64,000 bases of DNA. It comes from Megalonaias nervosa. Its lineage: Eukaryota > Mollusca > Bivalvia > Unionida > Unionidae. Under the pieces are notes generated by a model that was not told the DNA's origin, did not search any database, and was given only the letters and a program-made list of their open reading frames with translations. The translations under genes were made by a program, and so were the position numbers. This document shows positions 1 to 64,000 of the stretch, piece after piece; position 1 is the stretch's first letter; the number at the start of each line of letters is the position of its first letter. The stretch is from contig JAECUM010004426.1 in NCBI GenBank assembly GCA_016617855.1, positions 1 through 64,000 on the forward strand. The letters run 5' to 3'.

Positions 1-2336
<2,336 letters not shown>

Positions 2337-2560
2337 ATATACTGGCCACCATGTATCACCTATCATGTGCTGACAAATGGCATTAAACCCCATAAAACCG
2401 AACCAAACCTATCATCGGATCAGTTAGGTCAGCTACAGTGGTGTGTCTTTGTGCAAGATACTTTAATTCAATTGCGTTAAGACTAAATAACTTACCTTTG
2501 TTGTTGTGCCATGAAGCACAAAAACCAAACCAAGCAACTGATTTTTGTAAAAAAAAATGA
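2337..2560 (+). mobile_element. SINE family B, 5'-decayed copy
   Basis: Positions about 2430-2540 align with 61796-61905: GTCAGCTAC, GTGT(C/A)TC(C)TTG, TTCAATTGC, ACTAAATAAC and a tail rich in AAAACCAAACCAA occur in the same order. The copy at 61.7 kb retains a tRNA-like head with a B box. The head here is not recognisable. Confidence 0.65.
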
Positions 2561-5500
2561 TTATCTTCACTTACATTCATCTACGTTCCTACCCCCTTCT
2601 GCACTTGCACGAATAAATCCCACATAGTGATACCACGTGTTATCGACTGCAACTGTTACTCCTGATAACCCATTCCTTCGTTATCTGACGATTCAGATTT
2701 ATTGTTAATGTTACCAAATGTTATTTTGCCATTCGGGCGCGTGAGATAAGAAATCTTTTTAATCTAGAATAAATTGTCAAGAGACATTTGAATTCCGAAT
2801 GAATGCAATATGATAAATGTTTCACGATACTTCTGCGATCGGCATCCGCGTGATTGGAAATAATTTAGTTTCATCCATAAATGGTTTGAGAATAAAAATC
2901 ATGAACAAAAGCTCCATCTATTTGATGTGTCGTATCTTGACCCAGAAAAGTTATCCCAGCTAATCATTTGTACAAAGTATGATATATTAGGTTTCAGCAT
3001 GACGCTAAATAAAGCAGTTAATCCCTGTGTAGTTTTATGCCTTGGGCATGACGTGGGACACAAACAGTGTAATATATGTTGTTTTTTTTATGGACATAAA
3101 TTTATGTAAAATCTGTATAAATTGATCAAGAAAATCTTGATTCCCACCCCACCCATAAAATTGTGATCACTTATTTTAAATATGTTTATTTATTTCATTG
3201 AAACGTAACACGTCAATTGGTTGATCTCTGAAAAGTCTATATACTGTTTTACCTTGACCATGATAGAAAGCCCTTGAATCCCGTGTTTAAGCAGGATATC
3301 TCTTGGATATTAAAAATAAAATAATATGATGAAGGGAGATTATTCAAATAGTGATTCTTTTTGTATAGTACTTTTCTCGTTATGGAGACAAGGCTGAAAA
3401 TAATAACCCCATCAAACTCACCATTCAATGCTCCCCTCCCACACCTCCGAGCTTTCGCTTCAAGTCGTATCTTTTACAAATTCAAGTGTCACAAAAATGG
3501 TCAGCACAAGCAGAAAATTGAAAATCTGTCTCTGCTGATGTTTCCAAAATATGCCTCAAAATTAGTCGGGGTGGGGGTGGGGGAAATGGACGATTTCTAG
3601 TTAAAGAAATAAGCATTGTATTGGATCATATCTACAATTCTTGGGTTGTTATGGCCAGTGACTATTTTCTGTCTTGTGGTTTGCTGACAACAGGCTTCAC
3701 CACGGTCCAAATGCTCTATTTTTCAAACGCTCAGAATTCCAATCTGCGACAAATTACTGTCAGATAAAATGATCTTTATCTCTTTTGATTAAAACGTATA
3801 ATCAATACTAGTAATCGCAATGATGAAATCAATGCTAGTAATAATCAATACTAGTAATAATCAATCAATCCTAGTAATCGCATCGATGAAGTTTTTACAG
3901 TTTGAAATATCTGTGTTCCACTTGTTTGATCATGAAATTTCGACTCAATGGCTTCGGCCATGCGTTTATAAGATGCAAGAAAACCAATATTTCCTTTCAA
4001 GACGGCTTAAAAAAAAAAATATTTACCCAGACTGGTATCTCATTTCAGTCATTAATTAATGTGTGAATGGTCTTCGGATCGCTACCATTTAATAAAAACA
4101 GTTTTCCTACCTCACAAGAAATAAATGCGTGCAAGGCTTGTGTTGGGGTGGGGTGGGGTGGGGTGCAGTTAACGACATTTTTCAGCATATGATAAATTAT
4201 ATATGGCGGCTAGTGTATATGTTGGAGGGCCTGGTGAAGAACCACGGAGCCACCTGAAGTTACTGGCAAGCTTTCTCACATATCCACAATGGCCGAGCCT
4301 AAGACTCGATCTCACGCGAACATGGATGAAGATTCAGTGATCTGTGAAGGCGAGCGTGTTAGACCACTCGGCCGCCATGGGCTCCACATGCCCGCAAATG
4401 TGGCTGAGAAACGCAGAGATAAATAAACAAGTAAAATCCTTTTGGACCTTGGAAAGAAATGGAGAAGACCACTTCAATGTGAATTGTCGTATTTATGATG
4501 TGGGTGTGCGTGTGTGTGTCGGGAGTTGCAGGGGTGGGTATGGGTGAGAAGGTAGTCAAGCATCACAAAACTGTAGCAAAAAATTACTTTGGTCGGAAGA
4601 CGATTGATGATGAAAATTCAAAATGTTTAATTTTATTACCACAAATTTCAACAGTAAATGTGTTAAATGTGAATTTTCCCAGATGTAGGTTAGGATGCAC
4701 TATCTGGTCCAGTAATTTTGAGAATACCCTAACCACCAGGAATGAATCAAAATTTCGAATTAACCTTATCATTTGGAAGTACAAACAATTATTTATGGTC
4801 ACGTGATGCTCTGATATTAGGCTGTGTGACAATCGACATCCTTTAGCCATTTGTTTCATCCATTCCGATTTCCATCGCTCCTTGAAAAATCACTCATCCA
4901 TGGCAAATGGCTCTTATCTCCTCTCTGAACGACAAAGGATCAGTTGTTAACCTCAATAATCAACAGAAAAATAATGGCGTCTAGAACAATTACTGGGATA
5001 GAGAGTGTACACGGAAAGAATGTGTATGGCTGTCAGATGAGCAAAGATGTATTGAAGCTGTTCCTTTGATTCTGTCTCAAATTTTTATTTTTTTTGGCAA
5101 CTATACACTTTATGCAGTAAAACATCGTCAGTTACGTTACTGCATAGTATAGCACAACATGTTTAGGTACGAAATTTCATCAAGATTTGTATAATTTAAG
5201 TAGATTTTTTTTCTGGCCTGAAAAACCAGCAGTAAGGTTCCCGATTTGTGGCCACGTCTGTCCTCGTCGACAACAAATGTACAATGCTTTTAAGGCACAA
5301 CAGTGTACATAGTTTGTATTTCCTTACTGACTTGTGTTCATTTGTTACTTAGAGTTGATATGAATTGCACCAAGCAGCAAACTTTCACTTTTATAGTCAA
5401 TGAATTAATTGATAATCAACTACTTCGATGGAATTTCTTTTTCTTATTTTTTTAAATTTTATAACCTAAAAATACCAGCCAGAAATCCAAACATTTCCAA

Positions 5501-6235
5501 AGTGGTACTCTAGATTTGTTGAAACATCATCGGGGAAGCAGCTTGCAGAGATCTTCATTTCAAAAATGTAATAGATTTGTACTTCGGATTAGTAACATTG
5601 CATTAACGCAGTCTGTCTATGAAAGCTGGTCATGACGTCATGCACGTCATGACGAAAGTGAGGCCATGACAACTGTTACTATACGGCATCACAGCTTTTT
5701 ACAAACAGCAAAATTCACCTCGATCTCTAATAATCTCAAGAAAAATGCAGGAAATTTCGCCTCTCGTCTTATCAGAGTATATGGCTGTTTTGTAAGAATA
5801 CTTTTGTATCATTCTGTCTTCTTCTTTCAAGTGAAAGGACTGCCTGAACATCAGATTATTCAATCCAATTGCGGGGACTGTACATGGCGGGAGGGAGGTG
5901 CTGTGACGGGCAATCAATTTAAGACAAGCTTCGGTTTGTGTCTTTTTTGTTATCTTAAATAAGTGAGTCTTCTTTGGGGAAGTTACAAGCCTCTCGGTTT
6001 TACAAGGCGTGCTGAAATTTATCGAATATCCCTAGGATTAAAAACGGGCATATTAGGAATAAGATGTAACATTAACAAGGGGAGACTCTAACTTTTTATA
6101 GCACACAAATTTAATATTTTCGGCTGTATACAGTTTTAAAAAAATAAAATAATATGTTAATTTTATGATATATCTTAATTTGTGATGGTTGTCTCTCCAT
6201 CATCCAACATCACCTGTAATAAAACTATCAGATAT

Positions 6236-6237
<2 letters not shown>
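2561..6237. other. Host intergenic DNA, nothing recognised
   Basis: No domain, splice-flanked exon or transposon end recognised. Short features are GGGGT tandem units at about 4146-4166 and ACTAGTAAT units at about 3808-3880. A TGACGTCAT palindrome cluster lies at about 5633-5655. Several 60-100 codon frames overlap on both strands and show no protein-like features. Confidence 0.4.

Positions 6238-6285
<48 letters not shown>
6238..6285. repeat. (GT)n microsatellite
   Basis: An alternating GT tract with one TTT interruption. Confidence 0.95.
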
Positions 6286-7175
6286 CTGAAAGATAAAGCA
6301 AAAACTTGCAGGCAAGCATCAGAATCTATAGATGTTCCGACCTGGGGCCTGTCATAGGACTATGATTTGCTATCACAGCTTGCAAATTTGAACAGCAAAT
6401 GGCTGAGCTTTGAGCCTCCAACATGTGTATTATAACCCTGAAAATAAATAAAGTAAAGGTGTAACTGGAATTACATCTAAGATAGAATAAATACACATTT
6501 TAATTTTGATCAATAGTGTATGGTAACTGGGGTGAGCGCGTTGCGTGAATCTCCTTGTAAAAACGAGGGATTAATTTTGAAAACAAGGTTGACGCTCACT
6601 GAAGTAGCTTCGGCTTCTTACTACGACATAATATAATTGCGTCCATGTTTCCTTCCGTATTATTTCTGGACTCATTATGGCAAGTATATTAAGCAGATCT
6701 CCCATTTAATATCACCGATCTAAAATTTCGTCTTCATTATAATGAGGTCTGATTTCAGGCGATAAGTATGCCTTAAATTGGGGGGGGGGAGGGGCAACTG
6801 AAAATTATAGTTGCTGTTCTGGACTAGTCTTATTATAGAGCTGGTCGCAGCTGGAGTTTTAACCTTGTGTGGCAAAAAATTACGAGTTTTTGCTCAGAAC
6901 GCCATAAATAATTTCGATCATCAAATTTTTACTTGTCATGGTTCTTTGATCAGTTTAATAAATAAAATGTAGTCGATTGCTGAAATCAAATTATGAAGCA
7001 AATATAGAACATGCGAAACAGAGAAGCTCTAATTTGCATTTTACTGTGCAACTTTTCAGGGAGCAAAGCGAAATATCACGGTTGTTCTTCCTTGTTATGC
7101 TTTCGATAAGATTAAAATGCGATTTCCGTGTATTATCTTCTTCCCACTCCGACGTCTTCTCCATTTTCTTTATAG

Positions 7176-7345
7176 CAACACCTTTGCCATTGACCCTGGG
7201 GTATCTCTTGCACTGGACGAACTCGTTTTATCAGACAGTTTTCTCCAGAGTTCAAAGTCACGGGGTCGATTTAATTTCTTCGAGGAATTCGACATCCGTA
7301 CTGCTGCTGATCTTCTGAAAGGCATCGATACAGAAGAATTGAATG
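7176..7345 (+). CDS. Candidate host exon, product unknown
   Basis: A pyrimidine-rich tract ending TTTTCTTTATAG precedes 7176, and the segment ends at AATG|GTGCTT, a plausible donor. The 170-base segment is open in one frame and encodes 56 residues with protein-like composition, including stretches such as FAIDPGVSLALDELVLSD and FFEEFDIRTAADLLKG. It is a mostly helical, acidic segment with no family I recognise. No neighbouring exon could be connected. It could also be a chance open frame, since both splice signals are only moderately strong. Transcript alignment would decide. Confidence 0.35.
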
Positions 7346-7564
7346 GTGCTTGCTTTTTCTTTGCTCTTCTTTCATTGTTTAAAATTTTATATGTATTGTC
7401 ATGTCGGCTTTTATTTATGTCAGTTACTCGTTATCAGTCTCGATTTGGTAAAGTGGGATAAGAAAACATTACAACGAATAAAATAAGTTCTGTTTTTTGT
7501 GAGTCTTGGCAGGCAAAGAATTAAAATTATTCCATAAGTTTCATAAATTTTGTTCTAATTTGAG

Positions 7565-7925
7565 TTGATTTTATTGGATGAAACCACAGAATATTTCAAT
7601 GAAATAATTTTATTGGATGAAACCACAGAATAGTTCAATGAAATGTTTTAATTGGATATAGCCACATAATAATTCAATGAAATGATTGTATTGGATGAAA
7701 CCACATAACAGTTAATTAAAATGATTGTATTGGATGAGACCACAGACTAGTTCAATGAAATGATTTTATTGGATGAAACCACATAACAATTAATTAAAAT
7801 GATTTTATTGGATGAAACCACAGAATAGTTCATTGAAATGATTTTACTGGACGAAACCACAGAATAGTTAATTAAAATGATTTTACTGGATGAAGCCACA
7901 TAATAGTACAGGGAAATAATTTTTA
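7565..7925. repeat. 39-bp minisatellite, about nine units
   Basis: Units containing TTATTGGATGAAACCACA(G/T)AA recur every 39 bases. Because 39 is divisible by three and the unit lacks stops on the minus strand, it creates an artefactual reading frame with 13-residue repeats, which is not called. Confidence 0.9.
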
Positions 7926-8077
7926 ACAACATACATATGCCCCAGACGTTACGCCTTTGACTTGCAAGACATCATGGCGTCACTCATAATATCGTTAGTT
8001 GTTGCTAAACGAGTTACACATATACAAAAATTATGCTATGAATATAGAAATCCAAACAACATGTAATTATTACCGTA

Positions 8078-8310
8078 TATACTCGCTTATAATTCGAATT
8101 AAACTGCAAACATCAAAGATCCAGATCTTCCGTAGCATAATGAGCTAGCAGATCAGGGTCTATCTTTTTTGTTCTGCTGATTACTCCTAACAAATTGCAC
8201 ATACCCAGATCTGCCGGCGCATTATGCGACCGCAGATCTGTGTCTGTGCAGTTTGCAGTTGGAATCGCGATATAAGCGATAAAATTATTGGGGGTGTACA
8301 GTAATTATGA
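8078..8310. mobile_element. MITE family M1, copy 1
   Basis: The element is bounded by inverted ends TTACCGTATATACTCGCTTATAA and ...TATAAGCGATAAAATTATTGGGGGTGTACAGTAA, with a second inverted pair ACTGCAAAC/GTTTGCAGT inside. The interior shares blocks such as AGATCAGGGT, CTGATTACTCCTAACAAATTG and CCCAGATCTGCC with copy 2 at about 9600-9805. It is non-coding and non-autonomous. The superfamily cannot be assigned because no target duplication was resolved. Confidence 0.65.
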
Positions 8311-8455
8311 AACGGTTTTTGTCCTCTTTTAGATAAACCAGAGCCTTAATGTGCATTAAACTAATCACAGATATCTCCCATGATACATACAAGCAGATTT
8401 TTGTTTATATTAAATCGGTTGCAAGGTTTATTATAGTTTTCATATTCATCTTACC

Positions 8456-8456
<1 letters not shown>

Positions 8457-8514
<58 letters not shown>
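8457..8514. repeat. (AT)n(GT)n microsatellite at a SINE tail
   Basis: Alternating AT then GT. The GT part is the (CA)n 3' tail of the adjacent minus-strand SINE: the plus-strand copy at 27.4 kb ends in (CA)n at the same place. Confidence 0.95.
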
Positions 8515-8516
<2 letters not shown>

Positions 8517-8747
8517 TTTGGATTTTTAACATAGCTTTAAGCATTTTTCAGTCATATGGCTACGGTGTCTGCAGTGTGTCAGTTAGTGATTTCTAGCACT
8601 GGGGCATCATGCCGCAGACATGCAGCATCATGTCCCACCCGGTCATATTATCCTGACACCAGGCCTACCAGTCCTAACACTTACCTCTTAACGCTGAGCG
8701 CCAAGCGAGGCAGCTGCTAGTACCATTTTTTTAAAAGTCTTTGGTAC
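8515..8747 (-). mobile_element. SINE family A, 5'-truncated copy
   Basis: The reverse complement aligns over its whole length with 27445-27683. Shared blocks include AAGCGAGGCAGCTG, GTCCTAACACT, GGTGGGACATCATG and TAAAAATCCAAATC. This copy stops at AGTCTTTGGTA, so it lacks the tRNA-like head present in the other copy. That is typical of 5' truncation during LINE-driven retrotransposition. Confidence 0.8.
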
Positions 8748-8792
8748 CGCTATGTATTAACATTTTATAACAATACTTTTCTTCCCATTCAG

Positions 8793-9187
8793 ATTTGAAT
8801 AACCACGTGTCAACTAACACAGAGGACCGGTCTTCTGACCAAGAAAAAGAGACTTCAAGGGGCAAGAAACGAAAATATATAGATCCGTGCTTCTCAGATG
8901 ACACTGAAACAGAAGAACCGTTTTCAAAACGACTCATATCGAAAGATTCTGACATTGAACAGCCGTCGACGAAACCAAAATTTAAGATCACTTCTAACAG
9001 AAAACGCATGAACAAAACCTCTATCCGAATTCAGCTTCTCAAGGCTCTCAGCCTACGGAAGGCGAAGAAATATTGGAGAAAAAAGTGGGACAAGTATTTG
9101 AAAAATGGGAAAGGTTTGTGTTGCAGCGATCATTGCTGGATGACATGGAAGTACATCGACGTGAAACAAATTCTGGTAGATTGGTGA
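8793..9187 (+). CDS. Candidate host exon(s), basic/acidic low-complexity protein
   Basis: A TTTTCTTCCCATTCAG acceptor precedes 8793. The open frame runs to 9187 and encodes an acidic, Ser-rich start (residues 1-60) with a KKRKY nuclear-localisation-like patch, then a Lys/Arg-rich helix (LRKAKKYWRKKWDKYL). A second overlapping frame from about 9060 (GEEILEKKVGQVFEKW... to a TGA near 9207) also looks protein-like. Either a splice near 9110 (AAAG|GTTTGT) or a frameshift may join two coding segments. No family recognised. The segment begins about 45 bases after a SINE, so it could also belong to an unrecognised mobile element. Confidence 0.3.
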
Positions 9188-9599
9188 ACACAATAGACTG
9201 ACTAGAATACCAGTTGTGAAATTTGTACTTACTATCGACCAAGAACAAAGGACTTCACAAATAGAATCAATTCATGTCATTAAAAATAATGGATAAATAT
9301 GTAAATAATGAGATTAAGCATGACTTGAAATTGCAGGTTGTGGCGGTAAGTACCTTATGGGTCTTACTTCCTTGGAATTAGTGAAATTGCAAGATTTTTT
9401 TCCCCAAAAATATCTAAACTTCGTCGATATAAGCTTAGTGTCGTAAATACAGTCGACATAGCAATGAAAGGGAAACTAGAAACTTAGACGACTGTAAATC
9501 TGAGTCGAGTAATACTGACTAGAATCACCATACATCTCATTTTCTGTGCTAATATATCGCTTTAAACTGGCTGACATTTACTTCGAAAGCATCATTTGC

Positions 9600-9805
9600 A
9601 CTCACTTATAAGCTGAGTCAAAGTGCAAACAAAAAAGATCAAGATCTGCCGTATCATAATGGTCCTGCAGATCAGGGTTTATGCTATTTGTTTCACTGAT
9701 TACTCCTAACAAATTGTACAGACCCAGATCTGCCATCTCATCATGTGAGTGCAGATCTGGGTCAGTGCAGTTTGCAGTTGGACTCGTCTTATAAGCGAGT
9801 ACATA
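9600..9805. mobile_element. MITE family M1, copy 2
   Basis: Inverted ends ACTCACTTATAAG... and ...CTTATAAGCGAGT, with internal blocks shared with 8078-8310. It is followed at about 9806-9905 by three short direct repeats of GCGAGTA(C/T)ATACCATAATA, which look like a partial tandem duplication of the 3' end. Confidence 0.65.
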
Positions 9806-10400
9806 CCATAATAGAAAGCGAGTACATACCATAATAAAAAGCGAATCAAAACGTATGGACTCGTCTTATAAGCGAGTATATACCATAATAGAAAGCAAAT
9901 CAAAACGAAGGTATATACAGTCACACCGACATTGCTACTTCGTGTGAAAGTCGAACAATTGCTTACGCGATGGAGAACTACTAAGACTGTAACTACAATC
10001 ATCATATCGCGTAATGAGAAATATGGCTTCTATGACAGCATTGTATAATCTAATGTTTTACATTTGCAATACAGTTTAGCTTGTAGATGATAAAATCATT
10101 GTAAATAAATATTCTAAGTATTTTTTGACAAATATCCATATACTACTGAAAGGTCAATAATGCTAATCCTGGACAATGTTGAAAACTAACTTATATGACC
10201 GGATACATCAACTTTTGTACTAAGGTTATCTTACAAATCAAATTTCCTTAGTGTTTTTAAGCATGTATTTCGTCTTTCATCTTGTTGTAAGCGTTGACTA
10301 TACTGATAAAGTTAAACGTTTCCGTTTACACGTGATTTCTTTGTCCAATACGTTATTTCTCCATATAAAGTAATCATCAATTTTGATTCCTGTCGCACTT
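9806..10400. other. Host intergenic DNA
   Basis: Begins with the MITE-derived tandem repeats. From about 10345 it contains one copy of a sequence duplicated at 10621-10690 (ACGTTATTTCTCCATATAAAG and relatives). No gene seen. Confidence 0.5.
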
Positions 10401-10408
10401 ATCTCACT

Positions 10409-10569
10409 CAGGGCCGTAGAGAGCGATCACGGGCCCTGGGGTAAGAAACACCCGGGCCTCTCATAGTTCTTGTTCAAACAAAAGTTTTCTTTTATAAACT
10501 TAAAAAGTGCTGTTGGGCCTGGACCCCTGGGATATATCCCCGGTTACCCCCCCCCCCTTGTCGGCTCTG
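10409..10569. mobile_element. hAT-type MITE with perfect 8-bp target duplication
   Basis: The 161-base insertion starts CAGGGCCGTAGAG and ends GTCGGCTCTG, so the ends are imperfect inverted repeats of the CAGRGCCG class seen in hAT elements. ATCTCACT stands immediately on both sides (10401-10408 and 10570-10577), matching the 8-bp duplication of that superfamily. It encodes nothing. Confidence 0.85.
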
Positions 10570-10577
10570 ATCTCACT

Positions 10578-12700
10578 CTACCCCGTCTCTGTCTGTCGGA
10601 CTGTCTGTAAAACACGTAATTATTTTGACCACTCCGTTATTTCCCCGTATAAAGCAATCACCAAACTTGATTCCTATCGCACATATCTCACTTTCCCCCG
10701 TCTCTATGTCTGTCTGCCTGCCTGTATTTCTGCCTGCCTGTCTGTCTGTCTGTCTCTCTTAAGGATGAAACGGGTCACCATTAGACAAGTACTCCTAGTC
10801 ATTATATAAATAAAATCTTAAATTTAATAACTATATGTGGCTATTTTTTTTAGCAACGACAAGTGCCTCCGCCAATATAGTATTAAGGAAAATAACCTTG
10901 ATACTATTTAGCAGAGCGAACGTCTATATCAGAGGCAATGACGCATTTAAACATTCGGAGCGGAAACTATATTCGTGATGCAAGTGCTTTGAAGCAACTG
11001 AAAATAATAACTCAGTTTAATGTTTTGACAAAAAGGGTGAAATACCATTTGATCTCGTGCTTTTAAGTATGAAGGACAGTAGAAAATTTGGTTACAGTCT
11101 GTGAAGACTTTCAGAAATGAGTAACCAGAAACTAACTTTGTAATGTAAAGGACGGACGGACGTGCGGACAGAGTAGGATAACGCTACTGCCTTTTCCAAA
11201 GAATACAGCTAGTGCAGACTAAAAGAGCATTGTGTTTATGGCCGGATATTATTCAGGCATATCCTTTTGAAACACAGATTTCATACTTATAATTTAGCTG
11301 GAATAATAAAATCTTTAAAATAAGTTTACAAACGCTTCCTTTTAAAACTAATTTATATTTTTTTAAATATCAATATAAAATACCCTGAACATAATTTTTC
11401 ATGATAACATTTTATTATATAGTAAATATTCAAATATAGAAATTTTAGTGAAAGATTTCTAAAAAGAATTATTCTAGTATATTTCACAAAAAAATATTAT
11501 TTTATATTTTCATATATAGAAAATACAAAATTTCTAGTAATGCAGTCCAACAATAATTCCTATTTTTTCCACATGCGTTGTATTTAAAAAAAAAAAGACC
11601 TTGGTACCATGTATGTTGAACGTGCTTGACCACTACAAAGCGTATTTTCATTTTAAAATCTTATATCTCCACGGGAAATACTTTATTAAAACAAAATACA
11701 ATCGAGTATCTGGACTGTTTTATACATTAGCACGGTCTATGCAGAACCAGTCAACCATGTTAAATCTCTTTTTTATTATTCTACAACGCAGTAAAGGAAT
11801 GCGACAACATTTCAAGCATGACCAAAGCCCGATTTAAGAAACATGTCAGGAAGTTTAAATAGCGAATTAAATCAGACGAATCATTATTAAAAGGCTGCTG
11901 CTGCTACTGATGCTGACGATGACGATGACAACGACGACGACGACGATGATGATTACAATGTTGTTCTCATAACCACCACTGTTGCTATCATCATCATTAT
12001 CATTACCACCACCACTACCGCCTGCTCTAAGATTTCGACAAAAGCTAAGGATAGCAACTGCTGATAATTAGAATACTTGGAGATTTCGACAAATGCTGAC
12101 GATAGCTGATGATTAGCACAACACTCCTACTCCTGTTACCACTGCTGTTACTACCAACAGTATCACTACCACTGCCACCTGATCTCGATCAAGCTAACGA
12201 CACAACTATGTATTATCAGCAACAACAAAAAAACTACTTGAACTGCTATCATGACACGACCGTTCCATAGAGCATGAAACATATACAAGTATATCAAAGG
12301 ATCGTTTTCCCACCTCACACGCCTCTAAATAAAAATACGTCGGCACGACATGTGATGCATTAAAGAAACCAACGAGAACATTAAATAGATCTTAAGGTAT
12401 TTTATGTGTTCATGGGCCAATTAAAAAATACCTATGCATAATTAACAATAGCATCTCCTAGTTTAATGTAAATATGACAGATACTATTTAAACATTTCTA
12501 AATTAGGCAACTTGATGAATTAAAACATTATTACGGGTCATAGACCGAGTCAATATTATATAAAGGCCTCTCCAGGATATTTCTCAGCCAAAAGAAATTT
12601 CTTAACTTTATTAACTGTACCTTAGAGATGACATAATAAATCCAACAAAAATAAACAGTGTGTGTACTTTGAACAGGTTCACATTGTTTGTGCAATAGTT
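10578..12700. other. Host intergenic DNA, nothing recognised
   Basis: Contains (CTGT/CTGC)n-rich sequence at about 10705-10760 and trinucleotide-like GA(C/T) stretches at about 11890-12010. No coding signal or transposon end recognised. Confidence 0.45.
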
Positions 12701-12703
12701 GGA

Positions 12704-12708
<5 letters not shown>

Positions 12709-12735
<27 letters not shown>

Positions 12736-12757
12736 CTTCTTCTTCTCTCTCTCTCTC
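12709..12757. repeat. (TTC)n microsatellite
   Basis: About fifteen TTC units followed by CTCTCT. It creates poly-Glu, poly-Arg and poly-Phe frames that are not genes. Confidence 0.97.
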
Positions 12758-13229
12758 CCTGAAAAATATGAATGTATGTGTGTGTGCGCGTGTTTGTGTG
12801 TAGTTGCATGGGGACATTATTGGTCTGTTTTGAGCGACACTTTCATATAATTGTTGTCTTAATATACAATCTTCAATGGTTTTCTCTTATGCTTTCCTTG
12901 ATTACATCTACTTTCTCTATCAAGTACAATCTCCAAGGGGTTTCTCTTTATGCTTTCAATGATTACATCGACTTTCTCTCAGTGCTTCCTCTTTTCGAAG
13001 TTTATCTTTTTAACATGCATTTCATCTCTTGTGCTTCTAAAAAATATAGAAGTTTTCTTGCTTGGATATTATTTTACAATAATATAAGGAGTTGAAGCTG
13101 GAAATTATTTTTTCTTTTCGGCTAACTTAACGCGCTCATTGCGTTTCATAAACATTTCAATAAACTATTGGAGCCCCGGGTGTCCCTGGCTGACTATTTT
13201 TCACTAGATGTACTTGGCGTAGAAGCTGA

Positions 13230-13440
13230 AAAACACTTCAATGTTAGGTCTCTTTTCTTGTATAAGCATGTACGTACGAATACGATACAAATCGATAATA
13301 ACATAGCTTTTAAATATTTAGCTTTTAAACATTTGAGTTTATGCCTTTTGATGTACACTCCCTGTCTCTCCTACTTTTAGAAACACAGTCCTGTTCTTTC
13401 CACTGTATTTACCTACTTTACTATTGTCGTTGAATAAGGA
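13230..13440. repeat. Direct repeat R1, copy 1
   Basis: Shares TTTAAATATTTAG..TTTATGCC.TTTG.TGTACACT and CACAGTCCTGTTCTTTCC with 15170-15370 in the same orientation. It probably belongs to the LINE remnant that lies between the two copies. Confidence 0.6.
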
Positions 13441-13583
13441 ATCAAGTAAAAAAAATCTATTGATTGCTTTTTTGCTGTTTTTTTATAAGATTTTATTTGT
13501 ATATTAAAAACATCCAATTAACTGCATGTATCATGTTTAAATAAAAGTGTAAGTGTGAGATACACACACTTACATGTACCAGC

Positions 13584-13587
<4 letters not shown>

Positions 13588-13660
<73 letters not shown>
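13588..13660. repeat. (AT)n microsatellite
   Basis: A long uninterrupted AT tract with (AC) at its end. Confidence 0.97.
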
Positions 13661-13663
<3 letters not shown>

Positions 13664-13749
13664 TATATAAGTATGTCAAATAATTGTATGATTGGTTCAA
13701 CCAGCACGAGCGGTATGACACAGGGGGTACAAATGATTTAAAAAGAAAC

Positions 13750-15200
13750 GCAATAAATTACAGGATTTTAAAAAGTCTTTATGTTTATCTTGTACTCAGG
13801 TCTATTATTAGCTCAAAGTTGTAAAGTGGAGAATATTTCTGATAAACACAATTTATCGAGAAATTCAGTCATATTATATCGGTAAAAATGTGTTCTTATT
13901 CTGCGCTTTAATCTCTGGATGAAATAGTGAGGTGTTTTTAGTTACGGTTTCTTTATAAAGATAAGAGCGAACTCGTTTAGACCTAATTGCATATTTATAT
14001 TCAGCGGCTGGTAAGATGTTAAGGAAAAACGGCAAATTTCAACAAAGCGTAAAAGGTATTAAACAAGTTTATTGAAAGACTTTTGATCCATTTTATCACA
14101 AGATGCTGCAACGGATATTCTAAGTCGCATTTAAAAAATAGGTGGTCTTTCTTGTAAATTCCATCACAAAACGTACATAATTTAGTCTTTCAACTTCTTT
14201 TTTAAGAACGTAATACAATTGACCGGTAAAATATTCAGTATAATTTTGAAGCACACATCTCTGGTAATTGGGTCAATAAATTTACTGTGTAAATTACTCT
14301 ACAAACATTATAAATCAAGGTCATATATTTTGGGGATTTGGGGTTCTAAACCAAAATTTTTCAGTTTTAATTGATACATTTTTTTAGTGGGTATTGCACC
14401 CTAAAATAAAACTTGGATTATTTTCTGTGAATTCTTTTAAAAATAGTCTTGCACTTTTCCAAAAAGTGTAGTACATACAGAGTGTGTGTATATCTATTTA
14501 AGCCTAAATTTGGATTATGCTATTAACTGTAATCCAATCCAATATCTTTCGATAGAAATTCTTGATTTTGCAATCTATGTTAGTAACATTTAGCTCTTAC
14601 AAGGGGCTCAGATTTAGAGTTACACAAAATGTTCTTCTATTTACCAAAGTAATGCCATGCTTAGACAAATCCATTAGTCACAGTGTACCAAATTTGACTG
14701 CATGATAGAAGGTTTACTGTATTAGACTTAGAGACAAAAGATGCTTTCCTGCTTTTGTAAATAAGTATTTTCGAGTTTTAGAAAATTTTATTCCATTGAT
14801 CAGCATGTATTAAATTATTACCAAAAATTAAACCCAACTACTTTTTGCTTGTAACTCCATGATATGTCAAAAGGGTGATATCGTCATTTTCCGAATAACA
14901 TCCCATTTGATTTACTAAAATTAATCTTGGCTGCTGATGTCTGTCCGTATGTTTTTGCCCAAAATAAATATTTTTCAAAGGATTTGTCTGTGCAACAGAA
15001 ATTTGTACTATCGTCCGATAAAGGGAGATCCTACAGATCCCTGTTGCATCTGGTACGTGTATTCAAATTATTTCAGTCAGTACGAATCTTTACATCAAAA
15101 GATTCATAGATTATTATATATAGGAGTGGAGAGAGACTGCATCTTTGTCTTCGAAGATGAAATACAGTTCAATGTTTGGTTTCTTCTCTGACCTAAGCAC
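13750..15200 (-). pseudogene. LINE remnant (reverse transcriptase region), decayed
   Basis: Positions about 14820-15180 are collinear with 22880-23220. Shared blocks include ACAGAAATTTGTACTATC(G/A)TCCG, GTTGCAT(C/T)TGG and AAAAGATTCATA. The copy at 23 kb carries legible reverse-transcriptase motifs on the minus strand, so this is a second fragment of the same or a related non-LTR retrotransposon in the same orientation. All frames are broken here. Confidence 0.55.
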
Positions 15201-15370
15201 GTATATGCGTATATAATACACCTAGATTGTGACCTTTACAATACTTAGCTTTTAAATATTTCAGTTTATGCCCTTTGGTGTACACTACCAGTCTCTCCTC
15301 TTTGAAAATCACAGTCCTGTTCTTTCCACTGTATTTACCTACGTCACTCTTGTCATTGAACAATAAACCA
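15170..15370. repeat. Direct repeat R1, copy 2
   Basis: Partner of 13230-13440, same orientation, clearly diverged. Confidence 0.6.
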
Positions 15371-18300
15371 TGTCAAAGATCTTTTGATTTGAATTGAAAA
15401 TAAATTCGATTAAATTTTTTATTTATCTTTAATACCAATTAGTGGGAACTATTACAGGTAATATATTGTGGGAATGACTCATAGTGAATGAAAGTAGTAG
15501 CTTGGAACATACGACGACATCAGTGTTTATTCAAATCATTTAATACTTTGAGTCTGGGACTCGTGGGCAGTAATGATGTTTGCTTTTGTCGTTTTAAAAG
15601 CACTTAGTAAAACTTCAATGAGCTATTTTAAAACTCTACGCTATTTTAAATTTCAACCACCAAGAATTAATTTATTTTAAACGATTAAACTTTTTTTAAT
15701 CAACCCTCATAGGTACATGTCTCGCTGGAGGTTTCATGCCAACATAAAATGTCCTTCTCATTTCCACATTGATTTCAGTTTAAATATACAGTAACTCTAA
15801 CAGTTTGTAAGCATCTTTTGTATGGTTAACTATAAGACAAAAGCGACGGTGTAGTGTATTGTATCTGTAATGTCTGATATCTCTGATGGATATGTTTTTA
15901 TGGGATGCAGCCTACGATTCGGCTACGTCATGACCACGAGCACACCCAAGACACCAGACACTGTACACACAATGACACGTATGTTGTGTCACCATTCCAT
16001 GACTTTTTAAGTCTAGTTTAACACAGGTTCCGGATCAGAGGGACTGCCATGTTTGACCTTTTATTAGGGCTCCGCATTAATCTAAATTCATGCTGAACAT
16101 GCCCATATTGTGCACGCATTTTCATTGACATAAAAATATATTAATGTATGCATATAATAATAAGTATAAATTCAGAAATCCTGGTCCTCTCTTCGGCCTC
16201 GCTAAAATGATATACTGTTTGAATGAAATGGTAAGTCTAAAATGAACACCTCTGCGCTCCTTTTTCACCTGTCGGTGCCTGCGACAAGATTTCTTCCTTT
16301 TTTCATGAATATTGTTACGAAAATAAATTTCTTCAGAAGTGATTGAGCAATGAATTGTAGGTGAGGGTGTGTGTCTCTGTTCTTTTGTGTACAACGTCGC
16401 CGGAACATACGAGTATTGTTTAATCTCCATACGTTCTACATTAATTACTTGGTGTTCTATGTTTACAGCAGTCTCAGCAATTCTAGATTAACTTTATGGA
16501 GTGAATCAGCAAATGTTGTTAGGTTATACTCACTGTCCACCCCCCACGCCACCCCCGGTTGTTTTGTCGAGGCCATTGTTTTAATTACTTTCGACTGTGG
16601 TGTAGCAAGCGTTGTTAGACCCTGTTGTTGCGATGGCGAGTATAAAAGCCTTGTGTAATAGTTTCCGGCGCGGTCGATTCAATCTGATTCCATAGCGTTC
16701 AGCTAGACATTTCCGTTTCCATCTTTATTTACTTCTTCTAATAACCAACCATGCTTCAGGAAACCCTTGTACTGAGGATGGAAAATCCAGAGATGTTATG
16801 ATAATGTAGAAATAATATTTTGAACATAAAGGTATGGTTAACTCTAAAGATGTTGTGATTGATATACTGAACGCTCAATGCGGTAGTTTGTACACTTTCG
16901 AAATTTGCTCTTTTTATATGATAGGCTAGAACCTAATTTAATAGTGTGTGCACCTTCTTTAGTATATATCTCTTTCACAGAGTCGGAGTCAATACACATT
17001 ATAATATAACAAGTACCGAGTGCCATTACACTTATGTCAGGGTTGTGCACTTTCTGGGTAGCACCTTCATTCATTTTGTCTAGTAGTATACCTTGAGAGA
17101 TCTGCAATGAGTACTCGTTATGCTTCTGTACGAACATTGCATAGTTATCTGATTAGACTGTAGTAATGTAGATCTTTAGCATATTCTATCATCGGCCACA
17201 ATATACGGTGCACATTCAGTGCACGTTCACTTGTGTGTCGAAAAAACACATTCTATTTAAAGTCATGGAATTAAGTATAAAGTCGCCTATATATATGTCT
17301 TAGCAACTAATAGCCGCCTTAATAAAGTAATAAAGTAATCTTTGTGTCGAAAGTTTCCGATTTTTAATCTCTTCTGTTATGATCAGAAGCAAGGAACCAA
17401 CAAACATCTAACCACCATTCGAGTCTGCTCAAAGTAGACCCTGACCAGCGTTTACAAGATGCAGAATCGAAAATACGTTATCAACAACACAATGAAGGAA
17501 GTTCTAACACATCAAAGTAAGTGCTATGTGTATCGACTAATTAGTAACTGAGTTTGGAAAACAAACTTTACCTAGATCATTCAACGGCATGGAAGGTCAT
17601 GTTGGGTCAACTTTCATAGAAAATGTTATTGAACCTCGCAATGACTGGTCAAATAGGTTTATGTATTTTCGTTAGAAATGTAAACAATTAGAATGCAACC
17701 ACAAAAGAATAAGAGCGTAGCGGATAATCGCCTGTGGCTTGCAACACTGCACAGATCGCAGTCGCAAAAGGAGTTTCGAATAATGTACTTTCTTTCAAAA
17801 GTGCAAAACTTATAGGAACCGTTAACAGGCAAGAAGCAACTCTTTGAGTGTCAAGTTACTTTATTTAAGAGATGCTATGGGTGGTAGATGAGTCTGGAGT
17901 TCACAAAGATTATTTTATCCACGATATGTATATTTTAACCCCAAACAGACGCATGCATACAAAAGTTGTCTTTCCGGCTAGGCTGACTAACCCATTTGTT
18001 ATCGACGGTAGTTTCTGGTTCTAAGTTTGAACAAGTCAAGGTCAAAATGGTGTAAATAGGTGCCGTCACATTTGTACCTGATAACCCACATAACGAAACT
18101 TCTCAATGCTGTTTCATAGAAAGATCCTTAAAAACTGGTTGATTACTACAAAAATGCAAAACTCTTAAAAATATAAAACAATAGAAGAAGAAAATTGAAT
18201 GCAATAGATAAATACCAGATTTGCCGATTGCAATGATTTGGCGTAAGCTTCATACAAGGTACCAATCTATTAGTATTTTGAATATCGTACCATTAACTTG

Positions 18301-18675
18301 TTACCGATGGCTAAAAGCACAAATCCCCAAAACAGCAAAGTCTTTCAAATCTCAAAAATTGTAAATGGAAGTAGTCCCCTTCCCATGATATCACTGTACG
18401 CTCTCCTCTCCCTACCAGCCCCAAGCAGATACTAACACTAATATCTCAGTCAAAGAAAGAAAGAAAGTGTGTGATGTGGTCGGCCAAAGTCTTTGAAGTT
18501 ACAAGTACTTTTTCATAATGTTGAAAGAAAACCTGATTTATGAAACATTTATCATTATGACTATTATAATGTCAGAATTTAGTGTTCATTCGATACACAT
18601 TGTAAACATCTTTAATGATTATTATAATATCAGAGTGTAACTTTAAGTTGATACGTATTGTAAACATCAGTTAAA
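15371..18675. other. Host intergenic DNA, possible solo LTR near 17150-17400
   Basis: No gene recognised. A TATAAAAGCC box lies at about 16638. The interval 17155-17390 has a TATA-like TATAAAGTCG, overlapping AATAAAG signals and a CTCTTCTGTTA end, the layout of an LTR, but I found no target duplication or partner LTR. Confidence 0.3.

Positions 18676-18726
<51 letters not shown>
18676..18726. repeat. (GT)n(GA)n microsatellite
   Basis: Alternating GT followed by alternating GA. Confidence 0.95.
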
Positions 18727-18729
<3 letters not shown>

Positions 18730-19577
18730 CACAAAACTTTCATTTTGATGACCTGTAAAGATGAATTGAATTGAATTGAAGGGCGCGTTAATCACAAAGA
18801 GATATTGTATCCAACTCCAAGGATTCCCTCTATTTCTTTTGTATGTGTTTTATCAAGGCTGTTACACATTAAGCGAAGCTTTAAATTATACTGTGAACTG
18901 TATCAGTGTGAATTTTGTAAGATGTTATGGCAGCACACGTTGCAGGGTCAACGTAACACATAGTTAATTAAACTGACACATAGCCAATTAAATTGACGAA
19001 TGTGTTTAGGTACCGTGTTAAATCGCTAGACTGAGGTGGGATTTAACATCCCTGTTTTGGACGTGATTGATTTTAATTAGGGTCCGTTCGATAACGGTCA
19101 AACAGATGGATGAAGAAAGGTGAATTTGTGGCTAAGTACCGGAAAAATTACAGAGATGAAATGATGCAGATACAACTTTGTACCAGTTGAAATAAGTGTT
19201 ATAAAATGAAACTTTCCAGAAATTGGTTTATTAAGAAAGCCCGGAAATATGCGGACTTACTAAAACCTGGATAGGCGTGTGTTAATATTTGGCGGTTAGA
19301 TTAATTTAATCCTGACTGGCCAAGCTAAATAAAATGTGCATGTTTCCCAGTCGAAAGGCAATGTTTTAAGTATTCTCCATCGCAAAATTAGTTACTCTTT
19401 ATTTTTTGCGGCAAGGCAAGAAGTTCTTAACCCCGGAAGGGAGCAAGTATTATCTCGTTACAATTGTGCAAGGGACGTGTATCTGGAAGTTTGAGGGACA
19501 CAGAACAGAGGGAGTCTACTACGATAGAAAATAGCTCCATATATGCACACATACAGTGGGCAAAGAGAGATGACAAC

Positions 19578-19579
<2 letters not shown>
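18727..19579. other. Host intergenic DNA, nothing recognised
   Basis: AT-rich with stops in all frames. It contains only short GAATT repeats at about 18763-18778. Confidence 0.5.

Positions 19580-19630
<51 letters not shown>
19580..19630. repeat. (GA)n microsatellite
   Basis: An alternating GA tract bordering the outer end of the left inverted-repeat arm. Confidence 0.97.
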
Positions 19631-19632
<2 letters not shown>

Positions 19633-20267
19633 AGCACTAAGTTTATATATTTTACTTTTTAGAAAATTATCAGAGTTCTAATCTTTGGAACATTACGTTC
19701 GTAGTAATTTGTAAGATAATATTAAATAATCCAAATTAGTTAAAAGAAAGTAAATGTAATCTTGGGTTTTTAAATTTTGTTTGCCATTAATATAAAAATT
19801 TGTAAATTACTATTTCAAACCGATTTGTCTGAATTTATTATAGTGACAGTACTTGAATTTAAACTATGTCCTTTTTCTTGTGAATCCACCACATTCTTAA
19901 GGAGAGACTTACAATTGTATCTTGTTCGTCCGTTGCTTACTTTGCAAAGTTAGTTTCTGCCTAATAACTATCGAAAGCCTTCCCACTATACTGTAACACA
20001 GTTGACTGCCTAACTTCTTACTGAAAAGCACTTGATTAACTTATATATCCACCTGTTTCAAAAAGTTCAACTTTGTTATCCCTTGTTATTTTACCTGGAT
20101 GTTCTTGCATCACGAATTTAATTTTCATTCAGGAAGCTTTTGAAGGATTTAATGGATTTCAATTAAACAAAAGTAACACACGTCAGAGTCCATTAGTACA
20201 GTTATCAGACAAACTGTAAGTGTGCCCTGGCCTATTTTTGACATGGAAATTTGTTATTGTATATAGC

Positions 20268-20270
<3 letters not shown>
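19633..20270 (+). repeat. Long inverted repeat, left arm
   Basis: From AGCACTAAGTTTATATATT to GTATATAGCACT the sequence is the reverse complement of 24493-25130. I saw essentially no mismatch except at the microsatellite junction. The interior (GA)n at 20271-20320 is mirrored by (TC)n at 24452-24492, so the arms effectively extend through it. The arms are non-coding. Confidence 0.95.

Positions 20271-20320
<50 letters not shown>
20271..20320. repeat. (GA)n microsatellite at the inner end of the left arm
   Basis: An alternating GA tract. It generates an (ER)n reading frame that is not a gene. Confidence 0.97.
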
Positions 20321-20325
<5 letters not shown>

Positions 20326-20689
20326 CGGAATACATTGACTCTAACCTGCCACCAACATGGAATTATTATACTGGACAATTGAGTTCGATCGTTCACTCGA
20401 TTTCATGATGCCATTTGTTTTATCGGTCTAAGCAGGACAGTGCACTTTCTTGTATAAACTTGGTAATTATTCCTAAGAGAAGTGCATCCTTCAAATTTAA
20501 TGTTCAGTTTAATTTTGTCTATACAATTGATTCAATTATTATATTCTGCATACGGGGGCTCGTGTTGTTCTATTATATATCTCTATTCATATCTCTGTTT
20601 ATACCATCCATTAAATTTCATATTTTATTTTATTATTTACTTGATCCGGGCAATAACACCATGTCGATCATCTTCTACATAACAATAAC

Positions 20690-22450
20690 CAATGGCATAA
20701 GGCACTGTACCACAGCATTATTCAGGATAACAAATCACTGTGGCACTGTACCATAGCATTATTCAGAATAACAAATCACTATGGCACTGTACCATAGCAT
20801 TATTCAGGATGACAAATCACTATGGCACTGTACCATAGCATTATTCAGAATAACAAATCACTATGGCACTGTACCATAGCATTATTCAGAATAACAAATC
20901 ACTATGGCACTGTACCACAGCATTATTCAGAATAACAAATCACTATGGCACTGTACCACAGCATTATTCAGAATAACAAATCACTGTGGCACTGTACCAC
21001 AGCATTATTCAGGATAACAAATCACTGTGGCACTGTACCACAGCATTATTCAGGATGACAAATCACAGTGGCACTGTACCACAGCATTATGCAGGATAAT
21101 ATGCATTTGTCCAGAATAACAAATCTCAATGGCAATATAATATAGCAAATGCAGAAGAACAAATCACAATGGCACTGTAATATAGCATTATGCAGGATAA
21201 CAAATCATAATGGCACTGTACCACAGCATTACTCAGAATAACAAATCGCAATGGCAATGCAATATAGCATTATGCAGGATAACAAATCGCAATGGCACTG
21301 TAATATAGCATTATGCAGAATAACAAATCGCAATGGCAATGTAATATAGCAAATGCAGAATAACAAATCACAATGGCACTGTAATATAGCATTATGCAGG
21401 ATAACAAATTATAATAGCATTGTAATACAGCATTATGCAGGATAAAAATCGAAATGGCACTGTAATACAGCATCACTCAGAATAACAAATCACAATGGCA
21501 ATGTAACATAGCAAATGCAGAAAAACAAATCGCAATGGCAAATTAATATAGCAAATGCAGAATAACAAATCATTGTAATACAGCATTATGCAGGATAACA
21601 AATCGCAATGGCAAAGTAATATAGCATTATACAGAATAACAAATCGCAATGGCAAAGTAATATAGCAAATGCAGATTAACAAATCGCAATGACACTGTAA
21701 TATAGCATTATGCAGGATAACAAATAGCAGTGACAGTGTAATACAGCATTACTCAGAATAACAAATCCCATTGGTACTGTAATACAGCATTACTCCGAAT
21801 AACAAATCGCACTGACATTGTAATACAGCATTATGCAGAATAACAAATCGCAATGGCACTGTAATATTGCATTATGCAGGATAACAAATAGCAATGGCAC
21901 TGTAATACAGCATTACTCAGAATAAAAAATCGCAATGGTACTGTAATATAGCATTACTCAGAATAACAAATCGCAATGACACTGTAATACAGCATTATGC
22001 AGAATAACAAATCACAATGGCACTGTAATATAGCATTATGCAGAATAACAAATCGTAATGGGAGTGTAATACAGCATTACTCAGAATAACAAATCGCAAT
22101 GGCAATGTAATACAGCATTATGCAGAATAACAAATCGCAATGGCATTGCAATACTGCATTATGCAGAATAACAAATCTCAATGACACTGTAATACAGCAT
22201 TATGCAGAATAACAAATCGCAATGGCAATGTAATACAGCATTATGCAGAATAACAAATCGCAATGGCATTGCAATACTGCATTATGCAGGATAACAAATC
22301 GCAATGACACTGTAGTATAGCATTATCCAGGATAACAAATCGCAATGGCACTGTCCCACAGTATTATGCAGGATAACAAATCGCAATGACTCTGTAATAC
22401 AGCATTACTCAGAATAACAAATTGCAATGACACTGTAATATGCAGGATGA
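20690..22450. repeat. 41-bp minisatellite, about 43 units
   Basis: The unit reads roughly ACAAATCGCAATGGCACTG, then TAATATAGCATTATGCAGAATA. The first ten units use ACTGTACCATAGCATTATTCAG variants, while later units shift to TAATA(T/C)AGCATTATGCAG, so the array has two sequence blocks. It lies in the spacer between the long inverted-repeat arms. Confidence 0.95.
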
Positions 22451-22639
22451 CACATCACAATAGCACTTTCGCATACGAGGTCAGTTTTAATGTTCATACA
22501 TATTAAAACTTCGTTACCCTCGAAGTTTGATACAACATCATCAATTAATTTCTGTATATGTTGATACGTAAAGCTTGTATTTTGAATCCAGCTGAGTAAT
22601 ATATTTAGACCACCATCTTCAAGAGAGTTAACACATACA

Positions 22640-24290
22640 ACCCTAGCAAGGGCTTCAAATTAGAAATTCCACAGAAATGTAAATATATTTCTGTTCATTA
22701 GTGTAAGATAATGATTAGGTAAATCGATCATGGTTGAAGTGTACCTTATTTGACTACAGACCAAGAGATTATTAACGTTTGATTTGGAACAAATTTCGGC
22801 TTTTCCATAGTAATGGTATTTATGTAAGTTTATTGAAAATTTTAATCCAATGATCATCTTTACTTAATTTATGGCCAAGAAGGTAACCTACTACTTTTCG
22901 TCTGTCTATCCAAGAAATGCAAGAAGGGTGATAACTGCAGGTACGCCATTTTCCCCAAGCGTATACCGTTATATTTACAATAGTATATCTTCGCACAAGC
23001 TGCTCGCTCATACATGCGGGAGCAAAATAAATATCGTTTAATTGATTCGTCCGTGAAATAGAAACTTGTACTATCATCCGCGTAAAGGAGGATTTAACAG
23101 GCCTCCGTTGCATTTGGAACTTGGATACCAATAATTTCTGAGTCTTTTCGAAATTTAACTGCAAAAGATTCATACAATATTACATATAGAAGAGGAAATA
23201 GACTGCAACCTTGTCGTACTCCTCTTGAAATTGAGAAGGGCTTGGAAATAAAATTGACTAAAACTGAGGAGCTGATATCGTTGTAAAAATTAGCCATCCA
23301 TTTAATAAAATCAGTTTGAAAACTTAAAGAGTCTAACTTTTTTTCCCATAAATTTATAGTTAATTCTGTCGAAGGGTTTTTCTTGATCTAATCACTAATG
23401 TTTCGAATTAAATGGCCATTATCGGAAATTTAACGACCTTTACATGTTTGATCTATGTGTATAATCTTGGACATGACATTGCTTAGACGATCATCGATAT
23501 TTTTCGGTAAAATGTTGTAATCCAATTTGAAAGGGAGATAGGTTTCCAATTATTCATATTATTTGAATTTTGGGGGCACTTACATAATAGCGCAATACAC
23601 GATAATTTTTGCGAATCAGACAAACTGTTTAATTCGAAAATCAACTTGTATAATTAAACTAGCGTGTCACCTAAAATGTCAAAAAACGTAGCATACAACT
23701 TTATCAATTTATCAGGTTCCGCGAATTTATTGGAATCCATTATAGTTAATCATTTTTAAATTTCGTCTTTAGTTATAGGTCCAATAAGAAAGTGGTTATC
23801 CTCTGCGGTTAACTAGAGTAAGCCACTTAAAAATTCGTCGAGTAAATTCTCGTCTATTTCTTAGACTGTAAATAAGTCCCAATAATAAGTTTCGTAACAG
23901 TGTAAAATATCGGGACTAGAATTGTATGTCACATTATTAAGTTGAATCTAGTTAATAGTTTTCTTAGAACCCTTTTTATTTTCTAAGTGATAAAGAATAG
24001 GCTTGGGTGTTCATTGTTATCTAAAATGTTTTTACTCCTGACAACTGACCTTATATACATATCAAGTTGTAAAGTTTCAATGGTCAAAGGTAATTCATGT
24101 AATTGGAGGAGGAGTTCCTCCCTCTTAGTGGTGTCATATTTCTGTTGTAACAGACGATAATATTGTTTCAGTAATCTGATTTCTTTAAATTAAAGATTGG
24201 AAAATTGTCTAGAGTAATGAATAAATTCATCTTAATACAATATTATTTTAGCAGGTGATTTTATCTGTGTTTTTAACTACAAACTAGATA
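22640..24290 (-). pseudogene. LINE fragment, non-LTR reverse transcriptase
   Basis: On the minus strand the segment 23300-23400 carries a degenerate QEK-FDRINY motif of the reverse-transcriptase palm. It is followed by LDSLSFQTDFIKWMANFYND and then by ISRGVRQGCSLFPLLYV at about 23190-23250, the GVRQGCPLSP signature of LINE polymerases. Downstream (22820-23000) is the thumb-like segment with KIFNKL. Stops and frameshifts interrupt every frame, and no endonuclease or 3' tail was seen. It lies wholly inside the inverted-repeat spacer. The clade is not resolved. Confidence 0.75.
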
Positions 24291-24448
24291 GAATAGGTGT
24301 TTTAAATAATGATAACGATAACTATATTAAACTTTAAAATCATTAGTCATTTTTCGCTTGTATTTCTTTATTGATAATGCTGTAAATATTTATTACAATT
24401 TTGTAAATAAATTATTTACTTTAATAGATGTTTCTTTGTGTCCTGGAG

Positions 24449-24451
<3 letters not shown>

Positions 24452-24492
<41 letters not shown>
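24452..24492. repeat. (CT)n microsatellite at the inner end of the right arm
   Basis: Mirror image of the GA tract at 20271-20320. Confidence 0.97.
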
Positions 24493-24499
<7 letters not shown>

Positions 24500-25130
24500 T
24501 ATACAATAACAAATTTCCATGTCAAAAATAGGCCAGGGCACACTTACAGTTTGTCTGATAACTGTACTAATGGACTCTGACGTGTGTTACTTTTGTTTAA
24601 TTGAAATCCATTAAATCCTTCAAAAGCTTCCTGAATGAAAATTAAATTCGTGATGCAAGAACATCCAGGTAAAATAACAAGGGATAACAAAGTTGAACTT
24701 TTTGAAACAGGTGGATATATAAGTTAATCAAGTGCTTTTCAGTAAGAAGTTAGGCAGTCAACTGTGTTACAGTATAGTGGGAAGGCTTTCGATAGTTATT
24801 AGGCAGAAACTAACTTTGCAAAGTAAGCAACGGACGAACAAGATACAATTGTAAGTCTCTCCTTAAGAATGTGGTGGATTCACAAGAAAAAGGACATAGT
24901 TTAAATTCAAGTACTGTCACTATAATAAATTCAGACAAATCGGTTTGAAATAGTAATTTACAAATTTTTATATTAATGGCAAACAAAATTTAAAAACCCA
25001 AGATTACATTTACTTTCTTTTAACTAATTTGGATTATTTAATATTATCTTACAAATTACTACGAACGTAATGTTCCAAAGATTAGAACTCTGATAATTTT
25101 CTAAAAAGTAAAATATATAAACTTAGTGCT
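24493..25130 (-). repeat. Long inverted repeat, right arm
   Basis: Reverse complement of 19633-20270, ending ACTTAGTGCT. Sequence outside the pair is unrelated on the two sides. Confidence 0.95.
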
Positions 25131-25401
25131 GAGATTTTTCTCATTTTCCTTTCTTGGATTTTTTTTTTACATGTGCAAAATACAAAACATAAATCTCCCG
25201 TCATGCAATGGAACGCCAAACCTACCCCCCGACAGGCGCTATACTTAAGAAAAGAAAACAATTTGACCTTATCTAAAAAGTTAATCTCGAACCGTTCATG
25301 TTGTCAAATTGTTTCTCACGAAAATATTTGACTCTACACAGTTTGCTTTTCTGCAAATATATGTCCATTGCCGTATCCCAGTCAAGTACAACAACAGTAG
25401 C

Positions 25402-25473
<72 letters not shown>

Positions 25474-26398
25474 ACAAATACAATAATAATTTGCTCAACA
25501 GGGCTAATTATTGTGGTCTGATAGGACAAATATATTGTAAAATACCAAAAGTGTAATGTATTTTTACAGATTTGATCATCCTAAAACTACTTTTTTGATA
25601 TGGCCGACATAAATCTCTTGAAATGTCTCACACTTTCTCATGAGGCAAATAATTTACATAATGGTCTGAAGAAGGGGAAGGCATGATTTTAACTTGCAAA
25701 GCATCGATCGATTTAACAATAAAATTAACATGCAATAAAAAGATAATGTATTTTCCAGGATAATGTAAAATGTATTACTTTATCTTGTTTTAAAGCGCCT
25801 TTTCACCTATATATCCGCCACTTCTGAATATATAATGTTTCTTGAAATACATAGAAAATAGTTTAGTTTTAAACGTGTTTTATTCCCATACAATATGCAT
25901 TTGGATTAGATATAAATTCTCTCAACTTATTTCGCCCTTCCCCTATATGGCTACAAATAAGAGATGAAGAGCATGCCAGAAAATGCCTCTGAAAGGCAAA
26001 ATTGTTCCTGCCCTGTATCGCGGTTATGGTTGGTACTGAGATACTTAACCCCCTTCCCCACACCAGATCTCCTCCACCCAAACTCTGCCTTCAAAACGCG
26101 CACGGTGGTAACGAATTCCTATTGAACTTTCTTCAGCAACAATTATTACTCTCTGCAAAGAAATTCGTGATTATCAGGTTAATGAAATGTGTCGTTAATG
26201 TTACTAATTGATTTTTCGCCCTTCAAGTAGCCGAGATAAGGACCCTTTTCCGTACAGGAGTAACTTGTCAAGAGTTATTTGAATTCTGAATGAATAAATG
26301 GGTCACGATAGTTGCACAGTATCCTACCAACAAGTCATGTGACGAGAAATAATTGATTTTCATACAGAAATGGCCAAGATGTCCAATTCTGCAACAAA

Positions 26399-26462
<64 letters not shown>

Positions 26463-27381
26463 GTTCTCCAGTGACAGAAATTGATCATAGTTTTAATACA
26501 CAGAAATGACGGAGTGAATATAAAGGAACATCTGTTAAAATAAATAATTTATTTACAAAATTTGAATAAATATTGACAGCATTACAATGTTTTGTGTCTT
26601 AACCTAGACAATGTATCGTGACTTTTATAATAGTTATGTGTGACATATCATCCTTTCACTTGAATAAGCAGTTATGTACATAGGGGACTAAAAATGAATT
26701 CTGGAAGGTGTGCGTAATGATGAGTATGGCAGTCTATAGTGGTGTATGGATATAACATTACCATAGAAATTATATCCCTTCGAAAGAGAAAGAAAGTGTC
26801 AAAACCATCATAGAAAAAGACAAAACTGAATAGAGATTTATATTTGTTTATTTTTGTGCGTGTGTATGTGTGTCTGTGGGTGTGATTGTCAGCTACTGAC
26901 GCAGAGCAACCCTACCAGTATTAAAAACTGCGCTTGAATCCCTCGTAAGCTGGATCTTTGTCACTCACACACTCACTCATTCGATAAATTAATTAATTAA
27001 TTAATTAATTAATTAATTAATTAATGAAGGCTCTTGATTCGCTTTGTCTGATTTATTTCCCCTGAAAAGTATATTTCTTTTCGAAAAATAAAGTACTGAC
27101 AATATTAATTGTCTACTGCACACAATACTATTTTGTCTCAGCTGATTTCTTTAGAAGTCGTATCGTTTGCAATTTAGTGTCCATATATAGTGAAATCTGT
27201 TTTAATAGGATATCAATACAAATTTCAGAAAATGAATACTTTCTCAATGTCGGTTTCCATGTGTTTACTTTAGGTCAAAATATCGAAGACTTCCGCTAAT
27301 CAAAATCTCCATGTGATGTATTATGTCCCATTCTTTCATCGTCAGGGCCGATTATTATTTCCGGTGAGATGACATCAGATT
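25131..27381. other. Host intergenic DNA with microsatellites
   Basis: (AAT)n then (AAAT)n at 25404-25475, (GA)n at 26402-26460 and (TTAA)n-type repeats at 26984-27024. No gene recognised. Confidence 0.6.
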
Positions 27382-27703
27382 GTCTTATGTTTGTAGAGCG
27401 TTGGTCTCGGATGCGATACGTCGTGGGTTCGAACCCCGGCCGAGTCATACCAAAGACTCATAACAAATGGTACTAACAGCTGCCTCGCTTGGCGCTCACC
27501 ATTAAGAGGTTAGTGTTAGGACTGGTCCGCCTGGTGTCGGGATAATGTGACTGGGTGGGACATCATGCTACATGTCCGTGGCATGATGGCCCAGTGCTAG
27601 ACATCACTATAAACTGTCACACTGCAGACATCGTAGCGATATGACTTAAGAATTGTTAAAGCTACGTTAAAAAATCCAAATCACACACACACACACACAC
27701 ACT
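27382..27703 (+). mobile_element. SINE family A, tRNA-derived, near-full-length
   Basis: The head (27382-27446) resembles a tRNA gene: GTAGAGCGTTGGTCT near the A box and GGGTTCGAACCCC as a perfect B box, followed by a GGCCGAGTC stem. The body and (CA)n tail (27684-27703) match the truncated minus-strand copy at 8.5 kb. Transcription would be by RNA polymerase III from the internal promoter. Confidence 0.85.
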
Positions 27704-30401
27704 GACACACGTTCGTAGGGAAGTCTTCGATTGTTCATTTGTTCTAAATTTCAGTCATTGTTTGATAGCTTACTCTTTCGCATAAAATATCCATACATCT
27801 ACGGAGCGGTGAAATCTTATTTTCACACCAACCAATTTTTGTAGTGGAATACAATACGACTGAAATAAACAAAAATATACAAAGTTTCAAGCGTTCTAGC
27901 CCAACACACCAGATCAGTCTTGTTAGGATGGAAACAACACTAAAAATAAAGACATATAGTGTAAAACTGAGTGACACAAATATATATTCACAGGCATAGA
28001 CCTACTAAGTGAAATTTTTCTCAAGCAAATATAAATGATAAAATGTTACAATTGTGGCTTTGAAGAATCAGTAGTCCTGTTTAATTTAGACCAATTATTT
28101 TTCGTACGCATGGTCTGCATCAATGTATTCTCCTACAGCAGTTAGTTTACCAGAGTGGAGTGAACATTGTCAGCATACATAATTTATCTTTTCAGTGTTT
28201 CTAGTTAAACCTGCTTCAGCTGGGCGTAGTGCACGGATTTATAGACTGAAAGATCTGCGGTTCAGCTCTTGCCAGAAGTGAAACTTTCTGTATATAATTC
28301 AGAACCAAATCTTTATAGCTGCCACTGCATATTAAAGCATATCAAATATATTCATTTTTCAAAATAGATATGATCTTCGTTATTCATCGTTTAAAACATA
28401 TATAATCAAGGCTAATAGGACATGGTTTAAATTGCTCTCAAAAGAGAAAGATAAACCCACTGCTTGCCATAAAAAAAAAAGTGAGAAAGTTACTATGTGG
28501 ATGGATGATGTGCTTCATCAAGTCAGAATGACTTTAGACTGATCTGGTCTAAACGACGCCAGGGAGGAGCTGGTTTCATGTGAGACTTATTTACAAAGAG
28601 CCTCAAGAGGACAAAAATAATAAAGGACTTCAGTAAATTCAACAATCCCTACACCTACCCCCCCCCCAAACAACTAGACACCACCCACTACAAAAATAAA
28701 AAAATTTTAAAAAATGAATGCATGACTTTAACTGTTCAAATCTGTTAAACAATCAAGAAGCGACACATCTGCACTACCCATGTACTATCTAATATACGAA
28801 CACTCGATTTGAAAATCTTTGCCTTTTCACCCCTTCTTCCGTCTCAACTCCGCTCTCCTGATCCCGAGTTACAGAGAGCTCGAAGTACACTCGCTCCCAT
28901 CTAGGCCGAGTTTCCTCTGACGCTTGCCACCCCATTTTTGATATTTGGACATTCATGTTGGGGTGTAGGGTCAGAGTCCATTCCCTATCGAAAAGTTGGA
29001 ATTCGCCGACACCATTTGGTATCAGCATAGGGTAGCAGCTTACTAGCCGGCCTAGCAAACTTTAACGACCTTTCATCGAGATATACCTGCATGAAATCGA
29101 TAGGAATATGATTTATTTTCTCAGAAATAGCGAGTGTATCATTCGTTATATCTTTAATCCGCTGAGAGACGAGATGCAACTATAGCGTTGATGAAATTTG
29201 ACCTGGAACTCGCCATTAGCATTCCGAGTCACATGACTACACAACACTCGCTACCTACAGGTCAATGACATCAGAGGTCCAATAGTCACGTGATATCAAC
29301 AATAAACCATTTCGAAAGTTGTTGTACATAGAATTCGAAAATATTAACTAAAAGTCACGTAATACTTGTACATAAATGTAATGCACACTTAATATTTATT
29401 CTTAGAACAACGACTAGAAACCTGTCGGTATCTCAGCAAGGTGGAGAAAACCAGATTCATCAAGTAGTAAGCACGTGTCAGCGATGTATTTTGTTGGTAT
29501 CACGTGACTACCTAAAACTACATCTTATACAGAAGTCATTAGGCTTGAATAACCGAAAACAAAACTGGGGCCAGATTGTAATTATAGCAATTCATTTTTG
29601 CAATATTTGTTATCATCATAACTGTCAAAACAAATTTAGCAATGGCGACTGTCGTTTTGTAATGTTGCGTCCAGGTCGGAAGAGTGTTCAATTTTTTACA
29701 CTGAATCCCGCTTCATCCGATTTTATCCTTCTGTTTCAGAAAAAGCTAATGAATGGACTAAATGTGAGTCAGTAGGGCGTTTCATCCGTTTGAAAACATT
29801 GATTTGTTTTCGTGAACTTAAATAGCAGCTATTGAAAGTGTGTCTTTTTAGAGAAAATCTATTTGATTGGCTTTTCTATTATCGTAAAATGCTCACAAAT
29901 ATTCATTTCCGGTAGCATGGTCTACTGATAAGAGTGGATTGCAACCCATTTGTCATTTGTTTCATTCATTAAGTGATTCAATACTCTCAAGTGTTGTACT
30001 TGTTCGTATCCAATAGTGCTTATCTCTTCCACTTGAATGGCAAAGAATCAATTAGCAACGCCGATAACCAACTTACAGTTGAAAATGAATGTGTTCTAGT
30101 GACAAGACCAATATTTGCTATCGATGGACATTTTCAAACACCAGAAACAGTACGAGTGTATTTGAATGGAAAACTTATATAGCAATGGAACGGGAAGCAG
30201 GTAGCCCTGTCGGTAAAGAAAAGTCTGAATTTTTCCTTATCTTGCAAACGTTTTTTTCCCTTTAATAATTTGTCAGGGATTATTATGGATGAAATTAAAG
30301 GAGTAGCAAATCTTAATAATATGATCGGGCTGAAAAGAGTTAACTTAAACTTTTCCAGAGCTGAATAAAAAAATAAAAAAACGCTTCTGACCTCTACTAT
30401 C
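27704..30401. other. Host intergenic DNA, no gene recognised
   Basis: The interval 28789-29216 on the minus strand has three overlapping short frames that look partly protein-like, but no single intact frame or splice structure links them. The rest is AT-rich without recognisable repeats. Confidence 0.4.
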
Positions 30402-30700
30402 AGTAGTTGCATAAGCGTATTGGGGGACAAACGTAAATTAACATTACGCCTTATGTTTACATGGGTGAGCCACTTGGGGGACAAACGGGAAATCCTATGT
30501 TAAAATTGTCCATAGGATAGTTTTACGGGGACAAACGTTTATATGGTCAAGTCCATGGAGACAAACGAGAATGGTAATGTTAAATATGTTGAGAAGTAAA
30601 GGTCGAACGTTTCTGGATACACACGGGAATGGTAATATTAAAAATGTTAAGGAATGAAATGTCGAATGTTTGCGAAGACAAACGGAAATGATAATATCAA
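30402..30700. repeat. Relic terminus with repeated (G)GGGACAAACG units
   Basis: The sequence begins AGTAGT like the young element's end. It carries six spaced units resembling GGGGACAAACGGGAAT, at about 30424, 30476, 30525, 30558, 30615 and 30675. The young element's TIR likewise repeats TTTACGGACAATGGGAAT-type units. The two are related in layout but too diverged for a base-by-base match. Confidence 0.55.
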
Positions 30701-31144
30701 ACGTTTCAGTTATATAATTCAACACACTAAATGTACTATTAAGCAACCGCTTTCTGATTACTATCCAAACACCCCTTACTATCCACCCCCACTATCTATT
30801 CAAAAGGGGAGTAGTGTTTATACACATGATCTATACTTACACAAAGTACTATCACACAAAGGTAGGAAGTGTTTACAGACACACTACTGTATCCTTTTAT
30901 ACATAAAACATACACAAACATAACCCTTTTGGCAAATGATTAGTATCACTTTTCTAGAGATTATTGTGGACCTAAGCACACCATATAACCTTATACACAC
31001 ACAAACATACTATACTACAACACAGAAGACAGAAAATGTATAAAGTTTAAAAGTTTTAGTTGCAAACAACATAGACATGCACAAAACATAAACAAACATA
31101 ACTTTTTGTCAAATGAGTAGTATATCTTTTGTAGAGATCTCGGT

Positions 31145-31160
31145 GGCCCTGAAAGGTGCC
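31145..31160 (-). terminator. Decayed histone-type 3' stem-loop (relic)
   Basis: The transcript strand reads GGCACCTTTCAGGGCC, with two mismatches in the stem, then ACCGAG and ACAAAAGATA 12-14 nt later. It lies just after the relic basic-protein frame. A further degenerate module with the TCTAGA(A)AAG element lies at about 30945-30985. Confidence 0.6.
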
Positions 31161-31165
31161 GCTGG

Positions 31166-31272
31166 TGTATGTTAACTGGTCTTCTTCGTCTCAGACTTGG
31201 TCTCACAGCAGGTCCGTAGACTAATATCCATTCAAACACCCTTGTCTCTCCGTATGCACTCTTCTTTTCCAT
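31166..31272 (-). pseudogene. Relic copy of the right-end small basic protein gene
   Basis: The translated segment contains ILVYGPAVRPSLRRRRP, which aligns with LIYGPEVRQSLRKRRRP of the gene at 53045-53263. Where that gene stops, this copy reads on through the stem-loop, so its stop codon has been lost. It was a small Arg-rich protein of unknown role. Orientation is outward, towards the relic terminus, as in the young element. Confidence 0.75.
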
Positions 31273-31539
31273 ATTGCTGTGTCTTTGGTCCTGGTGTGTG
31301 GCCCATCTTCCAATTACAAGAGAGCGGACGCATTACGGTACTTTCAATAAATATGCGCATAAGCGTTCATAGAGTTTACCATTGCGGACCATTTTGAGTA
31401 CGACACCTATGTCTGAAAAAATGAAGACAGTGTATTAGGGTGCGCCTGCTGCAGAAGCATAATATACTCGGAGTGATATAAACATCAATACGACTACTGC
31501 TGCTACTGTTGCACCATGTATTCTTCTTTCAGACGTGGA

Positions 31540-32186
31540 TGACTGTTTAATTTACCATTGGCTGATTTCCTTTTGGCTCCGCAAGAATTTTCGCCGCGAC
31601 GATATTACTACCATCACCTTTTTCGTCATTATTAGAAGATATTAGAAAGAAACAGAAGGAAGAATTAGACAATATTTTGCATTGCCAGAAAGAAGCAGAC
31701 GAAATATTTATTCAACAGAAACAGCAATAAGAAAAGGAAAAAATAAAGCTAGAAAAAGAGAAGATGAATTTTGCGCTGCAAAAGGATAGTAGTAAAAACG
31801 AAATGGTTAGTCTGTTACAGAACATTTTGAAGAAGTTAAAGTATCTGAGAGAAATGTGTCAGACTTCTTTAACTCAACCTTTACTGTCCAAGATTTCTAA
31901 ACAACCTTCTACACGTACAACCACTCTCAATGCCATTGAGCTGCAGCAACATCAGTTACTCCTTCCAAATCAGCAGCAACATCAGTTACTCCTACCAAAT
32001 CATCAGCAACATCAGTTACTCCTTCCAAATCAGCAGCAACATCAGTTACTCCTACCAAATCAGCAGCAACATCAGTTACTCCTTCCAAATCAGCAGCAAC
32101 ATCAGTTACTCCTACCAAATCATCAGCAACATCAGTTACTCCTACCAAATCAGCAGCAACATCAGTTACTCCTTCCAAATCATTAG
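31540..32186 (+). pseudogene. Relic copy of the coiled-coil gene with in-frame repeat expansion
   Basis: Translated segments RKKQKEELDNILHCQKEADE and LLQNILKKLKYLREMCQTSL align with the corresponding parts of the gene at 52342-52812 (RQKEELEKFLQQQKEAEQ and LLDILAELRSLKQMYQTSL). A stop near 31730 (TAA after QQKQQ) and an upstream stop break it. Downstream of the conserved QTSL the frame runs into a 30-bp minisatellite that adds about eight copies of a QQHQLLLPN(Q/H) decapeptide before a TAG at 32184. The function is unknown. The Glu/Lys/Gln heptad-like composition indicates a coiled coil. Confidence 0.75.
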
Positions 32187-32338
32187 CAACTTCAGTTACT
32201 CCTACCAAATCAGCAGCAACATCAGTTACTCCTGCCAAATCAGCAGCAACATCAGTTACTCCTACCAAATCATCAGCAACATCAGTTATTCCTACCAAAT
32301 CAGCACCAATATCAGTTACTCCTACCAAACCAGCAGCA
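31946..32338. repeat. 30-bp minisatellite, about thirteen units
   Basis: The unit is CAGCAGCAACATCAG followed by TTACTCCTACCAAAT, with variants CTT/CTA and CAT/CAG. Because the unit is 30 bases and stop-free in several frames, it creates long artefactual frames on both strands. Confidence 0.97.
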
Positions 32339-32441
32339 ACAGGAGAAGGAGTATGATTTGACCGTGGAAAAGGACTAAAACTGTTAAAGCTGATGATGTC
32401 AAGTTCATAAGTTCTTTTTTGTTTTTCGAAAAATCGATTAC

Positions 32442-32457
32442 GGTCATTTTCAAGACC
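32442..32457 (+). terminator. Histone-type 3' stem-loop of the relic coiled-coil gene
   Basis: GGTCATTTTCAAGACC forms a 6-bp stem with one mismatch and a TTTC loop. ACTTA follows and TTTGAAAAGAT begins about 12 bases later, matching the arrangement after the young copy of the gene. Confidence 0.7.
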
Positions 32458-32671
32458 ACTTATATCTATTTGAAAAGATGTACCAATAAATGATAGCCAA
32501 ATCACGTAATATTAAATTCCATTCCCATGATACATGGTATGTGAATGTATTAATGTATCGTATCCATACTAAAAGCAATACAGTCAAGGCCAACAGACTG
32601 CTACGTTTTCTTTGGTATATTATGCTTTTAATAAAATCACAAAGCAATTTCATAACATATCACAAAAGTCA

Positions 32672-32675
32672 ATTT

Positions 32676-32711
<36 letters not shown>

Positions 32712-32713
32712 TC
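32672..32713. repeat. (TTTC)n microsatellite
   Basis: About ten TTTC units inside the relic. Confidence 0.95.
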
Positions 32714-32845
32714 GCCGTCTGTTTACTCTTTTTTACTATCTTTACCAACATGGGTTCTTCCTCTTCATTTTCTTCTATTGGTTCTGCCTTCTACGTGTTC
32801 TCTTTTATCTTGAGACACTGAAGACCAATGTCTGTCTTCTTTTCC

Positions 32846-32999
32846 TTACCTTTGACTCTCTTTTTCCAATCTTTTCTTTTCTTTATGTTGTGGACATTCT
32901 GGAGCCCGTGTCCTTTCTCTTGACAGCCACAGCAAAATGACTTTTATCTCGAGTGGAGTAGTCCGTAATCTTGTTAGAACTGGTGTACTTTCGAACGAC
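32846..32999 (-). pseudogene. Relic zinc-knuckle gene, 3' part (interrupted by the young element)
   Basis: The minus strand encodes a CCHC-type knuckle read across a one-base frameshift: C-C-G-C-Q-E-K-G-H in one frame and APECPQHKEK in the next. It is preceded by RDKS, as in the zinc-knuckle gene at 51455-51808 (RDKSQDTCYICQ...HWATECP). The young element is inserted immediately 5' of this segment. The 5' part of the gene continues at 53780-53865. Confidence 0.75.
32994..32999. repeat. Target-site duplication, left (AACGAC)
   Basis: AACGAC directly abuts the AGTAGTGAAGG terminus and is repeated exactly at 53774-53779 beyond the other terminus. Six bases is the duplication length of Maverick/Polinton integration. 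Confidence 0.95.
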
Positions 33000-33157
33000 A
33001 GTAGTGAAGGGGGGTAGTTTACGGACAATGGGAAAATAAATTACAGACACCCCTGGGGTAGTTTACGGACAAGATTTATACGGACAAATGGCACACCCTG
33101 GGTACGTTTACGGACAATGGGAATTTTGTATAGCGACTAGCACATCATGGGTCAATA

Positions 33158-33209
33158 TGACGTCACGGTACTGGACACTTGCAACAATGTAGCAAGCACT
33201 GTGACGTCA
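33158..33209. promoter_or_regulatory. Paired TGACGTCA (CRE/ATF-type) palindromes in the left TIR
   Basis: TGACGTCA stands at 33158-33165 and 33202-33209. The right TIR has one copy (53602-53609), its partner lost in the indel, and a further copy lies upstream of the coiled-coil gene (52878-52885). This is the full CREB/ATF consensus. Function is inferred. Confidence 0.55.
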
Positions 33210-33328
33210 TGCCACCTGTTTCATTTCTATACAAAGTGTTATGCATTCGCGTTCGTGTCAGTGGATAGCATAGTATGTTTTAAATTTTTTTAGGCAAGAA
33301 AGAATAAATCTTTTCGAGGCAGTGGAGT

Positions 33329-33344
33329 GACCCTGAAAAGGGCC
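33329..33344 (-). terminator. Histone-type 3' stem-loop (left TIR edge)
   Basis: The transcript strand reads GGCCCTTTTCAGGGTC: 6-bp stem (one G-T pair), TTTC loop, ACCAAA on the 5' side and ACTCCA on the 3' side. CTCGAAAAGA begins about 11 bases later. It is 15 bases beyond the stop of the first accessory gene. Confidence 0.8.
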
Positions 33345-33358
33345 TTTGGTTTTTGCTT

Positions 33359-33945
33359 CTATTGTCTCCAGTTCTTCCACCAGCTTCTTAATTTTCCAAT
33401 GATTCCTTTCTTCGTCTTTTTCTTTTCTTCGTCTGGAATCCAGTCTGGATGTCCCATGTCTCTAAATTTTTTCTGTATTTTCATCCAGTTTATGTTCAGT
33501 GTTTCAAGGTCCTCTTTCTTTTTTGGTTTTCCTTCTCCTTTCTCTCTTTTGTCCAGGTGTCTTTGATTTTCTTTACCTCTTCTTTCATTACTTTTTTCAA
33601 CTTGTCTTCTGCTTTTATTAATTGTTGTAAACCCCACTGGACAAAAGACCACTCTGACCAATTAAATGTATCTTGCAAGAATCTCCTCACTTGGATGACA
33701 AGATCAAGGGCTTCCTTCAATGTCCCCACTCTTACATACTTAGGCTTGATGAATCCTCTTATTTTTTCCACCTCCTCTTCTATCATTCCGGCCACCTGAT
33801 CCCTGGCTACTTTCAGGCTAGTGACTTGACTGGTCACAAAGTCTTGGCTGCCTGGATAGCTCCATTCGTTTTCAATCCTTTCCACCACGTAGGCTGCATC
33901 CATCATCCAAAAATAACTGTGTCTTAATTCATTGAACAAATTCAT
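33359..33945 (-). pseudogene. Accessory helical protein A (frameshifted)
   Basis: The start is the first ATG (MNLFNELRHS) after a TATATAA/TCAGTCTGG promoter, ignoring an upstream open stretch that covers the promoter. The protein is almost entirely helical and charged, and two roughly 60-residue units within it look alike: one ends VAGMIEEEVEKIRGF, the other LKKVMKEEVKKIKDTW. Near 33515-33540, in a purine-rich AAAGAAAG stretch, the frame shifts. The second frame (ETLNINWMKIQKKFRDMGHP to WWKNWRQ) ends at 33359, just before the stem-loop. No known family. The same helical unit recurs in accessory protein C, which suggests a locally duplicated gene family. The role is unknown. Confidence 0.6.
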
Positions 33946-33976
33946 TTTTTCAAGAAGGTGTTGACTAGTCAATGCG

Positions 33977-34012
33977 GGTAGCCAGACTGACGAGCGTTCC
34001 GCGTTATATACG
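33977..34012 (-). promoter_or_regulatory. Promoter of accessory gene A (TATA + CAGT initiator)
   Basis: On the transcript strand TATATAA (34010-34004) is followed about 20 bases later by GTCAGTCTGGCTACC (about 33991-33977). The same pair with the same spacing precedes accessory gene B at 35121-35156. Confidence 0.7.
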
Positions 34013-34065
34013 TCAAGCACGGACGTGAACGAAAACATCCCTTACACTCACTTCACATATTATTT

Positions 34066-34316
34066 ACTATCCACACCAACGAACGAGAATGCATAAAACA
34101 TACCATACCTACTATCCACATCAACGAATGAGAAAGCATAAAACACACATCTATTTACTATCCACATCAACGAATGCGGATGCATAAAACACACACATTA
34201 TACTATCCACACCAACGGACGCGAATGCATAAAACACATCATACCTATTATCCACACCAACGTGCGCGAATGCATAAAACATACACACTATACTATCCAC
34301 ACCAACGGACGCGAAT

Positions 34317-34320
<4 letters not shown>
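34066..34320. repeat. 45-bp iteron array, six units
   Basis: Units starting ACTATCCACA(C/T)CAACG and containing CGCGAATGCATAAAACA begin at 34066, 34111, 34157, 34202, 34247 and 34292. The same core (TATCCACTGACACGAACGCGAAT) occurs in both TIRs, with a second partial unit at 53478-53513. Possible protein-binding iterons for replication or transcription. Confidence 0.85.

Positions 34321-34412
<92 letters not shown>
34319..34412. repeat. (CA)n microsatellite
   Basis: A long CA tract between two accessory cassettes. A second such tract is at 35332-35386. Confidence 0.97.
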
Positions 34413-34413
<1 letters not shown>

Positions 34414-34501
34414 AGTAAATGAGTGAGTGTTTATAGTCACACTACTCTACATTCACACAAATTGGCAAATTGAATAGTGTCTCTTTTCTAGAGATCTGGT
34501 T

Positions 34502-34517
34502 AGCCCTGAGAAGGGCT
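34502..34517 (-). terminator. Histone-type 3' stem-loop of accessory gene B
   Basis: The transcript strand reads AGCCCTTCTCAGGGCT, a perfect 6-bp stem with a 4-base loop. It is preceded by AAAAAC, followed by AACCA, with CTAGAAAAGAGA starting about 11 bases later. Confidence 0.82.
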
Positions 34518-34543
34518 GTTTTTCTAACTCCAAATACACCTGG

Positions 34544-35095
34544 TTAATGATGACATCTCCCAGGGCTGGCACCACACACGCTTCGCCGGCTCCAGTCCTG
34601 CTCCCAATTTATGTGTGTGGTTGGGAGCGCAGAGGGAGGTTGATTGGCTTCACTATCCCACTCCTCAGTTTGAGGGATAGTGAACACTTGTTCCCTCCTT
34701 CTTCTATTCCATACCCTGGGATGATGCTGATACCGAGGCTCCCACTCTTGTCTCTGTCTTTCCAATTCCTCCCATGCCTCCTCCTCCCAGGTTTCTCTCT
34801 GGGGGACAGCGGCTCTTGGTACTGGTGGCAGAGGCTTTGGCTGTCTTTGTTGTAGAAGTGGTAACTGTGGAGACGTTGGTGTCCTCACCTCAGGCTTGAC
34901 CTCACACAGAGGTCTTAGTATGAGGTGAGGCAGGACCTCTCGTCTCTTTTCCTTCTCCTCTTCTTTATTCTTATTTTCCTACTCTTCTTCCAACTGGGCT
35001 GTTTCTGCAATGGTCTCCATAACCAGCTCATCCAGGAGGCGCCTGGCATACTCCAGGTGCATTTGGAGTTCCAACAATTTACTTATTCTGCTCAT
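34544..35095 (-). pseudogene. Accessory protein B, proline-rich, in-frame amber
   Basis: The ATG at 35095 gives MSRISKLLELQMHLEYARRL, then an acidic helix. A TAG at 34979-34981 interrupts after 38 codons. The same frame reopens through a Lys/Glu segment, a Pro-rich stretch (PKPLPPVPRAAVPQ) and a Trp/Arg/Glu-rich tail to 34544. The N-terminal helix resembles the unit in accessory proteins A and C. The segment EVLPHLILRPLCEVKPEVR loosely recalls the ILVYGP(A/E)VR block of the right-end basic protein. The function is unknown. The amber codon may be real decay or, less likely, read through. Confidence 0.55.
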
Positions 35096-35120
35096 TCTTT
35101 ATAGTTGTCCCGTTGACGAT

Positions 35121-35156
35121 GGGTAGCCAGACTGACGATCGCGTCGATTTATATAC
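35121..35156 (-). promoter_or_regulatory. Promoter of accessory gene B
   Basis: TATATAAA (35155-35148) and GTCAGTCTGGCTACCC, about 20 bases apart on the transcript strand, are almost identical to the promoter of gene A. Confidence 0.7.
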
Positions 35157-35328
35157 TTGAAGCACGGACGTGAAGGTAAACATCCCCTAACACCAAAACT
35201 TACCATCAGATCAAACGCGCGGACCTAAAAGAAGCACTCACGTTGACTTTGTTTACTTACAAACACAGACATGCACGATTTGACGAGACAGAGAAAGTAA
35301 GTGCTTATAGACACACTTCTTTTTTTAA

Positions 35329-35331
<3 letters not shown>

Positions 35332-35386
<55 letters not shown>
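35332..35386. repeat. (CA)n microsatellite
   Basis: A CA tract between the promoter of gene B and the terminator of gene C, in the same relative place as 34319-34412. Confidence 0.97.
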
Positions 35387-35391
<5 letters not shown>

Positions 35392-35439
35392 TTTGTTTTG
35401 GAAATTTGAATTAGTATGTCCTTTCTAGAGTATTGGGGT

Positions 35440-35455
35440 AGCCCTGAAAATGGCT
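35440..35455 (-). terminator. Histone-type 3' stem-loop of accessory gene C
   Basis: The transcript strand reads AGCCATTTTCAGGGCT, a 6-bp stem with one mismatch and a TTTC loop. ACCCCA follows, with CTAGAAAGGA beginning about 11 bases later. The 5' flank is ACAAAAACC. Confidence 0.8.
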
Positions 35456-35489
35456 GGTTTTTGTTGACGGGAGTGATATCAATCTTTTT

Positions 35490-35855
35490 TTACAGTCTAA
35501 GATTGCGTCCCCGTCTGGCAGCAGGCGTTCCTATACGATACGGCCTGCTTCTGCGGAAAGAGAAGGAGAACTCTTTGGTGTCCACACGGCATTCGACAAA
35601 ACCTCTGTCTGGTTCTTGCTGCTGCTGTTGTTGTTGTTGTTGTTGTTCTCTCTGCCTCTGAAGTCTGTACTTCTCTGTCCATTCCTCTTGTTCTTTCTTG
35701 ATTTCCTCTCTGAAGACCTCTTCTATCAGGTCTTGGGCTATGGCTAACATCCTGACATTCTCTATCTCTTCAGGCTTAGGTATCAGGTTTAGCCTGACAC
35801 GATGTAAATTGACGTAAGCTTCGTTCAGCTTGGCTAGCCTGGAAGGCATCTTCAT
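35490..35855 (-). CDS. Accessory helical protein C, poly-Gln
   Basis: The start at 35855 (MKMPSRLAKLNEAYVNLHRV) is the first ATG after the CATATAAA/CCAGTCTGG promoter. Residues about 1-60 form a charged helical hairpin with AIAQDLIEEVFREEIKKEQE, matching the repeated unit of protein A. A run of about ten Gln follows (35616-35647), then a basic C-terminus (RRSRPYRIG...RRGRNLRL). The frame is intact. No known family. The Arg-rich tail would suit nucleic-acid binding, but this is inference. Confidence 0.65.
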   Translation of the reverse strand: MKMPSRLAKLNEAYVNLHRVRLNLIPKPEEIENVRMLAIAQDLIEEVFREEIKKEQEEWTEKYRLQRQREQQQQQQQQQQEPDRGFVECRVDTKEFSFSFRRSRPYRIGTPAARRGRNLRL

Positions 35856-35880
35856 AGGTTGACGAGTCAACCATGGATGA

Positions 35881-35911
35881 CCAGACTGGAGACCAACCCG
35901 CTTTATATGGT
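35881..35911 (-). promoter_or_regulatory. Promoter of accessory gene C
   Basis: CATATAAAG followed about 20 bases later by CCAGTCTGGTCATCC on the transcript strand, a variant of the promoters of genes A and B. Confidence 0.6.
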
Positions 35912-36075
35912 TCAAACGCGGAGCGATAGAAAACATCCCTACCCGGTTTTAGTGTCGGAAAGTTATGATAGCGAATGTCATGGTGAGGGATAGAGAGAAA
36001 GTCAAAGAACATATATTCACAGTGCTTTTTGAAAACAAACAACAGATACATTTTTTTTTTCAAAACACAACATTT

Positions 36076-36081
36076 TTTATT
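36076..36081 (-). terminator. AATAAA polyadenylation signal after the protease gene
   Basis: AATAAA on the minus strand 46 bases past the protease stop. It contrasts with the stem-loops that end the accessory genes. Confidence 0.55.
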
Positions 36082-36126
36082 CAACAAACAACTAACCACT
36101 AACAAGTAACAATAACATCAAACAAA

Positions 36127-36684
36127 TTATTTTTGACAAGGTTGACAACGTTGTGAAATCATGTGAGATTTCCACTGATGGAAGTCATGAGGCCGTTGAT
36201 GTACACTACGTTTCCTAGCTAAAGACAAAATATAGCCATAATTGTCACAAAAGCATCGATCTACTTTCTCATCGTTTCTAGAAGAGTGACGATCAAAATA
36301 AGTCACTAAATGTTCTAAAGGATATCCAAGACTGCGTTGATGAAGAAAATACACACAATATTGTCCACACACCATGGAATCTGTGCCTCGTAATTTCACA
36401 TTATTGAATCGTGTCGTCTGGGCATTTCTTCTCATAAAGTCAATGATGTCGTTTTCCAAAGGGGGTAATCCATACGAATCAAAATATTCCACACAATCCT
36501 CTTGAGGGAAGTAGACGGTAACCCAGTGAGTTCCTGGGAGATGATTGTCGTCCGTGTTGATGACATAAGCTTGATGGTCTTGAGGTTTGCGATGAGGTAG
36601 TTCATCTTTAGCGCACACGACAGGATTCCAAGAAGCAGTATACGAACTATTGTTCAAAAGGTAATAAAGTTCCCAGGTATCCAT
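36127..36684 (-). CDS. PRO: Adenain/Ulp1-type cysteine protease (PRO)
   Basis: A 185-residue protein, close to the roughly 200 residues of adenovirus protease and Polinton PRO. His53 lies in GTHWVTVYF, the acidic triad residue Asp69 in EYFDSYG, and Cys106 in VCGQYCVYF, in the order and spacing of adenain's His-Glu/Asp-Cys triad. In this family the enzyme cleaves capsid and core precursors during virion maturation. The frame is intact, unlike most neighbours. It sits at the 3' end of the minus-strand virion block, 20 bases downstream of the zinc-motif gene, and is followed by AATAAA. Confidence 0.93.
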   Translation of the reverse strand: MDTWELYYLLNNSSYTASWNPVVCAKDELPHRKPQDHQAYVINTDDNHLPGTHWVTVYFPQEDCVEYFDSYGLPPLENDIIDFMRRNAQTTRFNNVKLRGTDSMVCGQYCVYFLHQRSLGYPLEHLVTYFDRHSSRNDEKVDRCFCDNYGYILSLARKRSVHQRPHDFHQWKSHMISQRCQPCQK

Positions 36685-36703
36685 TTTTTGTTTTGTTGTT
36701 TTT

Positions 36704-37210
36704 TCACAGGTAATGATAAGTCATCAATTCAATTCTGACTTTTTGTTTGAAACGCTCTGTCAAGTAGCCGTTTCTTCGCCTTGTCTTCGCACTCTGGGCT
36801 AAGAGAGCTTCGATGCGATAAATCTCTAGAGTAGTCAATGGAGTGCAGGAATGATCACGCAAGCCTTTATACCACTCATGCAACACTGCTTCTTCTGAGA
36901 TGAGACTCCAAGCGTCGTCCAGATACTCGTCCAATTTTTCTTCTTGACTCATCATCATACATTTATCGTGTTGAATTTGACTGGGATGATCATTTTGACA
37001 TCCATAACAATCTTTCTTACTCAATTCCGTAATTTTATTCGCCAGGTGTTTGGCAAAACACGACACTAAATGTTGTTCTTGTTCTGGCCATCTGGACTTG
37101 ACCACTACCTCGTCCTCTTTGTCTTGGTCTTGGGGTTCTGTTTTCACGCTATCCTCCCATTCCATTTCCAAAGATTCTCTACCGTTCAAAGAGGGATAAG
37201 TGTCTTCCAT
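36704..37210 (-). CDS. Conserved-type protein with Cys/His cluster, unknown function
   Basis: 168 residues, intact frame. The first 50 residues are acidic and include VKTEPQ, which fits a SUMO-attachment consensus. Residues about 66-86 hold CYGCQNDHPSQIQHDKCM, a C-x2-C...H...H...C cluster that could bind zinc. I recall similar clusters in other Polinton-like and large DNA virus proteins but cannot verify a family. The C-terminal half is helical and basic. It lies between the capsid gene (6-base gap at 37211-37215) and the protease, so it may be a virion or assembly protein. This is inference only. Confidence 0.7.
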   Translation of the reverse strand: MEDTYPSLNGRESLEMEWEDSVKTEPQDQDKEDEVVVKSRWPEQEQHLVSCFAKHLANKITELSKKDCYGCQNDHPSQIQHDKCMMMSQEEKLDEYLDDAWSLISEEAVLHEWYKGLRDHSCTPLTTLEIYRIEALLAQSAKTRRRNGYLTERFKQKVRIELMTYHYL

Positions 37211-37215
37211 TGTTT

Positions 37216-38533
37216 CTAATAGTCTAGAATGACTTCTCTCAAACTGTTGATTTCTATGGTATTATCGAATTCGGCATACAAGATGATGTTAACCGTCTCG
37301 GTGAGAACTTCTGCAAACTGAAGTTCCACAGGCAATTGACTAGATTTTATGGGGTGGAAATGTCCCTCACCGCTGCCATGGTCTGGAGTGAAATCAAAGG
37401 TCCACAAAGTGTAACCTCCTACATAATCTTCGTACGAAATACCGTGACTGGTGTTGGTTCCTAGTTGCCCCGTAGCTTCGTACAGGGACAAGTACGATCT
37501 CAAGTAATTTTTCTGGGCAAAGTTAGGTTCGAAGGGTCTGGTACACAAGGTCTTGCCATCGCGACTGACTTCGATCTTGGACACTTTGTAGTGCTTAAAC
37601 TGGAAAGGATTTTGATCGTTGGCTCCATTGAGGGCTGCGTTGCTGATGATACCAACGATTAAACGTTTGGGTTACTGTCCTTGGAACAGATGATCTTCGA
37701 TCTTGGATCGGAGTCCAGCAGCAATGGTGAACGTTTTCACTTCTACGTGTCATATCGGATACTTGGCGGTCGATCTGCTCAGTGTGTGACTGATGTTGTC
37801 TCCCGCTTTAGGTAACACTTCCACGCGATGCACATAAAGTCTGGCTTCTTGGATGATGGTTTTGTACTCGATGGCATGAGCCATCAGATGGAAAGCGACA
37901 CTGCTGAGATTGAGTCTCAGGCGAATATCCACTCCGTTCAGCAAATACTTGTCTTGCAACCACATGTCCAAATGCAAACGATCCATCAGTTCTAAATTAC
38001 GAGCTTGCAGGATTTTCTTTCGACGGTCGTTAAAGCCCACATTGTGAGGATCGTCATCGGCTGTCGGGGCTGTGTCGTTAAACTTGTTCTCACCTGCGGT
38101 GTCAGGTTTCCAAACTACGCAAGCATCCAGATGAGTGTTCTTGGCCTCTTCCGTACGTCAAGAGATTTTCCAGGTACGCTCGGTAAGGGTAAGTATCCAT
38201 GCTACTGCTGACCAATTTGTTATTCAAGTACAAATCCACTTCGCTGAACAAGGAATGCATGAAATTGTTGACGGGAGCTACTCTAGCATCGTCTCCCGGA
38301 TTGGTGTTGTCTGTTTTGATCACTTTGAGTTTCAGATACAAGTAACTGCTATTCAGATCGATGTAATCTTCGGGTTGTCCTTTGATTTCACACTCGATGG
38401 GAGCCGAATCCGTCAAAGAGGAGACGGGATGAAATTCAACCCATTGGGATTCTTGCATTGTCATCATGGTGGGTGGCATGGCAAACAGATCCAGTTCCGC
38501 CTTGGAACAAGCGCAAGACTCTCGGTGCATCAT
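37216..38533 (-). pseudogene. MCP: Major capsid protein (double jelly-roll), broken
   Basis: The N-terminal segment has FHPVSSLTDSAPIECEIKG, DLNSSYLYLKLKVI, APVNNFMHSLFSEVDLYLN and YPYRAYLENLLTYG, the hallmark opening of Polinton double-jelly-roll capsid proteins. The middle (FNDRRKKIL... to VHRVEVLPKAG) and the C-terminal part (TRPFEPNFAQKNYLRSYLSL, YTLWTFDFTPD, ILYAEFDNTIEI) follow collinearly to 37216. Total span is about 439 codons. Lesions are a frameshift near 38150, a TGA at 37750-37752 and a TAA at 37672-37674; both stops fit single C-to-T changes on the coding strand. The family forms pseudo-hexameric capsomers. As read, no full-length capsid protein can be made. Confidence 0.92.
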
Positions 38534-38632
38534 TTTCTCTGATTTAATAATGAAAAACGTCTAACTCTCGGACAGTTTTTTGTTTTCTTAGTCTTTCTAG
38601 CTCTAGGGATGTGAAGTCCTCTGAAGGTGTTT

Positions 38633-38983
38633 TCATCGTCTTTTTCTGCCTTGTCTTTGCTGTGGAGTCAGGGAAGCAGGAATGTCTGACTCGGCATCGC
38701 CCAGGGCATTTATATGAGTTTCTCGCCGGAACAAAATCTCTTTACCCGTTTGAAGCAAGACATTTTTGCCTGCTCTCAAGAAAGCTTCTTTAGGGTTTTG
38801 TTTGTCAATGATGACATTTTGGAGAAATTCTATGCCGTGCGTCAACGCGGCATCTTTCAAGGCGTGCAATCCCTGTGTCACCATCGGTTTCAAAACGGGA
38901 GACACCGAACGAAAGGCTGATTTGAGCATATCTCCTAAACCATGTCCTCGTTGTTGAGCGACTCCTCGGTACACAGGATACAT
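38633..38983 (-). CDS. Small virion protein, pX/pVI-like
   Basis: The ATG at 38983 gives MYPVYRGVAQQRGHGLGDML. The (F/Y)RG...QRG.GLG opening followed by a long amphipathic, partly hydrophobic helix and a basic tail (QGRKRR) is the layout of small adenovirus-like virion proteins in adintoviruses. A GLG-type site could be a maturation cleavage point for the neighbouring protease (inference). It is 116 residues with an intact frame, starting 14 bases after the end of the minor capsid gene. Confidence 0.65.
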   Translation of the reverse strand: MYPVYRGVAQQRGHGLGDMLKSAFRSVSPVLKPMVTQGLHALKDAALTHGIEFLQNVIIDKQNPKEAFLRAGKNVLLQTGKEILFRRETHINALGDAESDIPASLTPQQRQGRKRR

Positions 38984-38996
38984 GACTAACAAAAGG

Positions 38997-39906
38997 TTAG
39001 AGTAATCGTTTTCGAAAATGGAGTTTCACTGTGACTTTCCCTTTGGTGAATGGAATATTTTGTCCCAGATCTCCTTTTATAGTAATGTTGACAGTGTCGA
39101 AATACGACTTACTGATGGGCAAATAGTGAGGATGTACAAATTCACGGTGAACGTGATAGGTGTTTCCACCTTCCTAGTCAGCGTTCGTGGCAGAATCCAC
39201 TTTGAAAGGAATGACACGCAGTAACGGTACGGAGGTGTGTCCCACCACGTTGTATTCCGCCACATCGGAGTACACAAAAATCAAGTTCAGTTCTTCGTTC
39301 ATTTCTACAGGGAATCGAAAATATTTCGCAAAATCAGAGTTACGGTCATGGCTGATATTTCGTTTGCAATCTTGATCAACTTAGGGTCTCCACCCAAAAT
39401 GTCATACAATTCAGGACAAAATGTAATGCCAATACTTTGCCCTCTGAAAATTTCATCATTAGGCGACGAGCTATTTTGTGGTAATCGATCATGACAATTT
39501 TTCTGGTTTTCTCCAAGGCTTTACCAAACACGTTATCGAACCTGTCAGCAATAGCGTTCACCAAATGTTGACCACTAAAATAATAGCCTGAGAGAATTTT
39601 CAACCGATAAGTGGTTCGTTTAGTTTTGGGAACTTGTGATTTCATAGAGTCAGCTGGACTGCTACGTTCATCCAAGTTTTCTTGCACTTGTTCGTCATCA
39701 ACTTCTACCGTAAAAGTGTTTTGATTTTCCATGATGTTTTTTATTTGCGTAGGGTGAATCATTTCCACTAAAGCCACATCCCAGCGGGCTTCGTGATCCA
39801 ATTGAATGGCCTGAGGTAATCTGGCCGTGTAACAGGACAAAGTGTTATTGGGAAACACCTCCATGGAACTATCACTGGGTAACGTTAAGTAAAATTGGTT
39901 GTTCAT
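38997..39906 (-). pseudogene. mCP: Minor capsid (penton-like, PY) protein, broken
   Basis: It opens NNQFYLTLPSDSSMEVFPNN and TARLPQAIQLDHEARWDVAL, with VEMIHPTQ next, the conserved start of Polinton PY proteins that form the pentameric vertices. The intact frame covers residues 1 to about 155. Beyond about 39446 the reading continues in a second frame (GITFCPELYDILGGDPK), then from about 39340 in a third (LNLIFVYSDVAEYNVVGHTS), with a TAG near 39175, to a TAA at 38997-38999. That makes two frameshifts and one nonsense codon. Its ATG overlaps the stop of the upstream membrane-protein gene as ATGA. Confidence 0.88.
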
Positions 39907-40307
39907 GATTCCACAGTTCTGGTGTCCGAGGAGTCACTGGAAGTCAGAGGAGTGTCTAAAAGAGGATGGTTAAGGTGACTGTTGAATGGGGGACTAACGT
40001 TGGACACAAGACTCCCGTTGTTGTTTCCGTTAGAGGAATATTTCAGAGACGCATTGGGAAGAGGGTAACCAATGCAACTGCTAAGTAAAATGGTCCACAA
40101 TTGTTTGTCTCCTTGTTGCAAACTCAAATTGGCAATGGCAGCACCGATGACACAATACACCACAAAGATTTGGCAGAAAAAGACGATTTGCGTTTTAGGC
40201 ACACGTTCTCCACACCACACCCACAAGAGTTGCTTTTGTGGATCTTGCAGAGAAGAACTGGGCGACGGAGTGGTCACTGCAGTAGCTGAGGCTGTGTTGA
40301 AGGGCAT
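39903..40307 (-). CDS. Predicted membrane protein, two transmembrane segments
   Basis: The ATG at 40307 (MPFNTASATAVTT) follows a Ser/Thr/Pro-rich start. Hydrophobic segments are TQIVFFCQIFVVYCVIGAAI and LWTILLSSCIGYPLPN, separated by a short polar loop. A Ser/Asn-rich tail of about 60 residues follows. This arrangement next to the minor capsid gene recurs in Polintons, as far as I recall, and may be a virion membrane or egress component (inference). The frame is intact. The start lies 5 bases after the integrase stop, and its own stop overlaps the next ATG (ATGA at 39903-39906). Confidence 0.7.
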   Translation of the reverse strand: MPFNTASATAVTTPSPSSSLQDPQKQLLWVWCGERVPKTQIVFFCQIFVVYCVIGAAIANLSLQQGDKQLWTILLSSCIGYPLPNASLKYSSNGNNNGSLVSNVSPPFNSHLNHPLLDTPLTSSDSSDTRTVES

Positions 40308-40312
40308 GATGG

Positions 40313-42076
40313 TCACTTCTTTTTATAGTCGATGAGTTGCGAAGCGTCGATCCAAGAGTCAAAACTGGAAGGATATCGTTTCCAACGTCCTTTGACTTCT
40401 TTGACACGTCGTTTTCCCACTTTTCGGGTTCTTCGATCGAGAATGCTTTCGATCTCGTACACGTCGTCTTCTTTTTTGGTCACACGTTGTAACTCGGGTA
40501 AGTAAAACGTTCCTTTTAACACTTCCCCGTTCATGTCTTCCAATTTATAGACGGGACGATGACGGCCACGCACACGTTCGGTGACATGAAACAATTCGTT
40601 GGTCCAGTTGGGTAAGTAACCTTTGTCGAAAGTGCGTTTGGTTTTGCCAATGCGTACCCAATCTCCTGATGCCAACACTCCACTTTTCTTGGGGACAGTC
40701 ACTGTCGGGGACGTACCAAACAGGCGCTCGAAGACGGTCACTTCGTTGTCGGGAGTCACTTCTTGGGGGGCACGTCCGATGCTCCGACGGTAAGTTTGGT
40801 TGTACGATTGGACGAGGTGTGGCAAGACGTCGATGTACTTGAGAGTGTGTTCATGCGTAAAATATTTCCACATGCGTTCTTTGAAGGTGCGTTGAAAACG
40901 TTACACGATGCTGCCTTTGGTTTTGGGATTCTCGGTGGTGAAAAAATGTATGTCACGTTTCTTCAATACTTTTTGGAAAGCTTGGTTCAGAAGTTCGGTG
41001 CCTTTGTCAGTTTGCCATCGAAGAGGGTGACGCCCACTTTGTTTCAACACCAGTTTGAGGGCTCGCACTAACTCACTGCTCGATTTGGAAGTCAATGGCA
41101 CGACCCAAGCAAATTTGGAAAAGACGTTGATGACACAAAACAAATATTTGTAACCACGATTGTAGGTGGCCAAATGAGAGACATCGGCTAAATCGACTTG
41201 TCATTGATGATCGATACCCTTTACTCGGGTGCGACTTCTGGAAAATTTTCGTCGAATGGGTTTGTGTAAGGTGTACGTGGCTTGTTCTTGTAACCAGCGT
41301 TGCACTTGAGGTAAACGAACACTTTTCAGTCGAGTTTTGGCAGCACGATAGAATTTCTGAACTCCTCCGTAACCTGCAGGATGGGATGGATCGTAGTAAA
41401 TGCTGGCTAACACATTCTCCATTTTTGAATAAGTGATCCACTCTTCACTGATGCTCCTCTTTTCTTCGTGTGGTATTTTCTTGGATTGTAATGCTTTACG
41501 TGTCCGACGGGCGATAGGTGTCGAGGAGGAAGATGTCTGAACTGGGGTAATTAGTTCTTGTTTCACTTCTGGTTTCCCTTCTTTCTTTTTCCCTTCTGAG
41601 GAAGAAGGGGTAGCCATCATCTTTTTGATCCAACCAATTCTGGATGTAGGTGGTGTTTTTAACTTGCGTACGTTTTCTGGTGGAGTTTGAAGCTCTTCTT
41701 CTTTTTCTGTCTTGATCACTGGGACTAGTGGTGGTGGACTTTCTGTCTCGATTACTGGGGCTAATGTTGGTGGTGGCGGTGATGGACTTTTCATCAAGGC
41801 CTTAAAATCTTTCAGAGTGCGTAGAGCTGTTTCGTCTAAAGCTTTCTGGTGAAAGAGTTGCAGTCGTTGCAACAATTGACCGTACCGTTGAGATTTTTCT
41901 GTTTCTGACAAATCGCTGCGATCCATCAATGATTGCAATTCGTGTTGTAACTGGGACATCTCGTTCAAATGAGGATTGGGAGGTAAGTGGGGGGTTCGTT
42001 GTTCTTGCCAACGATGGTATTCCATCCATCGTTTGTAAGGCACTAAGCCAGTTATTGTTTTTCCATCGGATTTCAA
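40313..42076 (-). pseudogene. INT: Integrase (rve) with N-terminal extension and chromodomain-like tail, two nonsense codons
   Basis: A single frame runs the whole length, interrupted only by TGA at 41201-41203 and TAA at 40901-40903. Residues about 1-100 are a helical segment (QRYGQLLQRLQLFHQKALDE) found beside integrases in other Polintons. A Pro/Ser/Lys linker follows, then the zinc-like N-terminal domain (YYDPSHPAGYGGVQKFYRAA, TLHKPIRRKF). The core has the first catalytic Asp in the QVDLADV block just after the TGA and the second in RWQTDKGTEL. The Glu of the DDE triad falls at the TAA after KTKGSIV. The tail (DDVYEIESILDRR... DSWIDASQL) is chromodomain-like. No ATG precedes the conserved start, and TTG stands at 42074-42076. 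A GATAAAAG box lies at about 42112-42120. Confidence 0.9.
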
Positions 42077-42138
42077 GGATCACGTCTGAGATCTTTTGAC
42101 CCCAAAAGTCCCTTTTATCTTCTTGGAACTTTTTATCT

Positions 42139-42598
42139 TCATCCTCCCAAAATGTTTCCCAATAGTCCTTTCAGGGAGGGTCCTCCTATTGTTCCCATTA
42201 CTCCTTTCAGTAAGGGTCCTCCTATTGTGCCCATTACTCCTCTCAGTAACATGGGTAAAAAGAGCAAAATTCCTCCGCGTTGCACCAACATCTTTTTCTT
42301 TTGACCAATGGGTATTTTTTTTTTTTGGACCATTTGGCGAAGAACGTGTCGATGTTTGGCTAAGCATTCTTTCTGGTGTTTAGACAAAGGTATTGTGCCT
42401 TTCAAGACATTCAGACAATATTCGCACACGGTATTGATGACGTCTTTGGAGGCAGTTTGAATGAGTTTTTTTTCGCATGGGTGGAGGAGTTTTGTATAGG
42501 ACGGATAACATGTCCCAATGTTTGGCTAGACGAGGTGGCAGTCCTTTCCTCTTCTTTCCTTTGGGGGCAGAAGAGGAATGTCTTTTTTGGGGTGACAT
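42139..42598 (-). pseudogene. Basic core-type protein (LPPRLAKH family), frameshifted in an A8 run
   Basis: The ATG at 42598 gives MSPQKRHSSSAPKGKKRKGL, then PPRLAKHWDMLSVLYKTPP. Near 42470, in eight consecutive A on the coding strand, the frame shifts by one. The second frame continues with CEYCLNVLKGTIPL, a Lys/His-rich helix, KKKMLVQRGG and a Gly/Leu-rich tail with a duplicated GVMGTIGGP(L/S)LKG motif. This layout recurs in Polintons of many invertebrates, as I recall, with no assigned function. It is basic and likely virion-associated (inference). A GATAAAAG box lies at 42672-42679 and a TTAGTGT initiator about 28 bases later. The homopolymer site makes a sequencing error as plausible as a mutation. 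Confidence 0.65.
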
Positions 42599-42702
42599 CT
42601 TTCTCGGTTGGTTCGTTGGTTCCGTGGCACACAGCAAAAAATACACTAACGTCAATGACTTGTCACAAGGTCTTTTATCCTTTTTTGGGGACTATCTCTT
42701 CG

Positions 42703-42888
42703 TCATAAAGGTGACGATGTGTTTTCCAAAATCGCCAAAGAATCCTCCTCTTTGGTGGCTCCTCTTTTTCTTGGACGAGTGTGTCTTTTCTGGGGGTGGC
42801 GTCTATGTTTGACTAAGGGTTTTTTCGGATGACGAAACTGTCTTTTTCTTTTTCCTTTCTGGACAGGAGAACGACAATGAGGAGACAT
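42703..42888 (-). CDS. Small very basic core-type protein, copy 1
   Basis: 61 residues from MSPHCRSPVQKGKRKR, with a KHRRHPQKRHTRPRKRG block: about half the residues are Lys, Arg or His. The composition recalls adenovirus core proteins or protamines that condense DNA in the capsid. It shares its MSP start and upstream AAKRPK/HQK leader with the copies at 43010-43194 and 42598. Promoter-like GATAAAAGGATGC and CCTCAGTGT lie about 28 bases apart at 42943-42908. Confidence 0.55.
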   Translation of the reverse strand: MSPHCRSPVQKGKRKRQFRHPKKPLVKHRRHPQKRHTRPRKRGATKEEDSLAILENTSSPL

Positions 42889-43009
42889 CTTTTGGTGCAC
42901 AACATACACTGAGGTCCATGGCTCGACATGCATCCTTTTATCTTATTGTTTCTTTAGGAACTTGTTCTCTAACTTTGTGGCGAAATTATCTACTAACCTA
43001 TCCATAGTA

Positions 43010-43194
43010 ATGTAAAATCCTCCCCTTTGGTGGCTTCTCCTTTTTTTCTTTGGACGAGTGACTTTTCAGAGGGTGACGTCGATGTTTGGCTAAGCGCATT
43101 TTAGGATGACGTGACTGTCTTTTTCATTTTCCTTTCCTTTTTGGACCGAAGAAGGAACACGATGGTAATGGTGTGCACTTCTTGGAGGGGACAT
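43010..43194 (-). pseudogene. Small very basic core-type protein, copy 2 (frameshifted)
   Basis: Starts MSPPRSAHHYHRVPSSVQKG. A frameshift near 43125 sends the first frame to a TAG at 43090-43092. In the shifted frame the block KHRRHPLKSH matches KHRRHPQKRH of copy 1, and the DNA around it (CTTTGGTGGCT(T/C)CTCCTTTTT) is clearly duplicated. TATAAAAAG (43254-43246) and GATCAGTGT precede it. Confidence 0.55.
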
Positions 43195-43250
43195 CTTTGG
43201 GCGTTTAGCAGCACAAAAACACTGATCCCTATTATTTGCCTCAGGTCTTT

Positions 43251-43980
43251 TTATACTGGAATGCGTCGCCACTGATTGTCTTTACGTCGTATCAACTTGA
43301 TGACAGACAACACACGTCGTGGAGGAGTTCGCAACGGATTAAATCGGGACAGTTGTTGCTTGGACAAATCCAGTAAACTCTGTAACACACCCGTTCTCTC
43401 TTGGACTTCGATTTTGGGGTCAGGTACTTTGTGATCAGCGGCCACTGCCGCTAAAGTGGAAGAGGGTGTCACCGCTGGAGGAGAAGTTTTTGGAGACACT
43501 CTCTTGCGGGTAGAAGCTGTTTTCTGCGGACTTTTCTTTTTCTTTTTCTGAGGCTGTGAACGGTTTCTTGACACCGTTTCTCTTTTTCGTTTTCTTCTGG
43601 GTACGTTTGGGCGTGGCTTTTTTCTTGGGGACGACTTTGGGAGCATTAGGATCCCATTTTAACAGGGAGAGAATCATGACACCTCCTAGAGAACCACTAC
43701 CTCCAGGTTTCAAAATGATTTGCTTTTTGGTTTGAGTGTCAATGCAAGGATCGGCTAGCTGCGTCAAGGCTACTTTGTTTCTCTCAAAAAAACGTTTGGT
43801 TTGATGTGGAATCTGAATGATGCCTTGCAGTAATTGACGTGCTGTCACCGTAAACCATCGTAAGACTTCTTTGAGACTAGCTTCTAAGACACGAGCACGT
43901 ATTTGTGGATTTTTTTCGCGACTGATACCGTACAAGGCAAGAATCAATTTAATGGGAAGATGAGACTGAAGTGACGTCAT
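43251..43980 (-). pseudogene. Basic core-type protein with Gly-rich hinge, frameshifted
   Basis: The N-terminal part (residues 1-120) has TARQLLQGIIQIPHQTKRFF, then LTQLADP, KKQIILKPGGSGSLGG, a layout like the LPPRLAKH protein (helix, LL.G...L, KK.I, Gly-rich). That suggests paralogues. A Lys/Pro-rich segment follows. In the AGAAAAAGAAAAAG stretch near 43545-43570 the frame changes, and the second frame (KRVSPKTSPPAVTPSSTLAA to RRKDNQWRRIPV) ends at 43251. TATATAAAC (44025-44017) lies upstream. It is highly basic throughout and probably a DNA-associated virion protein (inference). Confidence 0.6.
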
Positions 43981-44049
43981 GTTGACGATGTGTGAGACAG
44001 AGCCAAAGTGACAGAGGTTTATATAGACTTTTTTTTTTGGTGATTGTGA

Positions 44050-44778
44050 TTAAGTCGACGAAGGGGACGTGTACACGACAGGCCCTCCGTCCTGGCACCA
44101 GTGGTGAAACAGATGGGTACGAAATCGCAAATAATCGGGAGTGGCGGGTTTTAAATCCACGAGTAAATAAGCGTGTGGGGTTTGAGTGGCATCGTCGTAC
44201 GCATGAGTCAGCCAAGGCGTTCCTAACTGTTTGGCTAAGACTTGTACTTGCGATTTATCTCTAGGGCTTTTAAACAACACCACGTAATGAGCATTGAGAC
44301 TGATGGTACGATGGGTTTTACTTTGTTGAAACAAATTTTGGGTGATGTAAATGACACTGGCATTACGATGATGCCCTTTGCGCGTAAACCAGAGTTTAAT
44401 TTCTTCTTCGTCTTCTCCTAACATGTTGTCAAAAATAACCAAATGAGTTTGACTAGGGTCAGACACGATCCCATCGTCCTCTCCAGGAATGCCTTCCACA
44501 AAGACGATGGAATCGCCTTGACTTTCTCGCAGAAGGCTGTACGCTGATTGCCACTCTTTGTAACACCACACGATTCGTTGAGGTGGACGATCGATCAAAT
44601 GATGTTTATGTTCGATCAAACGTTTGACAAATTCGGTTTTGCCTGAACCGCTAGGTCCAGCAATGAGTATGTTAAAGGAATGGCAAAGATACAAGGCCTA
44701 CCAACTAGTCCGATCTACGTGTTCGTCAATGACTTTGACAGTGGAGGAAGAGGGAGCAGAGACAGTAGAGGTAGCCAT
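44050..44778 (-). pseudogene. ATP: FtsK/HerA-type genome-packaging ATPase (A32-like), amber near the start
   Basis: Walker A is AGPSGSGKTEF (44664-44632) and Walker B is HLVIFDNML (44445-44419). The sensor-like stretch SVIYITQNLF is followed by ISLNAHYVVLFKSPRDKSQV, as in Polinton and poxvirus A32-type packaging ATPases that pump DNA into procapsids. An ATG at 44778 opens a Ser/Thr-rich leader in the same frame. A TAG at 44698-44700 interrupts 16 codons before Walker A and fits one C-to-T change from CAG. No ATG lies between it and Walker A. TATAAAAC lies at about 44835-44828. Confidence 0.92.
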
Positions 44779-44841
44779 AGTAGTGTAAGAAATGTTACTT
44801 TTGACACGAAGACAGACAAGACAAGAGGTTTTATACTTTTT

Positions 44842-45691
44842 TCAGGGCACGTTTATTGCCATCTTTAATTGTGAACAACACGAGAGACAAAAATACATAA
44901 AAAGCCAAATGGTTAAGTACATGAATAAAAGACACATCAAAACGATCAAAGTGGAATATAAACAAGTCTCTGTACAACATTTGTGATCATCAAGAGGTGA
45001 AATCGTAGGTTTAGTGTGTAATGTTCTTAAAGTCTCTACACTCCTTGGTACAGTCACACAAGAGTCCTCCCGGAATGGCCTTTCGGGGATGTCGATCACG
45101 GTCCTGTCCTGAAGAGAGTGGTTTTCCTCTGTCACGACTTTTTCTACTTCTTCTTATTCTTCTGGCACTGTCACTAACCCTGATTTAAAAGTTACTTTTT
45201 CCACTGAACGTTTTAATTTTTTAGGATTACAAATCTTGGGCATAGTGTGCCACTTCTTTGTCCAAGCCTCAAAAGCCCAACTTTTCCAGTCACGTACATC
45301 TTTCCAGTGAGGGTGTAAGTCACAAGCTACACACACGTCGTCGTACACATCTTCAGTGCATAAAAGTTGACGAATCTTGTTTTCCATTAGAGGTTGAGAA
45401 GTATCGAGATGAAAGCGCAAAGCTTTGAGCAGAATGAGTCTCTCGTGTACATTTAAAGGGACCACTTTCATGTTTTGGGTGGTATGTACTGTTCGTAAAG
45501 AGTCCACAAGGAATCGACTGGTAAACGAAATCCCAGACAGCAAGTCACTAAGACACACACACTACACGACGACCCCGATTCAATGGACACAGTTCTCGTA
45601 ATAGGTGTTGGTAATCCTCCACCGTTTGAATAGTGCCATTGATTTCCTTCCACGGAATCTGTTGTATCACGAATGATAAAGGTCGTGGCAT
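44842..45691 (-). pseudogene. Unknown protein with C-terminal hydrophobic segment, broken
   Basis: From ATG 45691 the frame MPRPLSFVIQQIPWKEINGT runs to a (GT)n stretch near 45555. Slippage there changes the frame; reading continues DLLSGISFTSRFLVDSLRTV, then HERLILLKALRFHLDTSQPL, a CVACDLHPHW motif and a basic stretch to a TAA at 45154-45156. The same frame reopens (TEENHSLQDRTVIDIPERPF) and ends in a strongly hydrophobic segment (STLIVLMCLLFMYLTIWLF) before a TGA at 44842. If the TAA is a lesion, this is one membrane-anchored protein. Otherwise it is two genes. No family recognised. Confidence 0.45.
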
Positions 45692-45703
45692 GGTAGTCCG
45701 TTT

Positions 45704-46009
45704 TTATACCCTCTTTGGTGTAAGGCAATAAGTGTACTTTTTGAACATCCTCGATTTTATTTTAGTACCGTACCAAAAAAGTTTAGTCACTAACTCACAC
45801 ACCACACGTCGCACAGAAGTTTCCTCTTGAACTAGAAAGAATTGTTCTTGTAAAGATTTGTTGTAATCCTCTAACTCGTCCGTTGGAATTCGGTGTATTA
45901 GGATTACCTTGTAAGTTGAATGAGTGGCATCCAAAAATTTATGAATTTCACGCGATTCATCAATGTCTGACGACTGGAATACTTTCATCAGAATCAGTCC
46001 TCTTAGCAT
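45704..46009 (-). CDS. Hypothetical protein, unknown
   Basis: A 101-residue frame with protein-like composition (STYKVILIHRIPTDELEDYN, FFLVQEETSVRRVVCELVTK). It overlaps the end of the F-box-like gene at 45960-46223 in another frame, so it may be that gene's continuation after a frameshift, or a separate product with its own start. No motif recognised. Confidence 0.4.
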   Translation of the reverse strand: MLRGLILMKVFQSSDIDESREIHKFLDATHSTYKVILIHRIPTDELEDYNKSLQEQFFLVQEETSVRRVVCELVTKLFWYGTKIKSRMFKKYTYCLTPKRV

Positions 46010-46223
46010 TCAGGTACCAGTGGTTCAAACATCGGTGACGTAACGGATGTAATTGTTCTTTGCGTTTCACTTGTATTTTGACGAACTCGCGGTAAATGCG
46101 TTCTCTCAGCTCCACAGGCAAACCACGAATGTTCTCTTGTAAAGTATCCATGACCATGTCAGTCAAACACTTCTCCTTGAGCGAAAGTAACGGACAAAGT
46201 GAATAATTTCTTGCCACTGCCAT
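45960..46223 (-). CDS. F-box-like small protein, copy 1
   Basis: 87 residues. Residues about 32-55 read IRGLPVELRERIYREFV, an LP.EL...IY core like the start of an F-box, followed by KRKEQLHPL. It shares this arrangement with the gene at 46307-46552. Viral F-box proteins recruit SCF ubiquitin ligases, but the similarity here is short and the assignment is tentative. It overlaps the next frame at its 3' end. Confidence 0.45.
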   Translation of the reverse strand: MAVARNYSLCPLLSLKEKCLTDMVMDTLQENIRGLPVELRERIYREFVKIQVKRKEQLHPLRHRCLNHWYLNAKRTDSDESIPVVRH

Positions 46224-46306
46224 TCCAGGACACGGTCAAAAATGTCAATAAAATCTTCAAATGTAAATGGTCTAAAGCGGAATATTAGGAAGAACGCACC
46301 CTTGAT

Positions 46307-46552
46307 CTAGAGAAATCTGACTTGTTTGTTGACTTTTGTCAATTTCCTCTTGTGAATTTCTCGACACAAAAGTTCCTCAGTCACTAATTGAGATTTGGCT
46401 CTGGTAAGTCCCAACCAAATATCCTTGTAGATCTTCTCTTGCAATTCGTTTGGTAATGTTTGAAGATTATTTTTCCAATGGGGTTTAAATACTTGTCTAG
46501 GGGTTGTCCAACGTTTGAATCCTAGCAACATAGCTGGTTTCTTACACGACAT
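46307..46552 (-). CDS. F-box-like small protein, copy 2
   Basis: 81 residues with LQTLPNELQEKIYKDIWLGL followed by RAKSQL, aligning with copy 1 (GLPVELRERIYREF...KRKEQL). The N-terminus is basic (MSCKKPAMLLGFKRW). It starts 13 bases after the shifted-frame end of the BIR gene. A diverged tandem duplicate of the previous gene seems likely. Confidence 0.45.
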   Translation of the reverse strand: MSCKKPAMLLGFKRWTTPRQVFKPHWKNNLQTLPNELQEKIYKDIWLGLTRAKSQLVTEELLCREIHKRKLTKVNKQVRFL

Positions 46553-46564
46553 GGTATGCCCACT

Positions 46565-47201
46565 TCAATGACGAGGTCCCACTAAAGGTAGGTAGTGACA
46601 ATCTCGAGACCATTGAGCATGTTCCAGGTAAGCACAATCTTTCTTCTGGGCCTTTCTTCTCCCACTCGTGAAGTGACACACCGCAACTGAAGCACTTGAC
46701 TTTATCACCTTCGCCGATGTAGATAAATCCGGCTCTAGCTAATTCTTCGGGGGTAGGTACTCCCAGATATTTTGGCCATTTTCCTCGGAAGGTTTGGATC
46801 CGACTTTCAAAATCGCAGTATTCAGGCAAACGCACAGGGAACGAATATTCGTCTTTCACAGGTTCATTTCGATGAGGGTATGGTGAAATATGTAGGAGTG
46901 TGCTCAGATTTGCATGACATCCGTAGGGTGGTAGCCGCATGGTTTCATAATGATGACATCCACTATGAAAACCAGTAAAGTGAAAAGGTGTACGATAACG
47001 AGTGGCGTCACTTTCGCATCCGTCAGGTTTGACACGCACAGCATCACTTTCCATGGTAGGTATGGTAGTAGTTATAGCAAAGTTCCCATGATGTGGCACT
47101 GAATCGCTAAGGTCATAGCGTACGGCATCCCTGCCATCGCAAGGTACAGCATCGCACTCGAGTTTGCTCTTGCTTGATACTTGCTGTTTGAAAGGATTCA
47201 T
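46565..47201 (-). pseudogene. BIR-domain (IAP-like) protein, frameshifted inside the BIR
   Basis: The ATG at 47201 (MNPFKQQVSSKSKLECDAVP) follows a CATATAAAAAGGG box (about 47267-47257). The first about 130 residues hold loosely repeated D(A/S)(V/T)R(Y/V) units of unknown role. A single type II-like BIR domain follows: DFESRIQTF, then ELARAGFIYIGEGDKVKCFSCG with the first two zinc Cys. Near 46640 an extra A in GAAGAAAG shifts the frame before the zinc His and last Cys, which lie in the second frame ending at 46565-46567. IAP proteins block caspases or signal through ubiquitin; no RING domain is present. It probably served as a host-derived anti-apoptotic gene. Confidence 0.82.
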
Positions 47202-47233
47202 CTTTCTCGCCTGGCAATGGTAGTGACAATGAA

Positions 47234-50200
47234 CTATCGGTCTTGGACGTTGTCCCTTTTTATATGCTGACCAATACTGGCGTGACCGTACGGTAAAGTG
47301 AAGTGATTGGGAAGCCGTACTCGCTTCTGGTACACGATTTGATAGACTTTTTTTAAGGGCCGGCTGACGATTTGGTGTGTGTGTGTGTGTGTAAACGTAC
47401 AATCTTGTGCGGTTCGTTGGTGGTCACTTTAAAATTTCCATCCTGTCCAGACTGCAAGGCTTTTTTCAAGACGCCAGAGTTCACCAGTCGACTGGTGCTA
47501 TAATTGAGAGTCAATCCTTTCACTTTACACTCCGTGTGTTCTTCTCCTTGTGGGTCTCGGTCTTCGTAGCCGTAATTTTTGGGACCGCCACTTGCAAAAC
47601 TTAGAATCTTGTCGTCGGGATGCTCGTCCGTCCAGACTCCTAAACGGTCTCCTTCGATGACAGGGTGAGGTTGACCCAGGCGATCGATGTAGATGCAACT
47701 GTCCATGTCAAAATACAGCACACGATCTCCTAACAGTTCTAAAGCTTCGTACAGTTTTAAGCGAGCATGGGCTGTCACGTAAGCTGCAATGATGACATTT
47801 CCAAATTCGTCGGCTTCTACAAAAATCCAGTTCTTCTTCGTAATTGACAAAGATCAAGTCCTCACGAAGGACGTCTACGTGTTTCATGTATTTAGTTTTG
47901 TCGTGAATCATCTGGAAGTAGCGGGAAGGTTCTGTCAAATACTCCGTCTTGGGAAAACACAGTCGTTGTGCCATTTTGCCCCACAAGCATTTTAACATCA
48001 CTTTGGCAAACGATCGCCTTCCTTAGTTTTTCTCCACGTGGTCTAAAGTGATCCCTTCCTGCTCCCAGTATTTGTCTTTGAATTTCTTTTGGTCTTCGGG
48101 AGTCCGGCAGCAGGAAGGATAGCCACTGGCTTCTTGTTTCAGTTTCAAAAAAGCATTCACGTAGTCTGCGAAAATGCCTTTCTGAGTCTCGTCGCGCTTG
48201 TGGTATTTTTGTGTCTTGGGAAAGTGGTAAATTTCGTACACTTCTAACAGTTGGTATCCCAGGTCCAGAGCTTTGAATAATTCCACGCTAACCCACGTTC
48301 TTGTGAAGGTGAGTTCTTCCTGAGTGTGCTGACAATGTTGGCCTTGGTTGCACGTTTCGGCACAAGTACGGCACAAGGTAAATATCAGTTTTCCTTGGCA
48401 ATGGTGAGGTAAAACGGAATGGTACAAGTCCGTGGGAGGCAAAACTTTACATTTGATCAATCCTTCGTATTGACGAATGTTGTCCAGGTCGATGTGTTCC
48501 GTCAGCATTTGCGGGTGCCCTGCGGGAAAGTGACAGTATTTGCACACGTACGGATACAGCGAACACACGTCCAAGTATTTGATTTCTTCTCCTTTCTCCT
48601 CGTCGGCTTGGTACATCAAACAAGTGGCATTCGTCCGTCCTCCGTACAAACTGTCTCGTGGGTTCAGTGGGTCCACCAGCTTGTAACTTTCCACGATACG
48701 CTTAAACTCGGGATCGGTTTTCAATCGGTGATCGTACTCGTGTTCCCACATTTCTACCACTTGGTATCCTTGCTCTTCTAACTTCAGTCGCCGCTGACAA
48801 GTGGTCTGGTACAAGTCTTCCATGGTTCGTTGTAAAAACTGATTTTTAGTGTTGCGTTGAGGGTAACAGATGGGGCATCCGTGAAATAAGCAGCCGTTAA
48901 ACTCGTACACGATCTGGGGGTTTTCTAAGTCCCAACCATCCACCGAATACGTTCCGATGGTCTTTTCGCCTCCTTCGTTGCGAGCATGTTGGATCCATTT
49001 GTCTTCCTTGTCGCACAGGTAATTAACCAGCGTAGGGCTTTGACCGAGTATTGACGTTTGACAAAGTTCGTCGTTTGAGGACTGATGACAGCTAGGGTGT
49101 TTTCGGGTATGAATCGTTGACGGTACACTAAGGAACACGCTTTGGCAATGGTGCAGGCTTCTTTCAAAGGATCGATTCCTCCGTGTTCCATGAACAGTTC
49201 TCGAAATTTTCTACAGCAACGCCGTAGAATGTCCACGTCGGAACGACAATACTTTAACATTTCTTCCTGAAAGTCGAAAGGGTTAGAGGTGTGAGTCTGG
49301 TACCATGCGTAGAAAGCTTCTCGTTGTTCGGTACGCATGTTGTCGGGGTCGTAGTAGTGAGCCTCGGGCAAATGGGGTAGAACGGCATGTTGATTGGCTT
49401 CGGTATTGAAAAAGTGTGGAAAATAGCCTTCGGCCATCTCTGTCATTCCAAATGTTTTAGGCATGCGACTCAAAGGTATGGCCAAGTAACTCATCGAATC
49501 TTTAAACTGCACTTGACCCACTTGCATGGAAATGATTTTGGCTACGTTCAAAGTCACTTTAGGACGTTCGGTACTTTGTTCCGTATAGTATCTGAGGAGA
49601 AATTGCCCATCGTATCCCGAAAAATTGTGAGCCATCACCGTGGCATAGCGATGACAATCTCCGTAACGTTCGATGTCTTCTTGGCTCCACGTCTCGTCAA
49701 TAGGGTCTAAGATCCATTGGGCAAAATCGGCCAGCGTGTTCGGTCCACGAAAGATTTTTTCATGTCCTCCAGGAATCTTGCTACAGTGAGGGCAATGAGT
49801 AAAGATAGGCTCTTGGATGCACTTCTCACATGCTCAATGAGCCACGCAGAAATTAGGAATGTGAATGTCAGTCTTTTGCATGCATTCGAAATCGAAAAAG
49901 ATGAAACTGCTTTTCTTCTGGTCATTATCTTCTTCTTTATGTTTGGATTGGTATTTTTGAATGTAGCATTGGTGTTCCAAGTCCACGACTTGGCGACAAA
50001 TGTGACATCGCTTCTTTCCTGAACAGACGTGCGCCTTGGCATTATTGGTACGTATGCCTTGCCCACAAGTAGGGCACAATCTCAGGAGCTGACAAGCACT
50101 TTTCTGAACCTTGCGTCTTTAAATGCTGTTGGTAACAGAAAGGGCTGAGAAACGTGCGCTGACAAGCTGGGCAATGCACTCGTTCTTGTCCTTGGTCAAG

Positions 50201-51319
50201 ACAGGGCTTAGAGGCTAAACATCCCTCACATTTCGATCCACAATACTTGTGTTGCTCTCGATTGTTATAGCCATAGTCACATTTTTCACAGTAATAACTG
50301 TATGACAGGAATGCAGTGATACTGGTCATGGCATCAAAATATTCATCGTGATGATAAACTTGAATGTATTTTTCGTCTTTGAAATTTTTGCCTCGAAACA
50401 ACAGAGGTCCGCTCACTTCTTGAGGGTGCACTTTCAAGGGGTAGCGTGGAGCCAAGACGTCTTGCAACTTTTGCATTTCAGGAATGCCGCAGGGTGTGTC
50501 TTTGGAAAGGCCATCTTGCTGTAACAGGAGTTCTGCTTCTCTTCGTTGTTTGGCTCGGCTAGATTTTTTAATAGTTTGCCAGGCTCTTTTCTATTCTGCC
50601 GTGTTGTTCTTATCGGCATACGTTCGTCCCAGCACGATGGCACGGGCTAAACACATCTTATCTTGAGGGTTGTTAATTCGGACGAGGCTCTTTTTGGTGA
50701 TGCGAAGGTTGTCCACCAATAACACTTTTTTGCCATGTCCTGTCCCTTGGGGAAGAGAAACGTGTGTCATAAACAATGTCGCTTTTCCGTCATTGATGTG
50801 AAACTTGTCGTTGGATTGCTGCACGTGTTGAATCTTGTCGATGATTTTGGAAGGTGTCAATTCTGATCGACTGCTAAACTCGATCCAAACGGGTGACTTC
50901 AAACTGTCGTTATGAATGGAAAGTCTCAAGCGATCGTCTTCTTTGGCTTCACATTGCTGTTTCAGTGCGGTTAACAAAGAATCCCACACATCAGTGATGA
51001 ACCCCTCTGCTTTCTCCAACGGTACGTCGGACTTGAAATCTTTAAACTTCACCGCGTACGTGTAGGCCGAAGTTCTAAATTTTCTGGAGGAGCGTTTGTC
51101 CGTCTCTCGAATGTGGTAGTACTTTTCAGGGTTTACTGGTGGTGATGGGCTTTGACTGGGTGTAGACTCTCTGGGCCTAGATTCTGGCTCACTCATCTCA
51201 TCTTCAAAATCGCTGGCATGAATTTGAGCCAAGACTTCAGCTACTGTGCGAGGCGATAAATCACGTTTCTGCCTCTTACTTTCTTCTCCTTTCTTTACGA
51301 AATGATGCGATCGTTTCAT
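47234..51319 (-). pseudogene. POLB: Protein-primed family B DNA polymerase, multiply broken
   Basis: About 1,360 codons. An N-terminal domain (DRLRLSIHNDSLKSPVWIEF) is followed by a Cys/His-rich region (CEKCDYGYNN, CPACQRTFLS, CHICRQ). Exonuclease motifs are FFDFE (about 49899-49885), HNFSGYD (about 49629) and YCRSDVDIL (about 49251). A GCLFHGC block precedes motif A DVCSLYPYV (about 48571), motif B (KVMLKCLWGK) and motif C YFDMDS (about 47715). The C-terminus is KKVYQIVYQKRV. Lesions: TAG 50591-50593, frameshift near 50090, TGA 49834-49836, frameshift near 49040, TAA 48023-48025, frameshift near 47845, and frameshift at a CA repeat near 47380. The gene replicates the linear element by protein priming in this family. 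The C-terminus overlaps the BIR promoter. Confidence 0.93.
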
Positions 51320-51363
51320 CTTGACTGCAAAAAGTCAAATGACTACATTTGAAACGCCATGGA

Positions 51364-51402
51364 CCCCTATATATCCATGTTAGGCTTAGTGCATATATAA
51401 AG
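51364..51402. promoter_or_regulatory. Divergent TATA boxes between polymerase and zinc-knuckle genes
   Basis: A minus-strand GGATATATAGGGG (51377-51365) serves the polymerase gene. A plus-strand GCATATATAAAGGG (51391-51404) serves the zinc-knuckle gene, followed by CTCTCAGTATTC and GCTCTCAGTCCG initiator-like sequences at about 51416-51444. Confidence 0.65.
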
Positions 51403-51454
51403 GGCTGGTGCCTTCCCTCTCAGTATTCATTTCGCTCTCAGTCCGACCGGCACG

Positions 51455-51808
51455 ATGGAAGAACCCACACAAATCGAACTTCTGATTAGAGCTTTGCGAG
51501 GTGTCATAAGAAAGTTTTCTTCAGACAAACCAACGGACTACTTTCCCTCCTTTCGAGATAAAAGTCAAGATACTTGCTATATCTGTCAGAAGAAAGAGCA
51601 TTGGGCTACAGAATGTCCAGATCGTCAAAAAAGCAAGATCAGTGTCAAAAAAGACAAAAGTCAGGATGCCCGTTATCATGGTCAAGGGAAAGGACATTGG
51701 TCTTCAGACTGCCCTAAGAAACAATCGGATCAGGAGGAGGAAGAAGAAGAGGTAACCTCGGCAAAAGAAGAATTCCGACACGTTCAGAAAGAGAAGATAG
51801 GAAAGTAA
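51455..51808 (+). CDS. CCHC zinc-knuckle protein
   Basis: 117 residues. Residues 41-55 form a canonical knuckle, CYICQKKEHWATECP (C-x2-C-x4-H-x4-C). Residues about 72-86, RYHGQGKGHWSSDCP, are a second knuckle that lost both first cysteines by single base changes (CGT and GGT where TGT is expected). Between them is a duplicated RDKSQD/KDKSQD linker. The C-terminus is Glu-rich. Knuckles of this type bind single-stranded nucleic acid in retroviral nucleocapsids and some cellular proteins. No typical Polinton core function matches. A decayed relative in the older relic is split by this element's insertion. Confidence 0.75.
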   Translation: MEEPTQIELLIRALRGVIRKFSSDKPTDYFPSFRDKSQDTCYICQKKEHWATECPDRQKSKISVKKDKSQDARYHGQGKGHWSSDCPKKQSDQEEEEEEVTSAKEEFRHVQKEKIGK

Positions 51809-52145
51809 AGAAGACGAGAAAAAAGTGAGGAAGAAGAGGAGGAGGAAAAAACTGTAAAGTGAAGAAATTAAAGAAACAGAAAGAGTGAAAGAAAACAAGA
51901 AACAGAAGAAGTCTATGATCTTTTGAAAAAAGTGTTGTGTTGTGTTGTGTTGTGACATTGAATTGTAAATATTTGTACCAGAATAGACCAGACTCAGAAA
52001 CGTAAGTGTCTCCTGGTTTTGATTTTTTAGAATAAGGGCCTACACTCATGCACTCACAACACGTCTATTATGGGGGAAATTAGGGATTTTGAGTTTTAAT
52101 TGATTTTGGCAAAATGAATACTATCTCTTTTCGAAAGAAATGAGT
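51809..52145. other. 3' region of the zinc-knuckle gene
   Basis: Purine-rich (AAGAAGAGGAGGAGG) then GTGTT repeats (51932-51952). I found no plus-strand histone-type stem-loop here, unlike the other accessory genes; a weak AATAAGG at 52031 is the only polyadenylation-like signal. Confidence 0.4.
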
Positions 52146-52161
52146 GGCCCTAAAAAGGACC
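52146..52161 (-). terminator. Histone-type 3' stem-loop of the coiled-coil gene
   Basis: The transcript strand reads GGTCCTTTTTAGGGCC, a 6-bp stem with one T-G pair and a TTTT loop. The 5' flank is CACAAC and ACTCAT follows, with TTCGAAAAGAGA starting about 11 bases later. Confidence 0.8.
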
Positions 52162-52341
52162 GTTGTGTGTTTGTTTTTTCTTAGAACAAAAACAAACTCA
52201 GGAACGAGAAGCAATCCGCTTTAACTGCCGTAAGCCTTTGCCACGGCCAAGGCCTACTTCTGGACTTGCTCCTGTCAATGATTTAGTAGAAATCACTAGG
52301 GGTGGTATCTCCGGTGTAGTGACAGGGTTCGACTGTTTGGC

Positions 52342-52812
52342 TCAGGAAGGTCTTTTTCTCTTGGGTCGTAATAAAGAAGTCTGATACATTTGTTTCAGAC
52401 TTCTTAACTCGGCCAAAATGTCCAAGAGTACCGTTACCGTTTGACTTTCACTGTTCTCCTTCTCTCCTAGACTTTGTTTCTTCTCTGCTGCTTCTTCCTG
52501 TCGTTTCCTTCTTGTCTCTTCTTCTCGCTGTTGCTGTTCAAGGAGAAATGCTTGTTCTGCTTCTTTCTGCTGTTGTAAAAATTTCTCCAATTCTTCTTTC
52601 TGTCTCTGTTTAAAATCGTCGACATGTGGTAAAGAAGGTGCTGGTACCGGAACAAATTCTTGTGAAGAAGGGAGAAAATCTGCTAAATCCCAATTGAAAT
52701 CAACCTCTTCTGGTAGTAGTCCTGTGTTGACTTTGGTAGCCACAGCTATGCCATCGCTTCTCGTCTCCAAAGCCGGTTCACTCCAATTCATTGTCTTCTT
52801 AGTTTCCGTCAT
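52342..52812 (-). CDS. Coiled-coil accessory protein
   Basis: 156 residues, intact. Residues 1-60 are acidic with a Pro/Val stretch (EFVPVPAPSLPHVDDF). Residues about 66-110 are a Glu/Gln/Arg-rich coiled coil (RQKEELEKFLQQQKEAEQAF). Residues about 125-150 (LLDILAELRSLKQMYQTSL) are a conserved amphipathic helix, also found in the relic copy at 31.8 kb, followed by a RPKRKR nuclear-localisation-like end. Upstream are TGACGTCA (52878-52885) and CTATATAGG (52872-52864), then GCAGTGAATC as initiator. The role is unknown. Conservation of the helix and tail between two elements argues for selection. Confidence 0.7.
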   Translation of the reverse strand: MTETKKTMNWSEPALETRSDGIAVATKVNTGLLPEEVDFNWDLADFLPSSQEFVPVPAPSLPHVDDFKQRQKEELEKFLQQQKEAEQAFLLEQQQREEETRRKRQEEAAEKKQSLGEKENSESQTVTVLLDILAELRSLKQMYQTSLLRPKRKRPS

Positions 52813-53044
52813 GTTTCACAAAACAATGTCGCATCGATTCACTGCACACAGACGCTAGCGCACCTATATAGGGAATGTGACGTCACAGGTAGCTCTCTTC
52901 GAATTGGAAGACAGACTCCGCGAAGTGACTGAATTTTGTAACGCGTGTTGGGATTGGTGAACAATTTCAATCCGTTTCGATCCGGTCTTCCACTATAAAT
53001 AAACGCGGTTCACTCCATTCCCTTCACCTGTTCTCGTCACAAAG
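52813..53044. promoter_or_regulatory. Divergent promoter region, coiled-coil and basic-protein genes
   Basis: For the minus-strand gene: TGACGTCA and TATATAG at 52862-52885. For the plus-strand gene: ACTATAAATAAACGC at 52991-53005 with the ATG at 53045. Confidence 0.6.
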
Positions 53045-53263
53045 ATGTGGACCAACGTTGAATCGTCTACTTTCATATCGTCGTTGTTTTTCCGTACGGA
53101 CTTACCCATGTATGTGAGATCGTCATGGAGAATCGTTAGGATCACCGAGACAAGCGTTTGGAAAAGAAGGACCTATGTGGAAAGACAATGCTGTCTGAAG
53201 CGAGTTCTGATTTATGGACCAGAGGTTAGACAAAGTTTGAGGAAGAGAAGAAGACCTATGTAA
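53045..53263 (+). CDS. Small Arg-rich protein at the right end
   Basis: 72 residues with a Ser/Phe-rich start and a basic C-terminal half (RVLIYGPEVRQSLRKRRRPM). The block (I/V)LIYGPEVR.SLR.RRRP is conserved in the relic copy at 31166-31272. TATAAATA lies 40-50 bases upstream, and a perfect histone-type stem-loop follows 43 bases after the stop, inside the TIR edge. The gene is transcribed outward, as is gene A at the other end. Basic composition suggests nucleic-acid binding (inference). No known family. Confidence 0.68.
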   Translation: MWTNVESSTFISSLFFRTDLPMYVRSSWRIVRITETSVWKRRTYVERQCCLKRVLIYGPEVRQSLRKRRRPM

Positions 53264-53305
53264 TGCCCTCTATGTTAACGGAATGGTGTTAACATAACAA
53301 ACAAC

Positions 53306-53321
53306 GGCCCTTTTCAGGGCC
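53306..53321 (+). terminator. Histone-type 3' stem-loop (right TIR edge), consensus-perfect
   Basis: GGCCCTTTTCAGGGCC fits the metazoan histone stem-loop consensus GGYYCTTTTCAGRRCC. It is preceded by AACAAACAAC and followed by ACTCCA, with CTCGAAAAGA about 11 bases later. Confidence 0.88.
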
Positions 53322-53773
53322 ACTCCACTGCCTCGAAAAGATTTGTTCTTTCTTGCCTATCAAATTTTTTATTCGATCGTATAACTTATGTTTAATTCAC
53401 AAAAACATTATTCTCTTAACCTAAAAATTTTATTAGTCGGTTGTATAACTTGGGTAGGATAGATTGATGTTCATCAGTCTATGGAAACGAACGTAAAGGC
53501 ATAAAACATATTATACTATCCACTGACACGAACGCGAATACATAACACTTTGTATAGAAATGAAACAGGTGGCATGACATTGTTGCAAGTGTCCAGTACC
53601 GTGACGTCATATTGACCCATGGTGTGCTAGTCGCTATACAAAATTCCCATTGCCCGTAAACGTACCCAGGGTGTGCCATTTGTCCGTATAAATCTTGTCC
53701 GTAAACTACCCCAGGGGTGTCTGTAATGTATTTTCCCATTGTCCGTAAACTATACCCCCCCCCCTTCACTACT
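53306..53773 (-). repeat. Right terminal inverted repeat
   Basis: Reverse complement of 33000-33344, starting at the stem-loop and ending CCTTCACTACT. It has extra sequence between about 53360 and 53513 containing one more iteron unit, and lacks 17-18 bases that in the left TIR include part of the second TGACGTCA. Confidence 0.92.
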
Positions 53774-53779
53774 AACGAC
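53774..53779. repeat. Target-site duplication, right (AACGAC)
   Basis: Exact copy of 32994-32999. Confidence 0.95.
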
Positions 53780-53890
53780 TCTCTAAATTTCTGATGACAA
53801 GGAAGATTTATTGTTGTAAACCTCTGACGAGAAGGAAGATCTGTCCTAACTCTTCCTTCTTTCATGTTACAGACTGAAAGCTGAATGAAT
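53780..53890 (-). pseudogene. Relic zinc-knuckle gene, 5' part and promoter
   Basis: On the minus strand the leader TATTCATTCAGCTTTCAGTCTG matches TATTCATTTCGCTCTCAGTCCG upstream of the zinc-knuckle gene at 51455. An ATG at 53865 follows, with a short frame in which a LVIRNL-like block can be read. Joining this segment to 32846-32999 across the duplication makes one continuous gene remnant, so the young element was inserted inside it. Confidence 0.7.
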
Positions 53891-54014
53891 ATATTCTGTT
53901 ACAGTGAGAATCTCTGTCCCTCTCTATGTATGTATGTATGTATGTATGTATGTATGTATGTATGTATGTATGTACGTGTGCGTGCGTGTGTGAATTGATG
54001 GATGTATGTAAGCA

Positions 54015-54084
<70 letters not shown>
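53891..54084. repeat. (ATGT)n and (AT)n microsatellites
   Basis: (TATG)n at about 53920-53972, then (AT)n at 54017-54083. They mark the limit of recognisable relic sequence. Confidence 0.97.
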
Positions 54085-54086
<2 letters not shown>

Positions 54087-57000
54087 AAAAAGAAGTCGAA
54101 ACGATAAAAAAAGAAAAGCTTAAAAAGTACGTGGAGTTTCAAAATTAATTTAGCTTTTAAAAGGTCAAACCGGAATTTTTCTGTTTATCTTCTAGCCAGT
54201 TTTGATCAGCAGATCTTGTACTCACGCCAGTCACTCTCAAACAGTCTTTATATTGCAGTTTGTACAAAAATGTTCTGTGAAATGTTATGTGTGGTTATGT
54301 TTGAAACAGTACGTGATGCGATTTACTTAATATTGCAGCAACAGAAATTCATTAAATTTTGGCGGGGTTTTTTTGGCGTTTTTGTCAAACATAACCACAG
54401 TTTTAATGACTATATTCCAAAGCATATTTGATTTGCAAACTATAGCATTTAATCGCCCATCAAGTACATTCCAAGCAACTCTATTTAATCCCTTTAAAAA
54501 AAAAAATCATCCCAGAATTCCATTGAGAAGCTGTGAATAATTGCAGTGCTTGTGATGTTGTAATAAAACTAGGGTATGTGCCATTTGTATTTACGACACC
54601 ATTTTGACATTTGTTAGATCTTAGTGATTAGTTGTTTGATTATGGGAAGTCAGTATTGGGGAAATATTTATCAGCCCGAGTAATTAGCCAATTTTCTAGG
54701 GGCAACCGTCACAGAGTGCAGTAATGATGAGGTTTCATGACAGCATGGTTTAGTTTCGTGGTTGAGTTCAGGTCAGAGTAGGATAAGTGAACATTTAGAC
54801 AAGTAGTTCCTATTTAAATCTAAAGGTATTGATTGTTAGTGTATTTCCATGTGAAATAATTGTGATAGAGACTGATATTTTGCACAACCGAATAACTTAG
54901 AAGGATTTTTTTCATTACTTCGGGACGCCTATTATTGTTGGCATGATGGTAAATGTGGTGCAAAGTCACATGTGAAATGAGGCTCGGAGTCGCAGTTCGA
55001 CTGATGAAAATAGTTCCCCCTGTATTTGCTGCTTGAGTTGCGATTTGTATTTTACGGTATTTATGTACCGACATTACTCTACGAAATCCTAACTAGAAGC
55101 TGTGCAGTTGTGAGGTAGCCAGGTAATTGTGAAGTTGCAATGCAAATGTGATGGTGATGTATTTTGTAGTCATTAATTGATTAGAGGAAAATCATTTATA
55201 GTCGTGGCTTCTTATGGAACTTCAGTTGACAATGGCTGTTGTTGAGAAGTCCTTTTAAATAAAGGGAAAACAAGGGACTTCGAGCCGACCACACACGAGT
55301 GTTAGATTCGCTCTGTAAAGAGACCCCTTTGCATGTAACAATATTTTTCTTGTTGATAACGCCATGGTCAATATCAAAAGATTGTTTAGTCCAGTTATTG
55401 AAATAAGAACGCTAAATATCCTACTGACTGCCTCCCTTCTCTCTCCGTTGCAGGCTCGGGAACGTAAAGCATGATCTCTCTCATACATGTCTTAAGAGGC
55501 TATTAACAGAGGCCACCATTTTGTCCTGGGATGCATCCCATGATAGTGTTCCATCTGTGAAGGTCTTGGACATTTTATTTAAAAGAGTATGGTTTATCCA
55601 TGCAAAAATTACTTTATATTTTAGGGATGTGACCCTTTTCGCCCATATTTGTTTTTGCATGACTTTTTGTGGATGCCTAAACTTACTTGGCATTTTATAA
55701 TCAGGATTGTGCTGATGTGCAGTTAAACACAGATAAATATCATGAAATATCATGAAATATCATGAAATTGATGTAAAGTATGCTTGTCAGCTAATTCGTG
55801 TTCTAACCTAACAACATGAGACACGTTAAACAAAACTTGCCGAGAAGCTATCAAGCGATTTAATTGATTATCTGTCATACCATGTTTACTTTGACGCAAA
55901 CGGGCACGTGTCTATTATTACAATTTACAGACTGTTGATGAGTGCTTTATCGTGCATCTACGCAATGAAACTGTCTTCTGCATTTTCACTTCGTTAATAG
56001 GAAATACAAACAGTATTGTATTTGATGACAGATAAAACCATTTGATATTTATTGCGTTTATGATATTCCTCTATGGAATTTTAATGGCGTACATGCTTGA
56101 CCTTCTTGATTTAAAGTGTTATTCTCAGACTCTACCTAAAACCAGTCCTTCAAAATATTTGGTATACTTCGTTTTACTCATAATTATAATTTTAAGAAAC
56201 AAAAGTCATTTTATAAAAATGACAAAAATGAAGCCAGAGTGTTTCCCTTTCGGGTGGCATTCGTCACGTATTTGCAATGACTGGCTGACTGTATAGTTAA
56301 TCCATGTGTCATTTTTTGTAGAAAGCGGAGTGCAAAACTGATTTCCATTAACTTTTATTCAGCACAGTTTTAATTTTAGCGGGAAAGACAATAGGGTTCA
56401 TTTCGACGTTCAGATTTATTTTATAAACTCAAGCGATCTTCTCACTTTATATTAAAACAGTTCAAGGCTGTTCGCTATTAAGACAAGCGGCATCACCTTT
56501 ATAAATAGATTCTTCTGACACTCATTTGCAACTGTTGTGTGATTTGATACCATATTTATCTATCTTGGGTATGGAGGCGTCAATGTTACTTTTTAATGTG
56601 GACTTTTCTGTTGAAGAATTTACCCGGTCACAATTTACCTAAGACATTTTGTTTTAGGATGACTGACCTTATTCAGCATTTGAAGAATTGTCAGTTTGAT
56701 GATGGTGGTGGCAGTTGCAGGTATCTGATAGTGCAAGATAATACTTGCCACATTAATGAGTGTACCAAACTGGAGCCGGGATGGGTTTGGATTTAGCCAT
56801 GACAATGTAAGCAATTTCTCGAATAGGATACTTATTTATAGTGTAATTGAACGATGAATGAATCTGACACCATACTCATGCGCATAAAGTGCTCCAAAGG
56901 ATTCAACAGAATGATGCGCATCGATTTCAATTACTATTACAAGGAAATTATATCGTTCCTAACTGTAACTAAATAGAACATGCGCCTTCAACGGGTAATC

Positions 57001-57675
57001 AAACAAATATAACGTATGGAACTTGTAAACAAATACGATTGATGTATGGATCTATCACCGTAGATGATCAATGTTTGTAAATTAAACTAATACTAGTATG
57101 AACAATGCATGATCTACCACCGAAGGTATTAAAGTATAGGATTTAAACAACTATAAGTAGGGTTATGATTCTGTCACTAAGGGTGATCAAAGTATAGAAT
57201 TTTTACAAACATATGAATAGCGTTTCATTCACAAGTAGGAAGTAAGTATTATTAATTTTCGCTCGTATTGCGATATTGAATTGTTGATTTTACTCATATA
57301 GCGATATTGAATTATTGATTCCACTCGTATAGCAATAATGAATAATAATGACTCAAAAATGGAACAAAGCATCAAGTGGTGTCCAGTTGACTTGCACGAC
57401 GTACTTCCCGTTCCACGGCTATAACCGAATGGTCTAGGAGACAATAGCACATATTCCGGCTCTCCCAGTCTGTTGAATGATCCCTCAAGAGCATCCCTAT
57501 ACTTCATGCAATTGTCTTTCGTTGTGTTGTTGAGATAACCAGCGCAAAAGATTAATTCAATGTGAAGAAACCAGAGTAAATGGTAAAGATGACTTTATCA
57601 ATTTATACAAAATAATTACATACAATAAATGATATACAATAAATATAATAAACCGTAAAGGTCGCGATCAAAACC
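54085..57675. other. Host intergenic DNA, no gene recognised
   Basis: AT-rich. The only candidate is a tiny exon at 56658-56720. A short triplication of ATCATGAAAT lies near 55739-55766. Confidence 0.45.
56658..56720 (+). CDS. Candidate small host exon
   Basis: TTTTGTTTTAG precedes 56658 and GCAG|GTATCT ends it. The 63-base segment opens with an ATG (MTDLIQHLKNCQFDDGGG). The acceptor and donor are both good, but the segment is too short to assign a product. Confidence 0.22.
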
Positions 57676-58080
57676 TAGCTTGGTTGGGCAGAGCCCGCTG
57701 TAAGATATTTTGCCTTACAGACTTTTTCTTTTGTTCAGGTTATTGGTGTATGCCTTTTCCAGCACACAACTAATACCTGGTTTGGCTGGACAAAGCCTGT
57801 AGTAAGATATTTTTCCTAAAAAGCTTTTAGTTTTGTTCAGGATGCCATCCATAAAGATTATTGGTGTATGCATTTTTCAACACACTACCAATACCTGTTT
57901 TGGTTGGTCAGAACCAGCAGTATGATATTTTGCCGTACGTGCTTTTTGTTTTGTTCGGGTTATTGGTGTACGTCTTTATCGACACGCAACCATTGCCTGA
58001 TTGGGTCGGACAGACCCCTCTGTAAGATATTTTGCCTAACAGTCTTTTTATTTGTTTGGGAAGCCACCCATACAACCGCA
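57676..58080. repeat. Tandem repeat, about 100-117-bp units, four copies
   Basis: Each unit has TTGG(T/C)(T/G)GG(A/G/T)CA(G/A)A followed by GTA(A/T)GATATTTT(G/T)CC and TATTGGTGTA. Units begin at about 57679, 57780, 57897 and 57999. Confidence 0.8.
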
Positions 58081-58540
58081 GCGTCCTGACAAAACTTGTA
58101 ATATTGTGACGAAACAATGATAATTTACTGTATTAATACCCAGGCTATGTCTGAAATCCATAGCAAGAGAATTTTAAAATATTCGAGTTTCTCACTGCAT
58201 GCGCTTTGCTTGTGCAGCATTGGATAAAACGAACTCAGCATTTTGAAAAATAACTAAAGACGACATTAACTATCATCGGGTTACGCCATAAAGAAACCCG
58301 ACTACATTTACTTTGATATATCATGCACTGACATTAAGTACACACAATTCCTTGAACATGAGAAGGTCCTGAAAAACAACATTTTTTTGTGTTGAATTGT
58401 CTGTACACTGTACGGGTAGAATAAAAATGGGCTTAGTGATTCACCACGCAAAGACTTTCTCACTCACATCCTTCGCCTCAATCAATACGTATCAGAAATA
58501 CCAGCATTAAATTTACAGAGTCAATACGAAACCTAGGTAT
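58081..58540. other. Host intergenic DNA, nothing recognised
   Basis: AT-rich with no reading frame or repeat recognised. Confidence 0.5.
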
Positions 58541-58544
58541 CACT

Positions 58545-59150
58545 CTAGACAGTACGCTCTCATTACACCAACATGTAATGAACATGTATGCAAGGCTGCA
58601 TATTTAGAGCTGAGACGAATCTGCACCGTTCGCAGTTTTCTATCGATTGTTGCCACTAAAACACTTGTTTGTTCCTTTGTACTTTCACGACTGGATTATT
58701 GTACTTCACTCCCATCTGGTTTGTCTCTGTATCTACTATAGAAACTTAAAATGTTCAAGACACGGCAGCTCAGATTATCCTTAGAGTACGACGAACTGAG
58801 CACCCACCCCGGCTCTGTAACTTTCACTGGCTAGTGGTTCTCCGTTCGATCCAGAATTAAACACAAAATCTGTTCACTGTGTTACATTTCATTCACTGGC
58901 TCCAGTCCAATATACCAATCTGACTTCGTCCATGTGTACACTCATTTAGATACGCTCTTCTTCCGACACTCGCATTCTCATTGTTCCCAATGTTGAAACG
59001 AAGTCGTATGGACAACGTTGCTTTGCGTAACAGGGTCCAGCTACGTGGAACGTGGAACGAAATTGCCCATAGATCTTAGATACAAGGACAATGTGATCTC
59101 ATTCAAGAGTTGTCTGAAAAGTCACCTACTTAAACTAAAAGAACAGACTT
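58545..59150 (+). pseudogene. LINE 3' fragment (L2/CR1-like ORF2 C-terminus)
   Basis: Translated with a few frame changes, the segment reads LGITLDSTLSLHQHV, LRRICTVRSFLSIVATKTLV and LSRLDYCTSLPSGLS, with degenerate H-PxL..L-W blocks after it. It ends with FKSCLKSHLLKLK. This is the C-terminal part of the non-LTR retrotransposon protein of the L2/CR1/Rex group. Several stops break it. A short AT-rich stretch and (AAT)n (59292-59336) follow. Confidence 0.8.
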
Positions 59151-59290
59151 AAAGACTTAATAATGTTTACTCCTTAATTTTTGTCAGCATGTTTTTGTTT
59201 TGTAATTTCCTGGCGTTTGTCTTTGTAATCTTATCATTGTATATGTTTTTATGTGTTATCTAGTAGTGTAAAGCTCCGTACTAAGTCCAC

Positions 59291-59368
<78 letters not shown>

Positions 59369-59532
59369 GGCAATAAGTCTGAAATCTACATAAAATGTTT
59401 CTAATTTTAGTTGTTGAAGGCAAACAGTTTCTCTAAGAGAAACCGTAAATGTAAATTTGTGAAAAGCGATGAGTATTTATCCATCTTTCTGTATGTCTCT
59501 CGATTTGTGTGTATTTGTGTGAGTACGTGCGC

Positions 59533-59581
<49 letters not shown>

Positions 59582-61727
59582 AAAGATAGAGACAAAGATA
59601 AATTGTGGAAGAATATATAGTCTTCGGTTTGGGCCCCCACCACAATATTTCACCTGAACAACGGTCAATATTTTTTCTAGCCACAGAACAGGCCGAATAA
59701 AATCGTGCTGCAGATGATTTGAATACCGAAACTCGTTTATTTATACCTTTAGACATGTCAGTTATGTTACCTTAACAAGTTTATTAGATATTTGCATAGT
59801 TCGTCTGGTATTCGATACTGTTATACATAATGAATTTGTATGGTGTGCTGGATTTTGTTCATGATTTTATGTTATGTACATTTAATTTGTATTGGGTGAT
59901 TGACCTTGTCCATAATTGAGGGTATGAGTTTGTGCCTACCTGACCAATGTCTTTTAAAAAATATATATAAAATAACATCATATTACAACTAATTTTTTTC
60001 AGTGATTGTACATTATATTTTCAGATTAGTATTTATTTGTAGGTAAACATGTTCAGGACACCAGTTTTTCCCTCTTGAGTTCCTGGTGTAATTGTTGTTT
60101 TGTCATGCTCTTTATTAAAGTTTGAATAATAGACCTGATATTGTTGACAAGTAAAAATGTTCTAGGAACGAACTTTTGACTATCATCCTGATTCTCATTT
60201 TGTAATGTACGGTTTTATATAAGGGAGACGTAAACAGAAATTCTTTATTACTATCTTAACATCCTAAGTTCTTTATTACTATCTTAATATCCTAAGTGGA
60301 ATCAGTCTTTAGTCGTGTTCCGTTTATAATTTGAGAGGATTTATTTATTTTTATTATTCTTTGGAGTTATAAAGTGCTCATTAACCATTTCTGAATAAAT
60401 CACTTTTTGGGAATATTGTAAATTCATGTAGAGACATTTTGGTTTATATCATTGTAATATATCGACTGTTAGCACATCAACACTATTCCAGGCTACTGGT
60501 GCATCAGCACTTTCAAGATTGGAATTCATTCGGAACACGGTTGGAATTCATTCGGAATACTCTATACTTTTGGTTTTGTGATAAAACGTTTAGGACTATT
60601 GGGATGTAATTCACAATACTGTAAGTTCTTTTCAAAATTTCACTTTGTGTTCTAGGGAAATAAATTATTTGTTGGATTTTACAAAACTTGTTGGATTTTA
60701 CAAAACTTGTTGATTTTCGCTGTTTTGGTTACCTAGTTTACGGTACTGAGTCGTAATAGACACAGACATTCAACAAACATGTCTTTATCGCACAACCATG
60801 CTGGAAGTGTTTTCGCCTATATCCGAGCGTCGAAGTGCTTACAATAAGTGAATCGAACCTCCATAAATTCCAACTTGTTTTGATTTTATATTCACACAGT
60901 ATATATTAACACATTTTGGAAGCGTAGAAGCGGAGTTTATAATAAATATAAATCCGTAATCGTGTTTTGTTCCGAGTCCAAAGAAAGAACTTCTTGCTTG
61001 GATATAACGTATGAATACGCCTCTGCTGGACGGCTTAGGCGTATCCCTACACTATTTCAAACTCCATTGTTCTGGCGACTAAAAAATAAGTATATACTTT
61101 GGCATATATTTTTATGTGTTGCAACTGAGGCATAGAAGAGATAAGACCCATTCCGTCAATAAGAGTTACTCGTCATCGGAAGCTTCCACAGATTCCACAG
61201 ATTCTATATGAATGAACAAAAACGACATGACAATTTGAATCGTTATTATATCGCAGCATCTTGTCGGCAGCTACCTGACCAGAGTTATTGCTTTGAATCT
61301 TAAATAACCATATCGATCCAACTCCCGGAGAAAAGGTCTATTAATCAGATTTGCTTTTAACGAAACATCCCTTTCTTTCATAGAAAATCGCACAATGGCT
61401 AACATTTTGTCAATCGGTGATGTCTGCATGACACATCTTTCATTGTATTATTGAATAAATGCAAAGAAAGCTTTCCTTTTATTTTGTCGTTTAAATGCAC
61501 TGCATTAAGGGTCTCTCCATTATAGCATTAATAACTCATAGAACATTTGGCATTGCTCGGTTTTGATTACATTTTATCAGCTGGTCTATTTAAATAAACA
61601 AGAATATTATCATAATGCACTATTCCCCCCACCCCATAAACATTCATCTCTGCTGCAGTGTATGGCGGGTTTACACTAAGTAGAGAAACTATTAATATTA
61701 ATATGTAGATGGAACTACATAAAAGTA
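59151..61727. other. Host intergenic DNA with microsatellites
   Basis: (AAT)n/(ATT)n at 59292-59368 forms a perfect palindromic microsatellite. (GC)n(GT)n lies at 59528-59579. The stretch 60050-60745 has TATATAAGGG and AATAAATTATTT and may be an LTR remnant related to 360-940. No gene recognised. Confidence 0.45.
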
Positions 61728-61905
61728 ATAGTGGTTAGCATGACGGACTCAACATTGAAATGGTGCGCGGTCGAATCCTACCATAGTGCCAGCCAGGGTC
61801 AGCTACCGTGATGTATCCTTGAGTTAGGCACTTTTCTTCAATTGCATCGGCACTAAATAACCTACTTGTGTTGCTGTACCGTAAAGGACCAAAACCAAAC
61901 CAAAT
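61728..61905 (+). mobile_element. SINE family B, tRNA-derived head present
   Basis: The head TAGTGGTTAGCATGACGGAC followed by GGTCGAATCCTA looks like tRNA A and B boxes. The body and AAAACCAAACCAA tail match the copy at 2.4 kb. Confidence 0.75.
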
Positions 61906-64000
61906 CGACATCGATATTTTAAAATACGAGTCAGAGATAAATCTTGAGAATCTGAGTACCATTTGAAGATTTCGTAAGAAAAAATATAATGGTAAATGTG
62001 AGACTGATATACTATACCTTATCTAGCCTGTTATCCCCCTTTTAAATCCTCTACCATAAGTCAAAAGAGCATTTCTGTTTAGTATGATAAACTGAGTTTG
62101 ACAGTGACAGACTTCTGACATTTCTAAAGGGACGTGCATACTGTAAAGCTTTAATTCAAAAAAGTCAAAACCAAAACAAACAAAATCTTAACTGTTACAT
62201 AACTGCTCTCCGCCACTTCCTATTAGAGAGCAAAACTGTAAATAGATATTACAACACGACGCTGACATGCAGTCGGGTTTGTGATGCTTGTCGTTCACTT
62301 ACTGACTCTATGACTAGAACAGATTATTAAACAAGTGACCAGTCTCCAGACTCGAGGTCTTTTTATGCAATGATGATAAAGGCATCAAGAAATTTGCTAT
62401 TGTTGCAGATCTAGTACTATAAATAAATGCTATTTTCTGTGCACCCATTGTGAAATTTCAACATTCAGTCATATTGTACTTTTTTTAATGGAATCATATC
62501 AATGAAATTGCTCGGCATGAGCAATGAAGCTTGAGCGTTCATATATTTTCTGGCAGGAATTTAATGGAATCATATCAATGAAATTGCTCGGCATGAGCAA
62601 TGGTGTTGTCGGGTTGTTTTTGTTATCGTTTTATTAAAGTATTTTAATAAGATTTTTTAAATATATTAAACAGTTCTGAACATTTTGGAAGATATGAATC
62701 GGCCTGTATTTCCGTTAATTTTATGCGACTTTATGTCGTTTCTCTTCCTATCTATTATTGTTAACACCCCCTCCCAAAAAAAGTCGCGCATATCAACCGA
62801 AAAAAAGAACACCAAAACGCACAGGGTCCGGTACAATATTCTTGTTATTGCTAGGGATTTTACCGAGAACTTTGTTCGCATGTCAAGAATGGTCTCTACC
62901 TGCAACACTCTAAGTGCCCAAAAGTTTGAAATTTCTGTATAGGAAAACAAAACAAAGAAAGAAAACATAAATCCTTCTATCGCTTTTTATGTTACAAACA
63001 TGATCATCATGGCCAGTTTAGATCGCAAGTAAATATCTTTGGTCACGTGAGCAGCTGATGTAAGATGGCGCAACAAGTATGACCGATTAATGATTTGTCT
63101 TTATTCATTCATAATCTCATTGACTCCCGGACAAACTACTCTTGTGCAACGAACGAACCTTATCTCTTTCGCCGCTTGAATGGCGAGGTTTCTGTAATCT
63201 GGTTAATTTAATATTAAACAAATTGTGTATCGCAGTCAATGCTGTCAGCAGAAATGATCCAGTTTGGCGTTTCTCTCTCATGGAGTTTCAGATTTTACAT
63301 GCTGAAGGTTCTAAACGACTCACTGATGAACGAGAATAGAAGCTACTTCTGCGAAGTTACAGAAAAGTTGTATTTATCGTTGTCTTCCCTATTAAACATT
63401 CTCGTTTGAATCTGAGCGACAGACATGAAATGATAGCTAAGTTCTATTCTTATAAATATCCACATAAATATCTCCGATCAGACCATCGTTGGGTCATTTC
63501 CGTCCAATCGGAAAAATAACCTCAGAGATAATTGCAGGAATACACATCTATTCGATTGGTTTGGTGATTTGCCTCTGTCGAAGCGCACCACATATGTTGC
63601 AACAATAAGGCCAGTCGTATTTCGATTGTGACTTTTACTCCTTCTGTCGCCATATTGTACCATGAGAAAAAAGTAGTTTAGAATATAGTTCTCAGACATA
63701 GTTCTCAATGCAAGCGAATTACGTCCGATGTTTCTTTCTCTGCTTGACGGAAAAGAGCGCGGATCTTCCGATTATCATATTTCTAGAAAGTGTGCAAGGG
63801 ACAGTTTTTGTACACAAATTTAATGCCGCATCCACCTGCCTGATATAAAAAGTCATAAACAATATAATGCACAAGTGAGGTAAAAAAAAGGCAAATATTT
63901 TTGGATAGTTATAATAAAACAAAGCATAAGAATATTATTCACTTGACCTGAGAAGTCAGTGACAGTTCATAGCAAAAGAAGTCTAAGCACCCCAACCCCA
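61906..64000. other. Host intergenic DNA, nothing recognised
   Basis: AT-rich. It contains a 42-base direct duplication (AATGGAATCATATCAATGAA and following bases) at 62485-62526 and 62561-62602. No gene recognised. Confidence 0.5.

Follow-up and report, generated by a model that had tools for sequence, protein, structure and literature searches.

Histone-type stem-loops and downstream purine elements follow the accessory genes of a Polinton in the bivalve Megalonaias nervosa

The window analyzed here, a 64,000-nucleotide stretch of contig JAECUM010004426.1 from Megalonaias nervosa, contained a Polinton, a high-copy, virus-like transposon, at approximately 32,980-53,790. The element possessed the long terminal inverted repeats of Polintons/Mavericks (left, 33009-33354; right, 53296-53758, of which 53369-53501 was unaligned), aligned in three arms. 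A core gene for an adenain-like protease (36127-36684, minus strand) matched Peptidase_C5 weakly (E = 0.029, below the Pfam cut-off) and had 380 relatives, with PF00770 on several among the matches listed. A chromo domain was matched at 40313-40873 (Pfam), presumably of the type found at Polinton integrase ends; it was the sole integrase-related match, the catalytic core lying outside the search. A BIR gene was also present, and we take inverted repeats, adenain-like protease, integrase-end chromo domain and BIR gene together to be traits of the Polinton/Maverick/adintovirus family. By eye, open reading frames lay where a protein-primed DNA polymerase B, a packaging ATPase and a double jelly-roll capsid protein are expected; the one piece of the candidate ATPase tried had no significant Pfam match.

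Five accessory genes occupied the ends of the element. On the left, all on the minus strand, were acc180 (33496-34038, listed as 180 aa, its real start probably internal and below a TATA box), acc2 (34544-34978, a 3' open piece, the frame above being broken by a stop in the window copy) and acc3 (35490-35936, its real start probably some 28 aa internal; most of the relatives found span about 80% of the reading frame or less). On the right were acc156 (52342-52812, minus strand), for which the genome gave 150 scored matches, itself counted, and acc72 (53045-53263, plus strand), which was small, basic by eye and retained in many copies. A single E2F-type site was found, at 48522 on the minus strand and away from the accessory genes, and the eight reading frames tested held no LXCXE motif.

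Each accessory gene was followed on its sense strand by one 16-mer histone-type stem-loop. All five hairpins of the original prediction were present at their positions and strands; it had set them 15-180 bases past the stops, and the measured range was 26-180 nt. These lay at 33329-33344 on the minus strand (acc180, 151 nt past the stop), 34502-34517 on the minus strand (acc2, 26 nt), 35440-35455 on the minus strand (acc3, 34 nt), 52146-52161 on the minus strand (acc156, 180 nt) and 53306-53321 on the plus strand (acc72, 42 nt). A stem of six base pairs had been claimed for each, which held at four sites (one pair being G.U at acc180, and the first pair A-T with a TCTC loop at acc2; the acc156 loop was TTTT), but the acc3 stem in the window had five pairs and an A.G mismatch, its counterpart in a copy elsewhere in the genome (L052) having six. 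Scanning with the Rfam family RF00032 (Histone3, gathering score 34), the covariance-model check proposed with the prediction, placed one of the five sites above gathering (acc72, 34.7 bits at 53301-53347) and three below it with E < 0.01: acc180 (29.8 bits at 33303-33349, E = 6e-5), acc156 (28.9 bits at 52121-52166, E = 1.2e-4) and acc2 (24.3 bits at 34478-34522, E = 0.007). The acc3 site was not significant (16.1 bits at 35416-35460, E = 2.1). Because the acc180 and acc72 stem-loops both lie inside the terminal inverted repeat, they are not mutually independent. The Rfam E-values together with diverged copies in the same genome make a chance origin of the stem-loops very unlikely.

The predicted purine element, GAAA(A/G)GA, was found downstream of all five stems. 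It read GAAAAGA and began 13 nt past the stem at acc180 (33303-33328, minus strand, with the 3' flank), acc2 (34478-34501, minus), acc156 (52121-52145, minus) and acc72 (53322-53347, plus), and read GAAAGGA at +14 at acc3 (35416-35439, minus). The 5' flanks of the hairpins were A/C-rich, and the 3' flanks began with AC at four sites, as anticipated for every site, but with AA at 34502; those of some accessory gene classes looked related to one another. In the window copy no core gene carried the hairpin and element together: between roughly 36,100 and 51,500 there was no Histone3 match, and two weak matches in a loose scan both lacked the purine element. Just beyond the protease stop there was instead an AATAAA (36076, minus strand), with no stem-loop and element beside it. 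Among the accessory ends, only that of acc156 had an AATAAA or ATTAAA hexamer in the 200 nt that follow the stem, an ATTAAA at 52095 on the minus strand, about 45 nt beyond it, through which polyadenylation is possible at this end.

Searching the same genome with RF00032 gave 75 scored matches, 66 of them above the cut-off and the best at 44.1 bits, a lower bound since the 34.7-bit site of the window and a 37.8-bit host H2A site were absent from the 75; in the control, 1 of 14 well-known genomes had a match, which was below the cut-off. Accessory proteins of the window type were encoded at 44 of the 48 loci checked, and core histones at none of the 48 by tblastn, so genome scans for histone stem-loops may be dominated by transposon copies. 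As these 48 loci were picked by RF00032 score, hairpin conservation among them is biased. All 57 stem-loops near accessory gene ends were on the sense strand and none was antisense. Counting the window's own rows, and with proteins approximately 43-95% identical to those of the window, the distance from stop to stem was 161-216 nt in 25 of 31 acc156 matches, 139-154 nt in 10 of 13 acc180 matches, 26-30 nt in 7 of 9 acc2 matches and 30-35 nt in all 3 acc3 matches (one with an atypical loop), while for acc72 the count was 27 of 29 matches, 25 of these at 28-50 nt. We also evaluated 20 of 150 copies that had been found by protein, chosen without regard to the motif. A hairpin of at least five pairs was kept in 18 of the 20, and in the 19 copies that could be anchored the pair cells were paired in 95.6% of cases, compared with 15-47% when the frame was slid and 19-61% when the partner alone was slid. 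Two pairs had changed compensatorily on both sides in register, and none in the slid frames. The sampled copies were young, with a majority base of 90-97% in segments surrounding the site; among them the hairpin was not more conserved than its flanks.

The host itself carried histone hairpins at 3 of 11 histone-fold matches, one H2A (37.8 bits, above gathering) and two H2B genes (30.7 and 24.5 bits); the other eight lacked one, and several of these may be variants or fragments. The 16-mer at 53306 was identical in a host H2A and an H2B, and the host H2A had GAAAAGAT at a position like that of the accessory purine element. Similarity between accessory and host histone flanks was uneven (z from -0.1 to 5.6) and came partly from the shared element itself. 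RNA-binding exons of a host SLBP scored 67.6 and 39.5 bits, and one was matched to solved SLBP chains. For U7 snRNA, RF00066 gave no match anywhere, controls included (65 of 657,865 first-look candidates scored). One sequence pattern gave 4 matches against 3 in a reversed control and a second gave 1170 (the first 100 places being listed) against 1509; none of eight candidates looked U7-like by eye, with only weak A+T-rich folds after an Sm-like site.

The accessory ends thus resemble those of replication-dependent histone mRNAs in their 16-nt hairpin, A/C-rich 5' flank and purine element at 13-14 nt, but unlike them sit on non-histone genes of a virus-like transposon. The histone-type architecture put forward at the outset was supported by the match to the ends of the host H2A and two H2B genes, by its recurrence in five gene classes, by the uniform sense orientation and two compensatory changes, and by the presence of SLBP in the host. 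From these sequence comparisons we estimate a probability of about 80% that Polinton accessory genes use 3' ends of the replication-dependent histone type, their mRNAs most likely being processed by SLBP and U7, lacking poly(A) and favored in S phase. Host SLBP would bind the accessory hairpin and the U7 snRNP would pair with the purine element, and the pre-mRNA would be cleaved a few bases downstream of the stem; the resulting messages, without poly(A), would be translated via SLBP and be stable mainly during S phase. The core genes have no hairpin plus element in the window copy and would be polyadenylated, so that the transposon would express its genes in two groups set apart by the type of 3' end. 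With somewhat less confidence, we favor the view that a virus-like transposon lineage captured the histone 3'-end pathway for an entire class of its genes as a two-class switch, in which accessory proteins, probably early and regulatory, would be made from non-polyadenylated, SLBP-dependent mRNAs in cells replicating their DNA, and capsid and replication genes would be expressed from polyadenylated mRNAs. The cassette of hairpin and element may derive from a host histone gene and have then spread by duplication of gene ends.

A single capture is plausible because the 3' flanks of some classes and of host histones look related, and this uneven relatedness, along with the absence of extra conservation at the site in young copies, would also fit hairpins that were acquired in one copying event from a host histone gene and persist as functionless passengers, with accessory mRNAs polyadenylated further downstream. 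We consider this improbable: hairpin and element recur at class-typical distances in five classes whose proteins fall to about 45% identity, compensatory changes occur in register only, orientation is strictly sense, and at four of the five ends neither AATAAA nor ATTAAA occurs in the first 200 nt beyond the stem. More improbable still is a role at the DNA level, such as recognition of the ends or protein-primed replication within the terminal repeats, where two of the five hairpins lie; the other three are outside the repeats, all five follow gene ends in the sense orientation, the same holding for all 57 sites elsewhere, and such a role requires neither the purine element nor the match to host histones. 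Dual histone-type and polyadenylated 3' ends have been reported for some histone variants, and accessory genes with histone-type ends in S phase and polyadenylated ends otherwise would overlap with our main explanation. The ATTAAA beyond the acc156 stem is compatible with such an arrangement, which is nonetheless rather unlikely given that no such signal lies within the same distance at the remaining four ends.

To our knowledge, histone-type 3' ends have been thought nearly private to histone genes. If our preferred reading of histone-type accessory ends is true, the many copies of this virus-like transposon would represent a new route by which a DNA element couples its gene expression to S phase of the host, and they would demonstrate that processing by SLBP and U7 is open to capture. 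In the literature searched, we found no description of histone-type 3' ends for Polintons/Mavericks or adintoviruses; in a term search of PMC11071296, 'stem-loop' did not occur and 'histone' occurred twice, both times about histone-like proteins. In IMG/VR, single-protein searches with the protease and a capsid piece returned no relatives, and alignment recovered one distant related locus. Protease alignment to prokaryote assemblies gave five partial Polinton-like contigs, which are perhaps animal DNA in MAGs. The six partial contigs, counting the IMG/VR locus, had no Histone3 match, which counts against the histone-type reading, and a looser scan of them gave one weak match, without the element, in the IMG/VR locus. 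The exact hairpin pattern was absent from IMG/VR and from prokaryote genomes; the pattern of hairpin plus element matched once in IMG/VR, inside a coding reading frame of a contig that appeared phage-like by eye, and was dismissed as chance. The same Rfam family has been annotated in a virus: PMC7786107 gives a coronavirus Histone3 annotation of 14.7 bits within the nsp3 coding region, whereas the Polinton sites reach 34.7 bits in the window and 44.1 bits elsewhere, lie at gene ends and are present in many copies.

A Polinton/Maverick element spanned ~32,980-53,790 of the window, with terminal inverted repeats in three arms (89-97% complementary), an adenain-like protease, a chromo domain at the expected integrase end, a BIR (inhibitor of apoptosis) domain (46542-47201, minus strand; 56.7 bits) and small accessory genes at both ends; none of the four accessory genes scanned had a significant Pfam match. 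All five predicted stem-loops were located, at 33329, 34502, 35440 and 52146 on the minus strand and 53306 on the plus strand, following accessory genes acc180, acc2, acc3, acc156 and acc72, respectively. Their proposed identity as histone 3' stem-loops held for four in a scan with the Rfam Histone3 model (RF00032), which exceeded its curated cut-off at 53301-53347 and gave E 6e-5 to 0.007 at three more; the acc3 stem-loop, with one mismatch, was not significant alone. The U7-like downstream element was likewise present, GAAA(A/G)GA beginning 13 or 14 nt beyond each of the five stems. This copy of the element was decayed: acc2 (34544-35100, minus strand) was broken by an in-frame stop, and a putative capsid gene (37216-38560, minus strand) was in shifted pieces.

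Across the window's genome (2.19 Gb, 54,709 contigs), RF00032 gave at least 75 scored matches, at least 66 of them above cut-off (top 44.1 bits), a lower bound, since neither the window's site at 53306 nor a host H2A site is listed. We fetched 48 of the 75 loci and tested encoded proteins by tblastn: none matched a core histone, and 44 coded for accessory proteins like those of the element in the window (~43-95% identical). Most histone hairpins among those checked in the genome are therefore the Polinton's. In L042, one of the four remaining loci, an ORF with a similar leader lay immediately 5' of the hairpin. Distance from stop codon to hairpin was class-specific for each accessory gene across the 48 loci, and with the window counted in, the hairpin stood at its class distance in 25/31 acc156, 10/13 acc180, 7/9 acc2 and 3/3 acc3 matches and followed 27/29 acc72 matches (25 of these at 28-50 nt); some of the misses were short matches or fell close to where the fetched sequence stopped. 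The loci held 65 sites with hairpin and element; 57 were near an accessory gene end, all on the gene's own strand, and eight had no such end nearby. Searching for the 3' arm and element with no condition on pairing returned 80 sites, 72 of which formed at least five of six pairs, and among 28 distinct 16-mers 79.8% of cells were paired, against a shuffle mean of 73.3% (0/1000 shuffles as high).

Because these loci had been selected by hairpin score, a second sample was drawn by protein. Searching the same genome with acc156 gave 13,655 first-look candidates and at least 150 scored copies at 88-100% identity, mostly without internal stops; the acc156-bearing family is very abundant and, from these sequences, probably recently active. 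Among 20 of the 150 scored copies, taken at steps along the list, 18 kept a hairpin of five or six pairs, with exact GAAAAGA 13 nt past the stem in 14 and one substitution there in four; of the other two, one lacked the 5' arm and kept the element, and one had unrelated sequence past the gene. All six pairs formed in 16 of the 19 copies anchorable on the 3' side. The first pair was G-C in 15 anchored copies; one copy had A-T and another T-A, making two with a change on both sides, compared with none in frames slid by 1-3 bases. Paired cells reached 95.6% in register, against 15-47% with the frame slid 1-3 bases and 19-61% with only the partner slid. Counter to a functional reading, the 20-copy sample is young and the hairpin was no more conserved than its flanks.

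In histone mRNA processing the hairpin is bound by SLBP, the downstream element pairs with the U7 snRNP and cleavage falls some five bases beyond the stem. The host genome had an SLBP gene (two RNA-binding domain matches, one also matching solved SLBP chains); weak searches found no U7 snRNA in it. Among 11 host histone-fold matches checked, a histone hairpin lay 3' of one H2A and two H2B genes (37.8, 30.7 and 24.5 bits) and none was found at the other eight. The 16-mer at 53306 was identical to that of the host H2A and one H2B. Likeness between host and element 3' flanks was uneven (z -0.1 to 5.6 against shuffles; H2A 2.2 to 5.6), in part because the purine element is shared. The simplest reading is that accessory pre-mRNAs enter the histone 3'-end pathway; the mRNAs would then, as the original prediction had it, carry no poly(A) tail and be favoured during S phase. 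The element may thus carry two mRNA classes, since neither Histone3 nor a looser scan found hairpin plus element at the core genes of the window's copy, AATAAA lay ~50 nt beyond the protease gene's stop, and AATAAA or ATTAAA occurred within 200 nt past the stem at one of five accessory ends (acc156).

Evidence for histone-type ends on Polinton genes came from the DNA of one genome, read as that of an animal on the strength of its SLBP and histone genes. A literature search thin on subscription papers found none linking Polintons with SLBP, and none in which histone stem-loops, transposable elements and U7 came together. By title, none of three works naming histone, stem-loop and Polinton concerned such gene ends, and the titles and abstract starts searched revealed no viral or transposon genes with histone-type ends. 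A coronavirus paper places Histone3 at 14.7 bits within a coding region (PMC7786107). Almost no relatives turned up in the IMG/VR and prokaryote collections, so a lack of hits there carries little weight.

Promoter control is probably common to the three left-end accessory genes (33945-35930, minus strand), since by eye they share an upstream block of GGATGTTT, a TATA box and CAGTCTGG. By eye, the N-terminal stretch of acc156 (52342-52812, minus strand) was acidic and aromatic, a long region was rich in Gln/Glu and the tail was basic, a layout that might be that of a transcription activator; a zinc-knuckle (CCHC) protein gene (51455-51808, plus strand) faced it and was present in many of the copies fetched. 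Left of the Polinton, 30400-32480 appeared to be the decayed end of another, with an ORF tail that by eye was acc156-like and, at 32442 on the plus strand, a degraded hairpin of histone type (18.8 bits, E 0.2).
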